DNA of 64,000 nt from Celeribacter baekdonensis. GTDB taxonomy: Bacteria > Pseudomonadota > Alphaproteobacteria > Rhodobacterales > Rhodobacteraceae. Below, in pieces: positions 1-64,000 of the stretch. The stretch spans positions 62,001 to 126,000 of the forward strand of contig NZ_FNBL01000011.1 of the NCBI RefSeq assembly GCF_900102315.1, given 5' to 3'. The translations under genes and the position numbers were made by a program. The notes below the pieces were generated by a model. It was not told the origin of the DNA. It worked only from the letters and a program-made list of their open reading frames with translations, and made no database searches. The stretch's first letter is position 1; the number at the start of each line of letters is the position of its first letter.

Positions 1-1147
1 TCCCGTCCGGGGCACGAGAGGGATCGAACACTGTCGGTTGACCAACGACAAGAAGCGGCGTGTCCGGCAAAAGCCCGGCGAGCGCCTGGGCATAGGTGCG
101 TGAGGCGGTGTCGATGCTGCGCCCGATATGGACATATGCGAAAGTGCCAAGCGCCTCTGCCGCCCATGGCACCGGCGCGTCTAAGGCAAGGTGGATCATC
201 ATTGTTCCGGGGGCGTGGCGGAATTTTTCGAGACCTTTGTCAAACCGCGCGTCCTGTGTGCCGCCGATGAGGCGCAACAGGTGTTTTGGGGCAAGACCTG
301 CCAAAATGGTTGAGGCTTCGACCTTTTCCCCATTCACGACAACGCCTGTGGCCCTGCCGTTTGTGTGCAGGATCTCCGTCACGTCGGCGTTGCACTCCAC
401 TGTGCCACCGTGCGCCTCGATCATGGCGACCAGCGCGCGGGTGGCGACATCAGCACCGCCCTTGCCAATCACCATCCCCATGGCCTGACCACCCATGGCT
501 TCGAGGTAAGGAAAAATCGCGCCTCCGGCAATGTCGGGGGCAAAATCAAGGTGCATGCCCCATGTCGAAAGCGCGGTGCGCAGGCGCGGGTCTTCAAAGC
601 TGTCTTCCAACCACGCGCGCGGCGAGCTCATCAGAAACTGAGCCACCTCAAGAGTTTTCGCCGTCCCCAGAGACCGCCATGTTTTCCAGATGAATTTGAG
701 CAGGGGCCAGCGTTGCATCGGGGTGCCAAGCAACCCACCGACCACACCGGCGCGGGCAGGAAACGCCGCCATCAGGTCGCGCCATGTCGCCTTGTCTGCG
801 TCGGAGGCAAAGGTGGCCAGTGTCTCGTCCACGTTGGTGGTCACGCCGACATAATCCCCCGGCTCCAACGCCTGTGCAAAGGGGCGCGAGATGGGGACAA
901 ATCCCATTCCGTGTCGCGCCATTTCCTCCCCGTGGCGGGCCATAAAGGCCGAGCCTGCGAACATGGACAGGTTCATCGCCGCGACATCGTGACGAAAGCC
1001 GGGGAGGGTCAACTCTTCGGTGCGCACCGCCCCACCGGGGGTTGGCGCGCGTTCGAAAACACGGACTTTTTTGCCTCTTGCGGCCAGATCGGCCGCTGCG
1101 ACAAGACCGTTGATCCCGGCACCGATGATGACGATAGGCGTGCTCAT
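1..1147 (-). CDS. FAD-dependent oxidoreductase, phytoene-desaturase-like (partial, C-terminus off window)
   Basis: The gene reads leftward and runs off the left edge; 382 codons are open from the ATG at 1147. The N-terminus (MSTPIVIIGAGINGLVAA) is a Rossmann FAD-binding site with GAGING at residues 9-14, followed by the acidic end of the second strand (VFERAPTPGG). It is a paralogue of the product at 5312-6877: both share the N-terminal pattern and a VGQPT..DPSRAP segment, which here lies just before the cut. By that comparison about 140 C-terminal residues are missing. It starts 3 bp after iorB, so it belongs to the same operon. The family catalyses flavin-dependent desaturation or amine/C-C oxidation; the substrate is unknown, but two paralogues flanking iorAB suggest successive oxidations of one compound. 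Confidence 0.85.
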   Translation of the reverse strand, partial: MSTPIVIIGAGINGLVAAADLAARGKKVRVFERAPTPGGAVRTEELTLPGFRHDVAAMNLSMFAGSAFMARHGEEMARHGMGFVPISRPFAQALEPGDYVGVTTNVDETLATFASDADKATWRDLMAAFPARAGVVGGLLGTPMQRWPLLKFIWKTWRSLGTAKTLEVAQFLMSSPRAWLEDSFEDPRLRTALSTWGMHLDFAPDIAGGAIFPYLEAMGGQAMGMVIGKGGADVATRALVAMIEAHGGTVECNADVTEILHTNGRATGVVVNGEKVEASTILAGLAPKHLLRLIGGTQDARFDKGLEKFRHAPGTMMIHLALDAPVPWAAEALGTFAYVHIGRSIDTASRTYAQALAGLLPDTPLLVVGQPTVFDPSRAPDG

Positions 1148-1150
1148 ACC

Positions 1151-2701
1151 TTACCCCGCAAAGCTTTTGACAGTGGCCAAGGCGCCGTCGAGTTTATCGC
1201 CTTTGACATCGTCAAGCGCCGCCACGCGCAGACGACGCATCCAATCGGCGGCATCGTCGCGGCCCTTTAAGAGATCAAGCGCGCCCATCACGCGGGCAAA
1301 TTTCGACAGGCCACGGGCATGGGTGTCGGAATAGCCCTTGATCAGGCGATAATTGGCCAGCACTTCGGAGGCGAGCGCCGGGTCCGTTTTGGCCACCTCA
1401 ATCGCGGTGTTGAACCATGCGGTGACATGCGCCATTTCACTTTCGTGACGTAGCAATGTGCGGCGGATTGGCCGCAGGGATGACACCACCCAGAGCATCA
1501 TAAACCCGCGCAAACTATCGGTGCGAATACGCCGCCCTTTGTCGAAATGCTTGGTGTAAAACGCTTCAATACCTTTGCGTCTTTGCAGCCATTTCCCCAT
1601 AGATTTGGGCAAGGTCGTGGTGAATTCTTCAAAACGCGGGTGAAAATATTCGGTCAGCATCAGGACCTGATCGTCTTTGACGACAACCTCGTCTTTGACC
1701 CGCTCAAACCGCGACGCCCGTGTTTTAATATCCGCAACCCGCAACAGGTCATCATAACACAAAGCGCGGGCGCAATATTTGGCGGCATTCACACTCAGAT
1801 CAAATGGTGCGGCATCAAGCGCGGCCATCTTTTCGACCATATCAAGATAGTCGGAACCATAGGCAACATCTTGGTAGTCCACGACTTTTTTCAAACCCAG
1901 AGCCGTCATGTCCCTGACCTCATCCGGCAGGGCCGCAACGCGGGCCTCAAGGGCGGCCCATTTCGCGGCCAGCTTTTGCGGGACATGCAAAACCGGCACG
2001 ACGGGCGCTGTCGCCTCTTCGGGGCGTGGCGCAGGTTTGGTGCCTTTTGCAATTTCGTAGGCGTCGCCAAACGCCCGCAAACTCGCCTCAACACCGCGGC
2101 CTGAGCCACGGATCACATCCTCAAAACTGTCACGAGGAAAGGGCAGGGCACCTGATCCCGCCAGCGCGCCAAGCAGGGAGGACGAAATCACCGACCCGGC
2201 TTTTTTCGCCACAGTTTCCATATCAAAGGCGACGACATGATCGGCGGCGATGCCCATGGCTTCGACCACGTCGGCGCCATCCACGCGGCCATCGCCGGGG
2301 TTGATTTTCTCCGACACGGCGGCGATGCGGTGGGTGGAGGTGATCAACGTGGTCCGGCCCGGCGTCACAAAGCCGCGCATGATCGCCCGCCCGCCTTCCA
2401 TCAACTCGGACGCGATGAGGATGTCGACATCCCCGATCGAGGGAGACAGGGAAAACACCGGCGCGCGGCCGGTGTCGCGGCACATTTCGACATAGTAAAT
2501 GGTCGCGCCTGTCCGCTGGGCCACGCCCGCAACCGAGGTGGATTGGGCGCGATAGCCATTGGCTTCGGCCACGGCGACGATCCAGTTGGTGAGCACGCCA
2601 CCGCCTTGACCGCCGACCGCGAGCGCCGCCAGTGTGATGACTTTCTCTCCGTCAGGGCCGGGGGACCGGCGGGCGACAATCGGATTTGCTTGTATAGTCA
2701 T
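1151..2701 (-). CDS. iorB: Indolepyruvate:ferredoxin oxidoreductase, beta subunit (long IorB type)
   Basis: 516 aa from the ATG at 2701, 11 bp after the iorA stop; an upstream in-frame extension lies inside iorA and is not used. The glycine-rich GGQGGG at residues 30-35 marks the gamma-type domain of 2-oxoacid:ferredoxin oxidoreductases, which occupies about residues 20-210. The remaining 300 residues match the extra C-terminal domain of bacterial long IorB proteins (DUF6537 type), whereas archaeal IorB is only about 200 aa. With IorA it should oxidatively decarboxylate an aryl-pyruvate such as indolepyruvate to the aryl-acetyl-CoA, reducing ferredoxin. That activity is known for the family; here the oxoacid is inferred from neighbouring indole-type genes. 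Confidence 0.9.
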   Translation of the reverse strand: MTIQANPIVARRSPGPDGEKVITLAALAVGGQGGGVLTNWIVAVAEANGYRAQSTSVAGVAQRTGATIYYVEMCRDTGRAPVFSLSPSIGDVDILIASELMEGGRAIMRGFVTPGRTTLITSTHRIAAVSEKINPGDGRVDGADVVEAMGIAADHVVAFDMETVAKKAGSVISSSLLGALAGSGALPFPRDSFEDVIRGSGRGVEASLRAFGDAYEIAKGTKPAPRPEEATAPVVPVLHVPQKLAAKWAALEARVAALPDEVRDMTALGLKKVVDYQDVAYGSDYLDMVEKMAALDAAPFDLSVNAAKYCARALCYDDLLRVADIKTRASRFERVKDEVVVKDDQVLMLTEYFHPRFEEFTTTLPKSMGKWLQRRKGIEAFYTKHFDKGRRIRTDSLRGFMMLWVVSSLRPIRRTLLRHESEMAHVTAWFNTAIEVAKTDPALASEVLANYRLIKGYSDTHARGLSKFARVMGALDLLKGRDDAADWMRRLRVAALDDVKGDKLDGALATVKSFAG

Positions 2702-2712
2702 GGGACGGTTCC

Positions 2713-4857
2713 TTAGGCAAAAGCCACGCGTTTCGCGTCGCGGCGGCTTTGCAGCCAAGAGATGATTTTTTGACTGCGGCGGGCCCGGCGTTTTTCGCCC
2801 GCGCTTGGGTTCGACACGATCTCGGCCTGAAAGAAGGAGGGGCAGAGCACGGCCGCATCCGCCACCTCACCGCAGTTGCCACAGCCGACACAGGTTTGAT
2901 CAATCGCGGCCACCGGATCATCGCGCAGGGGATCGCCGGTGTCCTTGACCGAGAGGGACGGACAGCCCGACAGGCGCATACAGGCGTGATCGCCGGTGCA
3001 AATATCCTCATCCACACCAAAGCGCGGGCGCACGACGCGTTTGCCATCTTTGGCCGCCTTTGCCAGTTCGGGTTTCACCCGGCGTTGTTTGTTGAGCATA
3101 CATTCCGAGGAGGCGACGATCACCTTCGGCCCCTCTTCCTCGGTGGTCAGCGCCTCTTTCAACGTGTCGCGCAGTTTGGTCACATCATAGGTGCGATCAA
3201 TCTGGCGGATCCATTTGACACCCATGCCTTTGCAGGCCTCAACGATGGAGTTTTGGGTCTGTTTGGTTTTGTTCGTGGCGCGCGAGGACAGGATGTCCTG
3301 ACCCCCTGTCGCCGCCGAGTAGAAATTGTCGACGATGACGATGACATTGTCGGATTTGTTGAACACGGCATTGCCGACCGAGCTGGTCAGGCCGTTGTGC
3401 CAAAATCCACCATCGCCGACGAAGGAAATCGAGCGACGGCCTTTTTTGTTTTCATTGTGAAAGGCGGCGGCAGAGGCGGGACCAAGGCCATAGCCCATCG
3501 TCGTCGCTCCCAGATCAAAGGGCGGCATGATGGAAAACAGGTGACAGCCGATGTCAGAGGAGATGTGATGTTCGCCAAGCTCTTCTTCGACCAATTTGGT
3601 GGCGGCAAAGATCGGGCGTTCCGGGCAGCCGGTGCAGAACCCCGGCGGGCGGGCAGGCAGGATTTTGGAGAGATCGGGGATTGCGATAGGGTCTTCGTTG
3701 GCGGCCAGTTTGGCCACCGGCAGCATCTCAGCCGCATAGTCGGACAGGAATGCGCCAAGGCCATCGACCATCACTTGGCCGGTGTACTCTCCGCCCATCG
3801 GCAACATGCCCTTGCCTTCGAGTTTGACCGACTTGCCCGCTTTGTAAAGCATATGTGCGATCTGTTGCTCGATGTAGTTGGGCTGACCTTCCTCAATGAT
3901 CAAAACCGCATCCTTGCCCTCGCAAAATGCCATGATTTGACTGTCAACGAGGGGATAGACGCAGTTGAGGACCAACATATCCATCTCGGTGTCGCCATAG
4001 AGATCGGCCAATCCCAGACGGTTGAGCGCCCGGATCACGGTATTATAGGTGCCGCCCTGAAGGATCAGGCCCACCTTGCTACCCGGTGTGCCGAACCGTT
4101 CGTTGATTGCACGATCCAGAACGAATTTTTGCGCCGCGGGCAGGCGTTTGGTGAGCTTTTCTTCTTCGTGCAGATAGGTCGCGGGCGGCAACACGATGCG
4201 GTCCAGTTTGCGCGCCGGGTTTTCGAGCGCATCAGAGACGGTCATCGGCGGGCGCTTGTTGTCACGCGCCTCGAAATGGCCGTGGACGTGACATGAGCGG
4301 ATGCCGACCTGCAACATCACGGGGGTGTTCGACACTTCGGACAGCTCAAACCCATCCCCGACCGCTTTGACAATCGCGGGCAGGTTGGGACGGGGGTCCA
4401 GCATCCAGACCTGAGATTTCATCGCGAACGCATAGGTGCGTTCCTGCATGATCGACGAGCCTTCGCCGTAATCTTCGCCCACGATGATCAATGCGCCGCC
4501 CGTGACCCCACCAGACGCAAGGTTGGACAGGGCGTCCGAGGCGACATTGGTGCCGACGACGGATTTATAAGTGACCGCGCCACGAATGGGATAATGGACC
4601 GAAGCCGCGAGCATGGCCGTGGCGGTGGCCTCGCTGGCGGAGGCCTCGAAATGCACTCCAAGCTCGCTGAGGATTTCTTCGGCATCCGCGAGCACATCCA
4701 TGAGGTGGGAAATCGGCGAGCCTTGATAGCCCCCGACATAGCCGACGCCGTTTTCCAAAAGCGCCTTGGTGATGGCCAGGATGCCCTCTCCGGTAAAGGT
4801 GTCGCCTTCACCTTGTTTGAGTTTTTGGACTTCCTTGGCAAATGATCTTTCGGCCAT
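2713..4857 (-). CDS. iorA: Indolepyruvate:ferredoxin oxidoreductase, alpha subunit
   Basis: 714 aa, the catalytic thiamin-diphosphate and iron-sulfur subunit. The N-terminal pyrimidine-binding domain includes GGYQGSPISH near residue 43. The TPP-binding domain has the GDGGFWHNG motif near residue 480. A C-terminal ferredoxin-like domain carries C620, C626 and C632-P, then C656-x2-C659-x2-C662 and C672-P, consistent with two [4Fe-4S] clusters; the first cluster has a wide CxxxxxC spacing often seen in fused IorA. It sits 11 bp upstream of iorB and 11 bp downstream of a MarR gene, so the three are co-transcribed. Oxygen-sensitive chemistry of this kind in a locus full of oxygenases is noteworthy. 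Oxoacid specificity cannot be read from sequence. Confidence 0.93.
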   Translation of the reverse strand: MAERSFAKEVQKLKQGEGDTFTGEGILAITKALLENGVGYVGGYQGSPISHLMDVLADAEEILSELGVHFEASASEATATAMLAASVHYPIRGAVTYKSVVGTNVASDALSNLASGGVTGGALIIVGEDYGEGSSIMQERTYAFAMKSQVWMLDPRPNLPAIVKAVGDGFELSEVSNTPVMLQVGIRSCHVHGHFEARDNKRPPMTVSDALENPARKLDRIVLPPATYLHEEEKLTKRLPAAQKFVLDRAINERFGTPGSKVGLILQGGTYNTVIRALNRLGLADLYGDTEMDMLVLNCVYPLVDSQIMAFCEGKDAVLIIEEGQPNYIEQQIAHMLYKAGKSVKLEGKGMLPMGGEYTGQVMVDGLGAFLSDYAAEMLPVAKLAANEDPIAIPDLSKILPARPPGFCTGCPERPIFAATKLVEEELGEHHISSDIGCHLFSIMPPFDLGATTMGYGLGPASAAAFHNENKKGRRSISFVGDGGFWHNGLTSSVGNAVFNKSDNVIVIVDNFYSAATGGQDILSSRATNKTKQTQNSIVEACKGMGVKWIRQIDRTYDVTKLRDTLKEALTTEEEGPKVIVASSECMLNKQRRVKPELAKAAKDGKRVVRPRFGVDEDICTGDHACMRLSGCPSLSVKDTGDPLRDDPVAAIDQTCVGCGNCGEVADAAVLCPSFFQAEIVSNPSAGEKRRARRSQKIISWLQSRRDAKRVAFA

Positions 4858-4868
4858 GGGGGTCTCCT

Positions 4869-5315
4869 TTAAAAATCGTGATGGCGGATGTCATAGAACA
4901 CCCGCAAAAGCATCTTGTTGAGCTGCGCGCGTTCGTCTTGTGTCAGAGTGGCAAGCATGGTGTCGCGCATGCCAAGCATGGCTGGCCAAGCCGTTTCATA
5001 GGCGGTATGCCCGGTATCGGTGAGGCTGATTTTGCGCACACGGCTGTCGCCGTCTTGTCCTTCGCGACGGATCAGACCGGCCTTTTCCATTGTATCGAGT
5101 GTGCGCGAGAGGGTGGATTGTTTGATCACGGTCAGCACTGACAACTCGCCGATCGTGCAGGGGCCGCCGTCAAACAAAACGACGAGGGCGCGCATTTGAG
5201 CCACGGAGACGCCCACCTCTTTGAGCGTGGCTTCAACCCCTTTGTTGTAGCGCGCCATGATCCGGTTCATCAGATATGGTGTGAATTCTTCGAGATCTTC
5301 GGGACGGTCTATCAT
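4869..5315 (-). CDS. MarR-family transcriptional regulator
   Basis: 148 aa. The central winged helix runs from about residue 45 (CTIGELSVLTVIKQSTLSRT as recognition region) to the wing DGDSRVRKISLTDTG near residue 95, typical of ligand-responsive MarR dimers. The start overlaps the stop of the upstream FAD oxidoreductase by 4 bp (ATGA), and iorA follows after 11 bp, so the regulator is embedded inside the operon it probably controls. The palindrome at 7730-7745 upstream of the first gene of the operon is a candidate binding site. MarR proteins at catabolic loci are usually repressors released by a pathway substrate or CoA ester; the ligand here is unknown. Confidence 0.9.
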   Translation of the reverse strand: MIDRPEDLEEFTPYLMNRIMARYNKGVEATLKEVGVSVAQMRALVVLFDGGPCTIGELSVLTVIKQSTLSRTLDTMEKAGLIRREGQDGDSRVRKISLTDTGHTAYETAWPAMLGMRDTMLATLTQDERAQLNKMLLRVFYDIRHHDF

Positions 5316-6877
5316 GCGCCCAGCTCCTTGGCTGTCAAAAAGCCTGAGCCGCCGGAGAGGCCGGGCCCCGGATGGGTGGATGCGCCGATATGATAGAGGT
5401 TTTTGACGCCCGTGTCGTGGCGCAGAGTGTCAGCAAACGGGCGCCAGAGGAAAAACTGATCGAGGGCACAGGCACCGCCATAGGGATCGCCGCCAACAAG
5501 GTTCATGTTGTAGTTTTCGAGATCCGCCGGAGAGATCGCGCGGCGGGTGACAATCTGATCTTTGAACCCGTCAATATGGTGGCTGAGGATGGCCTCAACA
5601 CGGTCGGCATAGGCTTCGCGCAGCGCCTCTGTCCATTGTCCATCGGCGGGCACGGCGATCTCGCCGCGTGCATCGCCTTTGACGTTGCGCGGCGCTTCGG
5701 GCAGTTGCAGCCAGAGCACGGATTGACCCTCTGGGGCGCGGCTGGGATCAGCGGCGGTGGGTTGGCCGACGCAGATCGTTGGCACATCCGGCAACATCCC
5801 GCGTTCGGCTTCGTTGCCCGCTTTTGATACGGCATCAAGGCCGGGAGTGATGTGCAAAAGCTGAACAGCTTCAAGTCCGGGTGTGTTCCATGTCACAGGG
5901 CCGTTGAGCAGATAGTGAAGCTGGAAATTGCCTTTGCCATATGTGTATTTGCGCAGGTTTTCGGCGTGTTTGGGGGAGGGGGCGAGCGTGCCATAGAGTT
6001 GATGTGGCGTGACGGAAGCAAGCAGTTTGCCCGCCTTGATCGTCTCGCCGTTTGACAATTTAAGGCCTGTCGCTTTGCCGTTTGAAATCAAGATTTCAGA
6101 CACTTCGGCAGAGGTGCGCACGGTGCCGCCGTGTTCCTCGATGATCGCGATCAGCCCGCGCACCATATTGGCCGCGCCGCCTTTCACGATGGGCGCGCCT
6201 GCCGCCTCCAGGGCAAAGCCGATCACCTGACCCATTTGACCGGAAAACGCCGCCTCAGGACCAAGCCCCGCATGCAGGCACCACGGTGCCCAAAGCGCCC
6301 GCGTCAACTCATCTTCAAAAGAGGTTTCCAACCAGCCACGCATGGATTGCAACGCGCCGCCCATGGTGGCGGCAAGCCCATGCGGCTTGCGTTTCCAGGC
6401 TTCTTTGCCCAATAGCTTTGCTGTGGATTTCGACCAAGGATCGCCACCCATCAGGCCAAACAAAAGCGCGGCATCGGCGCCAAAGGCCGCAAGATCAGCA
6501 CCAAGCTGTGCACCATCGCCGCTGTGAATGGCATCAAAAGCGGCCATATTGACGGCACGGTCCATTTTATAGGTCAGCGCCCGGCCATCGGGCAAAAGCA
6601 CACCGGTTGGGGTGTCTGTGGCACAAAATTCAACCCCATGCCGTGCCAGATCAGCCCCGAGCGCGCCATGGGCCGCACCCGTCACCCAAAGCACGAATGT
6701 TGTGGCAAGGGGATCATATGTGACCCCCTCCGCCAAGGTTTCGGACCGCATACAGCCGCCGGCCACCGCTTCGCGTTCAAACATCGCGACACGTTTTCCC
6801 GATTTGGCCAACAGGGCTCCGGCGACCAAAGCGTTGATCCCGGTCCCGATGATGGCAATGTCTGTGGATGCGGTCAT
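5312..6877 (-). CDS. FAD-dependent oxidoreductase, phytoene-desaturase-like
   Basis: 521 aa, full length. N-terminal dinucleotide site GTGINALVAG at residues 11-20 followed by FEREAVAGG, and a C-terminal FAD/substrate segment with HPGPGLSGGSG near the end, the usual C-terminal signature of phytoene desaturase/NAD(P)-FAD oxidoreductases. It is paralogous to the partial gene at 1-1147. It lies 15 bp after the cyclase stop and overlaps the MarR start by 4 bp. No signal peptide is visible, so it is probably cytoplasmic. The family covers dehydrogenases and oxidases acting on hydrophobic or amine substrates; an indolic or side-chain substrate is inferred only from context. Confidence 0.88.
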   Translation of the reverse strand: MTASTDIAIIGTGINALVAGALLAKSGKRVAMFEREAVAGGCMRSETLAEGVTYDPLATTFVLWVTGAAHGALGADLARHGVEFCATDTPTGVLLPDGRALTYKMDRAVNMAAFDAIHSGDGAQLGADLAAFGADAALLFGLMGGDPWSKSTAKLLGKEAWKRKPHGLAATMGGALQSMRGWLETSFEDELTRALWAPWCLHAGLGPEAAFSGQMGQVIGFALEAAGAPIVKGGAANMVRGLIAIIEEHGGTVRTSAEVSEILISNGKATGLKLSNGETIKAGKLLASVTPHQLYGTLAPSPKHAENLRKYTYGKGNFQLHYLLNGPVTWNTPGLEAVQLLHITPGLDAVSKAGNEAERGMLPDVPTICVGQPTAADPSRAPEGQSVLWLQLPEAPRNVKGDARGEIAVPADGQWTEALREAYADRVEAILSHHIDGFKDQIVTRRAISPADLENYNMNLVGGDPYGGACALDQFFLWRPFADTLRHDTGVKNLYHIGASTHPGPGLSGGSGFLTAKELGA

Positions 6878-6892
6878 GGATATGTCTCCCGA

Positions 6893-7687
6893 TCAAGCGG
6901 CGGGGATGAGGGCAAGCGCGCGGATCGGCGAGCCGGTGCCCTTGACGATCTTGAGCGGTGCGGTGACGAAGATCGCGCCTTTGGCGGGCAGTTCCTTCAG
7001 GTTGGTCAAAGAGGCAAGGCCATAGCGGTTGTGTTTGTGCAGCAGGTTGTGCGCCGGGAACGGGATTTCAAACCCACCTGCGGCCCCCGCGTCGGTGCCA
7101 ATGCATTGGGTGCCCCAGCCAAGCGCCTTTTTCTCTTCCATCAGATAGGTGATGAGCTCTGCCGTCGGGCCAGGCGTATGTGGGCCGTTTTCGTCGGCAT
7201 TGAGGTATTTATCCTCATCCGTGTTGTATTGATCCCAATCGGTGCGCATCAGCACCCATTCGCCTTCTTTGATCTCGCCGTGCTCGGCTTCCCACGCCTT
7301 CACATGCGCGACGGTCAAAAGGAAATCGGGATTTTCGGCGGCCTCTTTGGAGCAATCAATCACATTGGCCGGAGCGACGAAGTTTTGCGGATTGATGGTA
7401 TCGACGGAGCCGTCGGGAAAATCCTTGCCGGTGATCCAGTGGTGCGGTGCATCGTAATGGGTGCCGGAATGTTCGCCGAGTTTCAGCCAATTCCACGCCC
7501 AAAACGGACCGCGGTCACCGTATTCGGAGATTTTGTGAATCTCGATCTTGGGCGTGTCGTCGGCGAATTCAGGCGGCAGTTTCAACAGCGGCGTATCTGG
7601 GCCGAGCGGGGCGGTGCAATCAACGACTTTGATGGACCCGTTCAGCAGACCAGCAGCGACGTTTGCGAGTGTTTCTTGGGTGGACAT
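6893..7687 (-). CDS. Cyclase-family metal hydrolase, isatin-hydrolase-like
   Basis: 264 aa, first gene of the leftward ior operon. It has the metal-binding signature HSGTHYDAPHH with H73, H77 and D79 as predicted Mn/Zn ligands and H83 in the position of the catalytic histidine; the C-terminal FPAHNLLHKHNRYG segment is also typical. The family includes isatin hydrolase (isatin to isatinate), kynurenine formamidase and other amide or lactam ring openers. Length and motif positions agree with characterised isatin hydrolases as I remember them. Isatin would fit the nearby indole-oxidation and anthranilate-CoA genes, and isatinate is readily converted to anthranilate. Kynurenine formamidase is the main alternative. 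The upstream region holds a perfect 16-bp palindrome 43 bp before the start. Confidence 0.8.
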   Translation of the reverse strand: MSTQETLANVAAGLLNGSIKVVDCTAPLGPDTPLLKLPPEFADDTPKIEIHKISEYGDRGPFWAWNWLKLGEHSGTHYDAPHHWITGKDFPDGSVDTINPQNFVAPANVIDCSKEAAENPDFLLTVAHVKAWEAEHGEIKEGEWVLMRTDWDQYNTDEDKYLNADENGPHTPGPTAELITYLMEEKKALGWGTQCIGTDAGAAGGFEIPFPAHNLLHKHNRYGLASLTNLKELPAKGAIFVTAPLKIVKGTGSPIRALALIPAA

Positions 7688-8255
7688 ATGGGACTCCCTG
7701 TTGAGGTGAAGTGTGTTTTTTGATTATTAATATGCAAGTGCATATATAAGTTTTCTTCAAGTACAAAGTTTATTTTGAGATAAAAATCTTTCGCATCGGC
7801 GCGAGCGTTCGTGTGAAACCCCGTCTTGAAAAGGCTGTGGTTTGTTTTGATCGCAGGCTGAAGATGGAGAAAACTGCATGAAAACAAACAGAGTTTTGAG
7901 CGGCTTCCAACAGGATCGGTTGAGGAGATTTGTCGCGAGTGTGGGGAGGTAAGGCACTGATTAAAATTTAAACAAACATAAAAATACGGGTATTTAGAGT
8001 GATTTGAGTAGAATCGGGCAAAAGGGCGTACCGTGGGAAAAACTGTTGCGCTGTGCAATGCCTTTGGATTTAGGGCAAATAAGACCCGGCACCTCTCAGG
8101 CTCTCTGGCCTTTTGTGTATGGGCGTGGATGTCCGCCTTAGGTCTTTGAACGTCATATCGCATGCGCAAAGATTTACTTGAAGCCTAAAACATCATGTGC
8201 AACTGTCGCATCCAAGGGTGCGATGCACCCGCCCAATTTGAGAGGAGGACTATCC
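7688..8255. other. 568-bp AT-rich divergent intergenic region
   Basis: No credible gene lies here; the long leftward frame through this stretch has an atypical composition and overlaps the cyclase. The region separates the leftward ior operon from the rightward cupin-FAH-SDR operon and is markedly AT-rich near 7700-7800 and 7960-7990, as expected for promoters. It contains the palindrome ATATGCAAGTGCATAT and, near 7968-7983, a TTTAAAC...AAACATAAA segment resembling the motif shared by other promoters in this island. A strong ribosome-binding site, GAGGAGGA, lies at 8242-8249 before the cupin gene. Confidence 0.6.
7730..7745. promoter_or_regulatory. Perfect 16-bp palindrome, candidate MarR operator
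   Basis: ATATGCA-AG-TGCATAT: two perfect 7-bp arms around a 2-bp centre, 43 bp upstream of the cyclase start codon on the operon side. The size and AT-rich symmetric form fit operators of dimeric MarR proteins, and the operon encodes one. The binding assignment is inference. Confidence 0.55.
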
Positions 8256-8681
8256 ATGAGCGACAAAGTTGTTCCCGTTGTCACGCGTTCCACCGAACTG
8301 GATGACAGCACATTGCAATCCGGTGAATGCGTTCGCAAATCGGGTGTGAGCCCACAGCACACACCCGCCACCAAAATCTGGTTTGGCCGTGTCAGCAATG
8401 ATCCCGGTCATCGCTCGCCGCCGCATCACCATGAAGAATGCGAAACCGGGGGCTATGTCCTGAAAGGTCATGGTCGCATCTATTTTGGCGAAGACTACAA
8501 AGAATATCTTGATATGTATGAGGGCGATTTCGTGTTTGTGCCGCCTTACATGCCGCATGTCGAAGTCAACATGAGCACCACCGAGGAACTCGTTTGGCTG
8601 ACCTGTCGGACGCCGGACAACCTCGTCACCAACCTTCCTGATGTGCCCGACGAAGCCCTCGAAGGCTATCGCCGCGCGTAA
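8256..8681 (+). CDS. Small cupin-domain protein
   Basis: 141 aa from the ATG at 8256, chosen because GAGGAGGA lies 6 bp upstream; the frame is open further upstream but without a ribosome-binding site. A single cupin barrel is visible: PGHRSPPHHHEECETGGYVL gives the HxH...E metal site of motif 1, and PPYMPHVEVN supplies the motif 2 histidine. Single cupins of this length are either small dioxygenases/isomerases or non-catalytic sensors. It leads an operon with an FAH-family hydrolase (63 bp downstream) and an SDR, suggesting a role in handling ring-cleavage or side-chain intermediates. The exact reaction is not identifiable. Confidence 0.85.
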   Translation: MSDKVVPVVTRSTELDDSTLQSGECVRKSGVSPQHTPATKIWFGRVSNDPGHRSPPHHHEECETGGYVLKGHGRIYFGEDYKEYLDMYEGDFVFVPPYMPHVEVNMSTTEELVWLTCRTPDNLVTNLPDVPDEALEGYRRA

Positions 8682-8744
8682 CATTCATCCCCTTGTCGTC
8701 TCCGGCGCGTCATACCCCGGAGACGTCCTACGAAAGGATGCTTT

Positions 8745-9587
8745 ATGAAGCTTCTTCGCTATGGGCCGATTGGCTCGGAACGCCCTGCATGTTTGGATGC
8801 CGAGGGCCAAATGCGTGACCTCTCCGGTGTTGTTGCCGACATCAATGGCGAGAGCCTGTCACCAGAGAGCCTTGCCAAACTTGCCGCTCTTGATTTGACG
8901 GATTTGCCCGTGGTTGAGGGGGCGCCGCGCCTCGGGTCAGCAATCGCACGACCGGGTAAATTTCTTTGCGTCGGCCTTAACTACGCCGATCACGCCAAAG
9001 AAACGGGCAAAGAACCCCCGACTGAACCGATCCTGTTTGCCAAGGCATCGAACGCGATTTGCGGCCCAAATGATGATGTCGAAATTCCGCGCACGTCCGA
9101 AAAGACCGATTGGGAAGTCGAATTGGGCATCGTCATCGGCTCGCGCGCAAAATACGTCTCGGAGGCCGACGCGCTGAACTATGTTGCAGGCTACGCTTTG
9201 GTCAATGACGTCTCTGAACGCGCCTTTCAATCCGAGCGCGGGGGGCAATGGGTCAAGGGCAAAAGCCACGACACCTTTGGTCCCGTCGGTCCATGGATGG
9301 TGACAAAAGACGAATTCGACGACATTCAGAACATTGATCTTTGGCTCGATGTGGATGGTGAACGCCGTCAGACCGGCAACACCAAGACGATGATCTTTGG
9401 GGTGGCACATCTGGTCCATTACATCTCGCAATTCATGACGCTGGAGCCGGGCGACATCATTGCAACCGGCACCCCTCCGGGCGTCGGTTTGGGGATGAAG
9501 CCGCCGACGTTCCTGCGGGCCGGACAAGTGGTCACACTCGGCGCGGACGGGCTTGGAGAACAACGTCAAAGAATGGTGCAAGCATGA
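8745..9587 (+). CDS. Fumarylacetoacetate hydrolase (FAH) family protein
   Basis: 280 aa, usual length for FAH-type hydrolases/isomerases. The core carries GLNYADHAKE, then the acidic metal site DWEVELGIVIG (two glutamates) and NDVSERAFQ, and near the C-terminus GDIIATGTPPGVG, all family hallmarks. These enzymes hydrolyse C-C bonds of acylpyruvates, isomerise hydroxymuconate-type dioates, or act as ureidoglycolate lyases, in the cytoplasm with Mg or Mn. AAAGGA before the start at 8745 is a good ribosome-binding site. The gene overlaps the following SDR by 4 bp. In this island it probably processes a ring-derived oxoacid; the substrate cannot be assigned. Confidence 0.9.
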   Translation: MKLLRYGPIGSERPACLDAEGQMRDLSGVVADINGESLSPESLAKLAALDLTDLPVVEGAPRLGSAIARPGKFLCVGLNYADHAKETGKEPPTEPILFAKASNAICGPNDDVEIPRTSEKTDWEVELGIVIGSRAKYVSEADALNYVAGYALVNDVSERAFQSERGGQWVKGKSHDTFGPVGPWMVTKDEFDDIQNIDLWLDVDGERRQTGNTKTMIFGVAHLVHYISQFMTLEPGDIIATGTPPGVGLGMKPPTFLRAGQVVTLGADGLGEQRQRMVQA

Positions 9588-10393
9588 GTATCAATTTCGA
9601 AAAAGTGAAAAATGCCCTGACGGATCTGTCGGGCAAAACCGCAATTGTGACCGGAGCCGCACGCGGGCAAGGCGCGATCGAGGCCGAGCTTTTGGCCACG
9701 GCTGGGGCGTCGGTGCTTTTATGTGATGTGCTTGAAGAAGACGGTGTTGCCCTTGCGGCGCGTCTGGTCGATGCGGGGCATAATGTGCGCTTTGTGGCAC
9801 TCGATGTGACCTCGGAGGCGGCATGGTGTGCGGCCTTGGATCTTGTGCGGGATTGGACCGGGCGGCTTGATATTCTTGTGAACAACGCGGGGATCATCAA
9901 TCGCAAGATCATCCGGGATATGTCCGTGGACGAGTGGCGTAAAGTGATGGATGTGAATGCGACAGGCGCGTTCATCGGCCTCAAACATGCGGCGCCGTTC
10001 ATGGCCGAAACGGGGGGCGGCAGCATCATCAACATTTCGTCCAACAGTGGCTTTTCCGGGCATTATGACCCCGCCTATACGTCGTCAAAATGGGCGCTCA
10101 GGGGCCTGACGCGCACGGCAGCGATGGAGTTCGCGGACATGGGCATTCGGGTCAATGCCATCTGTCCGGGCCTGATTGTGACGGACCTGAATCGCAGCTC
10201 GCCTCATCTTGCGCCGATGATCAACCTGACGCCGATGCAACGCTCCGGTGAGGCCGATGAGGTTGCGCAATTGGTGCTGTTTCTCGCCTCCGAGGGGTCA
10301 GCCTTTATCACCGGGGAGGACTTTGTGATCGACGGTGGCTTTACCGCCGGGGCGGCCTATCGTCGGGTCGCCAAGGAGACTGGACTGCTTTAA
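9584..10393 (+). CDS. Short-chain dehydrogenase/reductase (SDR)
   Basis: 269 aa classical SDR. The cofactor loop is TGAARGQG near residues 24-31, followed by NNAG near residue 99 and the catalytic YTSSK near residue 165 with the serine in NISSNS. It overlaps the FAH gene by 4 bp and is the last gene before a strong bidirectional terminator. SDRs of indole and indole-acetate clusters oxidise dihydrodiol or hydroxy-oxindole intermediates, a possible role here. Other alcohols or hydroxy acids are equally compatible, so only the class is certain. Confidence 0.9.
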   Translation: MSINFEKVKNALTDLSGKTAIVTGAARGQGAIEAELLATAGASVLLCDVLEEDGVALAARLVDAGHNVRFVALDVTSEAAWCAALDLVRDWTGRLDILVNNAGIINRKIIRDMSVDEWRKVMDVNATGAFIGLKHAAPFMAETGGGSIINISSNSGFSGHYDPAYTSSKWALRGLTRTAAMEFADMGIRVNAICPGLIVTDLNRSSPHLAPMINLTPMQRSGEADEVAQLVLFLASEGSAFITGEDFVIDGGFTAGAAYRRVAKETGLL

Positions 10394-10415
10394 TCCTGCC
10401 TTGCTCGACAAGACA

Positions 10416-10449
10416 AAAAGCCCCCGTTCTCTCAGAGAGCGGGGGCTTT
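10416..10449. terminator. Bidirectional terminator between convergent genes
   Basis: AAAGCCCCCG...CGGGGGCTTT: a long GC stem (about 13 bp with one G-T pair) with AAAA on the left and TTT on the right, so it can work for the SDR gene (rightward) and the monooxygenase gene (leftward). Confidence 0.85.
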
Positions 10450-10459
10450 GCATTGGGCG

Positions 10460-11548
10460 TTAACGAATGCCAGCTTCGGCGAGAAGCGGCAGCACTTCAT
10501 CGCGGAAATAGGGGAATTCCTCAACGTAATCGACAAAGGACAGGGTGGTGCCCGCAAAGCCGGTGTCATGCAGTTTGATGATGCCATCGGCCACTTGCCG
10601 CGGTGTTCCGATCAACGGGAAACCACCATGGCCAAGCGCCATCACATCGCGGATTTGCGCCAGCAAATCATGCGGGAAAGACTGTGCGTGGGCGAACTGA
10701 AGATTCACAAGGTTGTCGACGGCGGGCCAGTCGATTTCGCTCATGATCTTGTCGTGATAGGCGCGCGCCTCTTCTTCGGTGGGGCGGCAAATCACATGGC
10801 TGAATGTCAGCACGCCAACATCGCGGCCCTTATCCGTTGCCTTTTGTTTCAGCTCCTTGATCTCATTGACAGAACGGGTCAGATCAATGGCGGGCGTAAA
10901 CAGGTAATTGGCGTTTTGGGTGGCAAATTCCCGCCCCAAACCGGAACCAGCAGCATTCAGGATTGGCACGCTCCCTTCGATTGGCCAAGGATCACCCTTA
11001 ACGCCTTTGAGTGTAAAGGATGCACCGTCCCAATCAAAATGTTCATGACTGGTCCATAGTTTTTGAACGATGTCGAACCATTCCTGGGCGTAGCCATAGC
11101 GGGACTCGTGATCATCAGGCAGTGTGAGCCCAAGCGCCTCATATTCCGGCTTGTTCCAACCCGCGACAATGTTGAGCCCCGCGCGGCCCGCACCGATTTG
11201 ATCCATCGTGGCGATTTGTTTGGCAACGACAACCGGGTGGTTGGCCGCGGTGTGAATGGTGGCAAAGACAGAGATGTCTTTGGTGTTGGCCAAAAGGGCC
11301 GTGGCCCATGTCACCGTTTCCAACACGCTGCCGTGAAAGTCGGTTTCCCCGCCATAGCCGATCCAGCGGGCAATCGGCAAAATGAAATCCATCCCGGCCT
11401 CGTCAAGCATCTTGCCGAGCTTGAGATTGTTTTCCCAGCTGTTCACCCAGCGTTCCGGTGCTTTGCTGACCGTCATCCCAGAGGAGCAATTGGATGAAAA
11501 GGTGCCGAGTTTGAACCCTTCCTTTTGGAACATTTTATTCTTGGTCAT
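10460..11548 (-). CDS. Luciferase-like (LLM) flavin-dependent monooxygenase
   Basis: 362 aa, single TIM-barrel LLM domain. Family-typical segments are FKLGTFSSNC near the start, VFATIHTAANHPVVVAKQ near residue 95, and RAGLNIVAGWN near residue 125; the C-terminal LIGTPRQVADGI is the common LLM ending motif. Its closest types are RutA/alkanesulfonate/dimethylsulfone monooxygenases, which use reduced FMN supplied by a separate reductase. A flavin reductase is encoded at 22863-23399 in the same island. It is divergent from a winged-helix regulator at 11676. It could cleave an amide or C-S/C-N bond of a heterocycle; this is inference, as the substrate is unknown. Confidence 0.88.
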   Translation of the reverse strand: MTKNKMFQKEGFKLGTFSSNCSSGMTVSKAPERWVNSWENNLKLGKMLDEAGMDFILPIARWIGYGGETDFHGSVLETVTWATALLANTKDISVFATIHTAANHPVVVAKQIATMDQIGAGRAGLNIVAGWNKPEYEALGLTLPDDHESRYGYAQEWFDIVQKLWTSHEHFDWDGASFTLKGVKGDPWPIEGSVPILNAAGSGLGREFATQNANYLFTPAIDLTRSVNEIKELKQKATDKGRDVGVLTFSHVICRPTEEEARAYHDKIMSEIDWPAVDNLVNLQFAHAQSFPHDLLAQIRDVMALGHGGFPLIGTPRQVADGIIKLHDTGFAGTTLSFVDYVEEFPYFRDEVLPLLAEAGIR

Positions 11549-11675
11549 GTGCAGGTCTCCATGTTGGTTTTTGAATAGATTTTTGATTTAAAAATGAATT
11601 TAAAAAAGACATTGAGTCAAGATAATTTTGCTGTGAAAACTTGTTTAAACCGAAGTCCACACCGGAGGTCCGCAC

Positions 11676-12209
11676 ATGACGGAAAAAAAGGCAGCCCCAA
11701 AGAATATTGACTTCACATGGCATCTTGCCGCCGACGAACCAGAGGTCGCGGCAACCGAATTTGAATTTGCTTTGATGCGCACATTTGAAAGCTTTGGTCG
11801 TTGGCAATCCGAGTGTTTGGTCGCCTCTTCGGGCTATGTCGCCAGTGGGCCAGACAACGCGTTGCTCCATGTGATCCGCATGAATGATCGCGCCAAAACG
11901 ATCAAAGAAATCGCCCGCCTCATGAACCGGGACGACATTCCTAACATTCAGTATTCTATCCGAAAAATGGTTTCTGACGGGCTTGTGTCCAAACATGGAT
12001 CAAGTCGGACGGGGGTCACCTACGCGGCCACGGATCGCGGGCGCGAAATCACCGACAGATATGCAGAGATACGCCGCAGTCAGTTGATTTCCGAGATTGG
12101 CGAATTGCCGGAATTCACCGCGCGGATGAAAGACGCGGTGCGGACACTCAACATTCTTTCAGGGCTGTATGAGGAGGCCTCTCGGGTGATCGCGACACAT
12201 CGGCGCTGA
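11676..12209 (+). CDS. MarR-like winged-helix regulator
   Basis: 177 aa. The helix-turn-helix lies around residues 65-110 (KTIKEIARLMNRDDIPNIQY, then the SIRKMVSDGL helix) with a wing at KHGSSRTGVTYAATDRGREI. The protein has a longer N-terminal segment than ordinary MarR members and resembles predicted winged-helix regulators found next to aromatic degradation genes. CGGAGG lies just upstream of the ATG at 11676. It is divergent from the LLM monooxygenase across an AT-rich 127-bp region that probably contains both promoters. The target genes are inferred from position. Confidence 0.8.
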   Translation: MTEKKAAPKNIDFTWHLAADEPEVAATEFEFALMRTFESFGRWQSECLVASSGYVASGPDNALLHVIRMNDRAKTIKEIARLMNRDDIPNIQYSIRKMVSDGLVSKHGSSRTGVTYAATDRGREITDRYAEIRRSQLISEIGELPEFTARMKDAVRTLNILSGLYEEASRVIATHRR

Positions 12210-12224
12210 TCACGCGAAGCTCCG

Positions 12225-12689
12225 TTACCCTTTGTGGCGAATGTCGAGCATGATGGAAATGCCCCGCGCCGCGTCGGATTCAGATACATCCTTGAACATT
12301 TCGTCGATCCAACTGAGATGCTCAGCCGTCATTTCATCCATCAACGCGCGGCCTTTGTCGGTGATCCGCACCAGAAACGCGCGGCGATCTGATTCGAGAG
12401 TTAGCCGTTCCACAAGCTCCTCATTCACCAGCCGATCCACCACGCCAGTGACATTGCCATTGGACACGACAAGATGCTGCGACAGCTCGCTCATTTTCAT
12501 GCCCTCCGGTTCCGAATGAAGGGCGGCCAAGACGTCAAAGCGGGGCAGGGTGGTGGCATAGCCTGAGCGAAGGCGTTCACGCAAAGATCCCTCGACGTGG
12601 CGCACGGCCTTGAGCATTTGCAACCAAAGCCGGAGCCTTTGACGCGCGAGCATTTCATCCTCAATCAGGTGGGTCTCTTGCGCCGTCAT
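12225..12689 (-). CDS. MarR-family transcriptional regulator
   Basis: 154 aa from the ATG at 12689; a GTG two codons upstream (12695) is an alternative. The winged helix is clear: MKMSELSQHLVVSNGNVTGV at about residues 63-82, then VDRLVNEELVERL and the wing LESDRRAFLVRITDKG. It resembles MarR proteins of aromatic-acid CoA pathways (BadR/HcaR-like) and could sense a CoA thioester. It has its own upstream region carrying the AT-rich motif shared with other promoters of the island (12726-12740) and lies beyond a terminator that closes the CoA-pathway operon. It ends 15 bp from the convergent regulator at 11676-12209. Confidence 0.9.
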   Translation of the reverse strand: MTAQETHLIEDEMLARQRLRLWLQMLKAVRHVEGSLRERLRSGYATTLPRFDVLAALHSEPEGMKMSELSQHLVVSNGNVTGVVDRLVNEELVERLTLESDRRAFLVRITDKGRALMDEMTAEHLSWIDEMFKDVSESDAARGISIMLDIRHKG

Positions 12690-12725
12690 TTTCACACATC
12701 CATTTCGAAGTATCGTACAAAACTT

Positions 12726-12740
12726 ATTTTAAGTATCAAT
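12726..12740 (+). promoter_or_regulatory. AT-rich shared motif upstream of MarR gene
   Basis: ATTTTAAGTATCAAT, about 40 bp upstream of the MarR start. It matches the core TTTAA-x-x-AT-x-AA found at 17168-17179 and 17407-17418 and, more weakly, at 19062. It may be an autoregulatory operator; inference from recurrence only. Confidence 0.4.
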
Positions 12741-12762
12741 TTATAGATGGGCAGGTAAAGTG

Positions 12763-12792
12763 AAAACCCACATGAAATTCATATGGGTTTTT
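12763..12792 (-). terminator. Rho-independent terminator of the CoA-pathway operon
   Basis: AAAACCCACATGAA pairs with TTCATATGGGTTTT (one mismatch) and on the minus strand the stem is followed by a U tract. It lies 41 bp beyond the stop codon of the gene at 12833-13225. Confidence 0.75.
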
Positions 12793-12832
12793 CTCTGACT
12801 GGCCTATGTGTCTCACAACGGTGTAATATTTT

Positions 12833-13225
12833 TTAGTTCAGTTTCCGTGGTTTGCCATCGGCATCAACCGCAACAAGCACCACATCAGCACTCATAATGA
12901 GAGTGCAATCCGTATCGGGCGCGGCCCATGCGGAAAGAAACAGGTTAAAGGAACTGTTGCCGCGTCGTGTCAGATCGGCATGGATCGCAAACTCTGCGCC
13001 AGCGGCGAGGGCGGCGTGAAAGGTCAGCTCTTTGATCGACAGGATCAAGGCATCGCCCTGTGCAATCTTGCGCCCTGCAAGTCCCGCCGCCACATCAAGC
13101 TGACCCATGATCCACGCTCCGGTGACCGCCCCACGCGGCGTGGCGTGGCTGTGCGGGGCGACGGTGACAAGGGTGGGGGCTGTGTCGGGGCGCTGAAGCG
13201 CCTCAGTCATGGGGTGTAACGTCAT
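12833..13225 (-). CDS. Hotdog-fold acyl-CoA thioesterase, YciA-like
   Basis: 130 aa, single hotdog domain. Features are PRGAVTGAWIMGQLDVAAGL (the long helix region with the acidic catalytic residue), then ALILSIKELTFHAALAAG and NLFLSAWA strands, as in YciA/acyl-CoA hydrolases. The start at 13225 overlaps the Rid gene by 23 bp; an internal ATG at 13210 is an alternative. It is the last gene of the operon led by the 2-aminobenzoyl-CoA monooxygenase/reductase. It probably releases CoA from a pathway intermediate or rescues trapped CoA. It is one of three hotdog proteins within 5.2 kb (see 13658 and 17508). Confidence 0.82.
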   Translation of the reverse strand: MTLHPMTEALQRPDTAPTLVTVAPHSHATPRGAVTGAWIMGQLDVAAGLAGRKIAQGDALILSIKELTFHAALAAGAEFAIHADLTRRGNSSFNLFLSAWAAPDTDCTLIMSADVVLVAVDADGKPRKLN

Positions 13226-13631
13226 GGGGAATAACCGCGGTGGCTTCGATCTCGATCTTGGCGGCGTCCTCCATCAAGGCCACGACCTGAACAACGGCCA
13301 TCGCCGGGAAATGCCGTCCAATCACCTCGCGGTAAGCGGCACCGAAAGCCCGCAGGTTGTCGAGATATTCCTCTTTGTTGGTGATATACCACGTCAGGCG
13401 CACAAGGTGCTCAGGCTTTGCGCCAGCCTGTTCCAGCACCGCCACAATGTTTTCAAGCGTCTGGCGGAATTGCCCCAGCATATCCAGATGTTCCCACTCC
13501 TGCTGTGCGTTCCACCCGATCAGACCGCCGGTGAAAACCATCCGGCCTTCGGCCAAAAGACCGTTGGCATAGCCTTTGGCCGGAACCCAGCCGTCGGGCT
13601 GGAGGAACATATGAGGTGTGAGAGCTGTCAT
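13203..13631 (-). CDS. Rid-family (YjgF/YER057c/UK114) protein lacking the RidA arginine
   Basis: 142 aa with the Rid fold signatures FTGGLIGWNA near residue 33 and the C-terminal KIEIEATAVI. At the position where RidA imine deaminases have the carboxylate-binding arginine (PARS), this protein reads FPAMA, so it is not a canonical RidA. Length and lack of that arginine fit other Rid subfamilies, which include 2-aminomuconate deaminase. It sits between a 4HBT thioesterase and a YciA-like thioesterase in the operon of the 2-aminobenzoyl-CoA monooxygenase/reductase. That enzyme makes a cyclic enamine, so enamine/imine hydrolysis is an attractive but unproven role. Confidence 0.88.
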   Translation of the reverse strand: MTALTPHMFLQPDGWVPAKGYANGLLAEGRMVFTGGLIGWNAQQEWEHLDMLGQFRQTLENIVAVLEQAGAKPEHLVRLTWYITNKEEYLDNLRAFGAAYREVIGRHFPAMAVVQVVALMEDAAKIEIEATAVIPHDVTPHD

Positions 13632-13657
13632 GGTGCGTCTTTCTTTTAATCTTGCTT

Positions 13658-14098
13658 TTAATCTTGGCGTTCATTTTGGGAGGAGGCCGTGAGGTAGCGG
13701 GACATGGCTGCACGGGGTGTTTCGGGCCAGGGTTCAGAGCCGCCAGTCTTGATGTTGGCGTAAACCACGGTGGCCTTACAGGTGAACCGCCGCGCGCCCT
13801 CGCAGGCACAGGTGATGCGGAATGTCGCAGAGGACCGGCCGATCCGTTCGACCTGAAGCGAAAGTTCCAACCAATCCTCAAGCAGTGAGGGCGCGTGGAA
13901 CCGCACCTCGATATTGCCCATCGGCGTGCCGTAGCCCTCAGGGAGGCCAATGGAGGCCCAGCTAAAATCCAACGCATCCGAAAAGAATCGCTCGGTGAGT
14001 GAGGAGATCATTTCAAAATAGCGGGGATAGAACACGATCCCGGCGGCGTCACAGTGATTGAATTCCACCTGACGGCGGATGGAAAAGGTCTCGGTCAT
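13658..14098 (-). CDS. 4-hydroxybenzoyl-CoA-thioesterase-like protein
   Basis: 146 aa hotdog protein with the 4HBT signature VEFNHCDAAGIVFYPRYFEM at residues 11-30, including the aspartate of the active site, and the strand segment MGNIEVRFHAPSLLEDWLEL. Members hydrolyse aryl-CoA or short acyl-CoA thioesters in the cytoplasm. It overlaps the stop/start of the SDR gene at 14095 by 4 bp and precedes the Rid gene by 26 bp. In this operon a hydroxylated or reduced aminobenzoyl-CoA is the likely kind of substrate. It is distinct from the second 4HBT protein at 17508. Confidence 0.88.
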   Translation of the reverse strand: MTETFSIRRQVEFNHCDAAGIVFYPRYFEMISSLTERFFSDALDFSWASIGLPEGYGTPMGNIEVRFHAPSLLEDWLELSLQVERIGRSSATFRITCACEGARRFTCKATVVYANIKTGGSEPWPETPRAAMSRYLTASSQNERQD

Positions 14099-14838
14099 GT
14101 CTCACCTCCGGACACTGAAATAGATTGTCCGGTGACCATATCGGAGCCCTCAGAACAGAGCCAGAGAACGGCGCGGGCGACATCTTTGGGCGGGACGAGC
14201 CTGTGCATGGGGTTGGTCGCCTCCAAAGAGGCGCGGGCCTCTTCGGGGCTGCGCCCGGTTTTTTCGACGATATTGGCGATCGAGCGTTCGGTCATTTCTG
14301 TGTCAAGAAACCCCGGACAAATCGCATTGACCGTGATGCCTTTGCGCGCAACTTCGAGGGCCACGGATTTGACCATTCCAACCACGCCATGTTTTGCCGC
14401 CGCATAGGGGGCCACATAGGGATATCCCTTGATCCCGGCGGTTGAGGCGATGGCAATGAGGCGACCCCATGGCTTGCCCTGCATGGCCTTTATGCCCTCG
14501 CGCAGCGTGAGAAAGGTGCCGGTGAGGTTGACCGTCATCATCCGCTCAAAAGCGGCAAGGTCGGTTTTGGCAAACGGCGCACTTTCCGAGGCCCCGGCAT
14601 TGGCCACGACAATATCGGGGGCCGCCTTGGCAATGGCCGCGGAAATCGCAGCCTCATCGGTGATGTCCGCGACAATCGCCGTGATGTTCGGGTGTTTGGC
14701 GGCCACAGTGTCAAGCGGCGCACGACGGCGACCGCAAATCGTGACCTGTGCTCCGGCTTGGGCCAGTTGCATGGCGATGACAGCCCCAACACCAGAACCG
14801 CCCCCCGTCACAAAGGCCGCTTTCCCGTCTAAACTCAT
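14095..14838 (-). CDS. Short-chain dehydrogenase/reductase
   Basis: 247 aa classical SDR: TGGGSGVG at residues 10-17, ADIT/NAGASES around residues 60-87, catalytic serine in IAIAST and YAAAKHG near residue 148, then NAICPGFLDTEM. It overlaps the monooxygenase/reductase gene upstream by 4 bp (ATGA) and the thioesterase downstream by 4 bp, so it is translationally coupled to both. A beta-hydroxyacyl-CoA or alicyclic ketone/alcohol derived from 2-aminobenzoyl-CoA is a plausible substrate. The C-terminus (SISVSGGET) is typical of the FabG/3-hydroxybutyrate dehydrogenase-like group. Specificity is not determinable from sequence. Confidence 0.88.
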   Translation of the reverse strand: MSLDGKAAFVTGGGSGVGAVIAMQLAQAGAQVTICGRRRAPLDTVAAKHPNITAIVADITDEAAISAAIAKAAPDIVVANAGASESAPFAKTDLAAFERMMTVNLTGTFLTLREGIKAMQGKPWGRLIAIASTAGIKGYPYVAPYAAAKHGVVGMVKSVALEVARKGITVNAICPGFLDTEMTERSIANIVEKTGRSPEEARASLEATNPMHRLVPPKDVARAVLWLCSEGSDMVTGQSISVSGGET

Positions 14839-17117
14839 GACGCCATCGCTTTCGTGCGTTCGGCAAGCGTATTGGCCTGACGGCGCCCGCCTTCATAGGG
14901 GGCTGGCCAAGGCTGTTCAGTGTCCCCAAGCTCCACGGCGGCATGCAGGGTCCAGTAAGGGTCGGCAAGATGCGGACGAGCCAACAGAACAAGATCGGCG
15001 CGCCCCGCCATCAGGATCGAATTGACATGATCCGGCTCATAGATATTGCCCGCGACCAAGGTCGGCGCGTGGATGTCATTGCGCACCCGATCGGAGAAGG
15101 GCACTTGGAACATACGGCCATAGACCGGCTGTTCTTTTTTATCGGTCTGGCCAGAGGAGACGTTGATGGCATCGGCTCCGGCCTCTTTGAACATCTGCGC
15201 GATCACGACGGCCTCTTCGGGGTGAACGCCCTCTTCGCCCATCCAGTCATGGGCCGAAATACGCACGCTCATTGGCTTGGCCTCGGGCCAGTGCGCCCGC
15301 ATCGCGTGGAAGATTTCAAGCGGGAACCGCATCCGGTTCTCCAAGCTGCCGCCATACTCATCTGAGCGTTTGTTGGTCACCGGCGAGATGAAGGAAGCCA
15401 AAAGATAACCGTGTGCGGCGTGCATTTCGATCATGTCAAAATCGGCCTGTGCCGCGGCTTTCACCGCTGTCACGAATTGATCTTTGACCCTGTCCATGTC
15501 GGCGCGGTCCATCTCTTTGGGCACGACATTGCCCTCCATCAACGGGAGTGCTGAGGCAGAAAGGAGGTCCCAATTGCCCTCTGTGAGCGGTTGGTCGATC
15601 CCATCCCACGCCAGACGGGTGGACCCTTTGCGGCCAGCATGGCCAATTTGCGCACAGATTTTCGCAGGGGTTTCCGCATGCACAAAACCGGTCAAACGCG
15701 ACCAGGCGGGCACTTGGTCCGGTCCGATGCACGGGCAACCGGGCGTGATACGCCCCTCCATGGAGACACAGAGCATTTCGGTGAACACAAGCCCGGCCCC
15801 GCCTTTGGCACGCTCTGCGTAATGCACAAAATGCCAGTCGGTCGGCATGCCGTCGGCGGCCTTATATTGTGCCATCGGTGAGACAACGACGCGGTTTGTC
15901 AGTTCCATCTCGCGCAGCTTGAACGGCGCGAACATCGGGCTGCGGTTCGAATTGCTGCCCGCTTTTTTCTGGAACCACGCTTCGGCCGAGGCCAGCCATT
16001 CCGGGTCGCGCAACCGCAGGTTTTCGTGGCTGATCCGTTGGGACCGGGTGAGCAGGGAATAGTTGAACTGCATCATGTCGAGGGTCAGATAGCGATCGAC
16101 CTCTTCAAACCATTCCGTCGAATTGCGCGCGGCGGATGTGACGCGCAGCACTTGGAGTTTGCGTTCGTCTTGATAGGTTTGCAGCGCGTCCCGAAGCGGG
16201 GCACCGGAGTTGAGTTCATCGGCCAAGGCGATGGCACTTTCCATCCCAAGCTTGCTGCCTGACCCAATGGAAAAATGCGCGGTGGCGGAGGCATCCCCGA
16301 GCAGAACGACATTTTCAAAATACCAGTTTTCGCAGGTGACGCGCGGGAATTGAATCCAGGCCGAGCCGCGAATGTGATTGGCATTGGTCATCAAGGCATG
16401 GCCACCAAGGTGTTTGGCAAAAATCTTTTCGCAAAGCGCGATACTGTCTTGTTGGTTCAGCCTGTCAAAGCCAAAGGCCTTAAAGACCTCGGGGCCGCAT
16501 TCGACAATGAACGTCGCCGTGTCATCGTCAAATTGATAGGCATGCGCCCAGATCCAGCCATGTTCGGTTTTCTCGAAAATAAAGGTGAAGGCGTCGTCGA
16601 ATTTTTGATGTGTGCCGAGCCAGACAAAATGGTTCCGGCGCATGTCGATGTCTGGCTTGAACTTGTCGGCATAGATCGTGCGTGTTTTGGAGTTGAGGCC
16701 GTCTGCGGCCACCACCAAATCGTTGGCCTCTTTCAATTCGGCGATCTTTTCGTCGGTGAGGTCGGTTTCGTATTGCAAGGTGACGCCAAGCGCGCGGGCG
16801 CGTTCTTGCAACACCAGCAACAATTTTTTACGCCCGATGCCACAGAACCCGTGACCGCCTGAGGTCATTGCCTCATCGCCGCGCACCGTTTTGACATCAT
16901 CCCAATAGGCAAAGTTGTCGCGGATCATTTTCTCGGAGATCGGGTCATTGTCCTCAAAATTGGACATGGTCTCATCGGAAAGCACAACGCCCCAGCCAAA
17001 GGTGTCATCGAAGCGGTTGCGCTCATAGATGGTGAGGTCATGGTTCGGATCGCGCAGTTTCATCGAAATCGCAAAGTACAGACCGGAAGGGCCGCCGCCG
17101 AGAATCGCTATCTTCAT
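14835..17117 (-). CDS. Fused 2-aminobenzoyl-CoA (salicylyl-CoA type) monooxygenase/reductase
   Basis: 760 aa from the ATG at 17117, preceded by AAGGA at 8 bp; an in-frame extension has poorer initiation. Domain 1 (about 1-375) is a class A flavin monooxygenase: GGGPSG at residues 7-12, the DGLNSKTR region, and the GDASATAHFSIGSG motif. Domain 2 (about 385-760) is an old-yellow-enzyme-type NADH:flavin oxidoreductase (SPMFAPFKLREMELTNRVVV, then ICAQIGHAGRKG). This fusion is the hallmark of 2-aminobenzoyl-CoA monooxygenase/reductase, which hydroxylates and reduces anthraniloyl-CoA to a non-aromatic amino-oxo-cyclohexenecarboxyl-CoA; databases also call it salicylyl-CoA 5-hydroxylase. The CoA ligase at 24397 would supply its substrate. 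It leads a six-gene operon. Confidence 0.92.
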   Translation of the reverse strand: MKIAILGGGPSGLYFAISMKLRDPNHDLTIYERNRFDDTFGWGVVLSDETMSNFEDNDPISEKMIRDNFAYWDDVKTVRGDEAMTSGGHGFCGIGRKKLLLVLQERARALGVTLQYETDLTDEKIAELKEANDLVVAADGLNSKTRTIYADKFKPDIDMRRNHFVWLGTHQKFDDAFTFIFEKTEHGWIWAHAYQFDDDTATFIVECGPEVFKAFGFDRLNQQDSIALCEKIFAKHLGGHALMTNANHIRGSAWIQFPRVTCENWYFENVVLLGDASATAHFSIGSGSKLGMESAIALADELNSGAPLRDALQTYQDERKLQVLRVTSAARNSTEWFEEVDRYLTLDMMQFNYSLLTRSQRISHENLRLRDPEWLASAEAWFQKKAGSNSNRSPMFAPFKLREMELTNRVVVSPMAQYKAADGMPTDWHFVHYAERAKGGAGLVFTEMLCVSMEGRITPGCPCIGPDQVPAWSRLTGFVHAETPAKICAQIGHAGRKGSTRLAWDGIDQPLTEGNWDLLSASALPLMEGNVVPKEMDRADMDRVKDQFVTAVKAAAQADFDMIEMHAAHGYLLASFISPVTNKRSDEYGGSLENRMRFPLEIFHAMRAHWPEAKPMSVRISAHDWMGEEGVHPEEAVVIAQMFKEAGADAINVSSGQTDKKEQPVYGRMFQVPFSDRVRNDIHAPTLVAGNIYEPDHVNSILMAGRADLVLLARPHLADPYWTLHAAVELGDTEQPWPAPYEGGRRQANTLAERTKAMAS

Positions 17118-17161
17118 TGCTGTCATCCTTTGACTGAGGGGGCTGATCTGTGTCGCCTCCA

Positions 17162-17179
17162 ATATATTTTAAATATAAA
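17162..17179 (+). promoter_or_regulatory. AT-rich operator-like motif, copy A (contains a 15-bp palindrome)
   Basis: ATATATTTTAAATATAAA; the inner TATATTT-T-AAATATA (17163-17177) is a perfect palindrome. It agrees with the copy at 17401-17418 at 16 of 18 positions. It lies about 45 bp upstream of the monooxygenase/reductase start codon and is a candidate MarR/AraC-type operator. Confidence 0.5.
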
Positions 17180-17400
17180 GTTAAATTGACCAAGGCTTTC
17201 TGTCAACAGGTAAGACATGGAACAGGCGCGCCGAAACTGTGCCCTGTGATTTTAGATTAAAGTATTGAAGTAAAACGCTAAATAATTTATTTATTCTCCG
17301 CATCTGGCTTTATTTTTAGGGCTATAGGTCCTATCTTTCGGGCGTTACTGCCGATAAAGGGCCCATATCCGATCCGATTCATCCGGTGTTTGACATCGCA

Positions 17401-17418
17401 ATAAATTTTAAACATAAA
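17401..17418 (+). promoter_or_regulatory. AT-rich operator-like motif, copy B
   Basis: ATAAATTTTAAACATAAA, 90 bp upstream of the thioesterase start at 17508 and 16/18 identical in the same orientation to the copy at 17162-17179. Confidence 0.5.
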
Positions 17419-17507
17419 CAATAACAGAGGGCGCAGATTTGGCGGGCCGCCCATCTTTATACATACGGCGCATGCCCATTGCGACCACCCGACTGAAAGG
17501 AATTCCT

Positions 17508-17927
17508 ATGCCCTTTATGATTTCAAAGCCGATGCGTTTTGGTGATTGTGACCTCACCGGCATCGCCTATCATCCGGCCTATCTGTCCATGTTGGTCGAT
17601 GTGAATGAGGCCATGTTCGCCTCTTTCGGGGTGACATGGAAAGAGCTGATGTTCGAACGCCACTTGGGTCTGCCCAGCGTCAAAATGACCATCGAATTTA
17701 AGAAACCCGCAGTGTACGGGGATGTGCTCGATTTCAATGTGCATGTGCGCAAAATCGGCAAATCCTCTCTCGATTTATACACGGTGGTGAAGGTCGGAGA
17801 GGACGTGATTTGGACCATCGAGCAACTTATTGTCATGACCTCGACCAAGGACCACAAATCCCATCCCTGGCCCGATGATTGCCGCGCCGGGTTGGAGAGA
17901 TATCTTCACCCCGAACTGGCGGCGTAA
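17508..17927 (+). CDS. Acyl-CoA thioesterase, 4HBT family
   Basis: 139 aa from the ATG at 17508, which has AAAGGAA just upstream; a longer in-frame version lacks a good site. The 4HBT motif MRFGDCDLTGIAYHPAYLSM lies at residues 9-28, with the active-site aspartate, followed by a strand MTIEFKKPAVYGD. It is a single gene facing the AraC regulator across a long hairpin and is divergent from the monooxygenase/reductase operon, with one copy of the shared promoter motif. It probably hydrolyses an aryl- or alicyclic-CoA intermediate, like the thioesterase at 13658, but the two are not closely similar outside the motif. Confidence 0.88.
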   Translation: MPFMISKPMRFGDCDLTGIAYHPAYLSMLVDVNEAMFASFGVTWKELMFERHLGLPSVKMTIEFKKPAVYGDVLDFNVHVRKIGKSSLDLYTVVKVGEDVIWTIEQLIVMTSTKDHKSHPWPDDCRAGLERYLHPELAA

Positions 17928-17933
17928 ACAACG

Positions 17934-17990
17934 GCGTTTGCCTGTGACTGCGCGCTCTGATCCGTCGGGGGCGCAGTCCGGCGGAAACGC
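17934..17990. terminator. Long hairpin between convergent genes
   Basis: GACTGCGC (17946-17953) pairs perfectly with GCGCAGTC (17971-17978), and the outer GCGTTTGCC can extend the stem with GGCGGAAACGC. It lies between the convergent thioesterase and AraC genes. T tracts are weak. Confidence 0.6.
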
Positions 17991-18003
17991 TTAAAATCGG
18001 CGC

Positions 18004-19005
18004 TCACTTCCCCCGTCGCAGCGTGTCGGAGGGCAGTTCGCCATATCGTTTGCGGTAGCTGTCCGCAAAGCGCCCGAGATTTGTGAATCCCCATTTCAGT
18101 GCGATTGAGGTCACCGAGGCTTCGGGTCCGGCGGCGATACAGTCGTTGCGTACGCCTTCAAGCCGGATGGTTTTGAGATAGGCCATCGGTGTCGTACCTC
18201 GAAACCGTTTAAAGCCATCAAACAGAGTCCGTACACTCACAGAGGCCGCTGCCGCAATTTCAATCACAGAGATCGGGTCCTCAATATGTGTGCGAATGAA
18301 CTCCTCAGCCAAGCGCACATGGCGTGGAACCGCCTGCGCGCCGCGCGTTTCGAGACGTTCGGAATGGCTATGGCGAAAACTGGTCAGAACCGCCGTCATC
18401 AACGTATTTTCAAGATGTTTCGACCCAAGATCTGAGCGAAAAAAACTTTCTGCCTGTCCGGCCTCGCTGGCGGTGAATTCAATCAGGCGGCGATAGCTTG
18501 AGGTGCTGGTCGCTGTCGGATCTGGGACAAACTCAATCGGGCTGCGCAGGTCATCATTGAGCATCAAACGCAAATGTTGCTCAAGGGCAGCGCGTTCAAT
18601 TTTGAGCACCAATTGCCCGCAATTGTTGATCCATTTCATCTTGAGCCGCGTGGTGGCGGAACTGACGACATCGGTTCCCGTGGTGGCTCGTACGTCGTGT
18701 ACGCCGATCTGCATCGCACATTGGCCTTGGTCGGTGGAGTGGATCATAAACCAGTCGCCCGGCTCGCCCGCATCAATCTCCACATCCGCGCCATATCGAA
18801 CATAGCTGAGGGCCACACTGCCCATGGAGGCAAAACTTTGTCGAAAGGACAGGTCCCGCCCGCGCCCTGAGAAATCGATTCTATGGGGGCAAAACACTTC
18901 GGTGACCTGTGCATGGGCCTCATCTATATCGTCCGTTTCAAGCAGCATGTGCCGAGCGATCGGAATAGCGGCCGTGCTGTCATCAGAAATGTGATTTTTT
19001 CGCAT
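18004..19005 (-). CDS. AraC-family transcriptional regulator
   Basis: 333 aa. The C-terminal two-helix AraC DNA-binding domain spans about residues 230-330: HVRLAEEFIRTHIEDPISVI, then VSVRTLFDGFKRFRGTTPMA and the second motif VTSIALKWGFTNLGRFADSY with KRYGELPSD. The N-terminal 200 residues resemble the AraC_binding_2 domain of regulators of aromatic and amine catabolism. It is divergent from the cupin/SnoaL/monooxygenase operon starting at 19231, the natural target. The shared region contains a 9-bp inverted repeat (19122-19156) and a copy of the AT-rich motif (19062-19073). The ligand is probably the pathway substrate, which is unknown. Confidence 0.92.
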   Translation of the reverse strand: MRKNHISDDSTAAIPIARHMLLETDDIDEAHAQVTEVFCPHRIDFSGRGRDLSFRQSFASMGSVALSYVRYGADVEIDAGEPGDWFMIHSTDQGQCAMQIGVHDVRATTGTDVVSSATTRLKMKWINNCGQLVLKIERAALEQHLRLMLNDDLRSPIEFVPDPTATSTSSYRRLIEFTASEAGQAESFFRSDLGSKHLENTLMTAVLTSFRHSHSERLETRGAQAVPRHVRLAEEFIRTHIEDPISVIEIAAAASVSVRTLFDGFKRFRGTTPMAYLKTIRLEGVRNDCIAAGPEASVTSIALKWGFTNLGRFADSYRKRYGELPSDTLRRGK

Positions 19006-19061
19006 GATCTGAACAATCCCTGCAGAAAACGGATATCCGCGTCGGCTGATTCATTTCAACC

Positions 19062-19073
19062 TTAAAACATAAA
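19062..19073 (+). promoter_or_regulatory. AT-rich motif copy in AraC/cupin divergent region
   Basis: TTAAAACATAAA differs at one position from TTTAAACATAAA at 17407-17418. It lies 57 bp upstream of the AraC start. Confidence 0.35.
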
Positions 19074-19121
19074 GGCACTCGAACGCACATTCCGTCAAGG
19101 GGCTTAAGTGATCCTCTCTTT

Positions 19122-19156
19122 CGCCAGAAACCGTGTCAAACAGGGGCTTTCTGGCG
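19122..19156. promoter_or_regulatory. 9-bp inverted repeat upstream of the cupin-monooxygenase operon
   Basis: CGCCAGAAA (19122-19130) and TTTCTGGCG (19148-19156) are perfect inverted repeats with a 17-bp spacer, ending 74 bp before the cupin start. It could be a regulator site or an RNA hairpin in the 5' leader. Confidence 0.4.
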
Positions 19157-19230
19157 CAGAACCCTACAGAGATCACATCCCTAAGACCGTGTGTTTTGGA
19201 CCTAAAAACACGCAACAGTGGAGAAAGATC

Positions 19231-19659
19231 ATGGACTTCAGCAAAGGTATCACCCCTTCGGGCGAGAGCTTTAAAAACCAAAAATGGACCATTTTGGGCG
19301 AGCCTTATTTGCCGCTGCATGTGTCGGACAGCTCGATGCTTATGCATGCGGAATTCAACGTCGACAGTTTCGTGCCCACCCATGTTCACGATACGCAGGA
19401 TGAAATTTTGCACATTCTCGAAGGTGAGATGGAGTTCGAAACCGAAGGTAAGGTGATCAAAGCCGGGGTTGGCGACACGGTGACTTTGCCGATGGGTATC
19501 CCGCATTCCCTACACAACCGCTCCGGCGCGTTGGCGCGGGCGTTGGTTGTCGTCTCCCCGGTCGCACGGATGTACGATTACATGGTCGCCATTGATGGCA
19601 TGAGTGATCCGGCCGAAGTCGTCCGCCTTGGCGCAGAGCATGAAATTCGGTTTGTCTGA
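19231..19659 (+). CDS. Cupin-domain protein, first gene of monooxygenase operon
   Basis: 142 aa from the ATG at 19231, with GGAGA 7-8 bp upstream. One cupin barrel: motif 1 is PTHVHDTQDEILHILEGEME (HxH...E) and motif 2 is MGIPHSLHN with the third histidine. The metal site is complete, so a small dioxygenase, isomerase or sensor function is possible. It heads the operon divergent from the AraC regulator and is separated by 153 bp, containing a hairpin, from the SnoaL-like gene. Its role in the pathway is not known. Confidence 0.85.
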   Translation: MDFSKGITPSGESFKNQKWTILGEPYLPLHVSDSSMLMHAEFNVDSFVPTHVHDTQDEILHILEGEMEFETEGKVIKAGVGDTVTLPMGIPHSLHNRSGALARALVVVSPVARMYDYMVAIDGMSDPAEVVRLGAEHEIRFV

Positions 19660-19740
19660 CCTGTGCGAACTCAGATAGACGGCCACGCGCGCCTCTGCTG
19701 AGACGAGCGTCCCCGCATCTACATCAAAATCAAAATCGGG

Positions 19741-19759
19741 CCCCGAAGCCATTTCGGGG
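19741..19759 (+). terminator. Intercistronic hairpin (possible attenuator)
   Basis: CCCCGAA-GCCAT-TTCGGGG, a perfect 7-bp stem between the cupin and SnoaL-like genes without a T tract. It more likely stabilises or processes the mRNA than terminates it. Confidence 0.4.
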
Positions 19760-19812
19760 ATCAATCCGACGTGTCTCAACAGACCTCAAACACACAACAG
19801 GGAACATTAAAA

Positions 19813-20229
19813 ATGACTGTAAAATCTGTCATCGAAGCCTTTTGGCAAGGGCATAGCACTCAGGACATCGACGCCCTGAAAAACATCATGTCCGAAGACG
19901 TGACATGGACCGTGGTTGGCAAAACCTGCCCGATCGCAAAGACCTATTCTGGTTGGGACGGGTTCTTTGGCGAACTCCTCGGTGGCTTGGGCGAAGCCTT
20001 CAAACCCGGCACGCTGAACATGATCGTAAAAGGTCTTTATGCCGACGAGGACGCCGGCGTGGGCTTTTTGCATCTGGCTGAAACGGCGACCTTGCACAAT
20101 GGTCAGATCCTCGACGTTGAATTGGTCGATGTGTTCACCGTGCGCGACGGCAAGATTGTCGATGTGCGCGAAATCATGGACCTTGCCGCCGTCAACGGTG
20201 CCTTTGGCTTTGCGGAGGTGTCGGCATGA
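19813..20229 (+). CDS. SnoaL-like/NTF2-fold protein
   Basis: 138 aa. The pattern VIEAFWQGHSTQDIDALKNI followed by MSEDVTWTVVG and the C-terminal strands VELVDVFTVRDGKIVDVREI is the NTF2-like/SnoaL fold, used by cofactor-free cyclases, isomerases, hydrolases and some cofactor-independent oxygenases. It overlaps the start of the flavin monooxygenase by 4 bp, so the two are translationally coupled. Small proteins of uncertain function accompany the related monooxygenases in indole and indole-acetate clusters. Here it may act on the immediate oxygenation product. No catalytic assignment can be made from sequence. Confidence 0.82.
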   Translation: MTVKSVIEAFWQGHSTQDIDALKNIMSEDVTWTVVGKTCPIAKTYSGWDGFFGELLGGLGEAFKPGTLNMIVKGLYADEDAGVGFLHLAETATLHNGQILDVELVDVFTVRDGKIVDVREIMDLAAVNGAFGFAEVSA

Positions 20230-21413
20230 GCGCGTATAAAAAAGACATCACCCAAGAGATCATCGCCAAAGTTCACGCCATCGGCCCGATCCTGCGCGAC
20301 AATGCCGTCGAAACTGACAAAGGCCGTCGCGTCACCCAGGCCTCCCTTGATGCGCTCGAAACCACCGGCGTTTTTGGGATCAACTCGCTGGCGCAAAATG
20401 GCGGCTTTGAGGGCGGAGCCCGTATGCTGTTGGATGTCACCAGCACCATCGGCATGTATTGCCCAAGTTCCGCCTGGATTTCCGTGATTTCAAGCGTGTC
20501 TGCCCAGCTTGCCATGCGCTTCCCGGACACGGCGTGGAACCGCGTTTATGCGGGTGGAAAACCCGTCCGCATGGCCTCCGTGATCGTCAATTCCGGCAAC
20601 ACAGCCCGACGCGAGGGCGAAGGCTACCGGATCAACGGCGAATGGCCGTGGGGCTCCAACATCCTCAATTCTGAATGGGCCATCGGCGCATTGGATGTGT
20701 ATGAGGCTGAAGGCGCGGACCCAACGCCGGGCTATGTCCTGTTGCACAAGGACAGTTTCACGATCAAGGACACATGGTACAGCATCGGGATGCGTGGCAC
20801 CGGCAGCAACAATTTCATTGCCAAAGATATCTTGGTTCCAGCGGATCAAATCGCATCAGTAGGCACGATTCTTGGTCCAGAGTTTGAGATGTCGGGTGAG
20901 GCGCATTTCCTTCAGCGGTTGACGCCGGTTTCAATGTTCCCGACCGTGATCATTTCGGGCCCGCTTGGGGGGGCAAAGGCGGCCTTGGACTATGTGATTG
21001 CGGCGGCGGGCAAACGCCCCATCACCTACTCCAAATACCACCCGCAAAACACCTCTGGGGCTTTTGTTCAATCCATCGGGGCGGCCAAAGCCAAAATTGA
21101 CACGGCGGAAATGAGCCTTCAGGCCGCAGCCGATTTGATTGATGCGGCGGCCCTTGGCACCGAACCTTTGTCGATGGCGGATCGTGCCCGTGTGCGCAAT
21201 TACGGCGCACATGCCACGGCCAATCTGTGTGAGGTGATGAACGATCTCGCCACTTTGCATGGCACCGCGACCTTTGCCGAATTCAGCCCTCTGGGTCGAC
21301 TGTGGCGCGATGTGAACACCGGCGCGCGCCATGCCATTGCGGCCAGCCCGCTGTGCTATGAGATCGGCGGCGCGAGTCTTCTTGGCGTCTCCCCTCCGAC
21401 TCCGCTCGTCTGA
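20226..21413 (+). CDS. Acyl-CoA-dehydrogenase-fold flavin monooxygenase, IacA/Iif-type
   Basis: 395 aa. The acyl-CoA dehydrogenase/HpaB-like fold is recognisable: an N-terminal helical domain, NSEWAIGALDVYEA and WYSIGMRGTGSNNFIAKDIL strands, and a C-terminal RLWRDVNTGARHAI...PLCYEIGGASLLG helix region that ends naturally at TPLV. Relatives are the oxygenase components of two-component flavin systems, including indole-3-acetate monooxygenase IacA and the indole oxygenases of Iif/Ind clusters, rather than true dehydrogenases. The flavin reductase they require is encoded at 22863 in the same operon. The indolic substrate is inferred from this pairing and the neighbouring isatin/anthranilate-type genes. 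Confidence 0.85.
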   Translation: MSAYKKDITQEIIAKVHAIGPILRDNAVETDKGRRVTQASLDALETTGVFGINSLAQNGGFEGGARMLLDVTSTIGMYCPSSAWISVISSVSAQLAMRFPDTAWNRVYAGGKPVRMASVIVNSGNTARREGEGYRINGEWPWGSNILNSEWAIGALDVYEAEGADPTPGYVLLHKDSFTIKDTWYSIGMRGTGSNNFIAKDILVPADQIASVGTILGPEFEMSGEAHFLQRLTPVSMFPTVIISGPLGGAKAALDYVIAAAGKRPITYSKYHPQNTSGAFVQSIGAAKAKIDTAEMSLQAAADLIDAAALGTEPLSMADRARVRNYGAHATANLCEVMNDLATLHGTATFAEFSPLGRLWRDVNTGARHAIAASPLCYEIGGASLLGVSPPTPLV

Positions 21414-21423
21414 GGGCGGTTCC

Positions 21424-22851
21424 GTGTCTGATCCATTTGACCTTCACATGCAGGGCGGCGGGGCCGCCCTGCCACAAAAAGACGTGTCGCGTGCCGGGGC
21501 CAAAGGCACCACATGCGGCGGCGTCGAATGGTATTACGGCATCCGCTATGGGCGCTTGTCCAAACCGGACACACCCCGATCCCGCGTTGCGCCTGCAACA
21601 GGGCAGGTGCGCGTGCGTCATCTGACCGAGGTTCCGGTGTTTCCACAACTCCCCAGCCGCCTTGAGGCCCTCATGGGGCCGGGCATTGGCGAAAACCCGC
21701 AGTCGGATGAGGCGTTTTATCTCAACGTCTGGACCCCAAAAGGCGGCACTGACCTTCCGGTGATGGTGTTCCTGCATGGCGGCGCTTGGGTCAGTGGTGG
21801 CGGCGCGGCACGGTGGTATCGTGGCGCGGCTTTGGCGGCGGAGGGCATGGTGGTGGTGACGTTGAACTACCGGATTGGGCCCAATGGGCATCTCGAAGAG
21901 GATGCGCCTTACGCGGATCAAGACCCCACCGATCACCGCCCGATGGAGGACATTCTCACTGCATTGCAGTGGGTCAAAGACCATATTTGCGATTTTGGCG
22001 GCGATGCCAATCGGATCACTCTGGCCGGACAATCGGCGGGGGCATGGTATGCTTGGGCCTTGGCCGGGTGGTCAAAAGCCAGGGGCTTGTTTGATCAGCT
22101 CGCGCTTTTGAGCATTCCACAGATCAGCCCTTGGAGTGCGACGCACCGCAGCACCTTCACCCGCGACGCCGTTGCGCGCTGTAAGGAGATGCAGTGCCAA
22201 GGTGAACCGCAAGAGACGACTTTGTTGCGCGCAGGTGCCGAGGTGTTGTCGCGTCACACGTCGCCTCTTGGGGCGATGGCACCGATGTATTTGCCGGTTT
22301 GGCCCGTTGCGGCGGCGGAGACGCCTCTGCATGTCGCGGCGCTGTATGTGCGGGTGACAGACCATGAGATGTCCGTCTTTTTGCCCCAGCTTGCAGCGGG
22401 ATCAAAGCAGGATGTCGCACGCCTTTCGGCTCTGCGCGCCCAGTCCGATCCGCCAAATCTGTCGCACGCCTGTCCAAAGGGCTGGTCAGAGGACTGGTCA
22501 GAGGACTGGGCCGAAACCGTCGCCCGCGCCTCGTGGTTGAGCTTTGGTGCCTTTGCAGAGGCCATTGCCAAGGCGGCGGAGGAGTGTGGTCGCAAAGTGA
22601 TCCGACGACAGTTCGCAGCACGGAGCGACCTGCCCGGCGTCGGGGCGGCACATTGTTTCGATCTGCCATTCCAATTTGGAAACCCCGTAGATTGGCATGA
22701 CGCGCCGATGCTCGACGGCTGGTCCACTGAGGCCTTCGAGGCCCTCAGCCAAGAGATGCGCGCGGACTTGGCCGCCTTTGTTTTGAATGATCCTCAGCCG
22801 TTGAAACGCCGCCTTGGGATGCCGCTCCCGACCGAATGCCACATCCTTTGA
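21424..22851 (+). CDS. Type B carboxylesterase
   Basis: 475 aa from a GTG at 21424 preceded by GAGGG; the frame is open further upstream but overlaps the monooxygenase gene. The oxyanion-hole segment FLHGGAWVSGGG and the nucleophile elbow AGQSAGAWYAW with S204 identify an alpha/beta-hydrolase of the carboxylesterase B family. The first 40 residues are poorly conserved and show no signal peptide, so a cytoplasmic location is likely. It could release the acid from an ester or amide form of the growth substrate before oxygenation. It lies 10 bp after the monooxygenase stop and 11 bp before the flavin reductase. Confidence 0.87.
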   Translation: MSDPFDLHMQGGGAALPQKDVSRAGAKGTTCGGVEWYYGIRYGRLSKPDTPRSRVAPATGQVRVRHLTEVPVFPQLPSRLEALMGPGIGENPQSDEAFYLNVWTPKGGTDLPVMVFLHGGAWVSGGGAARWYRGAALAAEGMVVVTLNYRIGPNGHLEEDAPYADQDPTDHRPMEDILTALQWVKDHICDFGGDANRITLAGQSAGAWYAWALAGWSKARGLFDQLALLSIPQISPWSATHRSTFTRDAVARCKEMQCQGEPQETTLLRAGAEVLSRHTSPLGAMAPMYLPVWPVAAAETPLHVAALYVRVTDHEMSVFLPQLAAGSKQDVARLSALRAQSDPPNLSHACPKGWSEDWSEDWAETVARASWLSFGAFAEAIAKAAEECGRKVIRRQFAARSDLPGVGAAHCFDLPFQFGNPVDWHDAPMLDGWSTEAFEALSQEMRADLAAFVLNDPQPLKRRLGMPLPTECHIL

Positions 22852-22862
22852 GAGGAGTTCAG

Positions 22863-23399
22863 ATGACTGACATTTCAGATATGGCCGAGGCCTTTCGCAC
22901 CGCCTTTCGCAATCATCCGGCAGGGGTCGCGATTTTGACGGCGATGACACAGACGGGGCCCGTTGCGATGACGGTCAGTTCCCTGATTTCCGTCAGTGCC
23001 GTGCCGCCGGTGATTGCCTTTTCGCTGTCCAATCAGTCCGGCACCGCTGCCGCTCTTTTGACGGCACAGACCGTGGTGATCCATTTCCCACGCTACGAGG
23101 ATCTTGATCTGGCCAGTCTCTGCGCCAGGCCGGGAGAAGCCCGTTTTGGCGCAGACAGCGATTGGGAAACTCTGCCGACGGGGGAGCCACGCTATCGCCA
23201 AATTGGCACATGGTTTCGGGGCGAAATCCAAACGCGCCTGCCGCTTGAGGCGGCGACGCTTGTGACGGCACAGCTGCTTGAAGGTGTCTGTGCCGGCGCG
23301 ACGACATCCCAAGGCTCCCAAACGCTGGTTTATCTGGATCGGCGTTGGCGAGGCCTTGGGCAAGAAGACCGCAGGAACGGTCCATCACTCACCTCATAA
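22863..23399 (+). CDS. Flavin reductase, two-component monooxygenase partner
   Basis: 178 aa from the ATG at 22863, chosen for GAGGAG 6 bp upstream. It has the flavin_reductase (DIM6/NTAB) pattern: FRTAFRNHPAGVAILTAM, MTVSSLISVSAVPPVIAFSL and the C-terminal LVYLDRRWRGLG. Such proteins use NAD(P)H to make free FMNH2 or FADH2 for an oxygenase, here most likely the gene product at 20226 and perhaps the LLM monooxygenase at 10460. This matches the oxygenase-plus-reductase arrangement of IacA/IacG and Iif systems. Confidence 0.9.
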   Translation: MTDISDMAEAFRTAFRNHPAGVAILTAMTQTGPVAMTVSSLISVSAVPPVIAFSLSNQSGTAAALLTAQTVVIHFPRYEDLDLASLCARPGEARFGADSDWETLPTGEPRYRQIGTWFRGEIQTRLPLEAATLVTAQLLEGVCAGATTSQGSQTLVYLDRRWRGLGQEDRRNGPSLTS

Positions 23400-23419
23400 G
23401 CTGGCATCAAAAAGCCAGC
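23400..23419 (+). terminator. Short intercistronic hairpin
   Basis: GCTGGC-ATCAAAAA-GCCAGC directly after the flavin reductase stop codon; a 6-bp stem without a T tract, possibly a weak attenuator. Confidence 0.35.
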
Positions 23420-23451
23420 ATAGTTCAACATCTGACCAATAGGGATCTCTC

Positions 23452-24321
23452 ATGAAACACTTCGCACACAGCCTCGTTCTTGGGGCACTCACAACCTGCG
23501 CCGCTTTGCCAGCATTGGCCGTTGACGTCGCGCCGGGCGATTACGCCATTCTGCCGTCTGGCACCACTGTCGGCCTGCTTTACCTCCAGCATTCCCGAGC
23601 GACGGAGTTGAACTTTGGCGGGGTTGATGTGCCCGCCTCTGAGGTCACCGCCAATGTCGCGGTTTTGCGGGGGTTGCACTACACTCAGATCGGCAATGAG
23701 CCGGTTTTGTTTCAAATGGTTTTGCCGATGGGTGGTTTTGAAACGGCTCAGATCGGCGGGGCGGCACAACCCACCTCCGAAGGCCTTGGAGACCTGACAT
23801 TCGGGGCCAGTTATTGGCCCGTCAAACCCTCCAACCCGGAAACCGGAACGACGGTTGGTGTCACGGCATTTTTGACCGCTCCAAGCGGGTCTTATGAGTT
23901 TGGCGAAGTCTCTTTGGGCGGCGGGACATGGGTGTTCACCCCACAAGTCGCGCTCATTCAGGGACTGGGCAATGGTGTCTATCTTGATGCCATCGCAGAC
24001 GTCGCCTTGAGCATGGATCATACCGAAAGCGGCGTGGAGGTGTCGCGCGATCCCGCCTCTCAGGTGCAGGTCGCCTTTCGCAAACAATTTGGCCAAACCA
24101 AATCGCTCTCTGTCGGCTATTCCGGCCAATTTGGCGGCGATATCAATTATGACGGTGTCTATTCGGGCCTTAAAACGCGCCGCGATCAGGTCCGCGTTTA
24201 TGCCAACAGCTTTTTAAGCCCGACCGTTCAAGTGCAGGGCATGTTGGCCAAGGACCTCAATGTGGAAGACGGGTTCAAAAACGACGTTGTCGCGGAAATC
24301 CGCTTTCTCAAACTGTTCTGA
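23452..24321 (+). CDS. Outer-membrane channel-like protein, Phenol_MetA_deg family
   Basis: 289 aa with a clear signal peptide (MKHFAHSLVLGALTTC...ALPALA, cleavage about residue 23). The mature part alternates short beta-strands, for example YAILPSGTTVGLLYLQHS and LGDLTFGASYWPV, and ends in an aromatic terminal strand (VVAEIRFLKLF), as expected of an outer-membrane beta-barrel. It resembles the MetA-pathway phenol degradation family (COG4313), which accompanies aromatic catabolic genes and is thought to help hydrophobic substrates cross the outer membrane. No inner-membrane transporter is encoded in this operon. Confidence 0.85.
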   Translation: MKHFAHSLVLGALTTCAALPALAVDVAPGDYAILPSGTTVGLLYLQHSRATELNFGGVDVPASEVTANVAVLRGLHYTQIGNEPVLFQMVLPMGGFETAQIGGAAQPTSEGLGDLTFGASYWPVKPSNPETGTTVGVTAFLTAPSGSYEFGEVSLGGGTWVFTPQVALIQGLGNGVYLDAIADVALSMDHTESGVEVSRDPASQVQVAFRKQFGQTKSLSVGYSGQFGGDINYDGVYSGLKTRRDQVRVYANSFLSPTVQVQGMLAKDLNVEDGFKNDVVAEIRFLKLF

Positions 24322-24331
24322 TCGGACCAAC

Positions 24332-24355
24332 GGCGCGCGGGCGTTGCCGCGCGCC
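24332..24355 (+). terminator. Strong GC hairpin between channel and CoA-ligase genes
   Basis: GGCGCGCGG-GCGTTG-CCGCGCGCC, a perfect 9-bp GC stem; a TTTT follows 8 bp later. It may act as a partial terminator lowering ligase transcription. Confidence 0.5.
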
Positions 24356-24396
24356 ACTGACGCGTTTTGCCGCCCTTACCCCAATGGAGACCAAGA

Positions 24397-26058
24397 ATGC
24401 TTGGACCTAGCGCACATGTAGACACGTTTTGCCGGGACAATCTTCCGGCACCCGAAGACCAACCCGACTATTTGCTAGACGCTTTCCCCTATCCCGACCA
24501 CATGAACGCGGCCTATGAGCTCACCGACCGGATGGTCGAAAAGGGCTTTGGCGATCGTGTCGCCTTGGTCGGTCAAGGCCGCAGTCGCACCTATGCGGAA
24601 CTGGCCCAGTGGAGCAGTCAAATCGCCCGTGCTCTTGTCGAAGACTATGGGATCAAACCGGGGCATCGCATTTTGATCCGCTCGGCCAATACGCCCGCGC
24701 TTGTGGCCTGTTGGCTTGGCGCGACCAAGGCGGGGGCGGTTGTGATCAACACCATGCCTATGATGCGCAAGAAAGAGTTGATGCAATATCTGGACAAGGC
24801 ACAGGTGCAATTGGCGCTGTGCGATCTGCGGATGTTGGATGAACTTGAGGCCTGTTTGGGCGATAGCGCAACTTTGGAACATGTTGTGTCATTTGACGGC
24901 ACGGCGGGGTTCAATGGGGCTCTTGATCACATGGCCGCCCGTCAATCGACGGAGCCCTTTTGGGTCAAAACCGGGCGCGATGATGTGGCGCTTTTGGGGT
25001 TTACCTCCGGGTCGACCGGCGTGCCCAAAGCGACGATGCATTTTCACCGAGACCTTTTGGTGATCGCGGATGCCTATGCCAAAGAGGTGCTCAATGTGCA
25101 GCCCGATGACATTTTCGTCGGATCGCCACCTTTGGCATTTACCTTTGGTCTTGGCGGTTTGGCGATCTTCCCGCTGCGCTTTGGGGCCTCTGCGGTCTTG
25201 CTTGAACAGGCGGGGCCGGCGCAGTTGATTGAGATCATCGAGCGGCATAAGGCCACAATCTGTTTTACCGCACCCACCGCCTATCGGGCCATGCTTTTGG
25301 CCATGGAAGAGGGGGCCGACCTGTCAAGTTTGCGCTGTGCAGTCTCTGCCGGAGAAACGTTGCCACCGCCGGTCTTTGAAGCCTGGGTCAATAAAACGGG
25401 CCGCGAAATCCTCGATGGGATTGGCGGAACGGAGTTGCTTCACATCTATATATCGAACCGATTTGGCTCGGCACAACCGGGCTCCACTGGCACACCGCTT
25501 ACGGGCTATATCGCAAAAATTGTCGATGATGAGATGAACGAAGTCCCGCGTGGCACGCCCGGTCATTTGGCCGTGAAAGGTCCGGTGGGCTGTCGTTACT
25601 TAGAGGATGCACGGCAGACGACGTTCGTGCGAGATGGGTGGAACCTCCCCGGCGATATTTTCACTCAAGACGAAGCCGGGGCCTTCCACTTTGCCTCGCG
25701 CTCGGATGATATGATTGTGTCGTCCGGGTACAACATCGCGGGTCCCGAAGTTGAATCCGCCTTGCTGGCCCACCCGGATGTTTTGGAATGCGGTGTGATC
25801 GGTGTCCCCGATGAGGCCCGCGGTGCGATCGTACAGGCGCATGTTGTGCTTCGGGATGGCGTGGCGGCCAATGAAAGCACCGCCATGGAATTACAGGAAT
25901 TCGTCAAGGCGACCGTTGCGCCCTATAAATATCCGCGTTCCGTGATTTTCACCACTGCGTTGCCGAAAACGGAAAGCGGCAAAATCCAACGCTTTCGGTT
26001 GAAACAAAGCGAGGATTGTGCGGGCGCATTCACTCCGAATGAGGATGCACCCGATTGA
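24397..26058 (+). CDS. Benzoate/2-aminobenzoate-CoA ligase family
   Basis: 553 aa ANL-superfamily ligase, the normal length for benzoate-CoA ligases. Motifs: the adenylate P-loop TSGSTGVPKATMH near residues 210-222, the GIGGTELLH motif near residue 345, the hinge/core SGYNIAGPEVE near residue 446, and the adenylation lysine in KTESGKIQR (K529). It activates an aromatic acid to its CoA thioester with ATP. Coupled with the fused 2-aminobenzoyl-CoA monooxygenase/reductase at 14835, anthranilate is the best substrate guess; benzoate or hydroxybenzoate remain possible. Last gene of the operon divergent from AraC. Confidence 0.9.
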   Translation: MLGPSAHVDTFCRDNLPAPEDQPDYLLDAFPYPDHMNAAYELTDRMVEKGFGDRVALVGQGRSRTYAELAQWSSQIARALVEDYGIKPGHRILIRSANTPALVACWLGATKAGAVVINTMPMMRKKELMQYLDKAQVQLALCDLRMLDELEACLGDSATLEHVVSFDGTAGFNGALDHMAARQSTEPFWVKTGRDDVALLGFTSGSTGVPKATMHFHRDLLVIADAYAKEVLNVQPDDIFVGSPPLAFTFGLGGLAIFPLRFGASAVLLEQAGPAQLIEIIERHKATICFTAPTAYRAMLLAMEEGADLSSLRCAVSAGETLPPPVFEAWVNKTGREILDGIGGTELLHIYISNRFGSAQPGSTGTPLTGYIAKIVDDEMNEVPRGTPGHLAVKGPVGCRYLEDARQTTFVRDGWNLPGDIFTQDEAGAFHFASRSDDMIVSSGYNIAGPEVESALLAHPDVLECGVIGVPDEARGAIVQAHVVLRDGVAANESTAMELQEFVKATVAPYKYPRSVIFTTALPKTESGKIQRFRLKQSEDCAGAFTPNEDAPD

Positions 26059-26190
26059 GAGCCCCGTGGCGTCCTCCCTGTTTTTTCTCTGTTGGATCAG
26101 TCGTATATTCAATGAGATAACTTAGAAAAGTTGTTCCCCGCATCAGCGGGTGACAGGGACGTGCAAGCCAACCTGCCATTTCGCGAGTAA

Positions 26191-29205
<3,015 letters not shown>

Positions 29206-29216
<11 letters not shown>

Positions 29217-29403
29217 TCTGAACGGTGCATCCTATGAGACGGCTGCGCCGACACTGGCCGATTTGATCGTGGAAACCGGTGTGGAGGCGGCGGCGGTCGC
29301 CACCGCGCTCAACGGGCGGTTCGTGCCCTGCGCTGCGCGGGCATCGACCCCGCTCACCCAAGGCGCAAAGGTTGAACTCCTTGCGCCGATGCAGGGAGGA
29401 TAG
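29206..29403 (+). CDS. thiS: Sulfur-carrier protein ThiS
   Basis: 65 aa ubiquitin-like protein ([20 protein letters not shown] at the start) ending in the essential GG that is adenylated by ThiF and turned into a thiocarboxylate. It starts at 29206, 11 bp inside the end of thiO, and stops just before thiG. Confidence 0.93.
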
Positions 29404-29404
29404 A

Positions 29405-30166
29405 ATGTTTTACGGCACAGACCTCAACACCCGTTTGATGCTCGGCACGGCACAATACCCCTCGCCCGAGGTGCTGCGCGCGGCCATTTCGGCCTCTGGC
29501 GCGGAAGTTATCACCGTTTCGCTGCGCCGCGAAGGGCCGGGGGGCACGGGTTTTCGCGACATTCTTCAGGACAGCGGTTGCCGGATTTTACCCAACACCG
29601 CAGGGTGCCATACGGTGCGCGAGGCCGTGACCACCGCCCATATGGCGCGCGAACTGTTTGGCACCCCTTGGATCAAGCTCGAAGTGATTGGCCATGCCGA
29701 CACGTTGCAGCCCGATCCTTTTGCACTGGTCGAAGCCGCCCGCATTTTATGTGCGGAGGGGTTCGATGTCTTTCCCTACACGACCGAAGACCTGATCGTC
29801 GGGGAGAAATTGATCGAGGCCGGGTGTCGCGTGTTGATGCCATGGGGTGCGCCGATTGGCTCGGGGCAGGGGCTGCGCAACATTGGTGGGCTGCGCGCCA
29901 TGCGGGCGCATTTCCCGCAGGTGCCTTTGGTGATCGACGCCGGCATCGGCGCGCCATCTCAGGCGATGCTGGCCATGGAACTGGGCTTTGATGCGGTGCT
30001 GTTGAACACCGCCGTGGCCAAGGCGCTTGACCCGGTGACGATGGCGCGGGCCTTTGCTCAGGCGATCACGGCGGGACGTTTGGCACGGGAGGCGGGCCTC
30101 ATGCCTGCGCGCGATATGGCCCAGGCATCCACGCCGGTGTTTGGCATGGCGGAGTTGCTGGCATGA
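29405..30166 (+). CDS. thiG: Thiazole synthase ThiG
   Basis: 253 aa from the ATG at 29405, one base after the thiS stop. The (beta/alpha)8 barrel shows [20 protein letters not shown], the Schiff-base lysine in WIKLEVIGH and the phosphate-binding end [19 protein letters not shown]. It condenses deoxyxylulose 5-phosphate, dehydroglycine and ThiS-thiocarboxylate into the thiazole. The next gene, thiE, overlaps by 4 bp. Confidence 0.96.
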
Positions 30167-30768
30167 GACTTGATCCGTTTTACCTGATCGTGGGCCATGT
30201 CAGTCAGATCGAATTGCTCGTCCCCCATGGGGTTCGCCTCGTCCAGCTTAGGATCAAAGATCAGTCGGATGCGGAAATCCGCCGTCAAATCCGCCGTGCC
30301 CGCGACTTTTGCGCCGTGCATCGCGCCCAGCTTGTGATCAACGATCACTGGCAAGCGGCACTCGATCTCAACTGTTCCTTTGTTCATCTGGGTCAAGAGG
30401 ACATGGACAGCGCGGATTTTGCCGCGCTGCGTCGTGCGGGGGTTGCCGTTGGCCTGTCCACCCATGATGAGGCCGAGCTTGAGCGCGCACTGTCGTTTGA
30501 TCCGGCCTATGTGGCGCTTGGTCCGGTCTATCGAACGCTCCTCAAAACGATGCCATGGGGGCCGCAAGGGCTGGATCGTGTGACCGATTGGAAACGCGTG
30601 GCGGGCGACGTGCCGCTGGTCGGGATCGGCGGGCTGACGACCGAACGATTGCCGGGGCTGTTTGCCGCCGGGGCGGACAGTGCCGCCGTGGTGACGGATA
30701 TCGCACAGGCACCTGATCCCGAGGCGCGCTGTTGCGACTGGATCAGGGCCACGGAGGCTTGGCGATGA
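30163..30768 (+). CDS. thiE: Thiamin-phosphate synthase ThiE
   Basis: 201 aa TIM barrel: LVQLRIKD near residue 25, [12 protein letters not shown] (pyrophosphate-binding region), [28 protein letters not shown] and GIGGLTTER. It joins hydroxymethylpyrimidine diphosphate with the thiazole phosphate to give thiamin phosphate. Overlaps thiG and the thiF-like gene by 4 bp on each side. Confidence 0.94.
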
Positions 30769-31676
30769 GCCGCTATGCAAGGCAGGAAATCCTACCCGAA
30801 ATCGGAGCCGCAGGTCAGGCCCGGCTGGCCGCTGCGCGGGTTTTGATGGTGGGGGCGGGCGGGCTTGGGTCCACCGTTTTGCCGCTTTTGGCCGGGGCGG
30901 GGGTCGGGCAGATCGACATCGTCGATCCCGATCACGTGGAGGAAAGCAACCTGCACCGTCAGACCCTGTTTCGCATGTCTGATCTGACCCAACCCAAGGC
31001 CGAAGCTGCCGCACACAGTCTTGCGGCGCTCAACCCCGAGGGGCTCTTTATCGCCCATGTCACCCGGCTCGATCCGGGCAATGCCCCCGATCTGATGGCG
31101 CAGGCGAATCTGATCGTCGATGCCGCCGACAGTTTTGCCACAAGCTATGCGCTCTCCGATCTCTGCCTTACGGCTGAACGCCCGTTGATCAGCGCCTCGG
31201 TTTTGGCGCGTCAGGGCTATGTTGGCGGATTTTGCGGTGGCGCGCCCAGTTTGCGCGCGGTGTTTCCCGACCTGCCCGCCCGGCTTGGAAGCTGTTCGGA
31301 CACGGGCGTGATGGGGCCGGTCGTCGCGATGCTCGGCGCGCTTCAGGCACAGATGGCGCTGTCGGTTCTGTTGGGCCTAAAGCCTTCGCCTTTGGGACAG
31401 CTTTTGTCGCTCGATCTGGCGCAGTGGCATGTGAGCGGGTTTCGCTTTGACGGCGCGCCAGAACCGGATGCGGTGCCGGAAATTTTGGCCCCCGCGCATA
31501 TCGTCCCGGAGGATTTGGTCATCGACCTGCGGGGTCGCGCCGCAGCCGACCCACACCCCGCGCCGGGACAGCGCGTGGTTTTTGTCTGTACGTCTGGTCT
31601 ACGGGCATGGCGGGAGGCCAAACGATGTGCTGCGCTTGGGCATCACCGGGTTGCCATCGTTGGAGATGGGCAGTGA
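30765..31676 (+). CDS. thiF: ThiF/MoeB-type adenylyltransferase with a short rhodanese-like tail
   Basis: 303 aa. N-terminal E1-like domain: RYARQEILPEIGAAG, GAGGLGSTVLPLLAGAG (ATP site) and NLHRQTLF. It should adenylate the C-terminal glycine of ThiS. The zinc-binding CxxC normally found before the LFP segment is absent (SLRAVFPDLPARLGSC), leaving one cysteine. After about residue 245 the protein continues into a truncated rhodanese-like piece (DLVIDLRG...VVFVCTSGLRAW) with a candidate persulfide cysteine. The start at 30765 overlaps thiE by 4 bp and the stop overlaps thiD. Confidence 0.88.
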   Translation: MSRYARQEILPEIGAAGQARLAAARVLMVGAGGLGSTVLPLLAGAGVGQIDIVDPDHVEESNLHRQTLFRMSDLTQPKAEAAAHSLAALNPEGLFIAHVTRLDPGNAPDLMAQANLIVDAADSFATSYALSDLCLTAERPLISASVLARQGYVGGFCGGAPSLRAVFPDLPARLGSCSDTGVMGPVVAMLGALQAQMALSVLLGLKPSPLGQLLSLDLAQWHVSGFRFDGAPEPDAVPEILAPAHIVPEDLVIDLRGRAAADPHPAPGQRVVFVCTSGLRAWREAKRCAALGHHRVAIVGDGQ

Positions 31677-32419
31677 GCGGGGCCGTGCTCTGCATCGGAG
31701 GTCTGGATTCAAGCGGCGGGGCGGGGGTGTTGCGCGACAGTGCGACGGTGCACGCGCTTGGCGGTACTGCGCGCGTTGCCGTCACGGCGGTGACCGCCCA
31801 AAGCGACCACGCCGTCACCGCCGTGCACGCCGTCCCGTCCAAGGTTGTGACGGATCAAATCGACATCGCCGGTCCGGTGAGCGCGGTCAAAATTGGCATG
31901 TTGGGCACGGTGGGCATCGTCGAGGCGGTTGCCGCCACTTTGCCCCGTGCGCCTTGCGTTCTGGACCCGGTGCTGATGTCCAGTTCGGGTCACATGTTGC
32001 TGGACGACCCTGGGGTCACCGCCTTGTTGGAACGGCTGTTGCCAAAGGTCGACCTTTTGACACCGAACGTGCCGGAACTGGTCGCTTTGGCGCACCGCCT
32101 CGGCGTCCCGGAGGGCGATCATAGCGCCTGTGTCGAGCGACTTTTGCAACGGGGATGTGGGGGGGTTCTGGTCAAGGGGGGACATGCGCAAGGCACCGCC
32201 AGCGTCGATCACCTGTATCGCCGAGACATCCCGGTTGTGGCCTTCACAGCGCCGCGGATTGACGCCACGCTCAGAGGGACCGGGTGCCGATTGGCCAGTG
32301 CCATCGCGGTTCATATCGCACAGGGTGCCAGCCTTGTTGATGCGATCACCGCAGCAAAACACCATGTCCATGGTGAGTTGGTGTTGGCGCGTGACGTGGC
32401 GACCCAGCCGAGGTTGTGA
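31673..32419 (+). CDS. thiD: Hydroxymethylpyrimidine (phosphate) kinase ThiD
   Basis: 248 aa from a GTG at 31673 that overlaps the thiF stop (GTGA). Ribokinase-like fold: IGGLDSSGGAG at the N-terminus, KIGMLGT, LDPVLMSSSGH, LTPNVPEL, VLVKGGH and the anion hole GTGCRLASAIA near residue 204. It phosphorylates HMP and HMP-P before ThiE. Last gene of the thi operon; no strong terminator follows, only a weak hairpin near 32469-32497. Confidence 0.94.
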   Translation: MSGAVLCIGGLDSSGGAGVLRDSATVHALGGTARVAVTAVTAQSDHAVTAVHAVPSKVVTDQIDIAGPVSAVKIGMLGTVGIVEAVAATLPRAPCVLDPVLMSSSGHMLLDDPGVTALLERLLPKVDLLTPNVPELVALAHRLGVPEGDHSACVERLLQRGCGGVLVKGGHAQGTASVDHLYRRDIPVVAFTAPRIDATLRGTGCRLASAIAVHIAQGASLVDAITAAKHHVHGELVLARDVATQPRL

Positions 32420-32644
32420 CATCGCCGGGCGGGTAACGCCAAATGTTTTTCTCCACCAGAAAAGAAAAGGCGGCATCCGGGAGGAGGGGACGCCGCCAAT
32501 GTTCCGGACCGGTTCAGGGAGGAGGAGACCCGATCACATGACTTAAGATAGGGGCGATGCTGCAACTGCGCAATAGTTGCGCCATAAAATTCTGCATTGC
32601 AGCATTGTGTGGCAGCGTCAAGTGGTTGTGGGCAGGGGTTTTGA

Positions 32645-32987
32645 ATGGTCGATGTCAAGGGTGTGCCTTATCCGAAGGCTGTGATGGTGTACGTGGTGTT
32701 TTTCTCTCTCCGCCATGCCATTTCCTACTGCGATCTCGAAGAGGCCATGGCCCGTGCGCGGGGTGAAGGTCGACCACGTCACGCTGAACCGTTGGGTGGT
32801 AAAGTTTGCGCCACTGATTGCGGTACAAGCGCAGGCGAGGACGCGGCCCACGGCGACATTCTGGCGGATGGATGAGAGCTACATCAAGGTTAAAGGCAAC
32901 TGGACCTACCTCTATCGGGCCGTGGATCGGGATGGCCAAACCCTTGATTTCATGCTTTCAGTGGGGTCAGGAGGCAAAAGCCAAAGA
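32645..32987 (+). pseudogene. IS6-family transposase remnant, frameshifted and truncated
   Basis: Two reading frames carry successive parts of one transposase. Frame A from 32645 encodes YPKAVMVYVVFFSLRHAISY and then CDLEEAMARARG, the N-terminal helix-turn-helix. A shift near 32755 moves to VKVDHVTLNRWVVKFAPLIA and, after a short gap, WRMDESYIKVKGNWTYLYRA, which holds the first catalytic aspartate. The rest of the DDE domain is missing and homology stops just before the end of the sensor kinase gene. Terminal repeats were not found. It marks an old insertion between the thi operon and the tct locus. Confidence 0.85.
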
Positions 32988-33026
32988 TGCGTGCCACTCA
33001 ACCAAACGTGGCAACACCATTGGTTT

Positions 33027-34400
33027 TCAATTCGGCAGGATGACACGAATGGTACATCCCTCGGTGTCGGGCAGGACGATGGCGCGACCGTTGTGGCTTC
33101 GCGCGATGTCTTGCACGATTGCCAAGCCCAGGCCGCATCCTTGCAACGTGTCGGGGTCGGCGCGGAAAAACCGATCAAAGACCCTCTCGCGCAGGGGATC
33201 GGAGATGCCGGGCCCGTCATCCGCAACCTCAAGCCAAACCTCAGTCGCAAGAAACCGCAGGGTGACGGTGATGGTCGGGGTTTCTCCCGCGTAAGTCACG
33301 GCGTTGTCGAGCAGGTTCATCAGCACTTCGTTGATCAAAATGCTGTCCGCCTGTATCCATCGCCGCTCTCCCGTCACCTCGTAGATCACCGCCACACCTT
33401 GCGTGATCACCCGCTCTGCGAAACTGCGAGTCGTGTCCTCGACCGCTGTGGCAATATCAATTGGGCTTGCGAGGCTGCGCATTTTGCGACCTCTGACACG
33501 TTCCATTGAGAGGAGCTGATGGGTCAGCCGACCCGTCCGGCGCGCCACATCCGCGACATCGGCGATGCGTTCGCGCAAAACCTTCTCGGTCGGGGCGGTC
33601 ATCGCCGCCTCGGCCTGCGCTTGGATCGCGGCAATCGGATTTCGCACCTGATGTGCTGCGTCCGAAATGAAGGCGTCGCGCAGGGCGAAGGCGGTGTTGA
33701 GCCGGGTGAACAGGCTGTTCATCGCCTCGACGAGGGTGGTCAGCTCCTCTGGCACCCATCGGCGGATTGGCTTGAGATCATCGGGGGTGCGGGCCAAAAT
33801 GGCCCCTTCCAATTCGCGTAAAGGCCGCAAGCCAAAAGTGATCCCGAACCAGACTGTCAAAGCCGCGGTCGAGACCAGGATCGCGAAATAGAGCATGGTT
33901 TGAAAGATCAGATCATGGCTCAGTGCCTTTCGCTGCGAAACCGTCTGCCAGACCTCAACCGTCGCCAATCCTTTGCCGCCGTTCTCGTTCACATAGTCCT
34001 GCATGATCAATGCGCGCACCGGGACGCCATTGGCAACGCTGTCATAGTAGTTGGGTTTGCCCGGTGCCAGTGCGGTAGAAAAGGAGGAAATCGGGGCATC
34101 GGAATAGCCGGTGACATAGGCCCCGTTCGGCCCCGTGACGCGGTAGAATATCTCATCTCCCAAGGCGCTTGTCATGGCATTCAAAAGCTGGATCGTGAGC
34201 ATGTCACCCTGCGACTGCATCACATCGCGGGAGATCGTGAGCGCGATAGAATAGAGGGTGTTGTCATAGACTTGCCGCGACACATTGGTGAATTGGAGAT
34301 ACCGCGCAACGCTTGCAAGAATCGCAACCAGCACAAGCGGCGCAACAATCATCAAAAACAGGCGCTCGCGCAGGGCCAGACGGCGGAGGCGCAGTTTCAC
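33027..34400 (-). CDS. tctE: Sensor histidine kinase, TctE-like
   Basis: 457 aa membrane kinase. TM1 is near residues 14-30 (LFLMIVAPLVLVAILASVAR), a periplasmic TctE-type sensor domain follows, and TM2 lies near residue 170 (MLYFAILVSTAALTVWFGIT). Then come a HAMP-like linker, the HisKA box DAAHQVRNPIAAI with the phosphorylated histidine, and the ATPase motifs NLLDNAV, DDGPGIS and GCGLGLAIV. It overlaps the response regulator by 4 bp. The pair is divergent from tctC, so it very likely senses an external tricarboxylate and activates the transporter operon. The IS6 remnant ends about 40 bp beyond its stop. Confidence 0.93.
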   Translation of the reverse strand: MKLRLRRLALRERLFLMIVAPLVLVAILASVARYLQFTNVSRQVYDNTLYSIALTISRDVMQSQGDMLTIQLLNAMTSALGDEIFYRVTGPNGAYVTGYSDAPISSFSTALAPGKPNYYDSVANGVPVRALIMQDYVNENGGKGLATVEVWQTVSQRKALSHDLIFQTMLYFAILVSTAALTVWFGITFGLRPLRELEGAILARTPDDLKPIRRWVPEELTTLVEAMNSLFTRLNTAFALRDAFISDAAHQVRNPIAAIQAQAEAAMTAPTEKVLRERIADVADVARRTGRLTHQLLSMERVRGRKMRSLASPIDIATAVEDTTRSFAERVITQGVAVIYEVTGERRWIQADSILINEVLMNLLDNAVTYAGETPTITVTLRFLATEVWLEVADDGPGISDPLRERVFDRFFRADPDTLQGCGLGLAIVQDIARSHNGRAIVLPDTEGCTIRVILPN

Positions 34401-35068
34401 GGTTTTTCCTCGTCAAGCATATAGCCAAGGCCGCGGGCGGTTCGAATGAGAACACCGGAGCCGTCCAGTTTGCGCCGCAGTCGCGACACCAAAAGTTCAA
34501 TCGCATTGGAATCAATCTCGGCACCGGTGCCATAGAGCGTGTCAGAGATCCGGTCGCGCGAGATGATCCGGCCACGGTTGTCGAGCAGGCATTCGAACAG
34601 GGCCAACTCACGCCGTGGCAGCTCCAGATCCCCTGCAGGACCCTGTAATGTGCGGCTTTGAGAGTGATAACGGAGCGCGCCGATCTCTGTTGTGGGGGAT
34701 TGCAAAATCGGCCTGCGGCGGGCCAAGGCGCGCACTCTTGCGATCAGTTCCGCCATTTCGAAAGGCTTCACCAAATAGTCGTCCGCCCCCGCTTCAAGCC
34801 CCATCACCCGCTCGGATGTCTTGCCCATGGCAGTCAGAATCAACACCGGAATCGTATCACCTCGCTGACGAATTTCGCGCACAATCGACAGACCATCCTG
34901 TCCCGGCAAGTTGACATCAATGATCGCAACGTCAGGGTTCTCTTGGCGCAGGAACGCAGCGCCATCAATTCCGTTCGCGATCCAGTTCACCCCAAGGCCT
35001 TGATCCTCAAGGGAATTTTTTATTCCCTTTGCTAAATTCTCATTATCTTCGATGATTGCAATACGCAT
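34397..35068 (-). CDS. tctD: Response regulator, TctD-like (OmpR/PhoB family)
   Basis: 223 aa. Receiver domain with acidic pocket E7-D8, phosphoacceptor D51 (AIIDVNLPGQDG) and the TAMGKTSERVMGLEAGADDY switch region. The C-terminal winged helix covers about 125-220 (LELPRRELALFECLLDNRGR, then SRLRRKLDGSG and IRTARGLGYML). It is divergent from tctC with a 130-bp intergenic region that contains a perfect inverted repeat at 35150-35173, a candidate binding site. Confidence 0.93.
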   Translation of the reverse strand: MRIAIIEDNENLAKGIKNSLEDQGLGVNWIANGIDGAAFLRQENPDVAIIDVNLPGQDGLSIVREIRQRGDTIPVLILTAMGKTSERVMGLEAGADDYLVKPFEMAELIARVRALARRRPILQSPTTEIGALRYHSQSRTLQGPAGDLELPRRELALFECLLDNRGRIISRDRISDTLYGTGAEIDSNAIELLVSRLRRKLDGSGVLIRTARGLGYMLDEEKP

Positions 35069-35149
35069 TTCGCCTCGGACAGGATTTGGACAGGTTGGCT
35101 GGCTATAACCCTAACAAGGCGCGCTTGAGAGGAGAAAGCAAGGGCGTTG

Positions 35150-35173
35150 TGATCGCTTAAACATCGGCGATCA
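35150..35173. promoter_or_regulatory. Inverted repeat, candidate TctD operator
   Basis: TGATCGC (35150-35156) and GCGATCA (35167-35173) are perfect inverted 7-mers with a 10-bp spacer, between tctD and tctC and 26 bp before the tctC start. Position this close to the start could also reflect a leader hairpin. Confidence 0.45.
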
Positions 35174-35198
35174 AAAATGCAGAATGGGAGGACGACAC

Positions 35199-36299
35199 GT
35201 GACCGATTTTAAAATGACCCGCCGCAAAGCGTTGGGCATGGCTTTGGCGACCGCTGGTGCGATGATGACATCGCCGGCTTGGGCCGAAGTGGATTTTTCT
35301 GGAAAAACAATCGAATGGATCATTCCGTTCTCGGCGGGTGGCGGATCGGATACATGGGCGCGGTTCAACGCACCTTTGCTGTCTAAATATTTGCCGGGTC
35401 AGCCGACCGTTGTTGTCGTCAACGAGCCCGGTGGTGGATCGACAAAAGGGGCAAACCTGTTTGCTGTGCGCGCCAAGCCCGACGGCTTGACCCTGCTTGG
35501 GACCTCGGGGTCTACGCAATTCCCGTATCTGCTCGGTGATCCGCGCGTCAAATACGAATATAAAGACTGGAAAATCGCCATGGCCGCGCCAACCGGCGGT
35601 GTGGTCTATACCTCGCCGTCAACCGGCGTTGAAACCGTGGCAGATCTTGCAAAGCTGAAAGATCAAAAGCTCACATATGCAAGCCAAGGGGCCACCTCGC
35701 TTGATCTGGTGCCGTTGCTTGGGTTCAAACTTATGGGTTTGGATGTGCAGCATGTGTTCGGGTTCAAAGGGCGCGGCGATGGCCGTTTGGCGTTTGAACG
35801 TGGTGAAACGAACATCGACTATCAAACCTCCTCGGCCTACATCAAAAACGTGCTGCCTTTGGTCGAGGCCGGACAAGCTGTTCCGCTGTTTTCTTGGGGG
35901 GTGTTGGACGAGGCTGGCAATATCGTCCGCGACCCGAACTTCCCGGATATCCCGAGCTTCCCCGAAGCCTATGAGATGTTGACGGGCATGGCACCCGAAG
36001 GCGACGATTACGATGCCTTTGTGGCCTTCTTCATCGCGGGGTTCCCGGCTCAGAAAATGGCGATTCTGCCAAAGGACACGCCAGACGATATCGTGGCGGC
36101 TTTCAACGTGGCCTTTGAGACAATGAAGCAAGATCCCGAATATCTGGCGAATAAACAAGCTGTCCTCGGGTCCTACGAGCAGGTCACAGGCGGCAAAGCA
36201 GAAGGGCTGTTTGAAATGGGCACGACCATTTCGCCGCAAAACCGCAAGAATGTCGTCGATATGCTCGGCGCGCATTATGGCGTGAAGCTCGGCGAATAA
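35199..36299 (+). CDS. tctC: Tripartite tricarboxylate transporter substrate-binding protein TctC
   Basis: 366 aa from a GTG at 35199, chosen because GGGAGGA lies 6 bp upstream. The N-terminus has a Tat-like twin-arginine signal (TRRKALG) and a hydrophobic stretch ending in SPAWA, so the protein is exported to the periplasm. The mature part starts with the Bug/TctC pattern KTIEWIIPFSAGGGSDTWAR and continues with VVVVNEPGGGSTKGANLF. It binds a carboxylate and hands it to TctAB. Expected substrates are tricarboxylates, given the TctDE pair and the TcuAB genes downstream. It is followed by a hairpin before tctA. Confidence 0.93.
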   Translation: MTDFKMTRRKALGMALATAGAMMTSPAWAEVDFSGKTIEWIIPFSAGGGSDTWARFNAPLLSKYLPGQPTVVVVNEPGGGSTKGANLFAVRAKPDGLTLLGTSGSTQFPYLLGDPRVKYEYKDWKIAMAAPTGGVVYTSPSTGVETVADLAKLKDQKLTYASQGATSLDLVPLLGFKLMGLDVQHVFGFKGRGDGRLAFERGETNIDYQTSSAYIKNVLPLVEAGQAVPLFSWGVLDEAGNIVRDPNFPDIPSFPEAYEMLTGMAPEGDDYDAFVAFFIAGFPAQKMAILPKDTPDDIVAAFNVAFETMKQDPEYLANKQAVLGSYEQVTGGKAEGLFEMGTTISPQNRKNVVDMLGAHYGVKLGE

Positions 36300-36321
36300 C
36301 CCCAAAGCCGGGTCAAACGTC

Positions 36322-36351
36322 GGGGGTGATCGCAAGTCTGCCGTCACCCCC
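36322..36351 (+). terminator. Intercistronic hairpin tctC-tctA
   Basis: GGGGGTGA pairs with TCACCCCC (8 bp). Such hairpins after a binding-protein gene usually protect its mRNA or attenuate read-through into the permease gene. Confidence 0.5.
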
Positions 36352-36397
36352 CCCTTTCCCCACACATATACACTGAATTTCCCCGGAGGACTTCCCC

Positions 36398-38395
36398 GTG
36401 GCCGATACCCTATTGGCAGCGCTCTCTGCGCTTATGACTTTCGACCATCTGCTTTACATGCTCATCGGCGTGACAGTTGGACTCGTAATCGGGGTGATCC
36501 CCGGATTGGGCGGCATCGCCGGCCTCTCTTTGTTGATGCCCTTCCTGTACGGGATGGACGATATTTCTGCTCTGGCGATGCTGATCGGCCTCGTTGCGGT
36601 GATCCCCACATCGGATACGTTCTCTTCCGTGTTGATGGGGATTCCCGGCTCCTCGGCCTCGCAAGCGACGGTGCTCGACGGGTTCCCACTTGCCCGCCAA
36701 GGCCAAGCGGCACGGGCGCTGTCTGCGGCTTTTATCTCGTCAATGTTTGGCGGGATATTCGGGGCCGTCGTGCTGACTGGTTTTGTCGTTGTGGCGCGGC
36801 CCTTGATCTTGATGTTCGGCTCGGCTGAGCTGTTCATGCTGGCGCTGTTCGGCCTGTCGATGGTGGCGGTTTTGGCCGGGCGTTCTTTGGCAAAAGGTCT
36901 CGCGGCCTGTGCGGTGGGTTTGCTGATCGGTTCGATGGGGGGAGCACCCGCAACGGGTGAGTTCCGCATGACCTTTGGCTTGGGCTATCTGTACGACGGC
37001 ATTCCTCTTGTCGTGATTGGTCTTGGTCTGTTTGCCGTCCCCGAGATTTCCGATCTTCTGCGCCGCAACGCCTCGATTTCGGATCGCCCGCCGCTTGGCT
37101 CTGGCTGGGCAAAGGGATTTCGCGATTGGTATTCCAACATTTGGCTGTCCATCCGCTGTTCGGGCATGGGCTGTATGATTGGCGCCATTCCCGGGCTTGG
37201 CGGTTCGGTGGTCGACTGGATCGCCTATGGGCACGCAGTCCAGACCTGCAAAAACCCTGAAAATTTCGGCAAAGGCGATCCGCGCGGTGTTGTGGCCCCC
37301 GAGAGTGCGAACAACGCGATGCAGGGCGGGGCTTTGCTGCCGACGATGCTGTTCGGCATTCCCGGATCGGGGTCGATGGCGGTGTTTTTGGGCGGGATGG
37401 TGCTTTTGGGCATGGAACCCGGACCTGCGATGGTCACCACAAACCTCGATATCACCTATTCGGTGATCTGGTCCCTGGCGCTTGCCAACGTGATGGGCGC
37501 AGGAATCTGTCTTTTGCTCGCAATCCCGATCTCGCGCCTGACCCAGATCCGCTTTCCCTTGCTGGCACCGTTCATGATCACGCTCATCTGCTTTGCCGCG
37601 TTCCAGGCGACCCGCGACATTGGTGATCTTTTGGCGCTCCTGTCTCTGGGTTTGCTTGGCATTTTGATGAAACGCTTCGCTTGGCCGCGCCCTGCGATGC
37701 TGATCGGCTTCGTGCTGGCCCCGCAATCCGAAACCTATCTGTATCAAGCGGTGCAGTTCTACGATTGGTCCTTCGTGACCCGTCCGGGCGTGATCATCAT
37801 CGGTTTGCTGACACTCGCCTCGGTGATCTTTGGTATCCGCAAACGCGTGGATGACACCGGACATGTCGTTTCGGCGGCCAAAGATACCGACGAACACGAA
37901 GGCCGTTGGACCAGCCGTGCTCCGCAAATCGTCTTTGCGCTGATGATCGTCGGACTTTTGATCGTCGGGCTGAAGGATGCGCTTGACCAAAGTTTCCTTG
38001 CCGCCGTCTTCCCCGCCTCCGTGGCTGTGGTGGGTTTGGCGATGGCCCTTTGGCTACTGCCGGAACTGATCGGCGGGCATCGTGGTCACGTCTCGCATTA
38101 CGACAGTGAATTGGATGGTGAGACGGTCGGCAAAGCCGGAATCGGTGGGCTTTGGGGCGGGGCGCTTTGGATCGGCGGGCTGGTTCTGGCCTCCGCGCTG
38201 ATCGGCTTTTACCTCGCGATGATCCTGTTCTTCGTGGCGTTCCTGCACGTGAGGGCGCGGGCCAAGCCCCTTCAGACGCTGATCATGACGGCGGCAGCGG
38301 CGGGCTTTATCTTGCTGATCGCCAAGATGCTCTCGCTCAATTTCCCCTCGGGTCTGGCGCAGTCCTATCTCGATCTGCCGTGGCCCTTCCGCTGA
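36398..38395 (+). CDS. tctA: TctA-TctB fusion, tripartite tricarboxylate transporter membrane protein
   Basis: 665 aa from a GTG at 36398 with CGGAGGA upstream. Residues 1 to about 490 are TctA: the signature GVIPGLGGIAGLSLLMPF near residue 32, GIPGSSASQATVLDGFPLA near residue 80, its repeat AIPGLGGSVVDWIAYGHA near residue 262, and a dozen hydrophobic helices. From about residue 500 to the end there are four further helices (FALMIVGLLIVGLKDALDQS, then GFYLAMILFFVAFLHV) that match the small TctB subunit, and no separate tctB gene is present. The fused protein would form the whole inner-membrane unit of the sodium- or proton-driven importer. Confidence 0.92.
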   Translation: MADTLLAALSALMTFDHLLYMLIGVTVGLVIGVIPGLGGIAGLSLLMPFLYGMDDISALAMLIGLVAVIPTSDTFSSVLMGIPGSSASQATVLDGFPLARQGQAARALSAAFISSMFGGIFGAVVLTGFVVVARPLILMFGSAELFMLALFGLSMVAVLAGRSLAKGLAACAVGLLIGSMGGAPATGEFRMTFGLGYLYDGIPLVVIGLGLFAVPEISDLLRRNASISDRPPLGSGWAKGFRDWYSNIWLSIRCSGMGCMIGAIPGLGGSVVDWIAYGHAVQTCKNPENFGKGDPRGVVAPESANNAMQGGALLPTMLFGIPGSGSMAVFLGGMVLLGMEPGPAMVTTNLDITYSVIWSLALANVMGAGICLLLAIPISRLTQIRFPLLAPFMITLICFAAFQATRDIGDLLALLSLGLLGILMKRFAWPRPAMLIGFVLAPQSETYLYQAVQFYDWSFVTRPGVIIIGLLTLASVIFGIRKRVDDTGHVVSAAKDTDEHEGRWTSRAPQIVFALMIVGLLIVGLKDALDQSFLAAVFPASVAVVGLAMALWLLPELIGGHRGHVSHYDSELDGETVGKAGIGGLWGGALWIGGLVLASALIGFYLAMILFFVAFLHVRARAKPLQTLIMTAAAAGFILLIAKMLSLNFPSGLAQSYLDLPWPFR

Positions 38396-38409
38396 TCCCA
38401 CATTGACCT

Positions 38410-38432
38410 GCCCTCCGATGCTGTCGGGGGGC
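38410..38432 (+). terminator. GC hairpin after tctA
   Basis: GCCCTCCGA-TGCTG-TCGGGGGGC (one G-T pair), 27 bp before the prpF-like gene; no T tract, so termination is probably partial. Confidence 0.45.
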
Positions 38433-38458
38433 ACACTCATTTTTGCCGAAGGTGTGAC

Positions 38459-39553
38459 ATGACCCAAACTGCAATCCCCTATCTTCTGTTGCGCGGCGGG
38501 ACCTCGCGCGGGCCGTATTTTAACCGTGCTGATCTGCCCAAAGATCGCGACACGCTGTCGGGCGTTTTGGTCGCGGTCCTCGGTTCGGGGCAAAAGCTCA
38601 ATATTGATGGCATCGGTGGCGGCGCTGCGGTGACGACCAAGGTCGCGATGTTGTCGAAATCCGATGTGCCAGAGGTCGATATCGACTATTTCTTCGCCCA
38701 GGTGTCGGTCGAGGATCGGCTCGTTGATTACAAGCCGACCTGCGGCAATATCCTCTCGGGTGTCGGCCCTGCCGCAATCGAGATGGGCCTGATCACGCCG
38801 ACCGGTGACGAGACATGTGTCCGCATCCGGTCGGTCAACACCGGCGCGCGGGTCGAGGCGGTCGTATCCACCCCGAACGGGCGCGTGAGCTATGAGGGCG
38901 AGGCGAAAGTTGACGGTGTGCCGGGCACATCAGCTCCGATTTACCTGAATTTTATGGATGTTGTCGGCTCTGCCACGGGGGCGCTTTTGCCCACGGGCGC
39001 GGTGCGCGATGTGATCGACGGGATCGAGGTGACATGTATGGATGTTGCGATGCCGATTGCGATCGCACGCGCCTCTGACTTTGGCCTGACCGGATATGAA
39101 AGCGCCGAAGAGCTGGACGCGAACCGGGCGTTTTACGCGCGGATGGAGCCGATCCGCCTTGAGGCGGGCAGGCGTATGGGGATGGGGGATGTGTCCAAAT
39201 CGGTGACCCCGAAATTTGCCCTGCTGGCCGCGCCCCGCCATGGCGGTACGATCACCGCACGGTATTTCATGCCGTGGAATTGCCACCCGACGATGGCGGT
39301 GACCGGCGCGCAATGCCTTGCCTCTTGCGTCCTGACCCCCGGCACCGTGGCCGAAGGATTGTTCGCGCCCCCCTCCGGCAGCCCCGCATTGGTGCGGATC
39401 GAACATGCGAGCGGCGAAATTGACGTGACCGTTGACTATGCCTCGGATGACACGGGCTTTCATCTGAAATCTGCGGGCCTGCTGCGCACCGCACGTCTGC
39501 TTGCGCGTGGCGAAGTTTTCGTGCCTTCTTCGATCTGGGACGGCAAAGCGTAA
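38459..39553 (+). CDS. PrpF/GalD-type aconitate or oxalomesaconate isomerase
   Basis: 364 aa, usual size for the PrpF family (diaminopimelate-epimerase fold, duplicated). Landmarks: LLRGGTSRGPYF at residues 9-20, where the cysteine of other isomerases is replaced, IDGIGGGAAVTTKVA, DYKPTCGNILSGVGP with the second-site cysteine, and CHPTMAVTGAQCLA. Characterised members isomerise 4-oxalomesaconate (GalD) or cis/trans-aconitates (PrpF). In a locus with a tricarboxylate importer and TcuAB, interconversion of aconitate isomers is the best guess. The gene follows tctA by 63 bp and precedes a dehydrogenase by 11 bp. Confidence 0.9.
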   Translation: MTQTAIPYLLLRGGTSRGPYFNRADLPKDRDTLSGVLVAVLGSGQKLNIDGIGGGAAVTTKVAMLSKSDVPEVDIDYFFAQVSVEDRLVDYKPTCGNILSGVGPAAIEMGLITPTGDETCVRIRSVNTGARVEAVVSTPNGRVSYEGEAKVDGVPGTSAPIYLNFMDVVGSATGALLPTGAVRDVIDGIEVTCMDVAMPIAIARASDFGLTGYESAEELDANRAFYARMEPIRLEAGRRMGMGDVSKSVTPKFALLAAPRHGGTITARYFMPWNCHPTMAVTGAQCLASCVLTPGTVAEGLFAPPSGSPALVRIEHASGEIDVTVDYASDDTGFHLKSAGLLRTARLLARGEVFVPSSIWDGKA

Positions 39554-39564
39554 AGGAGATCGAA

Positions 39565-40521
39565 ATGCGGGTGCATGTGCTGGATGATTGGTCGGACACG
39601 CTGCGCAGTTTGCCCTCCTTTGCCCGTCTTTCGGGTCATGAGGTCACGGTCTGGACCGACAGCGCCTCCGAGGAGGTCCTTGTCCAACGCCTTGCCCAAG
39701 CCGAGGCGTTGGTTCTGTTTCGTGAGCGCACACAGATCACCCGAAGCCTGCTTGAGCGTTTGCCAAATCTCCGGCTGATTTCCGCGCGCGGCGCCTGGCC
39801 CCATGTCGACACACAGGCCTGCACCGATCTTGGCATCGCGTTTTGTTCGCAAAAATCCGATGCCGCGCCGAACCATGCCGCGGCAGAGCTGACATGGGCG
39901 TTGATCCTGAGCGCGATGCGCGATCTGCCCGCGCAAATGGCGGCGCTGAAAGCCGGACAGTGGCAGGGGGGCGTGGGCCGTTCGCTGCGTGGGCGCACCA
40001 TAGGGATTTATGGGGCGGGGCGGATCGGGCAACTCGTTGCCGGATATGCCCGCGCCTTTGGTATGGAGGTGATTTGGTGGGGCAGCGCGGCGCGGCGGGC
40101 CGCTCTTGTGGCCGCAGGCGAGACCGTGCCCGAAAGCCGCGCGGCGTTTTTCGGCGGGGCGGATGTGATTTCACTGCATTTGCGCTTGGTGCCACAGACC
40201 CGTGGCATTGTCACCGCGAAAGACCTTGCCCGAATGCGTGAGGATGCGGTTTTGGTCAACACCTCCCGCGCCGGGTTGATCGAGGCAGGTGCACTGTTGC
40301 CCGCGCTCACCAAAGGGCGTCCGGCGATGGCCGCCCTTGATGTCTTTGACGTCGAACCAGTGCTCGATCCGAATGACCCGCTGCTCACCCACCCACGCGT
40401 GATCGCCACACCACATATTGGGTTTGTCACACGCGATGAATTCGATCTGCAATTCGGCGAAATCTACGATCAAATCAATGCCTTTACATCAGGCGCACCT
40501 ATCAATCTCGTCGCAGGATAA
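39565..40521 (+). CDS. D-isomer-specific 2-hydroxyacid dehydrogenase family
   Basis: 318 aa with AAGGAG upstream. NAD-binding site GIYGAGRIGQLVA near residue 150, catalytic arginine in VLVNTSRAGLIEAGA, and histidine in TPHIGFVT near residue 290, as in D-3-phosphoglycerate and glyoxylate/hydroxypyruvate reductases. The N-terminal 100 residues form the split substrate domain. It may reduce or oxidise a 2-oxo/2-hydroxy acid made from the imported carboxylate. Its end overlaps the convergent AbrB-type gene by 20 bp. Confidence 0.9.
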   Translation: MRVHVLDDWSDTLRSLPSFARLSGHEVTVWTDSASEEVLVQRLAQAEALVLFRERTQITRSLLERLPNLRLISARGAWPHVDTQACTDLGIAFCSQKSDAAPNHAAAELTWALILSAMRDLPAQMAALKAGQWQGGVGRSLRGRTIGIYGAGRIGQLVAGYARAFGMEVIWWGSAARRAALVAAGETVPESRAAFFGGADVISLHLRLVPQTRGIVTAKDLARMREDAVLVNTSRAGLIEAGALLPALTKGRPAMAALDVFDVEPVLDPNDPLLTHPRVIATPHIGFVTRDEFDLQFGEIYDQINAFTSGAPINLVAG

Positions 40522-41554
40522 TCTTGGCCGCAATCGGCGCACCCAGGATCACGATGATCACCCGCGTCAGGTGGTGAACGATCACAAACCCCAAATCCGC
40601 CCCGGTGACGATGGCCAGCACGGTCATTTCGGCCTGTCCGCCGGGCGCGAAGGCCAGGAAAGCATCCACCGGGGGTGCCAGATGCAGCAGGGTGATCGCC
40701 TCAGTGAACCCCGCTGAGAGCGCGGCGAGCAGGGCGACGAACACCACGCCGGAGACAACAAAGCGCCTCAGTTCGCGCCATGTCACCCCGACGTAACAGA
40801 CACCAATGCCGATGCCGATCAGAAGCTGCGCCGCCAAAATCGCCTCGCGCGGCGGGCGTATATGCAAAAGGCCGGTGAGGGACAGGGTGGCCGCCAAGAT
40901 CATCGGCCCAAGGATCGACGCGCCGAACAGATGAAACCGTTCGGCGACTTTCCATCCGGCCAGAGCCGCAAAGGCCATCAGCCCAATCTGATCCCATGGA
41001 AGTTCACGTGCGGGCAGGCCGATCGGGTTGCTCAATCCAACGCCGTAGAGTTGCACGGCAATGATCGGGGCCAGCGTCACGATGATCAAAACTCGCGTCG
41101 CATGAATCAGTGAGAGCGCGCGTGCGTCGCCGCCCGCTTCTTGGCCAAATACCACCATGTCCTGCAATCCGCCGGGCATGGCCGCATACCAAGCGGTGAC
41201 CCGATCATATCCGAGGGCGCGGAAATACGGCAGTCCGACCAAGGCGATCAGCCCGACAAAGACCGGCACCAATGCCACGGTTTGCGCCATTTTGGGGAGG
41301 GCATGCACGACGTCTGGGGTGATTGAGGCCCCCGCCGCCACCCCCAGAATCGTGCGTGCCGCCACCGAAACCTGACCCATGCCTTGCAGGGTCTGACCCG
41401 CGAGGGCGGCGATGAGGCAGGCCAGAAGCGGCCCGAACAGAAAGGGCAGGGGCAGGCCCAAAGCGATGAAAATCCCCGCGCCACTCAGCGCAATCGCCAT
41501 GGTTTTCAGCCGCCGCAAGGCGATTGGGTGGGATGAGAGCAAGCGATGGATCAT
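40502..41554 (-). CDS. AbrB-family membrane protein (putative transporter)
   Basis: 350 aa from the ATG at 41554, with GAGG 5-6 bp upstream; a further in-frame start would run into the operator region. It contains two AbrB-type repeats of about 150 residues, each with hydrophobic helices and the GLQDMVVFGQEAGGDARALS / PGGQAEMTVLAIVTGADLGF pair typical of the family. Function of these membrane proteins is unsettled; some are annotated as ammonia monooxygenase-like or as transporters for small carboxylates. It is divergent from gntR across a short region with the operator, so it probably belongs to the same regulon. Ten or so transmembrane segments are expected. Confidence 0.85.
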   Translation of the reverse strand: MIHRLLSSHPIALRRLKTMAIALSGAGIFIALGLPLPFLFGPLLACLIAALAGQTLQGMGQVSVAARTILGVAAGASITPDVVHALPKMAQTVALVPVFVGLIALVGLPYFRALGYDRVTAWYAAMPGGLQDMVVFGQEAGGDARALSLIHATRVLIIVTLAPIIAVQLYGVGLSNPIGLPARELPWDQIGLMAFAALAGWKVAERFHLFGASILGPMILAATLSLTGLLHIRPPREAILAAQLLIGIGIGVCYVGVTWRELRRFVVSGVVFVALLAALSAGFTEAITLLHLAPPVDAFLAFAPGGQAEMTVLAIVTGADLGFVIVHHLTRVIIVILGAPIAAKIILRRD

Positions 41555-41580
41555 ATGGGCCTCATCTGGTTGACATGATG

Positions 41581-41608
41581 TGTATCCTAATGTATCCACC
41601 CGGATACA
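41581..41608. promoter_or_regulatory. GntR-family operator, three TGTATCC half-sites
   Basis: TGTATCC-ACCC-GGATACA at 41591-41608 is a perfect 7-bp inverted repeat, and a third half-site TGTATCC lies at 41581-41587. It sits between divergent abrB-like and gntR genes, 20 bp before gntR, in the position and form expected of a FadR-subfamily operator. Confidence 0.7.
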
Positions 41609-41627
41609 AAATCACAAGAGGTCAGAT

Positions 41628-42299
41628 ATGTCAGACCACCCCGACGAAATCCCGCAGGGCCAAAGCGCCTATCGCCGTTTGCTTGAGGAGATTCGCAATG
41701 GCGTTCTCGAACCGGGGATGCGGCTTCGCGAAGTCGAGATTGCCGAGCGCCTCGGCCTGTCGCGCACACCGGTGCGCGAGGCGATGCGACTGCTTGAGGG
41801 CGACGGGCTTGTTGTGCACCAGCCGCGTCTTGGGGCGACTGTGCGCGCATTGGGCTATGCCGAGATCATGGAGCTTTACGAAATGCGTGCGGTTCTGGAA
41901 GGCACAGCGGCACGGCTCGCGGCGCGCGCAGCCTCCGAAGTGGAGCTGTCTGAGTTGACGGCGCTCAATGCCGAATTCGCAGAGGCCATTGGCCATCAGG
42001 CGAAAGCCGCCGAAATCAACCGCCAGTTCCATATGATTTTGCAAGACGCGGCAAAGAACCGGTTTCTCATCAAATCCATCAGCAGTTTGCAAAAGACGAT
42101 GATGATCCTTGGCCCGACCACGCTGTTGGATGCCGACCGTGCGCAGAGCGCGGTGGGAGAACACGGGCGGATCATGGCGGCGCTGAACGCGCGCGATGGC
42201 GCGCGCGCCGAAGCCGAAATGCGGGCCCATATCGAGGCCGCCCAACGGGCGCGGCTCAAAGGACTGCGCGCGCGTGAGCGTGCCATGGAGGAGGATTGA
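41628..42299 (+). CDS. GntR-family regulator (FadR/FCD subfamily)
   Basis: 223 aa from the ATG at 41628, with AGAGGT upstream. N-terminal winged helix at about 10-75: AYRRLLEEIRNGVLEPGMRL, then EIAERLGLSRTPVREAMRLL. The C-terminal FCD ligand domain carries EMRAVLEGTAARLAARAAS, and the histidines in NRQFHMIL, GEHGRIM and MRAHIEAA that bind a metal and a carboxylate. It is followed by tcuA after 3 bp and is divergent from the AbrB gene. It likely represses tcuAB until a tricarboxylate or a derived organic acid binds. Confidence 0.92.
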   Translation: MSDHPDEIPQGQSAYRRLLEEIRNGVLEPGMRLREVEIAERLGLSRTPVREAMRLLEGDGLVVHQPRLGATVRALGYAEIMELYEMRAVLEGTAARLAARAASEVELSELTALNAEFAEAIGHQAKAAEINRQFHMILQDAAKNRFLIKSISSLQKTMMILGPTTLLDADRAQSAVGEHGRIMAALNARDGARAEAEMRAHIEAAQRARLKGLRARERAMEED

Positions 42300-42302
42300 G
42301 CA

Positions 42303-43727
42303 ATGGTGGAAACGGTAAAAGACACCGTGTGGGATGTGATCGTTGTCGGCGGTGGCAACGCGGCGCTTTGCGCGGCCATCACCGCCGCCGAAGCAGGCGC
42401 AAAAGTGCTTATTCTGGAAGGCGCGCCAAAGCCCTATCGCGGCGGCAATTCGCGCCACACCCGCAATTTCCGCTGTATGCACCAAGGCCCGCTTTCGGTA
42501 CTGACCGGGGCCTATCAGGAAGACGAGTACTTCAACGATCTGATGCTGGTCACCAAGGGCAAAACGGACGAATCCCTTGCCCGCCACGCCATTCGCACGT
42601 CTGAAGAATGCCTGCCATGGATGGAGGCACATGGCGTGCGGTTCCAGCCTTCGCTCTCGGGTACGCTGTCGCTTTCGCGGACGAATGCGTTTTTTCTTGG
42701 CGGTGGCAAGGCACTGGTCAACGCCTATTACAATACCGCGCAGGATCTTGGGGTCACTGTGAAATACGATGCGCAAGTGTCGCATATCGGGATGGTCGGG
42801 GACTGTTTCTCCCATGTCGCAGTGTCCTTTGCGGGGGGCGATACGGTTGAGATCAAGGGTCGCGCCGTGGTGCTGGCCTCGGGCGGTTTCCAATCCGATC
42901 TTGAATGGCTCACCCGCGCATGGGGGCCTGCGGCGGCGAATTTCCTGATCCGCGGAACGCCCTATAATCGCGGCGTGGTGCTGCGCGACATGCTTGATCA
43001 AGGCTGTGAGAGTGTTGGCGATCCGACCCAATGCCATGCGGTTGCGATTGATGGCCGCGCGCCGAAATTTGACGGCGGGATCGTGACGCGGCTTGACTGT
43101 GTACCATTCTCGATCGTGGTGAACCGGGATGGTGAGCGGTTCTATGATGAGGGCGAGGATGTTTGGCCCAAACGCTATGCGATCTGGGGGCGGCTTGTGG
43201 CGGGCCAGCCCGATCAGGTCGGCTATGCCATCATTGATGCGCGCTCGCGCGATCTGTTCATGCCTTCGGTGTTCCCGCCGGTGCAGGCCGACACGATTGA
43301 CGATCTGGCCGACAAACTTGGGCTTGATCCCAACGCGCTGGTCCAAACCGTCGAGACCTTTAATGCCGCCTGCACCGAGGGCGATTTCACGCCCACCGAG
43401 TTGGATGGTCTGTCTACCACCGGCCTGACCCCGCCCAAAACCAATTGGGCGCGGTCGATCAGTCACCCGCCGTTCTATGCTTATCAACTTCGCCCCGGCG
43501 TGACCTTTACCTATCTCGGCCTGAAAACCGGACATGACGCCCGTGTGCAAACCACAAATGGTCCGCTCCCGAATGTGTTCGCGGCGGGCGAGATCATGGC
43601 AGGTTCGATCCTTGGCCAAGGCTACCTTGCGGGCTTTGGCATGACCATCGGCACAGTGTTCGGACGGATTGCCGGGCATGAAGCCGCCAAAATTGTCCTT
43701 TCTCAGGAGGCGCAGCATGTCGCTTGA
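42303..43727 (+). CDS. tcuA: FAD-dependent tricarballylate dehydrogenase TcuA
   Basis: 474 aa, fumarate reductase/succinate dehydrogenase flavoprotein family. FAD site VVGGGNAALCAAITAAEAGA near residues 15-34, then LEGAPKPYRGGNSRHTRNFR; the C-terminal GEIMAGSILGQGYLAGFGM completes the FAD domain. In the Tcu system TcuA oxidises tricarballylate to cis-aconitate and passes electrons to TcuB. It overlaps tcuB by 11 bp. The substrate is inferred from the TcuA/TcuB pair; a closely related polycarboxylate is possible. Confidence 0.92.
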   Translation: MVETVKDTVWDVIVVGGGNAALCAAITAAEAGAKVLILEGAPKPYRGGNSRHTRNFRCMHQGPLSVLTGAYQEDEYFNDLMLVTKGKTDESLARHAIRTSEECLPWMEAHGVRFQPSLSGTLSLSRTNAFFLGGGKALVNAYYNTAQDLGVTVKYDAQVSHIGMVGDCFSHVAVSFAGGDTVEIKGRAVVLASGGFQSDLEWLTRAWGPAAANFLIRGTPYNRGVVLRDMLDQGCESVGDPTQCHAVAIDGRAPKFDGGIVTRLDCVPFSIVVNRDGERFYDEGEDVWPKRYAIWGRLVAGQPDQVGYAIIDARSRDLFMPSVFPPVQADTIDDLADKLGLDPNALVQTVETFNAACTEGDFTPTELDGLSTTGLTPPKTNWARSISHPPFYAYQLRPGVTFTYLGLKTGHDARVQTTNGPLPNVFAAGEIMAGSILGQGYLAGFGMTIGTVFGRIAGHEAAKIVLSQEAQHVA

Positions 43728-44793
43728 CACCCATCTTTCCGAAGCCCGCCGCCAGATCGAGATCTGCAATGCCTGCCGCTATTGTGAAGGGTTCTGTTCG
43801 GTTTTCCCCGCCATGACGCGGGAAAAAGCCTTTGCCGATGGCGACCTGACCCATTTGGCAAACCTGTGCCACAATTGTCGGGGCTGCTACTATTCCTGCC
43901 AATATACCGAGCCGCATGAATTTGCGCTTAACATCCCGGCAGCCTTGGCCGAGGTGCGCCAAGACAGTTGGGAACGGTTGGTCGGGCCGCAGGTTCTGGC
44001 CAAGGCGTTCCATCGCAGCGGTGTCGCCATCGCGGCGGTGCTCGTGCTTGGGTTTGCCCTGCTGATGGCTCTGATCTCGATGATGCGTCCAGCCAGCGGC
44101 GAAGGGTTCTACGCCGAGCTGTCGCATAACCTGATGGTGGCGCTCTTTGCGCCTGCGTTCCTTTTGCCCTTATATGCCGTGGCCGTGGGGCTGAGACGGT
44201 ATTGGGTGGAAACCGGCGCGCCGAAGATGGCGTTGCGCGATGTTCTTACGGCTTTCAAACAGGCCGGGCAGCTCAAAAACCTCAATGGCGGGCAGGGGCA
44301 GGGCTGTAATTTCGAGCGCGAAGATCGCTACACCGATGCGCGGCGCTGGTTCCACCAAGCGGTTTTGTTCGGCTTTCTGCTCTGCTTTGCCGCCACCTCC
44401 GTCGCGACATTGATGCACTACCTCCTCGACCTCAAAGCGCCTTATCCCCTCTTGAGCCTGCCCAAGATGTTCGGCATCACCGGAGGTGTCCTTTTGGTGA
44501 TCGGTACGATTGGTCTGGGTTGGCTCAAAACCAAAGCGGACCCTGAACTGGGGGCCAAACGGGTTTGGGGCGGCGAGATGGGCTTTATCGCTTTGCTTGG
44601 TTTCACCGCCGCTTCGGGGCTTGCGCTTTATGCCGCGACGGGGCGTCCCGTGATGCCGACCCTTTTGGTGCTTCATCTTGGTGCCGTGGCGACGCTGTTT
44701 CTGCTGCTGCCTTACACGAAAATGGTGCATGGGTTTTTCCGTCTCACCGCTTTGATCGCGGAAGAGGCCATCAAACGCCGTGGTTCGATGTAA
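43717..44793 (+). CDS. tcuB: Tricarballylate utilisation iron-sulfur membrane protein TcuB
   Basis: 358 aa from the ATG at 43717 with CAGGAGG upstream, inside the end of tcuA. The N-terminus has two cluster motifs, CNACRYCEGFC (residues about 15-25) and CHNCRGCYYSC (about 50-60). Five or six transmembrane helices follow, for example VAIAAVLVLGFALLMALISM and LFGFLLCFAATSVATLMHYL. It re-oxidises the flavin of TcuA and moves electrons into the quinone pool. The transporter TcuC of the classical operon is absent; TctC/TctAB would take its place. Confidence 0.92.
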   Translation: MSLDTHLSEARRQIEICNACRYCEGFCSVFPAMTREKAFADGDLTHLANLCHNCRGCYYSCQYTEPHEFALNIPAALAEVRQDSWERLVGPQVLAKAFHRSGVAIAAVLVLGFALLMALISMMRPASGEGFYAELSHNLMVALFAPAFLLPLYAVAVGLRRYWVETGAPKMALRDVLTAFKQAGQLKNLNGGQGQGCNFEREDRYTDARRWFHQAVLFGFLLCFAATSVATLMHYLLDLKAPYPLLSLPKMFGITGGVLLVIGTIGLGWLKTKADPELGAKRVWGGEMGFIALLGFTAASGLALYAATGRPVMPTLLVLHLGAVATLFLLLPYTKMVHGFFRLTALIAEEAIKRRGSM

Positions 44794-44833
44794 CGGCCTC
44801 CTTGCCGCTTTGAACATGCTCCGCGCTGAGACC

Positions 44834-45730
44834 TCATAATCCACGGCGATCGAAGGCAAAGAACACCTCCGGCAAGGTGCCTTTGGTCGCCCGCAGGGTA
44901 AAGACGTAATCGGACCGTTCCAGATGCATTTCCCGGCACGGGATCTGGATGAAACCGTCCTGGCGGCTGGCGCCCTTGTTCCACATAAAGCCAACCCCAA
45001 GCCGATGTGCAACCGCATCCAGAACCCCGTCGCGGGTGTCGAGTACGATGGAGGCACGCGGAGAAAGCCCGGCCTTTTGAAAGGCTTCATCGACAACGCG
45101 CTGGGTCGAGGAGCCCGCCGTACGCATGATCAGCCGTTCCCGCATAAGATCACGACAACTCACTTCGGTCTGAGCCGCCAGCGGGTGCTCGGGGTGGACG
45201 ATCACCACCACGGATTGGCTCTGAATCTTGCGCCGTTTGAAGCGTGGCTGGTCGGGCACCTCGGGCAAAACCGCGACATCAACCCGGCCTTCGGTCACGG
45301 CTTGTACGATCTTGCCCCAGCTTCCCATCTCGATGTTCACGTTCACATTCGGGAAATGGTCCTGAAACGCCGCAATCAACGCCATACCCGGCAAGGGATT
45401 TCCCAAACCCACGCGCAGTTCGCCCTGTTCCAATGTGCTGTGCTGCGACAGGATTTTAGCGATGCGTTCGCCCGCATCCTCGATCTCGCGAGAGGTTTTG
45501 TAGATGTCCTGACACAGTTTGGTGGGCACCATGTCGTTGGCCATCCGTTTGAACAATTCCGCATTCAGCGCATGTTCCAGATTGCGCACCTGTTGGCTGA
45601 TCGTCGCCTGCGAGACGTTCATGCGCCGCGCGGCAGCCGAAAAGCTACCGGTTTCCATCACTCCGTTGAGGGCGCGCAGACGAGCAAAGGTCAGGGCGGC
45701 AAGCGCCTCTTTGGGCAACAAGGTCTTCAT
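44834..45730 (-). CDS. LysR-family transcriptional regulator
   Basis: 298 aa from the ATG at 45730; the frame is open upstream but that part overlaps the ABC gene. N-terminal helix-turn-helix: GVMETGSFSAAARRMNVSQA, then TISQQVRNLEHALNAELFKR at residues 25-64. The effector domain follows (GELRVGLGNPLPGMALIAAF and a VDVAVLPEVPD segment). It is divergent from the ABC transporter operon across an 88-bp region, so it probably controls that operon. Regulation of the convergent tcuAB genes is the alternative, since classical tcu loci have a LysR regulator too. Confidence 0.9.
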   Translation of the reverse strand: MKTLLPKEALAALTFARLRALNGVMETGSFSAAARRMNVSQATISQQVRNLEHALNAELFKRMANDMVPTKLCQDIYKTSREIEDAGERIAKILSQHSTLEQGELRVGLGNPLPGMALIAAFQDHFPNVNVNIEMGSWGKIVQAVTEGRVDVAVLPEVPDQPRFKRRKIQSQSVVVIVHPEHPLAAQTEVSCRDLMRERLIMRTAGSSTQRVVDEAFQKAGLSPRASIVLDTRDGVLDAVAHRLGVGFMWNKGASRQDGFIQIPCREMHLERSDYVFTLRATKGTLPEVFFAFDRRGL

Positions 45731-45818
45731 GTGAGGCTTATAGGAACCTCCTGTAACCGTAACATGACTGTTGCAGAAACTTCCTATGAAGCCCCCGAAC
45801 AGATCGAAGGGGGCCGTC

Positions 45819-47000
45819 ATGGCGACTATCCAATTCCGAGACATCCGAAAGTCCTTTGGCGATACCGATGTCCTCAAAGGCGTCGGGCTTGATATCGCGG
45901 ATGGCGAATTTTTGTCGCTTGTCGGACCGTCGGGGTGCGGGAAATCCACCCTGTTGCGGATTCTGGCTGGGCTGGAAAGCCAGACCAGCGGATCGGTGAG
46001 GATTGGCGGCACGCCCGTCGACGGGCTGCATGCCGCAGATCGCGATCTGGCCATGGTGTTTCAAAGCTACGCGCTTTACCCGCATCTCAGTGTGGCCGAA
46101 AACATCGCCGTGCCGCTGACCATGCGCCGTCTGTCGAACGCACAGCGGTTGCCGCTGATCGGGCGCGCCTTGCCGGGCAGCCGGACGACCCGCGCCGCGA
46201 TTGGCACCACCGTGCGCGAGGCGGCCGAGATGCTTGATATTGCGCATCTGCTCGACCGCAAGCCCGGGCAATTGTCCGGTGGTCAACGTCAGCGGGTGGC
46301 CCTGGGCCGGGCGCTGGTGCGCGACCCTTCTGCGTTCCTGCTTGATGAGCCACTGTCCAATCTCGATGCCAAGATGCGCGTGCATATGCGCGCAGAGATC
46401 GCCCAACTCAATCGCAAGCTCGGCGCAACCTTTGTCTATGTGACCCACGATCAGGCCGAGGCGATGACCATGTCCGATCGGATCGCAGTGATGATGGAGG
46501 GCGAGTTGTTGCAAGTCGGCACGCCTGACGCGCTTTATGATCACCCCGAGGACATTCGCGTGGCGCAGTTCATTGGCTCGCCTGCGATCAACATCCTGCC
46601 GGTCGACACCGACGCCAGCGGTACGATCCGCCTGTGTGACATGGCCACTGGCCTGCGTGCAAGCGGTCCCCCCATCGAGCATCTGGGCGTGCGCCCCGAG
46701 GCCTTTGTACCCTGCGAAGAGGGTGAATTGGTTGTGGGCCGCGTACGGATGATCGAGAACCTCGGCTCGGACCTGTTCGTGCATCTGGACGCAGCCGGTG
46801 TGCCAATGCCTGTCACCGTCCGATTGCCGTCTTCGGCGCGTGGGCGCATCAAGGTCCGTGACGTAATGCGTCTTACCGCCACGCCCGCACGGATTTGCGG
46901 CTTTGACAGCGCTGGCAAGGCCGCCCCCGTCAGCGCCCATGATAAGGCCCACGATAAGGCTCACGACACCGCCCATGACAAGGTGGCACGCCATGTCTGA
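45819..47000 (+). CDS. CUT1-type ABC transporter ATP-binding protein (UgpC/MalK-like)
   Basis: 393 aa; start at 45819 chosen from AAGGGGG just upstream and from alignment with the family (MATIQFRDIRKSFGD). Walker A GPSGCGKST at residues 36-44, Q-loop VFQSYALYPHL, signature LSGGQRQR, Walker B FLLDEPLSNLD and the switch histidine in VTHDQAEA. The segment before the signature is longer than usual (an insertion around SNAQRLPLIGRALPG). The regulatory C-terminal domain ends in an unusual tail of repeated AHDK units. It energises the two permeases encoded downstream; overlap with the first is 8 bp. Confidence 0.93.
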   Translation: MATIQFRDIRKSFGDTDVLKGVGLDIADGEFLSLVGPSGCGKSTLLRILAGLESQTSGSVRIGGTPVDGLHAADRDLAMVFQSYALYPHLSVAENIAVPLTMRRLSNAQRLPLIGRALPGSRTTRAAIGTTVREAAEMLDIAHLLDRKPGQLSGGQRQRVALGRALVRDPSAFLLDEPLSNLDAKMRVHMRAEIAQLNRKLGATFVYVTHDQAEAMTMSDRIAVMMEGELLQVGTPDALYDHPEDIRVAQFIGSPAINILPVDTDASGTIRLCDMATGLRASGPPIEHLGVRPEAFVPCEEGELVVGRVRMIENLGSDLFVHLDAAGVPMPVTVRLPSSARGRIKVRDVMRLTATPARICGFDSAGKAAPVSAHDKAHDKAHDTAHDKVARHV

Positions 47001-47979
47001 TCTCGCCTCTCTGACGAACAGTGGTCCAAAGCAACAGCGGATCGCGCGCCCCGAGCGCCCCGAGCGCCGACAAGCACGTGCAGGCATGGTGCTCTTTGCC
47101 CCGGCGCTGGTGTTGCTGATCCTCATCCTGATTGTGCCGGTGGGGGTCGCCGCACTCCTGTCCTTCACCGATTATACGCTTGGCCGCCCCAGCATCGACT
47201 GGGTGGGCCTGCGCAATTACATCGACATTTTTACCGGCTCCTCCTACCGTAAAATGATCGTGGCCACAGTGCTTTATGTCGCGCTGGTGGTGCCTGCCTC
47301 GGTGTTTCTGGGGCTGGGTGCGGCGCTGTTGATCCGGTCGCTCAATGTGGGGCAGTCGTTTTACAAAACCGTCTATTTCCTGCCGGTCATGGCCTCGCTT
47401 CTGGCCATGGCGATCGTGTGGGAATTTGCGTTGCACCCGACATTGGGGATCGTGAACCGCACACTTGCGATGGGGTGCGGCACGCCGCTGGAACTGTGGT
47501 CCTGGTTCGCGCGCAGCTGTGTCGATGGCTTTCCGCTTTGGCTCGGAGATCGTGACTATGCGCTCTACACGTTGGCGTTCATCGGCATCTGGCAGAGCTT
47601 TGGCTTCAACATGGTGCTCTATCTTGCTGGCCTCACCTCGGTGCCAACCGAGCTATACGGGGCGGCCGCGATGGATGGGGTCAAACGTGGCTGGGAACGG
47701 TTTCGCCTGATCACATGGCCAATGCTTGGCCCCACCACCGTCTTTGTCGTCACCATCACGATGATCCGATCGTTTCAAGTCTTTGACACGGTCGAAGCCC
47801 TCACCCATGGCGGGCCTGCCAAGTCCACCTATGTGATGATCTACGCGATCTACGAAAAAGGTATTGCACAGAACCTCGTTGGACTGGGTGCGGCCATCAC
47901 CATCCTCTTTCTGGCCTTTGTCATGCTGATCAGCGTGGCGCAGCGCCGCTTTGTCGAACGCAAGGTGCATTACCAATGA
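46993..47979 (+). CDS. ABC sugar-type permease (UgpA/MalF family)
   Basis: 328 aa from the ATG at 46993, which overlaps the end of the ATPase gene. Six transmembrane helices are visible starting at VLFAPALVLLILILIVPVGV (near residue 35). The EAA loop that contacts the ATPase is ELYGAAAMDGVKRGWERFRL near residue 225. It forms the inner-membrane channel with the permease encoded next, which it overlaps by 4 bp. A segment after helix 3 (TLAMGCGTPLELWSWFARSC) is longer than in maltose permeases. Confidence 0.92.
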   Translation: MSDLASLTNSGPKQQRIARPERPERRQARAGMVLFAPALVLLILILIVPVGVAALLSFTDYTLGRPSIDWVGLRNYIDIFTGSSYRKMIVATVLYVALVVPASVFLGLGAALLIRSLNVGQSFYKTVYFLPVMASLLAMAIVWEFALHPTLGIVNRTLAMGCGTPLELWSWFARSCVDGFPLWLGDRDYALYTLAFIGIWQSFGFNMVLYLAGLTSVPTELYGAAAMDGVKRGWERFRLITWPMLGPTTVFVVTITMIRSFQVFDTVEALTHGGPAKSTYVMIYAIYEKGIAQNLVGLGAAITILFLAFVMLISVAQRRFVERKVHYQ

Positions 47980-48869
47980 CCTATCGCTTTTCCACCCGCC
48001 AGACGCTTGCTCATGGGTTTTTGATCCTCGGCGCGATCATCGTTCTGTTGCCCTTTTACGTGATGATTTCGACCTCGTTCAAATCGCCCGCAGAGATTGC
48101 CACGGGCACCGGCGGCGTGTTCGGGTCGCAGGCGCTGTTTCCCGATCCGACCTGTCTGGCACTGGGCGGCAACGAGCCCGACTGCCTCGTGCGCCCGGTG
48201 CTCGACAACTATAGCCAAGCATTCACCGCCGCCCCGATGTGGCGCTATCTTTTGAACGGTGTCATCGTCACCCTGTCGATTTTCGCCCTGCAAACGCTGG
48301 TCGCGGTGCCTGCCGCCTATGCGTTGGCCAAGCTTAAGTTCTGGGGACGTGATGCCGCCTTTGCCCTCGTGCTGTTTTGCCTGCTGATCCCGGTCCATGC
48401 CATTGCGCTGCCGCTCTATCTGATGCTGGCAAAACTGGGCCTCACAAACAGCTACGCCGCCCTCATCCTGCCGTGGATCGTGTCGGCCTTTGGCATTTTC
48501 CTGATGCGGCAGTTTTTTATGACCGTGCCTGATGATCTGATTGATGCCGCGCGCATGGATGGCATGGGCGAGTTCGCAATCATCTGGCGCGTCATGTTGC
48601 CCACTGCGATCCCTGCGCTGCTCGCTTTTGCGATCTTCTCGGTTGTGGCGCATTGGAACGATTATTTCTGGCCGCGCATCGTGATCACCGGCGACCGTAG
48701 CCTGTTCACGCCGCCCTTGGGTCTTCGCGAATTCAAGGGCGATCTGGGCGGCGATTTCTACGGTCCGATGATGGCAAGCGCCACGGTCATTGCCGTGCCG
48801 CTCGTCGTCGCGTTTCTGCTCGCCCAACGGCGTTTCATCGACGGCATCACGCTGTCGGGCATGAAATAA
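47976..48869 (+). CDS. ABC sugar-type permease (UgpE/MalG family)
   Basis: 297 aa. The first helix is HGFLILGAIIVLLPFYVMIS. A periplasmic loop follows, with two cysteines (DPTCLALGGNEPDCL) that may form a disulfide. The EAA loop is DDLIDAARMDGMGEFAIIWR near residue 190. The C-terminus RRFIDGITLSGMK is typical of the CUT1 second permease. It is coupled by a 4-bp overlap to the first permease and followed 50 bp later by the binding protein. Confidence 0.92.
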   Translation: MTYRFSTRQTLAHGFLILGAIIVLLPFYVMISTSFKSPAEIATGTGGVFGSQALFPDPTCLALGGNEPDCLVRPVLDNYSQAFTAAPMWRYLLNGVIVTLSIFALQTLVAVPAAYALAKLKFWGRDAAFALVLFCLLIPVHAIALPLYLMLAKLGLTNSYAALILPWIVSAFGIFLMRQFFMTVPDDLIDAARMDGMGEFAIIWRVMLPTAIPALLAFAIFSVVAHWNDYFWPRIVITGDRSLFTPPLGLREFKGDLGGDFYGPMMASATVIAVPLVVAFLLAQRRFIDGITLSGMK

Positions 48870-48919
48870 CCCCCGTTTCCTCCCTGTCACACCGCCAACC
48901 TTCAAAAGGATTTCTCCCC

Positions 48920-50167
48920 GTGAAAACGCTTCTGCCTCTCTCCACCGCTTTGATCGCCGCAATGGCCACCACACAAGCCCATGCGGTCGATATCGAAGTG
49001 GGCTATGCCTATTCCGCAACCTTCGATCTGACGTTTGAGCAGATCATGCAGGAGTTTGCCAAATCCCATCCCGACATCACTGTGACCTTCCGCGCCACCT
49101 ATGAGAATTACGAGGACGCGACCAACACCGTCCTGCGTGAAGCGGTGGCAAACACGTTGCCCGATGTGTCCTTTCAGGCGTTGAACCGTCAGGCGTTGCT
49201 GGTTGAGCGCGGCATCGCCAAACCCCTTGATGCCTATATCGCCGCAGAGCCGGATTTTGAAACCGACGGCTATCACAAAGCCATGCTCGATCTGTCGACC
49301 TTTGACGGCCAAATCTATGGCCTGCCGTTTTCCGTCTCGACTCCGATCAGTTTTTACAACCGGGACATCTTGGACGCCGCAGGGGTCGATACGCTCCCCG
49401 CGACCTGGGACGAGGTCATCGCGGCCTGCCAGTTGATCAAGGACAAGACCGACAAAGAGCCGCTCTATTGGGAATGGAATATTTCCGGCAACTGGCTGTT
49501 GCAGGCGGCGATGTGGAGTCAGGGCGCGCCGATGATCAAGGACGGCAAGCTCAATATGGACAATCCCGAGGGCCTCAAGGCGCTTGAGACTGCCAAGGCG
49601 ATCTTTCGCGACTGCGGTATGAAAAACGTCATCGGTGGTGACGCGGCCAAGTCACTGGCGGCGGGCGATCTGGGCATGTTCTTCAGCTCGACGGCCTATG
49701 TCGGCTTTGTCGACCGCTCGAAAGTCGGCGATTGGGAGTTTGTGACCGCGCCCTATCCGGGCATCGACGGCGCGCCGCAATCCCTGCCGGCAGGTGGCAA
49801 CTCGGCCATGCTGACCTCGACTTCGCAAGACCCCGAGGTGCTTGAGGCCGCGTGGCAGTTCATCAAATTCACCACCTCCGGTGCGGGGGCCGCTGCCGTG
49901 GCGCTCACCACCGGCTATGTGCCGCCGAACAAAGTGGCAAACGAGCTGTTGATGGAAGACTTCTATGCCAAGAACCCCAACAAGCTTACCGCTGTCAATC
50001 AACTGCCGCTTTTGTCTGAATGGTTCGCCTATCCGGGAGACAACGGTCTGGCTGTGACCCAGGTGATCGAAGATTACCTTGAGGCCATTTTTGTCGGCGA
50101 CGCGACCGATATGGAAGAGCTGCGCGACGAGATGGTCGAAGAGGTCAACGCCCTGTTGCCGCGCTAA
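48920..50167 (+). CDS. ABC transporter substrate-binding protein (CUT1/UgpB-like)
   Basis: 415 aa from a GTG at 48920 with AAAAGGA upstream. Signal peptide MKTLLPLSTALIAAMATTQA ends at HA near residue 22. The mature protein is a type 1 extracellular solute-binding protein: SHPDITVTFRATYENY, YGLPFSVSTPISFYNRDILD and LPAGGNSAMLTSTSQDPEVL. It determines the imported ligand. The downstream phosphodiesterase and phosphatase point to a phosphate ester such as glycerol-3-phosphate or a glycerophosphodiester; a sugar is the alternative. Confidence 0.92.
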   Translation: MKTLLPLSTALIAAMATTQAHAVDIEVGYAYSATFDLTFEQIMQEFAKSHPDITVTFRATYENYEDATNTVLREAVANTLPDVSFQALNRQALLVERGIAKPLDAYIAAEPDFETDGYHKAMLDLSTFDGQIYGLPFSVSTPISFYNRDILDAAGVDTLPATWDEVIAACQLIKDKTDKEPLYWEWNISGNWLLQAAMWSQGAPMIKDGKLNMDNPEGLKALETAKAIFRDCGMKNVIGGDAAKSLAAGDLGMFFSSTAYVGFVDRSKVGDWEFVTAPYPGIDGAPQSLPAGGNSAMLTSTSQDPEVLEAAWQFIKFTTSGAGAAAVALTTGYVPPNKVANELLMEDFYAKNPNKLTAVNQLPLLSEWFAYPGDNGLAVTQVIEDYLEAIFVGDATDMEELRDEMVEEVNALLPR

Positions 50168-50231
50168 CTGACGTTGCACTCATTGGGCGTGGCGGTCCCC
50201 ACCGCCGCGCCGCATTGCCAAAGGATACACG

Positions 50232-51086
50232 ATGCCCGCTCCCCTCCGTTTCGCCGTTCTCACCGATCTGCATTTCGTTCCCGAAGGTCAGACGATCTAC
50301 GGTTTTGACCCGCGTGTCTGCCTGAGGCAGGCACTTGAATTTCTCGACACCCTGCCGCAGGTGGATTTTCTGGTGATCATCGGCGATCTCACCGACCGCG
50401 GCGAACAGGCCGCCTATGAGAGCCTGCAAAACGAGCTGTCGCGCCTCAAGGTCCCGGTGATCCTGATGGTCGGCAACCATGACGCCCGTGCCCCGTTTCG
50501 CGCGGTTTTCCCGGATGCGCCGCGTGACGACAACGGCTTTGTCCAGGGGCTGCATGTGTTCGAGCAGGCCAGCCTCATCACCCTCGACACGCTGATTGAT
50601 GAGACAGGCGTACATCATGGGGCGCTCTGTGACGCCCGCCTTGCGTTTCTTGAAACCGCCTTGCGGGACGCGCCCGCTGACCGGCCTGTTCTGTTGTTCC
50701 AACACCATCCGCCGCTGGACCTCGCGATCCCGCCGATGGACGCGATCCGCCTGCGCGATGATGCCGCCGAACTTGCCGCCTTTGCCCGCACAGGCCGCAA
50801 ACCCGACCACCTGTTCATGGGCCACGTCCATCGCCCGATCACGGGTCTTTGGCAGGGCATTCCGTTCCACATCCAGCGTGCTCTGATGCATCAAGTCCAT
50901 CACGAATTTGATCAGCCGGGACGGATCATGGGGAGCATTGAGGCCCCCGATCTGGCCTATGTCACGGTCACGGATGGCACGATCTTGATCCATGAGTGTT
51001 CCTTTGCCTACGACGGCCCTAGCTTTGATCTGGAATCCCCAGAAGCCGCCGCCGTGGCAACACCCCAAGGCTTGGAACGGTTCTGA
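50232..51086 (+). CDS. Metallophosphoesterase, GpdQ/CpdA-like phosphodiesterase
   Basis: 284 aa. The five blocks of the calcineurin-like metal site occur in order: D12-x-H14 in LTDLHFVPEG, IIGDLTDRG near residue 50, MVGNHDAR near residue 80, LFQHHPPLD near residue 158, and FMGHVHRP near residue 196. Class III members hydrolyse glycerophosphodiesters or cyclic nucleotides. No signal peptide, so it acts in the cytoplasm on an imported substrate. It ends 1 bp into the start of the next gene, a HAD phosphatase, so the two work together. Confidence 0.88.
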   Translation: MPAPLRFAVLTDLHFVPEGQTIYGFDPRVCLRQALEFLDTLPQVDFLVIIGDLTDRGEQAAYESLQNELSRLKVPVILMVGNHDARAPFRAVFPDAPRDDNGFVQGLHVFEQASLITLDTLIDETGVHHGALCDARLAFLETALRDAPADRPVLLFQHHPPLDLAIPPMDAIRLRDDAAELAAFARTGRKPDHLFMGHVHRPITGLWQGIPFHIQRALMHQVHHEFDQPGRIMGSIEAPDLAYVTVTDGTILIHECSFAYDGPSFDLESPEAAAVATPQGLERF

Positions 51087-51859
51087 TGCGGCTCGATCTC
51101 TATGATGGCTTTTTGTGTGATCTGGATGGCTGTCTGATTTCTGGCACGACTGTTCTGCCGGGGGCGCAAGCCCTGCTCGAATATGCTGGGGACCGGTTGA
51201 TCATCCTGAGCAATAATTCAACGGATACGCCTGCAACCCTGTCTGCCCGTCTCAAGCGGCTCGGCCTGTCGGCTCCGCCCGAGCGGATCGTGCTTGCGGG
51301 CGCCGCCGCTCTGGATCATCTGGCGCAGATCGGGGATGTGCGTCTCAGACTCTACGCAAATGCGGCTCTGCGCGCCTATGCGCAGGGTCTGGGGTTGTCA
51401 CTGGACAGCCCTGAACCCACGCATATCTTGCTCACGCGGGATGAGACCTTTGGGTACAAGGACCTTCGTGACGCGCTTGAGCTTTTGGCAAAAGGCGCGC
51501 AGTTGTTTGTCGCCAATCCCGACGAAAGCCACCCCGGTCCCGATGGCACACCTGTACCCGAAACCGGTAGCCTGCTTGCGGCGATTTTAAGCGTTCTGCC
51601 TGACCTTCGCTATACCATGATCGGCAAACCGGAAGCGGGGTTATACCATGCGGCCCTTGCTCGCCTGTCTGGTGATGTGCGCAAAGTTCTTGCCATCGGC
51701 GACAACCCAAAGACGGACGCGGCGGGTGCCGCGCGGCTTGGAATTGAGTGTGCTTTGGTTGGCGCGCGTCATGGGACATGGGCAAATCTTGAACATCTTC
51801 TGGAGGCGGGTCAGACGACCAAAACGCTCGCAAGACATCGCGCGCGAAATTGCACGTGA
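51086..51859 (+). CDS. HAD-superfamily phosphatase, NagD-like (class IIA)
   Basis: 257 aa. HAD motif I is CDLDGCLIS (D12, D14), motif II is ILSNNST near residue 46, motif III lysine in MIGKPEAGLYHAAL, and motif IV GDNPKTDAAGA. The cap between motifs II and III is of the class IIA type, as in NagD, glycerol-3-phosphate phosphatases and 4-nitrophenyl phosphatases. The start overlaps the phosphodiesterase stop (TGATG). A combined diesterase-then-monoesterase step would free the alcohol and phosphate. Confidence 0.88.
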   Translation: MRLDLYDGFLCDLDGCLISGTTVLPGAQALLEYAGDRLIILSNNSTDTPATLSARLKRLGLSAPPERIVLAGAAALDHLAQIGDVRLRLYANAALRAYAQGLGLSLDSPEPTHILLTRDETFGYKDLRDALELLAKGAQLFVANPDESHPGPDGTPVPETGSLLAAILSVLPDLRYTMIGKPEAGLYHAALARLSGDVRKVLAIGDNPKTDAAGAARLGIECALVGARHGTWANLEHLLEAGQTTKTLARHRARNCT

Positions 51860-52154
51860 TCTGAGGGGTCACAGAGAAGGGTCACGAGAGGTCCCGCAGG
51901 GTCGAGAGCAGCTCCCGAATGGCTTTCAAATCAAACCTGCGGCCTACGTAAACCCGGCTCTGATCGAGCTGTGTCAAAACAGGTTCGCTTAGGAAAATCA
52001 GGCCAACACCAGTCTCGGCAGGATGCGCGACGGGACATTCTCCGATCGCATGTGCAACCGATCGGTGGCTGCATCCGGCTATGCCAAGGCCACCTCTCTT
52101 TCTCGGAGCTTGCCGTTGGGTTAACCCTGCATTAAACAGCCTGCGTGCCGAAAC
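51860..52154. other. 295-bp region before nadA with possible remnant ORF
   Basis: No confident gene. A leftward frame ending at 51882 encodes a stretch (VYVGRRFDLKAIRELLSTLR) that resembles the C-terminus of some LysR-type regulators, but no start, helix-turn-helix or upstream part is present, so at most it is a decayed fragment. The right part holds the nadA promoter region. Confidence 0.3.
52118..52127. promoter_or_regulatory. GGGTTAACCC palindrome in the nadA promoter
   Basis: A perfect 10-bp palindrome between a possible -35 (TTGCCG, 52110) and -10 (TTAAAC, 52132), 28 bp before the nadA start. It could be an operator for a NAD-responsive repressor. Confidence 0.35.
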
Positions 52155-53270
52155 ATGAACCGGCGTCACACTCTGTCACATCCCGTGCCCGACACGACAC
52201 GACAAAGGCTTTACATTTTGCTTGATGAAACCGCCATGCGCGCCGAACTTGCCGATCACTATGATCTGACCCCTTCGCTCAGCTGTGCCGAGGCGTTGGC
52301 GGATGTCTATGCCAAAATGGACCGGGTGATTTCACCGCCGGATTGGGCCATCTACGCGCCCTATGTCAAAGCCATTCTTGCCCTCAAAAAGCAACGCAAC
52401 GCCGTGATTTTGGCCCATAACTATATGACGCCTGAGATTTATCACGGTATTGCCGATGTGGTGGGCGACAGCCTGCAACTGGCGATCAAAGCGACAGAGG
52501 TCGAAGCGGATGTGATCGTGCAATGCGGCGTGCATTTCATGGCCGAGACGTCCAAAATCCTGAACCCCTCGAAAACGGTGCTGATCCCGGATATGGACGC
52601 GGGCTGTTCGCTGGCCGAAAGCATCACCGCCGAAGGGATTGCCGAGATGCGGGCCAAATATCCCGGCGCGCCGGTGGTGACCTATGTCAACACCACAGCC
52701 GAGGTCAAAGCCGCCTCTGACATCTGTTGCACCTCGTCGAATGCGGCACAGATCGTTGCCGCGCAAGACAGCGACACGGTGATCATGACCCCGGATCAAT
52801 ACCTGGCCCAAAACGTCGCCAAACAGGTGCCCAACAAACGCATCGTCTGGTGGGCAGGGTCCTGCATCGTGCATGAACAATACACCGCCAAAGATTTGCG
52901 CGACTATCGCGCATGGAACCCCGGCACCCGGATCATCGCCCACCCCGAATGCCCGCCTGATGTGATCGCCGAGGCGGATTTTTCCGGCTCGACCAGCGGC
53001 ATCATCGACTATGTTCATCGCGAACGGCCCGAAAAGGCCATGCTGGTGACAGAATGTTCGATGGCCTCGAATATCTCGGATGAATTGCCGGATGTGGACT
53101 TTGTTGGTCCCTGCAACATGTGTCCCTACATGAAGAAAATCACACTCGAAAAAGTGCTCTGGTCGCTTCATTCGATGCAGGGTGCAGTTGAGGTTGATCC
53201 CGAGATCGCGGCACGGGCACGGGTGTCGGTTGAGCGGATGATCGACCTGTCACGCCGCCTCGCGGTTTAA
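52155..53270 (+). CDS. nadA: Quinolinate synthase NadA
   Basis: 371 aa. The three cysteine ligands of the [4Fe-4S] cluster are visible in VIVQCGVHFMAE, ASDICCTSSNA and the C-terminal GPCNMCPYMKK; other motifs are AHNYMTPEIYHGIADVVGDS and MDAGCSLA. It condenses iminoaspartate with dihydroxyacetone phosphate to quinolinate. No good ribosome-binding site precedes 52155; an ATG at 52236 is a possible shorter start but would remove residues usually conserved. First gene of nadABC; nadB follows by 5 bp. Confidence 0.95.
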   Translation: MNRRHTLSHPVPDTTRQRLYILLDETAMRAELADHYDLTPSLSCAEALADVYAKMDRVISPPDWAIYAPYVKAILALKKQRNAVILAHNYMTPEIYHGIADVVGDSLQLAIKATEVEADVIVQCGVHFMAETSKILNPSKTVLIPDMDAGCSLAESITAEGIAEMRAKYPGAPVVTYVNTTAEVKAASDICCTSSNAAQIVAAQDSDTVIMTPDQYLAQNVAKQVPNKRIVWWAGSCIVHEQYTAKDLRDYRAWNPGTRIIAHPECPPDVIAEADFSGSTSGIIDYVHRERPEKAMLVTECSMASNISDELPDVDFVGPCNMCPYMKKITLEKVLWSLHSMQGAVEVDPEIAARARVSVERMIDLSRRLAV

Positions 53271-53275
53271 CATAA

Positions 53276-54880
53276 ATGGACGAGCTGAGCACAGGGCGGG
53301 TCGTCATTGTTGGGGCTGGGCTTGGCGCGCTTTACGCGGCATTGAAACTTGCGCCACGCCCGGTGTTGATGATCTCACCAGAGGCCTTGGGCGAAGGTGC
53401 CAGTTCGGCTTGGGCACAGGGCGGGGTCGCGGCCGCCATGCATGGCGCCGACAGTGCCGCAGACCATGCCCGCGACACCGTCCGTGCCGGGGCAGGGACG
53501 GTTGATGCCCAAATCGCCACACAGGTCACCGCCGAGGCCCGCGCGCATATCCTTGATCTGACCAAACTGGGCACGCCCTTTGACCGCACGGCTGAAGGCG
53601 GATATGTGCTGTCGCGTGAGGCGGCACATAGTTTTGCCCGCGTGGTCCGGGTGCGCGGAGATCAAGCCGGGGCGGAGATCATGCGCGCTTTGATTGCCGA
53701 AGTCCGTGCCACCCCGTCGATTCAAGTGTTAGAAGGGGTGATGGCCACCGGGCTTCAGGCCGAGAATGGCCGTGTCACCGGCCTCGAAATTGCGCGCTGT
53801 GATGCGCATTACGACACCGGGCTCTCCACATCATGCCGCTTGCATGGTGCCGCCTATATCTTGGCCGGCGGCGGGTCGGGTGGGCTTTATGCCCTGACCA
53901 CCAATCCACCGCGCATTCGCGGACAGGTGATCGGCATGGCCGCCCGCGCAGGGGCCGTGATCGCCGATGCGGAATTTGTGCAATTTCACCCCACGGCCAT
54001 GGCCACCGGGGCCGATCCCGCCCCTTTGGCGACCGAAGCGCTGCGCGGAGAAGGTGCGGTTTTGATCAACCGCCATGGTGAACGCTTTATGCTGGGGCTG
54101 CATCCCGATGCGGAACTCGCGCCCCGCGACATTGTTGCCCGCGCCATTTATGCCCAGACCCAAGCGGGCCTGTGCCCTGCACTCGACACACGCGACGCCC
54201 TTGGCGCCCGTATCCTGACCGACTTTCCGGCTGTGGCCAAGGCCTGTCTTGAGGCCGGGATCGACCCGGTGCGCGACCCGATCCCGGTGGCCGCTGCCGC
54301 GCATTACCACATGGGCGGGATCGCCACCGATGAGGCCGGGCGCAGCACGCTTGCGGGCCTGTGGGCCTGTGGCGAAGCGGCTTCGACCGGCTTGCATGGG
54401 GCGAACCGGCTGGCCTCAAACGGGTTGCTTGAGGCTTTGGTCTATGCCCACCGCTGTGCGGTGGATATTGCTGCCACACTCGGGCCTGTCACGGATGAGG
54501 CGGTGCCGATCGTCATTTTGCCGAACTTGGCCACCGCCCAGCCTCCTGATCCCGCATTGGTGACACGGCTGCGCCGCGCCATGACCGATGGGGCCGGTGT
54601 GATCCGTGATGCCGTTGGGCTGACCCGCACCTTAGCCGACATTGCAGAGATTGAAGCGGCACAGCCCGATTGCCCCGCTTTGCACAATATGACGGCCACC
54701 GCGACACTGATCGCGGCGGCTGCGCTGTTGCGGGAAGAGAGCCGTGGCGCGCATTGTCGGTCGGATTTTCCCGAGACGAAGGGGACGACAGGCACCCGCT
54801 CGTCTCTCACGCTTTCCGATGCCTTTACCCTCTCTGAATCGCTGATCCAGCGTCCCCATCCAGAACCGGAGTTCCCATGA
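53276..54880 (+). CDS. nadB: L-aspartate oxidase NadB
   Basis: 534 aa flavoprotein of the succinate dehydrogenase family: FAD site VIVGAGLGALYAALKL near residue 10, SSAWAQGGVAAAMHGADS near residue 43, active-site EFVQFHPTAM, and GGIATDEAGR...GLWACGEAASTGLHGANRLA in the C-terminal half. It oxidises aspartate to iminoaspartate for NadA. It starts 5 bp after nadA and overlaps nadC by 4 bp. Confidence 0.95.
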   Translation: MDELSTGRVVIVGAGLGALYAALKLAPRPVLMISPEALGEGASSAWAQGGVAAAMHGADSAADHARDTVRAGAGTVDAQIATQVTAEARAHILDLTKLGTPFDRTAEGGYVLSREAAHSFARVVRVRGDQAGAEIMRALIAEVRATPSIQVLEGVMATGLQAENGRVTGLEIARCDAHYDTGLSTSCRLHGAAYILAGGGSGGLYALTTNPPRIRGQVIGMAARAGAVIADAEFVQFHPTAMATGADPAPLATEALRGEGAVLINRHGERFMLGLHPDAELAPRDIVARAIYAQTQAGLCPALDTRDALGARILTDFPAVAKACLEAGIDPVRDPIPVAAAAHYHMGGIATDEAGRSTLAGLWACGEAASTGLHGANRLASNGLLEALVYAHRCAVDIAATLGPVTDEAVPIVILPNLATAQPPDPALVTRLRRAMTDGAGVIRDAVGLTRTLADIAEIEAAQPDCPALHNMTATATLIAAAALLREESRGAHCRSDFPETKGTTGTRSSLTLSDAFTLSESLIQRPHPEPEFP

Positions 54881-55728
54881 CCGCCATGTCCCCTCTGCCA
54901 GACCTGATTTTGGAGCCATTGGCCCGTGCGGCGCTGATGGAAGATCTCGGCACCTATGGCGACATCACCACCCGAACGGTGATCCCGGCGGGCACAAAGT
55001 ATCGCGCCCGGATACAGGCGCGCGAGGCGGGTGTGGTGTCCGGGATGCAAATCGCCGCCCTTGCCTGTCGATTGGTCGACCCGCAGCTTAGCGTCACGCG
55101 CCACATACCGGATGGGACCGTCATCACAGCAGGTGATCTGTTGATGGAGATTGAGGGGGATGCCGCCTCCATCCTGTCCGCCGAACGGGTCGCGCTCAAT
55201 TTTGCCGGACGCCTCAGCGGCATTGCCACGCTGACCGCCGCCTTTGTCGCCGAAACCCGCGGCACCAGGGCGCGCATCACCTGCACCCGCAAAACCACCC
55301 CCGGTCTGCGGCTTGTTGAAAAACAGGCGGTCTTGCATGGCGGCGGGTTCAACCATCGCTTTTCCCTGTCGGATGCGATCCTGATCAAAGACAATCACAT
55401 CGCTGCCGCCGGTGGCATTCGCCCGGTTTTACAGGCGGTCAAGGCCAGTGCCTCGCATATGATCCAAACCGAGATCGAAGTGGACCGTCTGGATCAACTG
55501 GCCGAGGTGCTCGACGAAGGCGGCGCGGATGTGGTGCTGCTCGACAATATGGACACGCCGACGCTGCGCGAAGCTGTCGCCATGACCGCAGGCCGGGTGA
55601 TCCTTGAGGCCTCAGGCAACATGCGGCTGGAACGCATCGCCGAGGTGGCCGCCACCGGGGTCGGATATATCTCCTCCGGCGCGCTGACTCATTCGGCGCG
55701 CACCCTCGATCTGGGGCTGGATTTTTGA
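54877..55728 (+). CDS. nadC: Quinolinate phosphoribosyltransferase NadC
   Basis: 283 aa. Key motifs: EDLGTYGDITTRTVIP near residue 22, CTRKTTPGLRLVEKQAVLHG near residues 135-154, LIKDNHIAAAGG, IQTEIEVDRLDQL and LDNMDTPTLREAV. It converts quinolinate and PRPP to nicotinate mononucleotide, completing the de novo route started by NadA and NadB. Translationally coupled to nadB by an ATGA overlap. Confidence 0.96.
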   Translation: MTAMSPLPDLILEPLARAALMEDLGTYGDITTRTVIPAGTKYRARIQAREAGVVSGMQIAALACRLVDPQLSVTRHIPDGTVITAGDLLMEIEGDAASILSAERVALNFAGRLSGIATLTAAFVAETRGTRARITCTRKTTPGLRLVEKQAVLHGGGFNHRFSLSDAILIKDNHIAAAGGIRPVLQAVKASASHMIQTEIEVDRLDQLAEVLDEGGADVVLLDNMDTPTLREAVAMTAGRVILEASGNMRLERIAEVAATGVGYISSGALTHSARTLDLGLDF

Positions 55729-55901
55729 CGCGATCACTCAAGAGGGTAAAGTCACGCGGCGAACAATGACGCCACGTGTTCGCCTAGTGGGGAGGGCGTT
55801 ACAGATTGATGCTGGTCTTCAGAATTGCGTCGCAGCCGCCTTTGCCGACCCAATAGGTGCCGACCTAATAAAAGCAGAATAGACGCGTAGACTGAAAGCA
55901 T

Positions 55902-56285
55902 CTAACCCGCTTCGAAGACATCGGCATCACCGGGCCTTGCATAGTAATCGCCTTTGTCGGCCACAAAAATATGCTTGCCAATACGCAAGGCGGAGGTGTC
56001 GTCCAGACACCCCGCGGCGATGCCAATACCGCTTTCGTCGTTCATGCGATAAAAGAGGCTGGAACCGCATCTGGCGCAGAACCCGCGCTTTGCTGTCTCT
56101 GACGACGCGTACCAGTGAAGGCCCGCGTCTTGCGTGAAGGTGAGATCGTCAAACCGGGCATGTGTCGAGGCCCAGAGGTGACCGCTCGTCCGGCGGCACT
56201 GGCTGCAATGGCAAACCGTGACGGTCTCCCGGATGTGCCTCACCTCAAAGGCCACAGCTCCGCACTCACATCTGCCCTTTGTCAT
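55902..56285 (-). CDS. GFA-family zinc protein (glutathione-dependent formaldehyde-activating-like)
   Basis: 127 aa from the ATG at 56285, with AAGGA 5 bp upstream; a longer frame runs into the EamA gene. The GFA cysteine set is complete: GRCECGAVAFEV, CHCSQCRRTSG and FCARCGSSLFYR, which bind two zinc ions. The family is named after Gfa but most members have unknown roles, often redox or aldehyde detoxification. It ends with FEAG and lies 53 bp downstream of the EamA exporter in the same direction, so they may be co-transcribed. Confidence 0.88.
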   Translation of the reverse strand: MTKGRCECGAVAFEVRHIRETVTVCHCSQCRRTSGHLWASTHARFDDLTFTQDAGLHWYASSETAKRGFCARCGSSLFYRMNDESGIGIAAGCLDDTSALRIGKHIFVADKGDYYARPGDADVFEAG

Positions 56286-56338
56286 TCCGATCCTTCCAGT
56301 CATCTGCCACATTCTCCTTTTTGCATCAATATCCGTGT

Positions 56339-57241
56339 TCACGTGCCACCATGCCTTTTCTCCCGAAAGATCGTGTCCACGCCGCTCGCGATGATGAGCG
56401 CCGCACCGACGATTGTCATCATGTCCAAGCGCTCTCGCCAGAGGACCCAACCAAAGAGCGTGGCCCAAAGTAGGCCAGTGTAATCCAGCGGTGCCACGAC
56501 AACGGCCGGAGCGCGGCGGAAGGCCTGTGTCATCATCGTCATCCCAGCGGTGCCGAACATGGCGATCCCCGCGAAAAGCCAGAGGTCCCCGGAGCGCACC
56601 GGCACCCAGACGAGAGGGACGATCAGCCCGCTCAACAGCGCCCCCGCGCAGGTCAGGTAGACGAGCAGCGTCCACACGCTTTCGCGCGGGTCGACCCAGC
56701 GGGCGCTGAGCATGAGCAATGCGTAGACAAGCGCCGTCGCGACGGGGAGCAAGGAGATCAGTTGAAAGGTCGCCCCGCCCGGACGGATGATCACGAGAAC
56801 CCCGAAAAACCCCGCCAATACGGCCAGCCAGCGCCGCCACCCGACCTTCTCCCCAAGGAAAAGCGCCGAAATCAGGGTGATAAAGAAGGGCGCGACAAAG
56901 ATCAGCGCCGTGGCCTCGGCCAGAGCGAGATGGATGAAGCTTGTGAAAAACATCATCGTGGCAGACACCCAAAGCGCGCCGCGCAGCAGATGTGCAACTG
57001 GCCGGTGCGACCGCAAGGCCGATGGGCCACCCATGAGCACCGCAATGACCACAGTGAACGGCAAGGCGATCACGTTGCGCAGAAAAAGGATCTGTAGGGG
57101 GGAATAATCGGCGGTCAGTGCCTTTGCGATTGCATCATTGGCGCTCAGACAGGCCACCCCCGCAATCATCAGAAGGATGCCCTGCATATAGGCTCCAGGC
57201 GCTTTGGAGAGCGCAGTGTGCACGGTGTGCATGGTCATCAC
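56339..57241 (-). CDS. EamA/DMT-family transporter
   Basis: 300 aa with ten hydrophobic segments in two EamA repeats: GILLMIAGVACLSANDAIAK opens the first, TALIFVAPFFITLISALFLG closes it, and VVAPLDYTGLLWATLFGWVL lies in the second. Members export amino acids, nucleobases or other metabolites. It is divergent from an Lrp-type regulator at 57406, a common arrangement for amino-acid exporters, so an amino acid is the likely cargo. The start follows GGAGGTG at 57242-57248 on the opposite strand. Confidence 0.88.
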   Translation of the reverse strand: MMTMHTVHTALSKAPGAYMQGILLMIAGVACLSANDAIAKALTADYSPLQILFLRNVIALPFTVVIAVLMGGPSALRSHRPVAHLLRGALWVSATMMFFTSFIHLALAEATALIFVAPFFITLISALFLGEKVGWRRWLAVLAGFFGVLVIIRPGGATFQLISLLPVATALVYALLMLSARWVDPRESVWTLLVYLTCAGALLSGLIVPLVWVPVRSGDLWLFAGIAMFGTAGMTMMTQAFRRAPAVVVAPLDYTGLLWATLFGWVLWRERLDMMTIVGAALIIASGVDTIFREKRHGGT

Positions 57242-57405
57242 CTCCAGGCGCAGCCTGTCCTCGTTGAGGCGGACACTGCGTCGTGATCACGTCCTTTCGA
57301 TGATGATCCTATGCCAGATTTCCGGAATTCTTCTTGCTTTATGGCCGGTGAACCCGCTTATTTTGGCATAAAGTAGCTAAGTATGACACATAAAAGGGGC
57401 ATCTC

Positions 57406-57867
57406 ATGCATGAGATTGATGAGGTCGACAGGCGCATCCTGCGCGTCATGCAGGCGGACGGGGCGCTTTCGGTCACGGAGATCGCCGACCGGGTCGGCCT
57501 GTCCCAGTCGCCTTGTTCGCGGCGCGTTTCCCGGCTCGTTGAAAACGGGATCATTCTTGGCAAAACCGTCATCCTTGATCGAAAGAAACTCGGGTTCAAC
57601 GCGATCGTGCTGGTGCGTATCAAGTTGACGTCTCACGGTCGCAAGTCCTTTGAACAGTTCCAACAGGCCGTGTTGCGCATCCCCGAAGTGCAGGTGGTTC
57701 AACTTATGCTGGGGGACTACGATTTCAATGTGCGCGTGGTGGTGCGCGACATGGATCACTTCCATGCCCTGCTGCAAAACCAGCTTGTGCTGCTTCCCGG
57801 TCTTCAGGAAATCCAGAGCTCTGTGCTGCTTGACGAGTTGAAATACACGACGCAGCTTCCCCTGTAG
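57406..57867 (+). CDS. Lrp/AsnC-family regulator
   Basis: 153 aa. N-terminal helix-turn-helix at residues 4-45 (DEVDRRILRVMQADGALSVT, then EIADRVGLSQSPCSRRVSRL); C-terminal RAM effector domain from about 65 with PEVQVVQLMLGDYDFNVRVV. AAAAGGGG lies upstream of the ATG. It is divergent from the EamA exporter and probably regulates it in response to an amino acid. Confidence 0.93.
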   Translation: MHEIDEVDRRILRVMQADGALSVTEIADRVGLSQSPCSRRVSRLVENGIILGKTVILDRKKLGFNAIVLVRIKLTSHGRKSFEQFQQAVLRIPEVQVVQLMLGDYDFNVRVVVRDMDHFHALLQNQLVLLPGLQEIQSSVLLDELKYTTQLPL

Positions 57868-57955
57868 GGCAGGGCATCGCGCCGGTTTTCGGGTCAGCGC
57901 TTTGCGACGACGGTTTTGGAATGGCTGCTCTGTTGACCCCAAAGATGCAAAGAGC

Positions 57956-57984
57956 GGTCAGCCTGATTGTCATTCAGGCTGACC
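57956..57984 (-). terminator. Hairpin terminator between lrp-like and ABC exporter genes
   Basis: GGTCAGCCTGA-TTGTCAT-TCAGGCTGACC, a perfect 11-bp stem just downstream of the convergent stops. On the minus strand it is followed by a moderately U-rich stretch, so it fits the ABC gene best. Confidence 0.75.
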
Positions 57985-57990
57985 GACGCG

Positions 57991-59748
57991 TTACCCAGCC
58001 AATGTTTGCCGCGCCCGCAGGGCACGATAGAGACCGCCCTCATGTGCCATGAGGTCCGACGGTGCGCCATCTTCAACAATCCGCCCACGATCAAAGACCA
58101 AAATGCGGTCCATCCGTTCCACCGTGGCCAAACGGTGCGCGATCACCAAAGTCGTACGCCCCTCCATCAGCCGCTCTGCGGCCTGCGCCACCTTTGCCTC
58201 GGCCTCTGAATCGAGCGAAGATGTCGCCTCATCCATGATCAGAACTGGCGCATTCGACAGGAAAGCCCGCGCGATGGCGACCCGTTGACGCTCCCCACCC
58301 GATAGTTTGACACCGCGCTCACCCACCTCCGTGCCAAAGCCTTTGGGCAGCCGCTCGATAAAATCGAGCGCCCCCGCGCGCTCGGCGGCGTCCCGGACAT
58401 CCTGCATCGACGCTCCGGGACGGGCGTAAGCGATGTTCTCAGCCAAAGAGCGGTGAAACAGCACCGGTTCCTGTGGGACAAGCGCGATATGTTGCCGCAA
58501 CACCTCCAAAGGGATGCGCGCGATGTCGACACCGCCCAGCGTGATCATACCGTCGTTGATTTCGTGAATCCGCTGGATCAGTTTCACAAAGGTTGTCTTA
58601 CCCGAGCCAGACCGCCCGACCAGCCCAACTTTCTGGCCCTCTGGGATGGCCACGTCCAGATTGGCAAAAAGCGGCATCGCAGCCCCGTCGTAGCCATAAT
58701 CCACATGGTTGAACGTCAGTGCCGCAGCACGCGGCGGCAAGGCGGCTTCGGGCCGTTTGGCGACAGAGGTTTCCGGGGTGGCGGCCATCAGCGCCACCAG
58801 TTCCTCGGCATCGTTGACGGCCTTTTGCAGCCCGCGCACATGGTTGCCCATCTGGCGCAAATAGCCATCAAGCATGCCGAGCGCGGAGACCACAAACGCA
58901 ATTTCGCCAGCATTGGCCAGATCGCGGCTATAGGCGACAAGAGCCCCGCCCAGAACGGTTGCGCGCAAGGCCCAGATCGTCATGTCCTGCGACAGGCCTG
59001 AAAAGGTGCCGCGCCGCCATGTGCGCCGACTGCGATGCGCCCATTTGTCCAAGACAAATCCCAGCCGCGTGTCTTCGCGCAGCTCGCCTGCGTGGGCGCG
59101 CACGACGCCGTTGGAGGTGATTGCATCGGCCAGCGCGCCGGAGACCCGGCTGTCCTGGGCATTGGCCAGTCGGGCCGCGGGCGCCACCCAGAACAGCGTC
59201 AGCGACATCGAAAGAGCCAAAAACACCAGCGCGCCGATCCCGGCAACGAGTCCGACCTCCCACCGAAACGCCGCCAATGTTCCAATCGTGCCCAAAAGGA
59301 TCAACACCGAGGGCAACAGCGCCAACAAAAGCAGATCCGCCATTTCATCCAAGGCCCAAGCCCCGCGCGTGATTTTACGCACGGTCGACCCGGCAAAGGC
59401 GTTCGCGTGCCAGTCGGCGGGGAGCCGTTGAACATGGGCGAAAGCTTCGGCTTCGGCCGTGCGCATCGAGGGGATGGTCAGGTCGATGATGGCAAAATAG
59501 CTTAGAATTTTGGCGAGAACAGACAGGGCACCAAAGCCCAACAACGCCGCGAAGGCAGGCCATGGCGTGCCTGCCCCGGCCACCGCATCGACGAGGCGAC
59601 CCGTAAAAACAGGCACGGACAGATCGGCGGCAGATGAGACCAAGACCAGCGCCAAAATGGCGACGACCTTTCCCCTTTGCCGCATCCAAAGGCGGAAGGT
59701 GAACGAGAAAACACGCGCAAATGCGCCGTGAGCAGAAAAATGGAACAT
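57991..59748 (-). CDS. ABC exporter, fused permease-ATPase (MsbA/MdlB-like)
   Basis: 585 aa from the ATG at 59748; a GTG at 59805 in the same frame is an alternative start. The N-terminal half is a six-helix exporter domain (VVAILALVLVSSAADLSVPV near residue 30, IGTLAAFRWEVGLVAGIGAL). The nucleotide-binding domain has Walker A GRSGSGKTT, signature KLSGGERQR, Walker B LIMDEATSSLDSE and the switch histidine in VIAHRLATV. Half-transporters like this export lipids, drugs, siderophores or peptides as homodimers. It stands alone apart from a tiny ORF and a palindrome upstream. Confidence 0.9.
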   Translation of the reverse strand: MFHFSAHGAFARVFSFTFRLWMRQRGKVVAILALVLVSSAADLSVPVFTGRLVDAVAGAGTPWPAFAALLGFGALSVLAKILSYFAIIDLTIPSMRTAEAEAFAHVQRLPADWHANAFAGSTVRKITRGAWALDEMADLLLLALLPSVLILLGTIGTLAAFRWEVGLVAGIGALVFLALSMSLTLFWVAPAARLANAQDSRVSGALADAITSNGVVRAHAGELREDTRLGFVLDKWAHRSRRTWRRGTFSGLSQDMTIWALRATVLGGALVAYSRDLANAGEIAFVVSALGMLDGYLRQMGNHVRGLQKAVNDAEELVALMAATPETSVAKRPEAALPPRAAALTFNHVDYGYDGAAMPLFANLDVAIPEGQKVGLVGRSGSGKTTFVKLIQRIHEINDGMITLGGVDIARIPLEVLRQHIALVPQEPVLFHRSLAENIAYARPGASMQDVRDAAERAGALDFIERLPKGFGTEVGERGVKLSGGERQRVAIARAFLSNAPVLIMDEATSSLDSEAEAKVAQAAERLMEGRTTLVIAHRLATVERMDRILVFDRGRIVEDGAPSDLMAHEGGLYRALRARQTLAG

Positions 59749-59853
59749 GACAGTCTCACAACCGGGTCGGCTGTGCCTTGCAAATTGTTTGGAAAGTGAG
59801 GTCACGCGTGGACCAAGGCATCTGTAACTTTGGGCGAAATCGCCTCAGAAGCG

Positions 59854-59913
59854 TCAGATAAAGGCGTCTACGAAACCGGCGATCCCCGGGAGGAAGCGAT
59901 AAGCGATTGTCAT
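59854..59913 (-). CDS. Candidate 19-aa leader or small membrane peptide
   Basis: A 19-codon frame, MTIAYRFLPGIAGFVDAFI, preceded by an ideal ribosome-binding site (AGGAGG with 6-bp spacing). It lies 105 bp upstream of the ABC exporter in the same direction. The strength of the initiation signal is the main evidence; the peptide is hydrophobic and of unknown function. Confidence 0.4.
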   Translation of the reverse strand: MTIAYRFLPGIAGFVDAFI

Positions 59914-59935
59914 GTGCGTCCTCCTGGCAAGATGT

Positions 59936-59950
59936 GTCATTGAGAATGAC
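59936..59950. promoter_or_regulatory. GTCATT-GAG-AATGAC palindrome
   Basis: Perfect 6-bp arms around GAG, 23 bp before the candidate leader ORF, overlapping the likely -10 region of the leftward promoter. The TGAGAATGA core is reminiscent of Fur/Irr-type boxes. Confidence 0.45.
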
Positions 59951-60127
59951 TTAATCGGCGGTCACATGGTCCGTCAAGCAAAAGTTAAGTGACAGCCACC
60001 GGAGGATGTTTGCGTCTCCCGATGAAAAGCTCTTGTTGATTTTGAACCTGATTGATTTCGAAGCCCGGGCGGGTTCACTCGCGATAACAAATCCTGTCCC
60101 GCAGGAGCACGTGTTGTGCTCCATTGA

Positions 60128-60937
60128 TCACGTCTCAGGTGGCAGGGGCCATTTTGCACGTTTCCCGCCAATTTTTTCGGTCAATTCGCTGGCCGCCGTC
60201 ACGACTCTGCGGGCGACGACCTTCGTCAACTCGCCGGTCAGGCGCATCATCATCGCTGACACTGAAATGGCGCAGACCGCATCGCCATCCGGGCCCCAGA
60301 CAGGGGCCGCGAGGCAGCGCAGGCCACGCGCATGTTCTTCATTGTCCACGGCGTAACCCTGTGCCCGGATGTGTTTGATCTGATCCATCAGAGCCGGCAG
60401 GTCGTCAACCGAACGCGGCGTCATTGTGGGGAACCCGTGCCGGTCGCAAAATTCGGCGATCTGGGCATCGGGCCAAGTCGCCAAAAGCGCTTTCCCCATG
60501 GCCGAGCAGGTCGCAGGCACCCGTCCGCCGGGGGGAGAAATTGCGCGCATGATCTCGCGGCTCTCCACCTGGCTCAGCGTCACCAGATGTCCGTCGTCGA
60601 GATGTCCGAGATTGGCGGTTTCCCGCGTTTCGTCACGTAGCCGTCGCAGATAGGTCAGCGCCGGTGCCACATAGCTTCTCTTCTGGACATAACTGGCGCC
60701 CACCGCAAAGGCTTCATGGCCCACATGCCATTTCGACGTGGTTGGCTCAAAATGGGCAAAGCCCGAATGTTCCAACGTTGTCAAAAGCCGGTGTGTGGTT
60801 GAGACGGCCAACCCGGCTTGTGCTGCGAGGTCTGACACCCTTTGTCCCTCGGTCGCTGCCCCAAGCCGTTTCAAAAGCCCCAGAGCCCGCGAAACCGCCT
60901 GTACACCTCCGGTCTTTTCCGTCGCCATATCTGTCAC
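60128..60937 (-). CDS. IclR-family transcriptional regulator
   Basis: 269 aa; MATEK at 60928 is an alternative start three codons in. N-terminal winged helix ([40 protein letters not shown]) at about 12-60; C-terminal IclR effector domain ([40 protein letters not shown]). Divergent from glcB with a perfect 21-bp inverted repeat in between, so it most likely regulates glcB in response to glyoxylate, glycolate or a related acid. Confidence 0.93.
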
Positions 60938-60948
60938 CGTGATCCTTG

Positions 60949-60969
60949 TTTTCCATATCGTGGAAAACT
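60949..60969. promoter_or_regulatory. Perfect inverted repeat, IclR-type operator
   Basis: GTTTTCCA-TATCG-TGGAAAAC: 8-bp arms with a 5-bp centre, between iclR and glcB. Core TGGAAA/TTTCCA half-sites are typical of IclR-family operators. Confidence 0.75.
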
Positions 60970-61033
60970 CTTTCTAAACAATATCCGCCTGCGGGGAAAG
61001 CGCGTACATCAAAAGACAAGAAGGAGATTTGAC

Positions 61034-63166
61034 ATGACATCATACGTTGCTCGCCACGGGCTGGACGTGGCCGAACCCCTCGCCACCTTCATCGAAACCG
61101 AGGTTCTCGTTCCCGGCGTGTCTGCGGATGCGTTCTGGTCCGGCTATGCTGCATTGCTGAAAGATCTTATGCCTGTGAACCGTATGTTGCTTGAGACCCG
61201 CGACAGGTTGCAGGCCGAGATTGACGCGTGGCACGCGGCCAATACGTTGGGCGATGGCACGGCGTATCGCGCGTTCCTGTCGGAGATCGGCTATCTGCAA
61301 CCGGAACCGGCCCCTTTCGCTGTCGAAACGCAGAACGTCGATGATGAAATCGCCGCCATCGCCGGACCCCAACTTGTGGTGCCCGTGATGAACGCGCGCT
61401 TTGCCCTGAATGCGGCCAATGCGCGCTGGGGCTCGCTTTATGACGCGCTCTACGGCACAGATGCCATCCCCGGCAAGGCAAGCGGCCGCGGATATGATCC
61501 GGCACGCGGCGCTCAGGTGATTGCCTGGGCACGGGCGCATCTCGACAAGGTGGCCCCGCTGAGCGGACAGAGCTGGGCCGATGTCACCGGGTTGGAGGTG
61601 TCGGACGGGGCTTTGCATGTCGCCGCAGGGGGCGTGGATGTGACGCTTGCCGATCCCGCTCAGTTTGCGGGCTATCGGGACACTGGCAACATTCTCCTTA
61701 CCGCCAACGGGCTGTTGATTGAGATCGTGATCAACCGCGACAGTCTGATCGGCAAGACCGATCCCGCCGGTATCGCCGATGTCCGGATCGAAGCGGCCCT
61801 GACGGCCATTCAGGACTGTGAGGATTCCGTCGCCGCGGTCGATGCCGAGGACAAATGTGCGGTTTACCGGAATTGGCTGGGTCTGATGACTGGCACATTA
61901 ACCGAAACCTTCGACAAAGCGGGTCAGCCGATGACACGGGCACTTGCCCCCGATGTCGCCTATCGTACGCCGGACGGCAGTTCCGTCACCCACCCCGGAC
62001 GTGCCCTCATGCTGGTGCGCAATGTCGGCCACCTGATGATGACCGACGCGGTCCGCATCGACGGTCAGGACACGCCGGAAGGCATCATGGACGCTGTCGT
62101 GACCGTGGCCTGCGCCATGCACGATCTGGCCAAGACGGACGGCCCGCGCAATTCGCGCAAAGGCTCGGTCTATGTTGTCAAACCGAAAATGCATGGGCCC
62201 GATGAGGTGGCTTTTGCCAACACGCTTTACGGTCGGGTCGAAGCTCTGCTGGGCCTGCCCGAAAACACCGTGAAGCTCGGCATCATGGATGAAGAGCGCC
62301 GGACGTCGGTCAATCTGGCCGCCTGTATCGCGGCGGTGAAAAATCGCTGCGTGTTCATCAACACCGGGTTTCTCGACCGCACCGGCGACGAAATCCACAC
62401 TTCGATGCAGGCCGGTCCCGTGATCCCGCGCGGGGAGATGGCCGGGTCCATATGGCTTTCGGCCTATGAGAACGGCAATGTCGATACCGGTCTCGCATGT
62501 GGCATGAAAGGTCAGGCGCAGATCGGCAAGGGCATGTGGGCCAAACCCGACGAGATGGCCGAGATGCTCGCCGCCAAGATCGCGCATCCGAAGGCCGGGG
62601 CCAACACGGCCTGGGTGCCGTCGCCAACCGCAGCGGTGCTGCACGCCACGCATTATCACGAGGTCGATGTCAGCGCCGTTCAAAACGAAATCGCGGATCG
62701 CACACGCGCCACGCGCGAAGCCTTGTTGACACCGCCGATCATGCACGGACGCAACCTGTCCGAAGCCGAGATTCAGCACGAACTTGAGAATGCGTGTCAG
62801 TCCATCCTGGGCTATGTGGTGCGCTGGGTCGATCAGGGTGTTGGGTGTTCGAAAGTGCCTGACATCAATGATGTGGCCCTGATGGAAGACCGTGCGACAT
62901 TGCGGATTTCCTCACAGTATTTGGCCAACTGGCTGTTGCATGGCCTGTGTTCAAAGGATGACATCGAAGCTGCGTTCCGACGCATGGCCCCAAAGGTCGA
63001 TGCGCAAAACGCCGGTGATGCACAGTACACCCCGATGGCCCCCGGTTTCGCGGGCGAAGCCTTTAATGTCGCCCGAGCGCTGGTCTTTGACGGCGTCAAC
63101 CAACCTTCGGGCTATACGGAACCACTTCTCCACGCGGCCCGCCGCCGTGTGAAAGACGCCCTGTGA
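61034..63166 (+). CDS. glcB: Malate synthase G
   Basis: 710 aa from the ATG at 61034 with AAGGAG 7 bp upstream; the open frame further upstream runs through the IclR operator and is not coding. Length and motifs match malate synthase [52 protein letters not shown] with catalytic acidic residues, and [14 protein letters not shown]. It condenses glyoxylate with acetyl-CoA to malate, letting the cell grow on glycolate, glyoxylate or C2 units. Isocitrate lyase is not in the window. Confidence 0.96.
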
Positions 63167-63197
63167 CGGTGAGCGCAAACATCAAGGAAGAGACAAC

Positions 63198-63620
63198 ATG
63201 CTGACGATCAAGAGACTGGACATTCAGGACGCCCGCGTCCTGATCGCCGGGGCACGGGAAAAATCTGAGGAGATCGGCGTGCCCATGTGTATTGCGATCA
63301 CCGATGAGGGCGGCAATCTGATCGCTTTTGAACGGATGGACGGTGGCAAGGTGACGTCATCGCTGATCGCCATCGACAAAAGCTTTACCGCCTCGGCCGC
63401 GAAGAAAGCCACACATGAATATGGCGCGGCAAGCCAGCCGGGATCGCCGGCTTATGGCATCGGTTCCGCCATCGGTGGTCGCCTCATGGTGGTGGGTGGC
63501 GGCCTGCCTGTCATGGTCGACGAAGAGGTTGTCGGTGGGATTGGCGTCTCCTCCGGGACTCCGGATCAGGACCGCGCCGTGGCCCAGGCTGGCATCGATT
63601 CATTCCTTGTCACTTTGTAA
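63198..63620 (+). CDS. GlcG/HbpS-like heme-binding family protein
   Basis: 140 aa, single GlcG (DUF336) domain: ARVLIAGAREKSEEIGVPMC, ITDEGGNLIAFERMDGGKVT, and PAYGIGSAIGGRLMVVGGGL. Family members bind heme or accompany glycolate oxidase (GlcG) genes; the function is unclear. It follows glcB by 31 bp with AAGGAAGAG upstream, so it is co-transcribed, consistent with a C2-acid role. No signal peptide is present. Confidence 0.9.
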   Translation: MLTIKRLDIQDARVLIAGAREKSEEIGVPMCIAITDEGGNLIAFERMDGGKVTSSLIAIDKSFTASAAKKATHEYGAASQPGSPAYGIGSAIGGRLMVVGGGLPVMVDEEVVGGIGVSSGTPDQDRAVAQAGIDSFLVTL

Positions 63621-63734
63621 GGTTGCGCCTGTGACCTCTGGCGGGATCCCGGCGATGTTCTTTGTGACGATGTTGTCCGCGCAGGTTCTGATCGTGTGAC
63701 GTACCGCTAGGATGAAAATGGGTTTGGTCCACCA

Positions 63735-64000
63735 TCACCCTACGCTCCGCCAGATCTCTTCGAGATCGCGGTAAGAGACGGCATAACGGACGTAGAAAAT
63801 CACCGCACGCAGGATCACGGATTTCGGAAACTGGGCCCCTTGCAACCCACTTTTCTCAACCACCTGACACCGCTCCCATTTTCCAGATGGATTGGAAACG
63901 AGAACTGGAGCGCCAAAGCCAATGACTTTTAACGAGGTGACGAGGCGGGGGTTGTCGTCAACGAATGCACTTTTATAGATGCAGGGCGTCGGTTCGAAGG
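63735..64000 (-). pseudogene. Partial ORF with IS6-family transposase N-terminus, running off the window
   Basis: A leftward frame enters from the right edge and stops at 63735. Its last 37 or so residues (GAQFPKSVILRAVIFYVRYA, then VSYRDLEEI) are the N-terminal part of an IS6-family transposase, but translation ends in WRSVG instead of continuing into the DDE domain. The upstream residues (for example LKVIGFGAPVLVSNPSGKWE) are not transposase-like and may be a host gene truncated by insertion. It is not the same copy as the remnant at 32645; the two differ in sequence. Confidence 0.6.

Follow-up and report, generated by a model that had tools for sequence, protein, structure and literature searches.

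A probably misnamed IorAB pair, linked to isatin hydrolase, may form 2-aminobenzoyl-CoA in bacterial catabolism of indole-type compounds

Introduction

Isatinate (2-aminophenylglyoxylate), the product of isatin hydrolase, is a 2-oxo acid. Phenylglyoxylate oxidoreductase, a multi-subunit enzyme of anaerobic aromatic pathways, turns an aryl 2-oxo acid into the aroyl-CoA by oxidative decarboxylation. The 2-aminobenzoyl-CoA pathway, with its fused monooxygenase/reductase and anthranilate-type CoA ligase, is known from Azoarcus evansii.

Isatin and isatinic acid have been detected in iad-like auxin degradation, and the iad-like loci of Variovorax, Bradyrhizobium and Achromobacter have MarR regulators and carry iorA and iorB as markers, whose role is not stated in the available sections of that paper (PMC9613470). 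The loci also encode IadI, annotated as a kynurenine formamidase; in Variovorax bearing iadC-K2 in a locus-deletion background, a compound of formula C8H7NO3, that of isatinic acid, built up strongly, and the authors read it as an intermediate in overexpressing strains and hold that iadC-K2, without iorAB, suffices for anthranilate in Variovorax (PMC12633357). The iadA gene lies outside the iadC-K2 region and was deleted in Variovorax (PMC9613470). The IndA/Iif-type cluster of Providencia rettgeri (GS-A to GS-E) combines a StyA-like monooxygenase, a flavin reductase, an SDR, a cyclase-family protein and an outer-membrane channel, and its authors propose N-formylanthranilate, anthranilate and catechol (PMC9871250). 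In Cupriavidus sp. SHE, studied with indole, a 2-aminobenzoyl-CoA cluster is vital for anthranilate according to a review (PMC6221969).

The locus compared here lies in a 64,000-nucleotide stretch of Celeribacter baekdonensis DNA (the window). Like the iad loci it has iorA, iorB and MarR regulators; unlike them it has neither the Rieske oxygenase iadDE nor the iadFGH set, and it carries CrtI-like oxidoreductases, an importer of the Opp type, an upstream IndA and a fused monooxygenase/reductase, ACMR. A whole-genome PF00848 search for the Rieske IadDE gave one match, on contig C31, and none on the window's contig (C26), which rules out the window as an iad locus. Unlike in the Providencia cluster, IorAB and ACMR follow here. 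The fused enzyme and the anthranilate-type ligase are shared with the 2-aminobenzoyl-CoA pathway, from which the route proposed here would differ by entry of isatinate via IorAB, with no ATP-dependent ligation. The reaction proposed for IorAB is of the same type as that of phenylglyoxylate oxidoreductase.

Gene content and extent of the locus

The cluster comprises bacterial catabolic genes for indole-type compounds via isatin, and the named gene classes read as intact open reading frames, as follows.

1..1147 (full: -397 to 1147), minus: FADox1, CrtI-like FAD oxidoreductase, 514 aa; 37% to FADox2
1151..2701, minus: IorB, 2-oxoacid oxidoreductase small-subunit type; NF006179 665.6 bits, cut-off 348 (a subfamily model, not function-level); ATG at 2701
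2713..4857, minus: IorA, 2-oxoacid:acceptor oxidoreductase subunit; TIGR03336 295.5 bits, below cut-off 650.9
4869..5315, minus: MarR1 regulator; no model reaches its cut-off; top PDB match 3cjn, 102 bits
5312..6877, minus: FADox2, CrtI-like FAD oxidoreductase; 58% to an Azospirillum thermophilum FAD oxidoreductase
6893..7687, minus: isatin hydrolase, B type; PDB 4j0n, 424 bits
8250..8681, plus: cupin (stretch examined; start codon provisional); PF07883
8745..9587, plus: FAH-family hydrolase; NF053535 422 bits, below cut-off 500
9584..10393, plus: SDR1; profile search
10460..11548, minus: LLM-class flavin monooxygenase, SfnG/RutA-like; models below cut-offs
11676..12209, plus: winged-helix regulator, adjoins LLM gene; PF13463
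12225..12695, minus: MarR2 of the 2-aminobenzoyl-CoA module; same position in Alloyangia
12833..13225, minus: hotdog thioesterase 1; PF03061
13203..13631, minus: RidA-family enamine/imine deaminase; TIGR00004 52 bits, below cut-off 106
13658..14098, minus: hotdog thioesterase 2; PF13279
14095..14838, minus: SDR2 of the 2-aminobenzoyl-CoA module; profile search
14835..17162, minus: ACMR, fused 2-aminobenzoyl-CoA (salicylyl-CoA) monooxygenase/reductase; NF006101 1218 bits, cut-off 1078
17439..17927, plus: hotdog thioesterase 3; PF13279
18004..19005, minus: AraC regulator, AndR-like; NF041686 176 bits, below cut-off 350
19225..19659, plus: cupin of rare block; PF07883; 54% relative in Shinella (L191)
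19771..20229, plus: SnoaL-like protein of rare block; PF12680; 65% in Shinella (L191)
20226..21413, plus: acyl-CoA-dehydrogenase-fold flavin monooxygenase, rare block; best PDB XiaF, 213 bits
21331..22851, plus: carboxylesterase-family hydrolase, rare block; weak NCBIfam esterase matches, below cut-offs
22836..23399, plus: flavin reductase, rare block; below cut-offs
23452..24321, plus: outer-membrane channel; PF13557 83 bits
24367..26058, plus: anthranilate/benzoate-type CoA ligase; best PDB 4wv3 (anthranilate-CoA ligase), 281 bits; TIGR02262 361.5 bits, just under cut-off 375

An earlier note had described positions 1-26058 as one composite 26-kb island. Its SDRs, isatin-hydrolase-like cyclase, CoA ligase, fused monooxygenase/reductase, IorAB and channel were all found as intact reading frames, as were a flavin monooxygenase (20226-21413, plus) and reductase (22836-23399, plus) and the four local regulators (MarR, 4869-5315, minus, and 12225-12695, minus; winged helix, 11676-12209, plus; AraC, 18004-19005, minus). 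The unit extends further left, to ~9.5 kb beyond the window's edge (on L004), and includes there an IndA/StyA-type monooxygenase (618 bits to PDB 7z4x), a flavin reductase and an SDR (L004:10546-13218, minus), an AraC regulator and an Opp-type importer; the comparison with iif and ind clusters that the note had suggested thus finds its StyA-like monooxygenase, reductase and SDR, but outside the window. Co-occurrence, linkage in named loci and the Alloyangia cluster rule out chance assembly of the gene combination. A conserved core with an added rare block (18.0-24.3 kb) describes the island better than a single composite does. That note did not mention the two CrtI-like FAD oxidoreductases, the RutA/SfnG-like LLM monooxygenase, two cupins and the FAH protein, nor the three hotdog thioesterases, RidA, SnoaL and the carboxylesterase, and gave IorAB no role. 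Solved relatives of MarR1 (3cjn; 7kym, 72 bits; the auxin regulator MarR_73, 7kfo, 41.5 bits) do not indicate its ligand.

Isatin hydrolase, FAD oxidoreductase, MarR, IorA and IorB are conserved together, in a core that includes the importer and both FAD oxidoreductases; in some relatives it also has the 2-aminobenzoyl-CoA module and IndA/SDR/reductase. All of these, together with an 81% relative of the CoA ligase, lie in one stretch of an Alloyangia pacifica plasmid (NZ_CP022192), and IndA, SDR, reductase, FAD oxidoreductase and isatin hydrolase occur together in L193, L199 and L202. Named isatin-hydrolase loci were surveyed as the best 80 of at least 577 confirmed loci, with both flanks present in 61, matches below 38% identity left out of the counts, and some loci seemingly the same contigs as family genomes (e.g. 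L106 and G040). Among the 61 fully flanked loci of these best 80, IorA lay within 10 kb of isatin hydrolase in 59 (the other two having IorA elsewhere in the genome), FADox1 was present in 46, IndA within 10 kb in 5, and the cupin at 8250-8681 with FAH and SDR1 in 3; among the best 80 themselves, the LLM gene occurred in 10 (two merely 40-45% identical) and the winged-helix regulator in 8. Since IndA is missing from the 10-kb surroundings of most core loci, the general substrate may be something other than indole.

Isatin hydrolase, IorAB and ACMR

Sequence and comparison together identify the predicted isatin hydrolase, which matches Labrenzia aggregata isatin hydrolase B (PDB 4j0n, 4m8d) over its full length and scores 287-295 bits to IHA structures. 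The metal ligands and Asp-His dyad are present: H73, H77, D79, H83, D199 and H213 are invariant in 13 aligned sequences and, by alignment offset, correspond to His69, His73, Asp75, His79, Asp193 and His207 of LaIHA (PMC6117287). The terms operon, gene cluster, anthranil and oxidoreductase do not occur in the available text of that paper. The hydrolase of Labrenzia sp. DG1229 (L155) shares 90% identity with the 4j0n sequence, and its gene is grouped with FADox2, IorA, IorB, FADox1 and Opp, a context shared with the window. At ≥45% identity the hydrolase occurs in 50 of 248 genomes of the family (of 52 with matches, G004 and G017, at 36-38%, are omitted), and at E ≤ 1e-100 in 25 of 398 genomes across the phylum (of 44 with matches, the other 19 lying at 1e-45 to 1e-30).

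IorAB is the most informative part of the cluster. IorA at ≥60% identity (52 of 59 matching family genomes) was found in all 50 isatin-hydrolase genomes and in 2 of the 198 others (G155 and G229, without a strong isatin hydrolase match); in 36 of the 50, counted by hand, it lies within 3 kb of the hydrolase on one strand, distances being between matches rather than gene ends. In the phylum sample, isatin hydrolase and IorA (≥60% identity, 25 of 29 matching genomes) each occur in 25 genomes and both in 23. ACMR at E ≤ 1e-150 is present in 86 of 248 family genomes, comprising 46 of the 50 with isatin hydrolase versus 40 of the 198 others. These are raw counts that ignore kinship, from 248 family genomes with 248 genus labels and a phylum draw that shares some genomes with them, and absence means absence among the best candidates scored per genome (family: up to 4 ACMR, 4 IorA and 7 rare-block monooxygenase; phylum: up to 6 isatin hydrolase and 2 IorA).

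Across 109 loci, a count that includes some places fetched twice and a mixed bin of 32 with other genes between, isatin hydrolase came first on the same strand in 93, IorA in 3, and the strands were opposite in 13. The tree, built from 42 of 118 gathered rows that do not include the IorA of L200 and L208, sets apart (SH-aLRT 100) a second IorA clade, which shows no association with isatin hydrolase; of the 36 rows on the large side of the tree, 3 (L081, L082, L207) belong to loci that lack the hydrolase. Exceptions run in both directions. G501 and G266 have IorA and ACMR without a strong isatin hydrolase match, and among scored candidates G477 has the hydrolase but neither IorA nor ACMR. In the plasmid records of Azospirillum and Labrenzia THAF187b, searched alone, the hydrolase is present and IorA is not. 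Two Deinococcus plasmids have another ThDP enzyme in IorAB's place, its gene overlapped by the isatin hydrolase gene by 4 bases in both records and one such pair sitting inside an ACMR/ligase/RidA run.

ACMR is a fused two-domain flavoprotein with an OYE-like C-terminal half. The model that it matches, NF006101, bears the name salicylyl-CoA 5-hydroxylase; the context (a RidA-like protein, isatin hydrolase and an anthranilate-type ligase) hints at a possible amino rather than hydroxy substrate. IorA, IorB, a hotdog protein and ACMR stand in series in G534 (L203) and are grouped in G466 (L200). Comparison of sequences and neighbourhoods thus links IorAB with the predicted isatin hydrolase and ACMR.

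Proposed route

We consider it likely that the cluster serves catabolism of indole or a near relative via 2-aminobenzoyl-CoA made by IorAB. IndA with its flavin reductase would epoxidise indole, and an SDR and a CrtI-like FAD oxidoreductase would carry the diol or dioxindole to isatin; FADox2, whose Azospirillum thermophilum relative sits between IndA and isatin hydrolase, is put forward for the dioxindole-to-isatin step. Isatin hydrolase would open the isatin ring to isatinate, from which IorAB, with CoA, would form 2-aminobenzoyl-CoA and CO2 by oxidative decarboxylation, the electrons going to ferredoxin or to some other acceptor. ACMR would then dearomatise 2-aminobenzoyl-CoA, and RidA, SDR2 and the thioesterases may act later. 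The CoA ligase would provide a second entry, for free anthranilate, which the rare monooxygenase/esterase block may feed. We infer the IorAB reaction (isatinate:acceptor oxidoreductase, CoA-acylating), the step given to the FAD oxidoreductase, the choice of indole as substrate and all steps after ACMR; the isatin and anthraniloyl-CoA backbone of the earlier note is well supported.

The IorAB pair is probably misnamed, its neighbours suggesting direct conversion of opened-up isatin to anthraniloyl-CoA; a different 2-oxo acid from this route could instead be its substrate. It seems probable that the isatin-hydrolase-linked IorAB homologues of indole clusters and auxin iad loci constitute an undescribed isatinate:acceptor oxidoreductase (CoA-acylating). 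Literature searches found no enzyme assigned to the step from isatinate to anthraniloyl-CoA and no paper on an isatinate decarboxylase or oxidoreductase, and a search for Roseobacter 2-aminobenzoyl-CoA work gave nothing relevant.

Alternative readings

The rare block consists of the AraC regulator, cupin, SnoaL-like protein, monooxygenase, esterase, reductase and channel. Its monooxygenase has the acyl-CoA-dehydrogenase fold, as does IacA. Its best PDB match is XiaF, whereas the monooxygenases of Iif systems belong to group E and resemble StyA (PMC13101512), the type found outside the window, so the Iif label of the earlier note does not stand. Nor is this monooxygenase a member of the conserved core, being rare in the 248 family genomes, where at E ≤ 1e-40 the scored candidates comprised itself and one 29% match. 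It has a 62% relative in Shinella NZ_CP069303, and at E ≤ 1e-30 the carboxylesterase matched Shinella alone among plasmid records. We think it unlikely that the real entry point is the block, with an anthranilate ester or other substituted aniline being cleaved by the esterase and the isatin part an unrelated neighbour and the lower pathway shared. The block directly precedes the CoA ligase, and in Shinella (L191) it adjoins a gentisate-dioxygenase/FAH/nitrilase/isomerase set (found also in L203 and in the window's own genome); but the Shinella stretch fetched holds no isatin hydrolase relative, and the block was not seen in the stretches of close relatives (flanks of 10 kb for L088, L091, L092 and L097 and of 20 kb for L196). 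Entry through the block is compatible with the IorAB route rather than exclusive of it.

The ligase opens a different possibility, in our judgement quite improbable: isatinate might give free anthranilate, chemically or by another enzyme, for the ligase to convert to anthraniloyl-CoA, with IorAB only supplying reduced ferredoxin or acting on a side product. The ligase is present in the window, in Alloyangia and in 8 of 12 genomes searched (4 were searched a second time with a relaxed limit), and its absence is not the rule because 7 of the 10 searched IorAB genomes carry it (G000, G239, G215, G458, G466, G558, G615). In G563 the ligase and ACMR adjoin isatin hydrolase, with no IorA at E ≤ 1e-80 among scored candidates, D. 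psychrotolerans has the ligase and the ThDP enzyme, and Variovorax with iadC-K2 yields anthranilate (PMC12633357). Against this, G534, G585 and G612, each scored 100% complete, have IorAB and ACMR and no ligase relative above 34% identity genome-wide, and none was found in the L203 (G534) or L200 (G466) stretches. Within 10 kb of isatin hydrolase a ligase relative occurs in 1 of the 61 fully flanked loci (best 80 of at least 577) against 59 for IorA, a comparison biased against the ligase because over 10 kb separate it from the hydrolase in the window and in Alloyangia.

That IorAB acts as named, converting indole-3-pyruvate from tryptophan to indoleacetyl-CoA and so feeding an auxin-type route to isatin and anthranilate, agrees with its annotation names, with iorAB as markers of auxin iad loci (PMC9613470) and with an iad-like cluster bearing a second IorAB in the window's own genome, but is very unlikely given that IorA falls far under the IOR_alpha equivalog cut-off, that its match lies 7-16 bases from that of isatin hydrolase in G585, G137, G201 and G227, that it stands beside ACMR and a thioesterase in the L200 and L203 stretches, where no relative of the searched iadFGH genes was found, that the named window genes (1-26058) include no aminotransferase, and that in Deinococcus another ThDP enzyme fills its place.

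Implications

Bacterial pathways for indole and for the plant hormone auxin have a gap at the fate of isatinate. If the proposed role is true, IorAB is the missing step from isatin to anthraniloyl-CoA across Alphaproteobacteria and other Pseudomonadota; the ATP of the ligase would be saved, and the presence of iorAB as an iad marker would be explained. An oxidative, CoA-forming step would link isatin chemistry to the 2-aminobenzoyl-CoA route, and a clade of "indolepyruvate oxidoreductase" annotations would gain a testable new meaning. It would also reveal a possible way for marine and root bacteria to gain energy from indolic signals.

Extent and layout of the cluster

The island occupies part of contig C26 (bases 62001-126000 make up the window) in a genome of 4.44 Mb. 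The gene classes that the earlier note named for it are present with intact open reading frames. The island is real, and its reading as a route from isatin to anthraniloyl-CoA is well supported, but its boundary, the assignment of the monooxygenase (the IacA/Iif label was not borne out) and the view of it as a unique composite need correction. The cluster runs on leftward beyond the window edge into the adjoining stretch L004 (C26:42001-62000; L004 coordinate minus 20000 equals window coordinate).

Cluster genes in L004 (L004 coordinates)
10546-11187, minus strand, flavin reductase
11039-12286, minus strand, IndA/StyA-like monooxygenase
12310-13218, minus strand, SDR
13253-14260, plus strand, AraC
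14266-19473, minus strand, five Opp-type importer genes

The genes for isatin hydrolase, the CrtI-like FAD oxidoreductase FADox2, MarR1, IorA, IorB, a second such oxidoreductase (FADox1) and the importer form a single-strand run in which neighbouring genes are -8 to 15 bases apart, the exceptions being 129 before OppA and 67 before OppB; the IorA-IorB gap is 11, counted from the IorB ATG at 2701. An LLM-class flavin monooxygenase and a winged-helix regulator lie at window 10460-12209, and occur near this core in 10 and 8, respectively, of 80 loci of named organisms. In 2-kb steps, G+C drops to 0.52-0.54 at window 10001-12000 and 16001-20000, compared with 0.57-0.60 in the stretch separating them and 0.60 beyond. 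The ORFs that directly follow the island, at 26200-30166, read as thiamine biosynthesis genes, one of them ThiC-like.

Proposed entry into the pathway

The upstream monooxygenase in L004 matched PDB 7z4x (618 bits), which is labelled a flavoprotein subunit in the PDB listing and which we take to be VpIndA1 of Variovorax. Azospirillum thermophilum has a row of SDR, IndA, reductase, channel, FAD oxidoreductase (58% to FADox2) and isatin hydrolase genes, with a divergent AraC gene ahead; this row supports a predicted indole-to-isatin route in which the FAD oxidoreductase would be an oxidation step. Because IndA lies within 10 kb in just 5 of 61 fully flanked core loci, indole may not be what the Opp/FADox1 core generally acts on.

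Between the thioesterase and the CoA ligase, at 18.0-24.3 kb of the window, lies a block of AraC, cupin, SnoaL, monooxygenase, esterase, reductase and channel genes. At E <= 1e-40 its monooxygenase matched only itself and one 29% protein among 248 genomes of the family. The monooxygenase has a 62% relative in Shinella, which also keeps the cupin, SnoaL and esterase genes, there next to a set of gentisate-dioxygenase-like, FAH, nitrilase and isomerase genes. We read the block as a separate entry module; that its substrate is an anthranilate ester is a guess.

Isatin hydrolase

The window hydrolase matched PDB 4j0n (424 bits), and its metal-site residues are invariant across 13 of 13 aligned sequences. 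The closest named homologs (80-89% identity) come from Pacificibacter, Pseudooceanicola, Alloyangia, Thalassovita and Tritonibacter. Labrenzia sp. DG1229 has a hydrolase 90% identical to the 4j0n sequence, with FADox2, IorA, IorB, FADox1 and Opp as its neighbours, so that an enzyme closely related to a characterised one sits in the same context as in the window. In the accessible text of PMC6117287, 4j0n is isatin hydrolase B of Labrenzia aggregata, and the product of isatin hydrolase is isatinate.

Linkage of IorAB to isatin hydrolase

Among the 248 family genomes, isatin hydrolase (at least 45% identity) occurred in 50 and IorA (at least 60%) in 52, including all 50 with the hydrolase (one-sided Fisher p 1.5e-50, not corrected for phylogeny); the two genes lay on the same strand and at most 3 kb apart in 36 of these 50. 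The fused 2-aminobenzoyl-CoA monooxygenase/reductase (ACMR) was present in 46 of the 50, vs 40 of the 198 others. Weaker IorA matches (50-55%) were not associated with isatin hydrolase in this sample (4/50 vs 7/198, p 0.16), and in a tree of 42 sequences six of them split from the other 36 with SH-aLRT 100. A distinct IorAB clade in same-family genomes (stretches L068-L073) has a hotdog protein adjoining in five of six stretches, in which no isatin hydrolase or ACMR matches were found.

IorA lay within 10 kb of isatin hydrolase in 59 of the 61 fully flanked loci among the 80 named ones, and elsewhere in the genome in the remaining two. Phylum-wide (398 genomes; isatin hydrolase at E <= 1e-100, IorA at least 60%), each gene occurred in 25 genomes and both in 23; G501 and G266 had IorA only, G563 and G477 the hydrolase only. 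The arrangement varies: the two genes may enclose FADox2 and MarR, lie in close contact, have IorA in the lead, or sit on opposite strands. This variety suggests repeated functional coupling of isatin hydrolase and IorAB rather than one inherited order.

A proposed step from isatinate to 2-aminobenzoyl-CoA

Isatinate is 2-aminophenylglyoxylate, a 2-oxo acid, and members of the IorAB enzyme class turn such an acid and CoA into acyl-CoA, CO2 and reduced acceptor. Acting on isatinate, IorAB would yield 2-aminobenzoyl-CoA, the substrate of the ACMR encoded in the same cluster; from this context we propose that IorAB is an isatinate oxidoreductase. Genes for IorA, IorB, a hotdog protein and ACMR directly follow one another in G534 (L203) and are grouped in G466 (L200), with isatin hydrolase on another contig within an IndA/SDR/FADox cluster (L202 and L199, respectively). 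Isatin hydrolase, IorAB and ACMR are all encoded in G534, G585 and G612, but the best relatives of the window ligase there are just 26-34% identical; seven other tested genomes have IorAB plus a ligase at >=48% identity.

As for the hydrolase-only genomes, G563 keeps ligase and ACMR with its isatin hydrolase, and no IorA was found in its genome search; searches of G477 found no IorA, ACMR or close ligase. On two Deinococcus plasmids the isatin hydrolase gene overlaps by four bases the gene for a ThDP enzyme of another type, a possible isatinate decarboxylase.

Deinococcus isatin hydrolase/ThDP-enzyme pairs
L192:9007-11426
L213:8007-10420

In D. psychrotolerans the overlapping pair belongs to a row of ACMR, SDR, MarR, enoyl-CoA hydratase, acyl-CoA dehydrogenase, AMP ligase, isatin hydrolase, the ThDP enzyme and RidA; the Deinococcus sp. 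KNUC1210 ThDP protein matched many ThDP models, with scores below their cut-offs.

Relation to published pathways

The accessible text of Conway et al. 2022 (PMC9613470) treats iorA and iorB as markers exclusive to iad-like auxin loci, and reports detection of dioxindole, isatin, isatinic acid and anthranilate; we found no role for iorAB in it. According to a 2025 preprint (PMC12633357), iadC-K2 suffices for anthranilate, and C8H7NO3 and C7H7NO build up strongly only in iadC-K2-overexpressing strains in a locus-deletion background. Since isatinic acid has the formula C8H7NO3, and iadA lies outside the iadC-K2 region, this build-up fits a loss of IorAB; that reading is ours rather than that of the preprint, and the overexpression could by itself account for the build-up. 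As far as accessible, the review PMC6221969 leaves open what part isatin plays when indole is degraded, and reports that in Cupriavidus a 2-aminobenzoyl-CoA cluster is vital for breaking down anthranilate.

The C. baekdonensis genome has a second, iad-like cluster (C30:28001-64000; L036 and L037): AMP ligase, thiolase, a zinc-ribbon/SDR fusion, isatin hydrolase A and TRAP-type genes, followed by IorAB, a thioesterase, a pair of MarR regulators and an importer of the Opp type. PF00848 (Rieske) matched just once in this genome, on a different contig. Isomerase/racemase-like, FAH, gentisate-dioxygenase-like and nitrilase genes stand in a row at L036:15182-19058 and L203:850-11269, in L203 after IorA-IorB-hotdog-ACMR; the row suggests ring cleavage of 5-hydroxyanthranilate, with ammonia released from maleamate.

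Among the papers listed in literature searches, which took in few subscription papers, none was recognised as assigning isatinate conversion to an IorAB or another 2-oxo acid oxidoreductase. The proposed role of IorAB as an isatinate oxidoreductase is the most interesting part of the locus.
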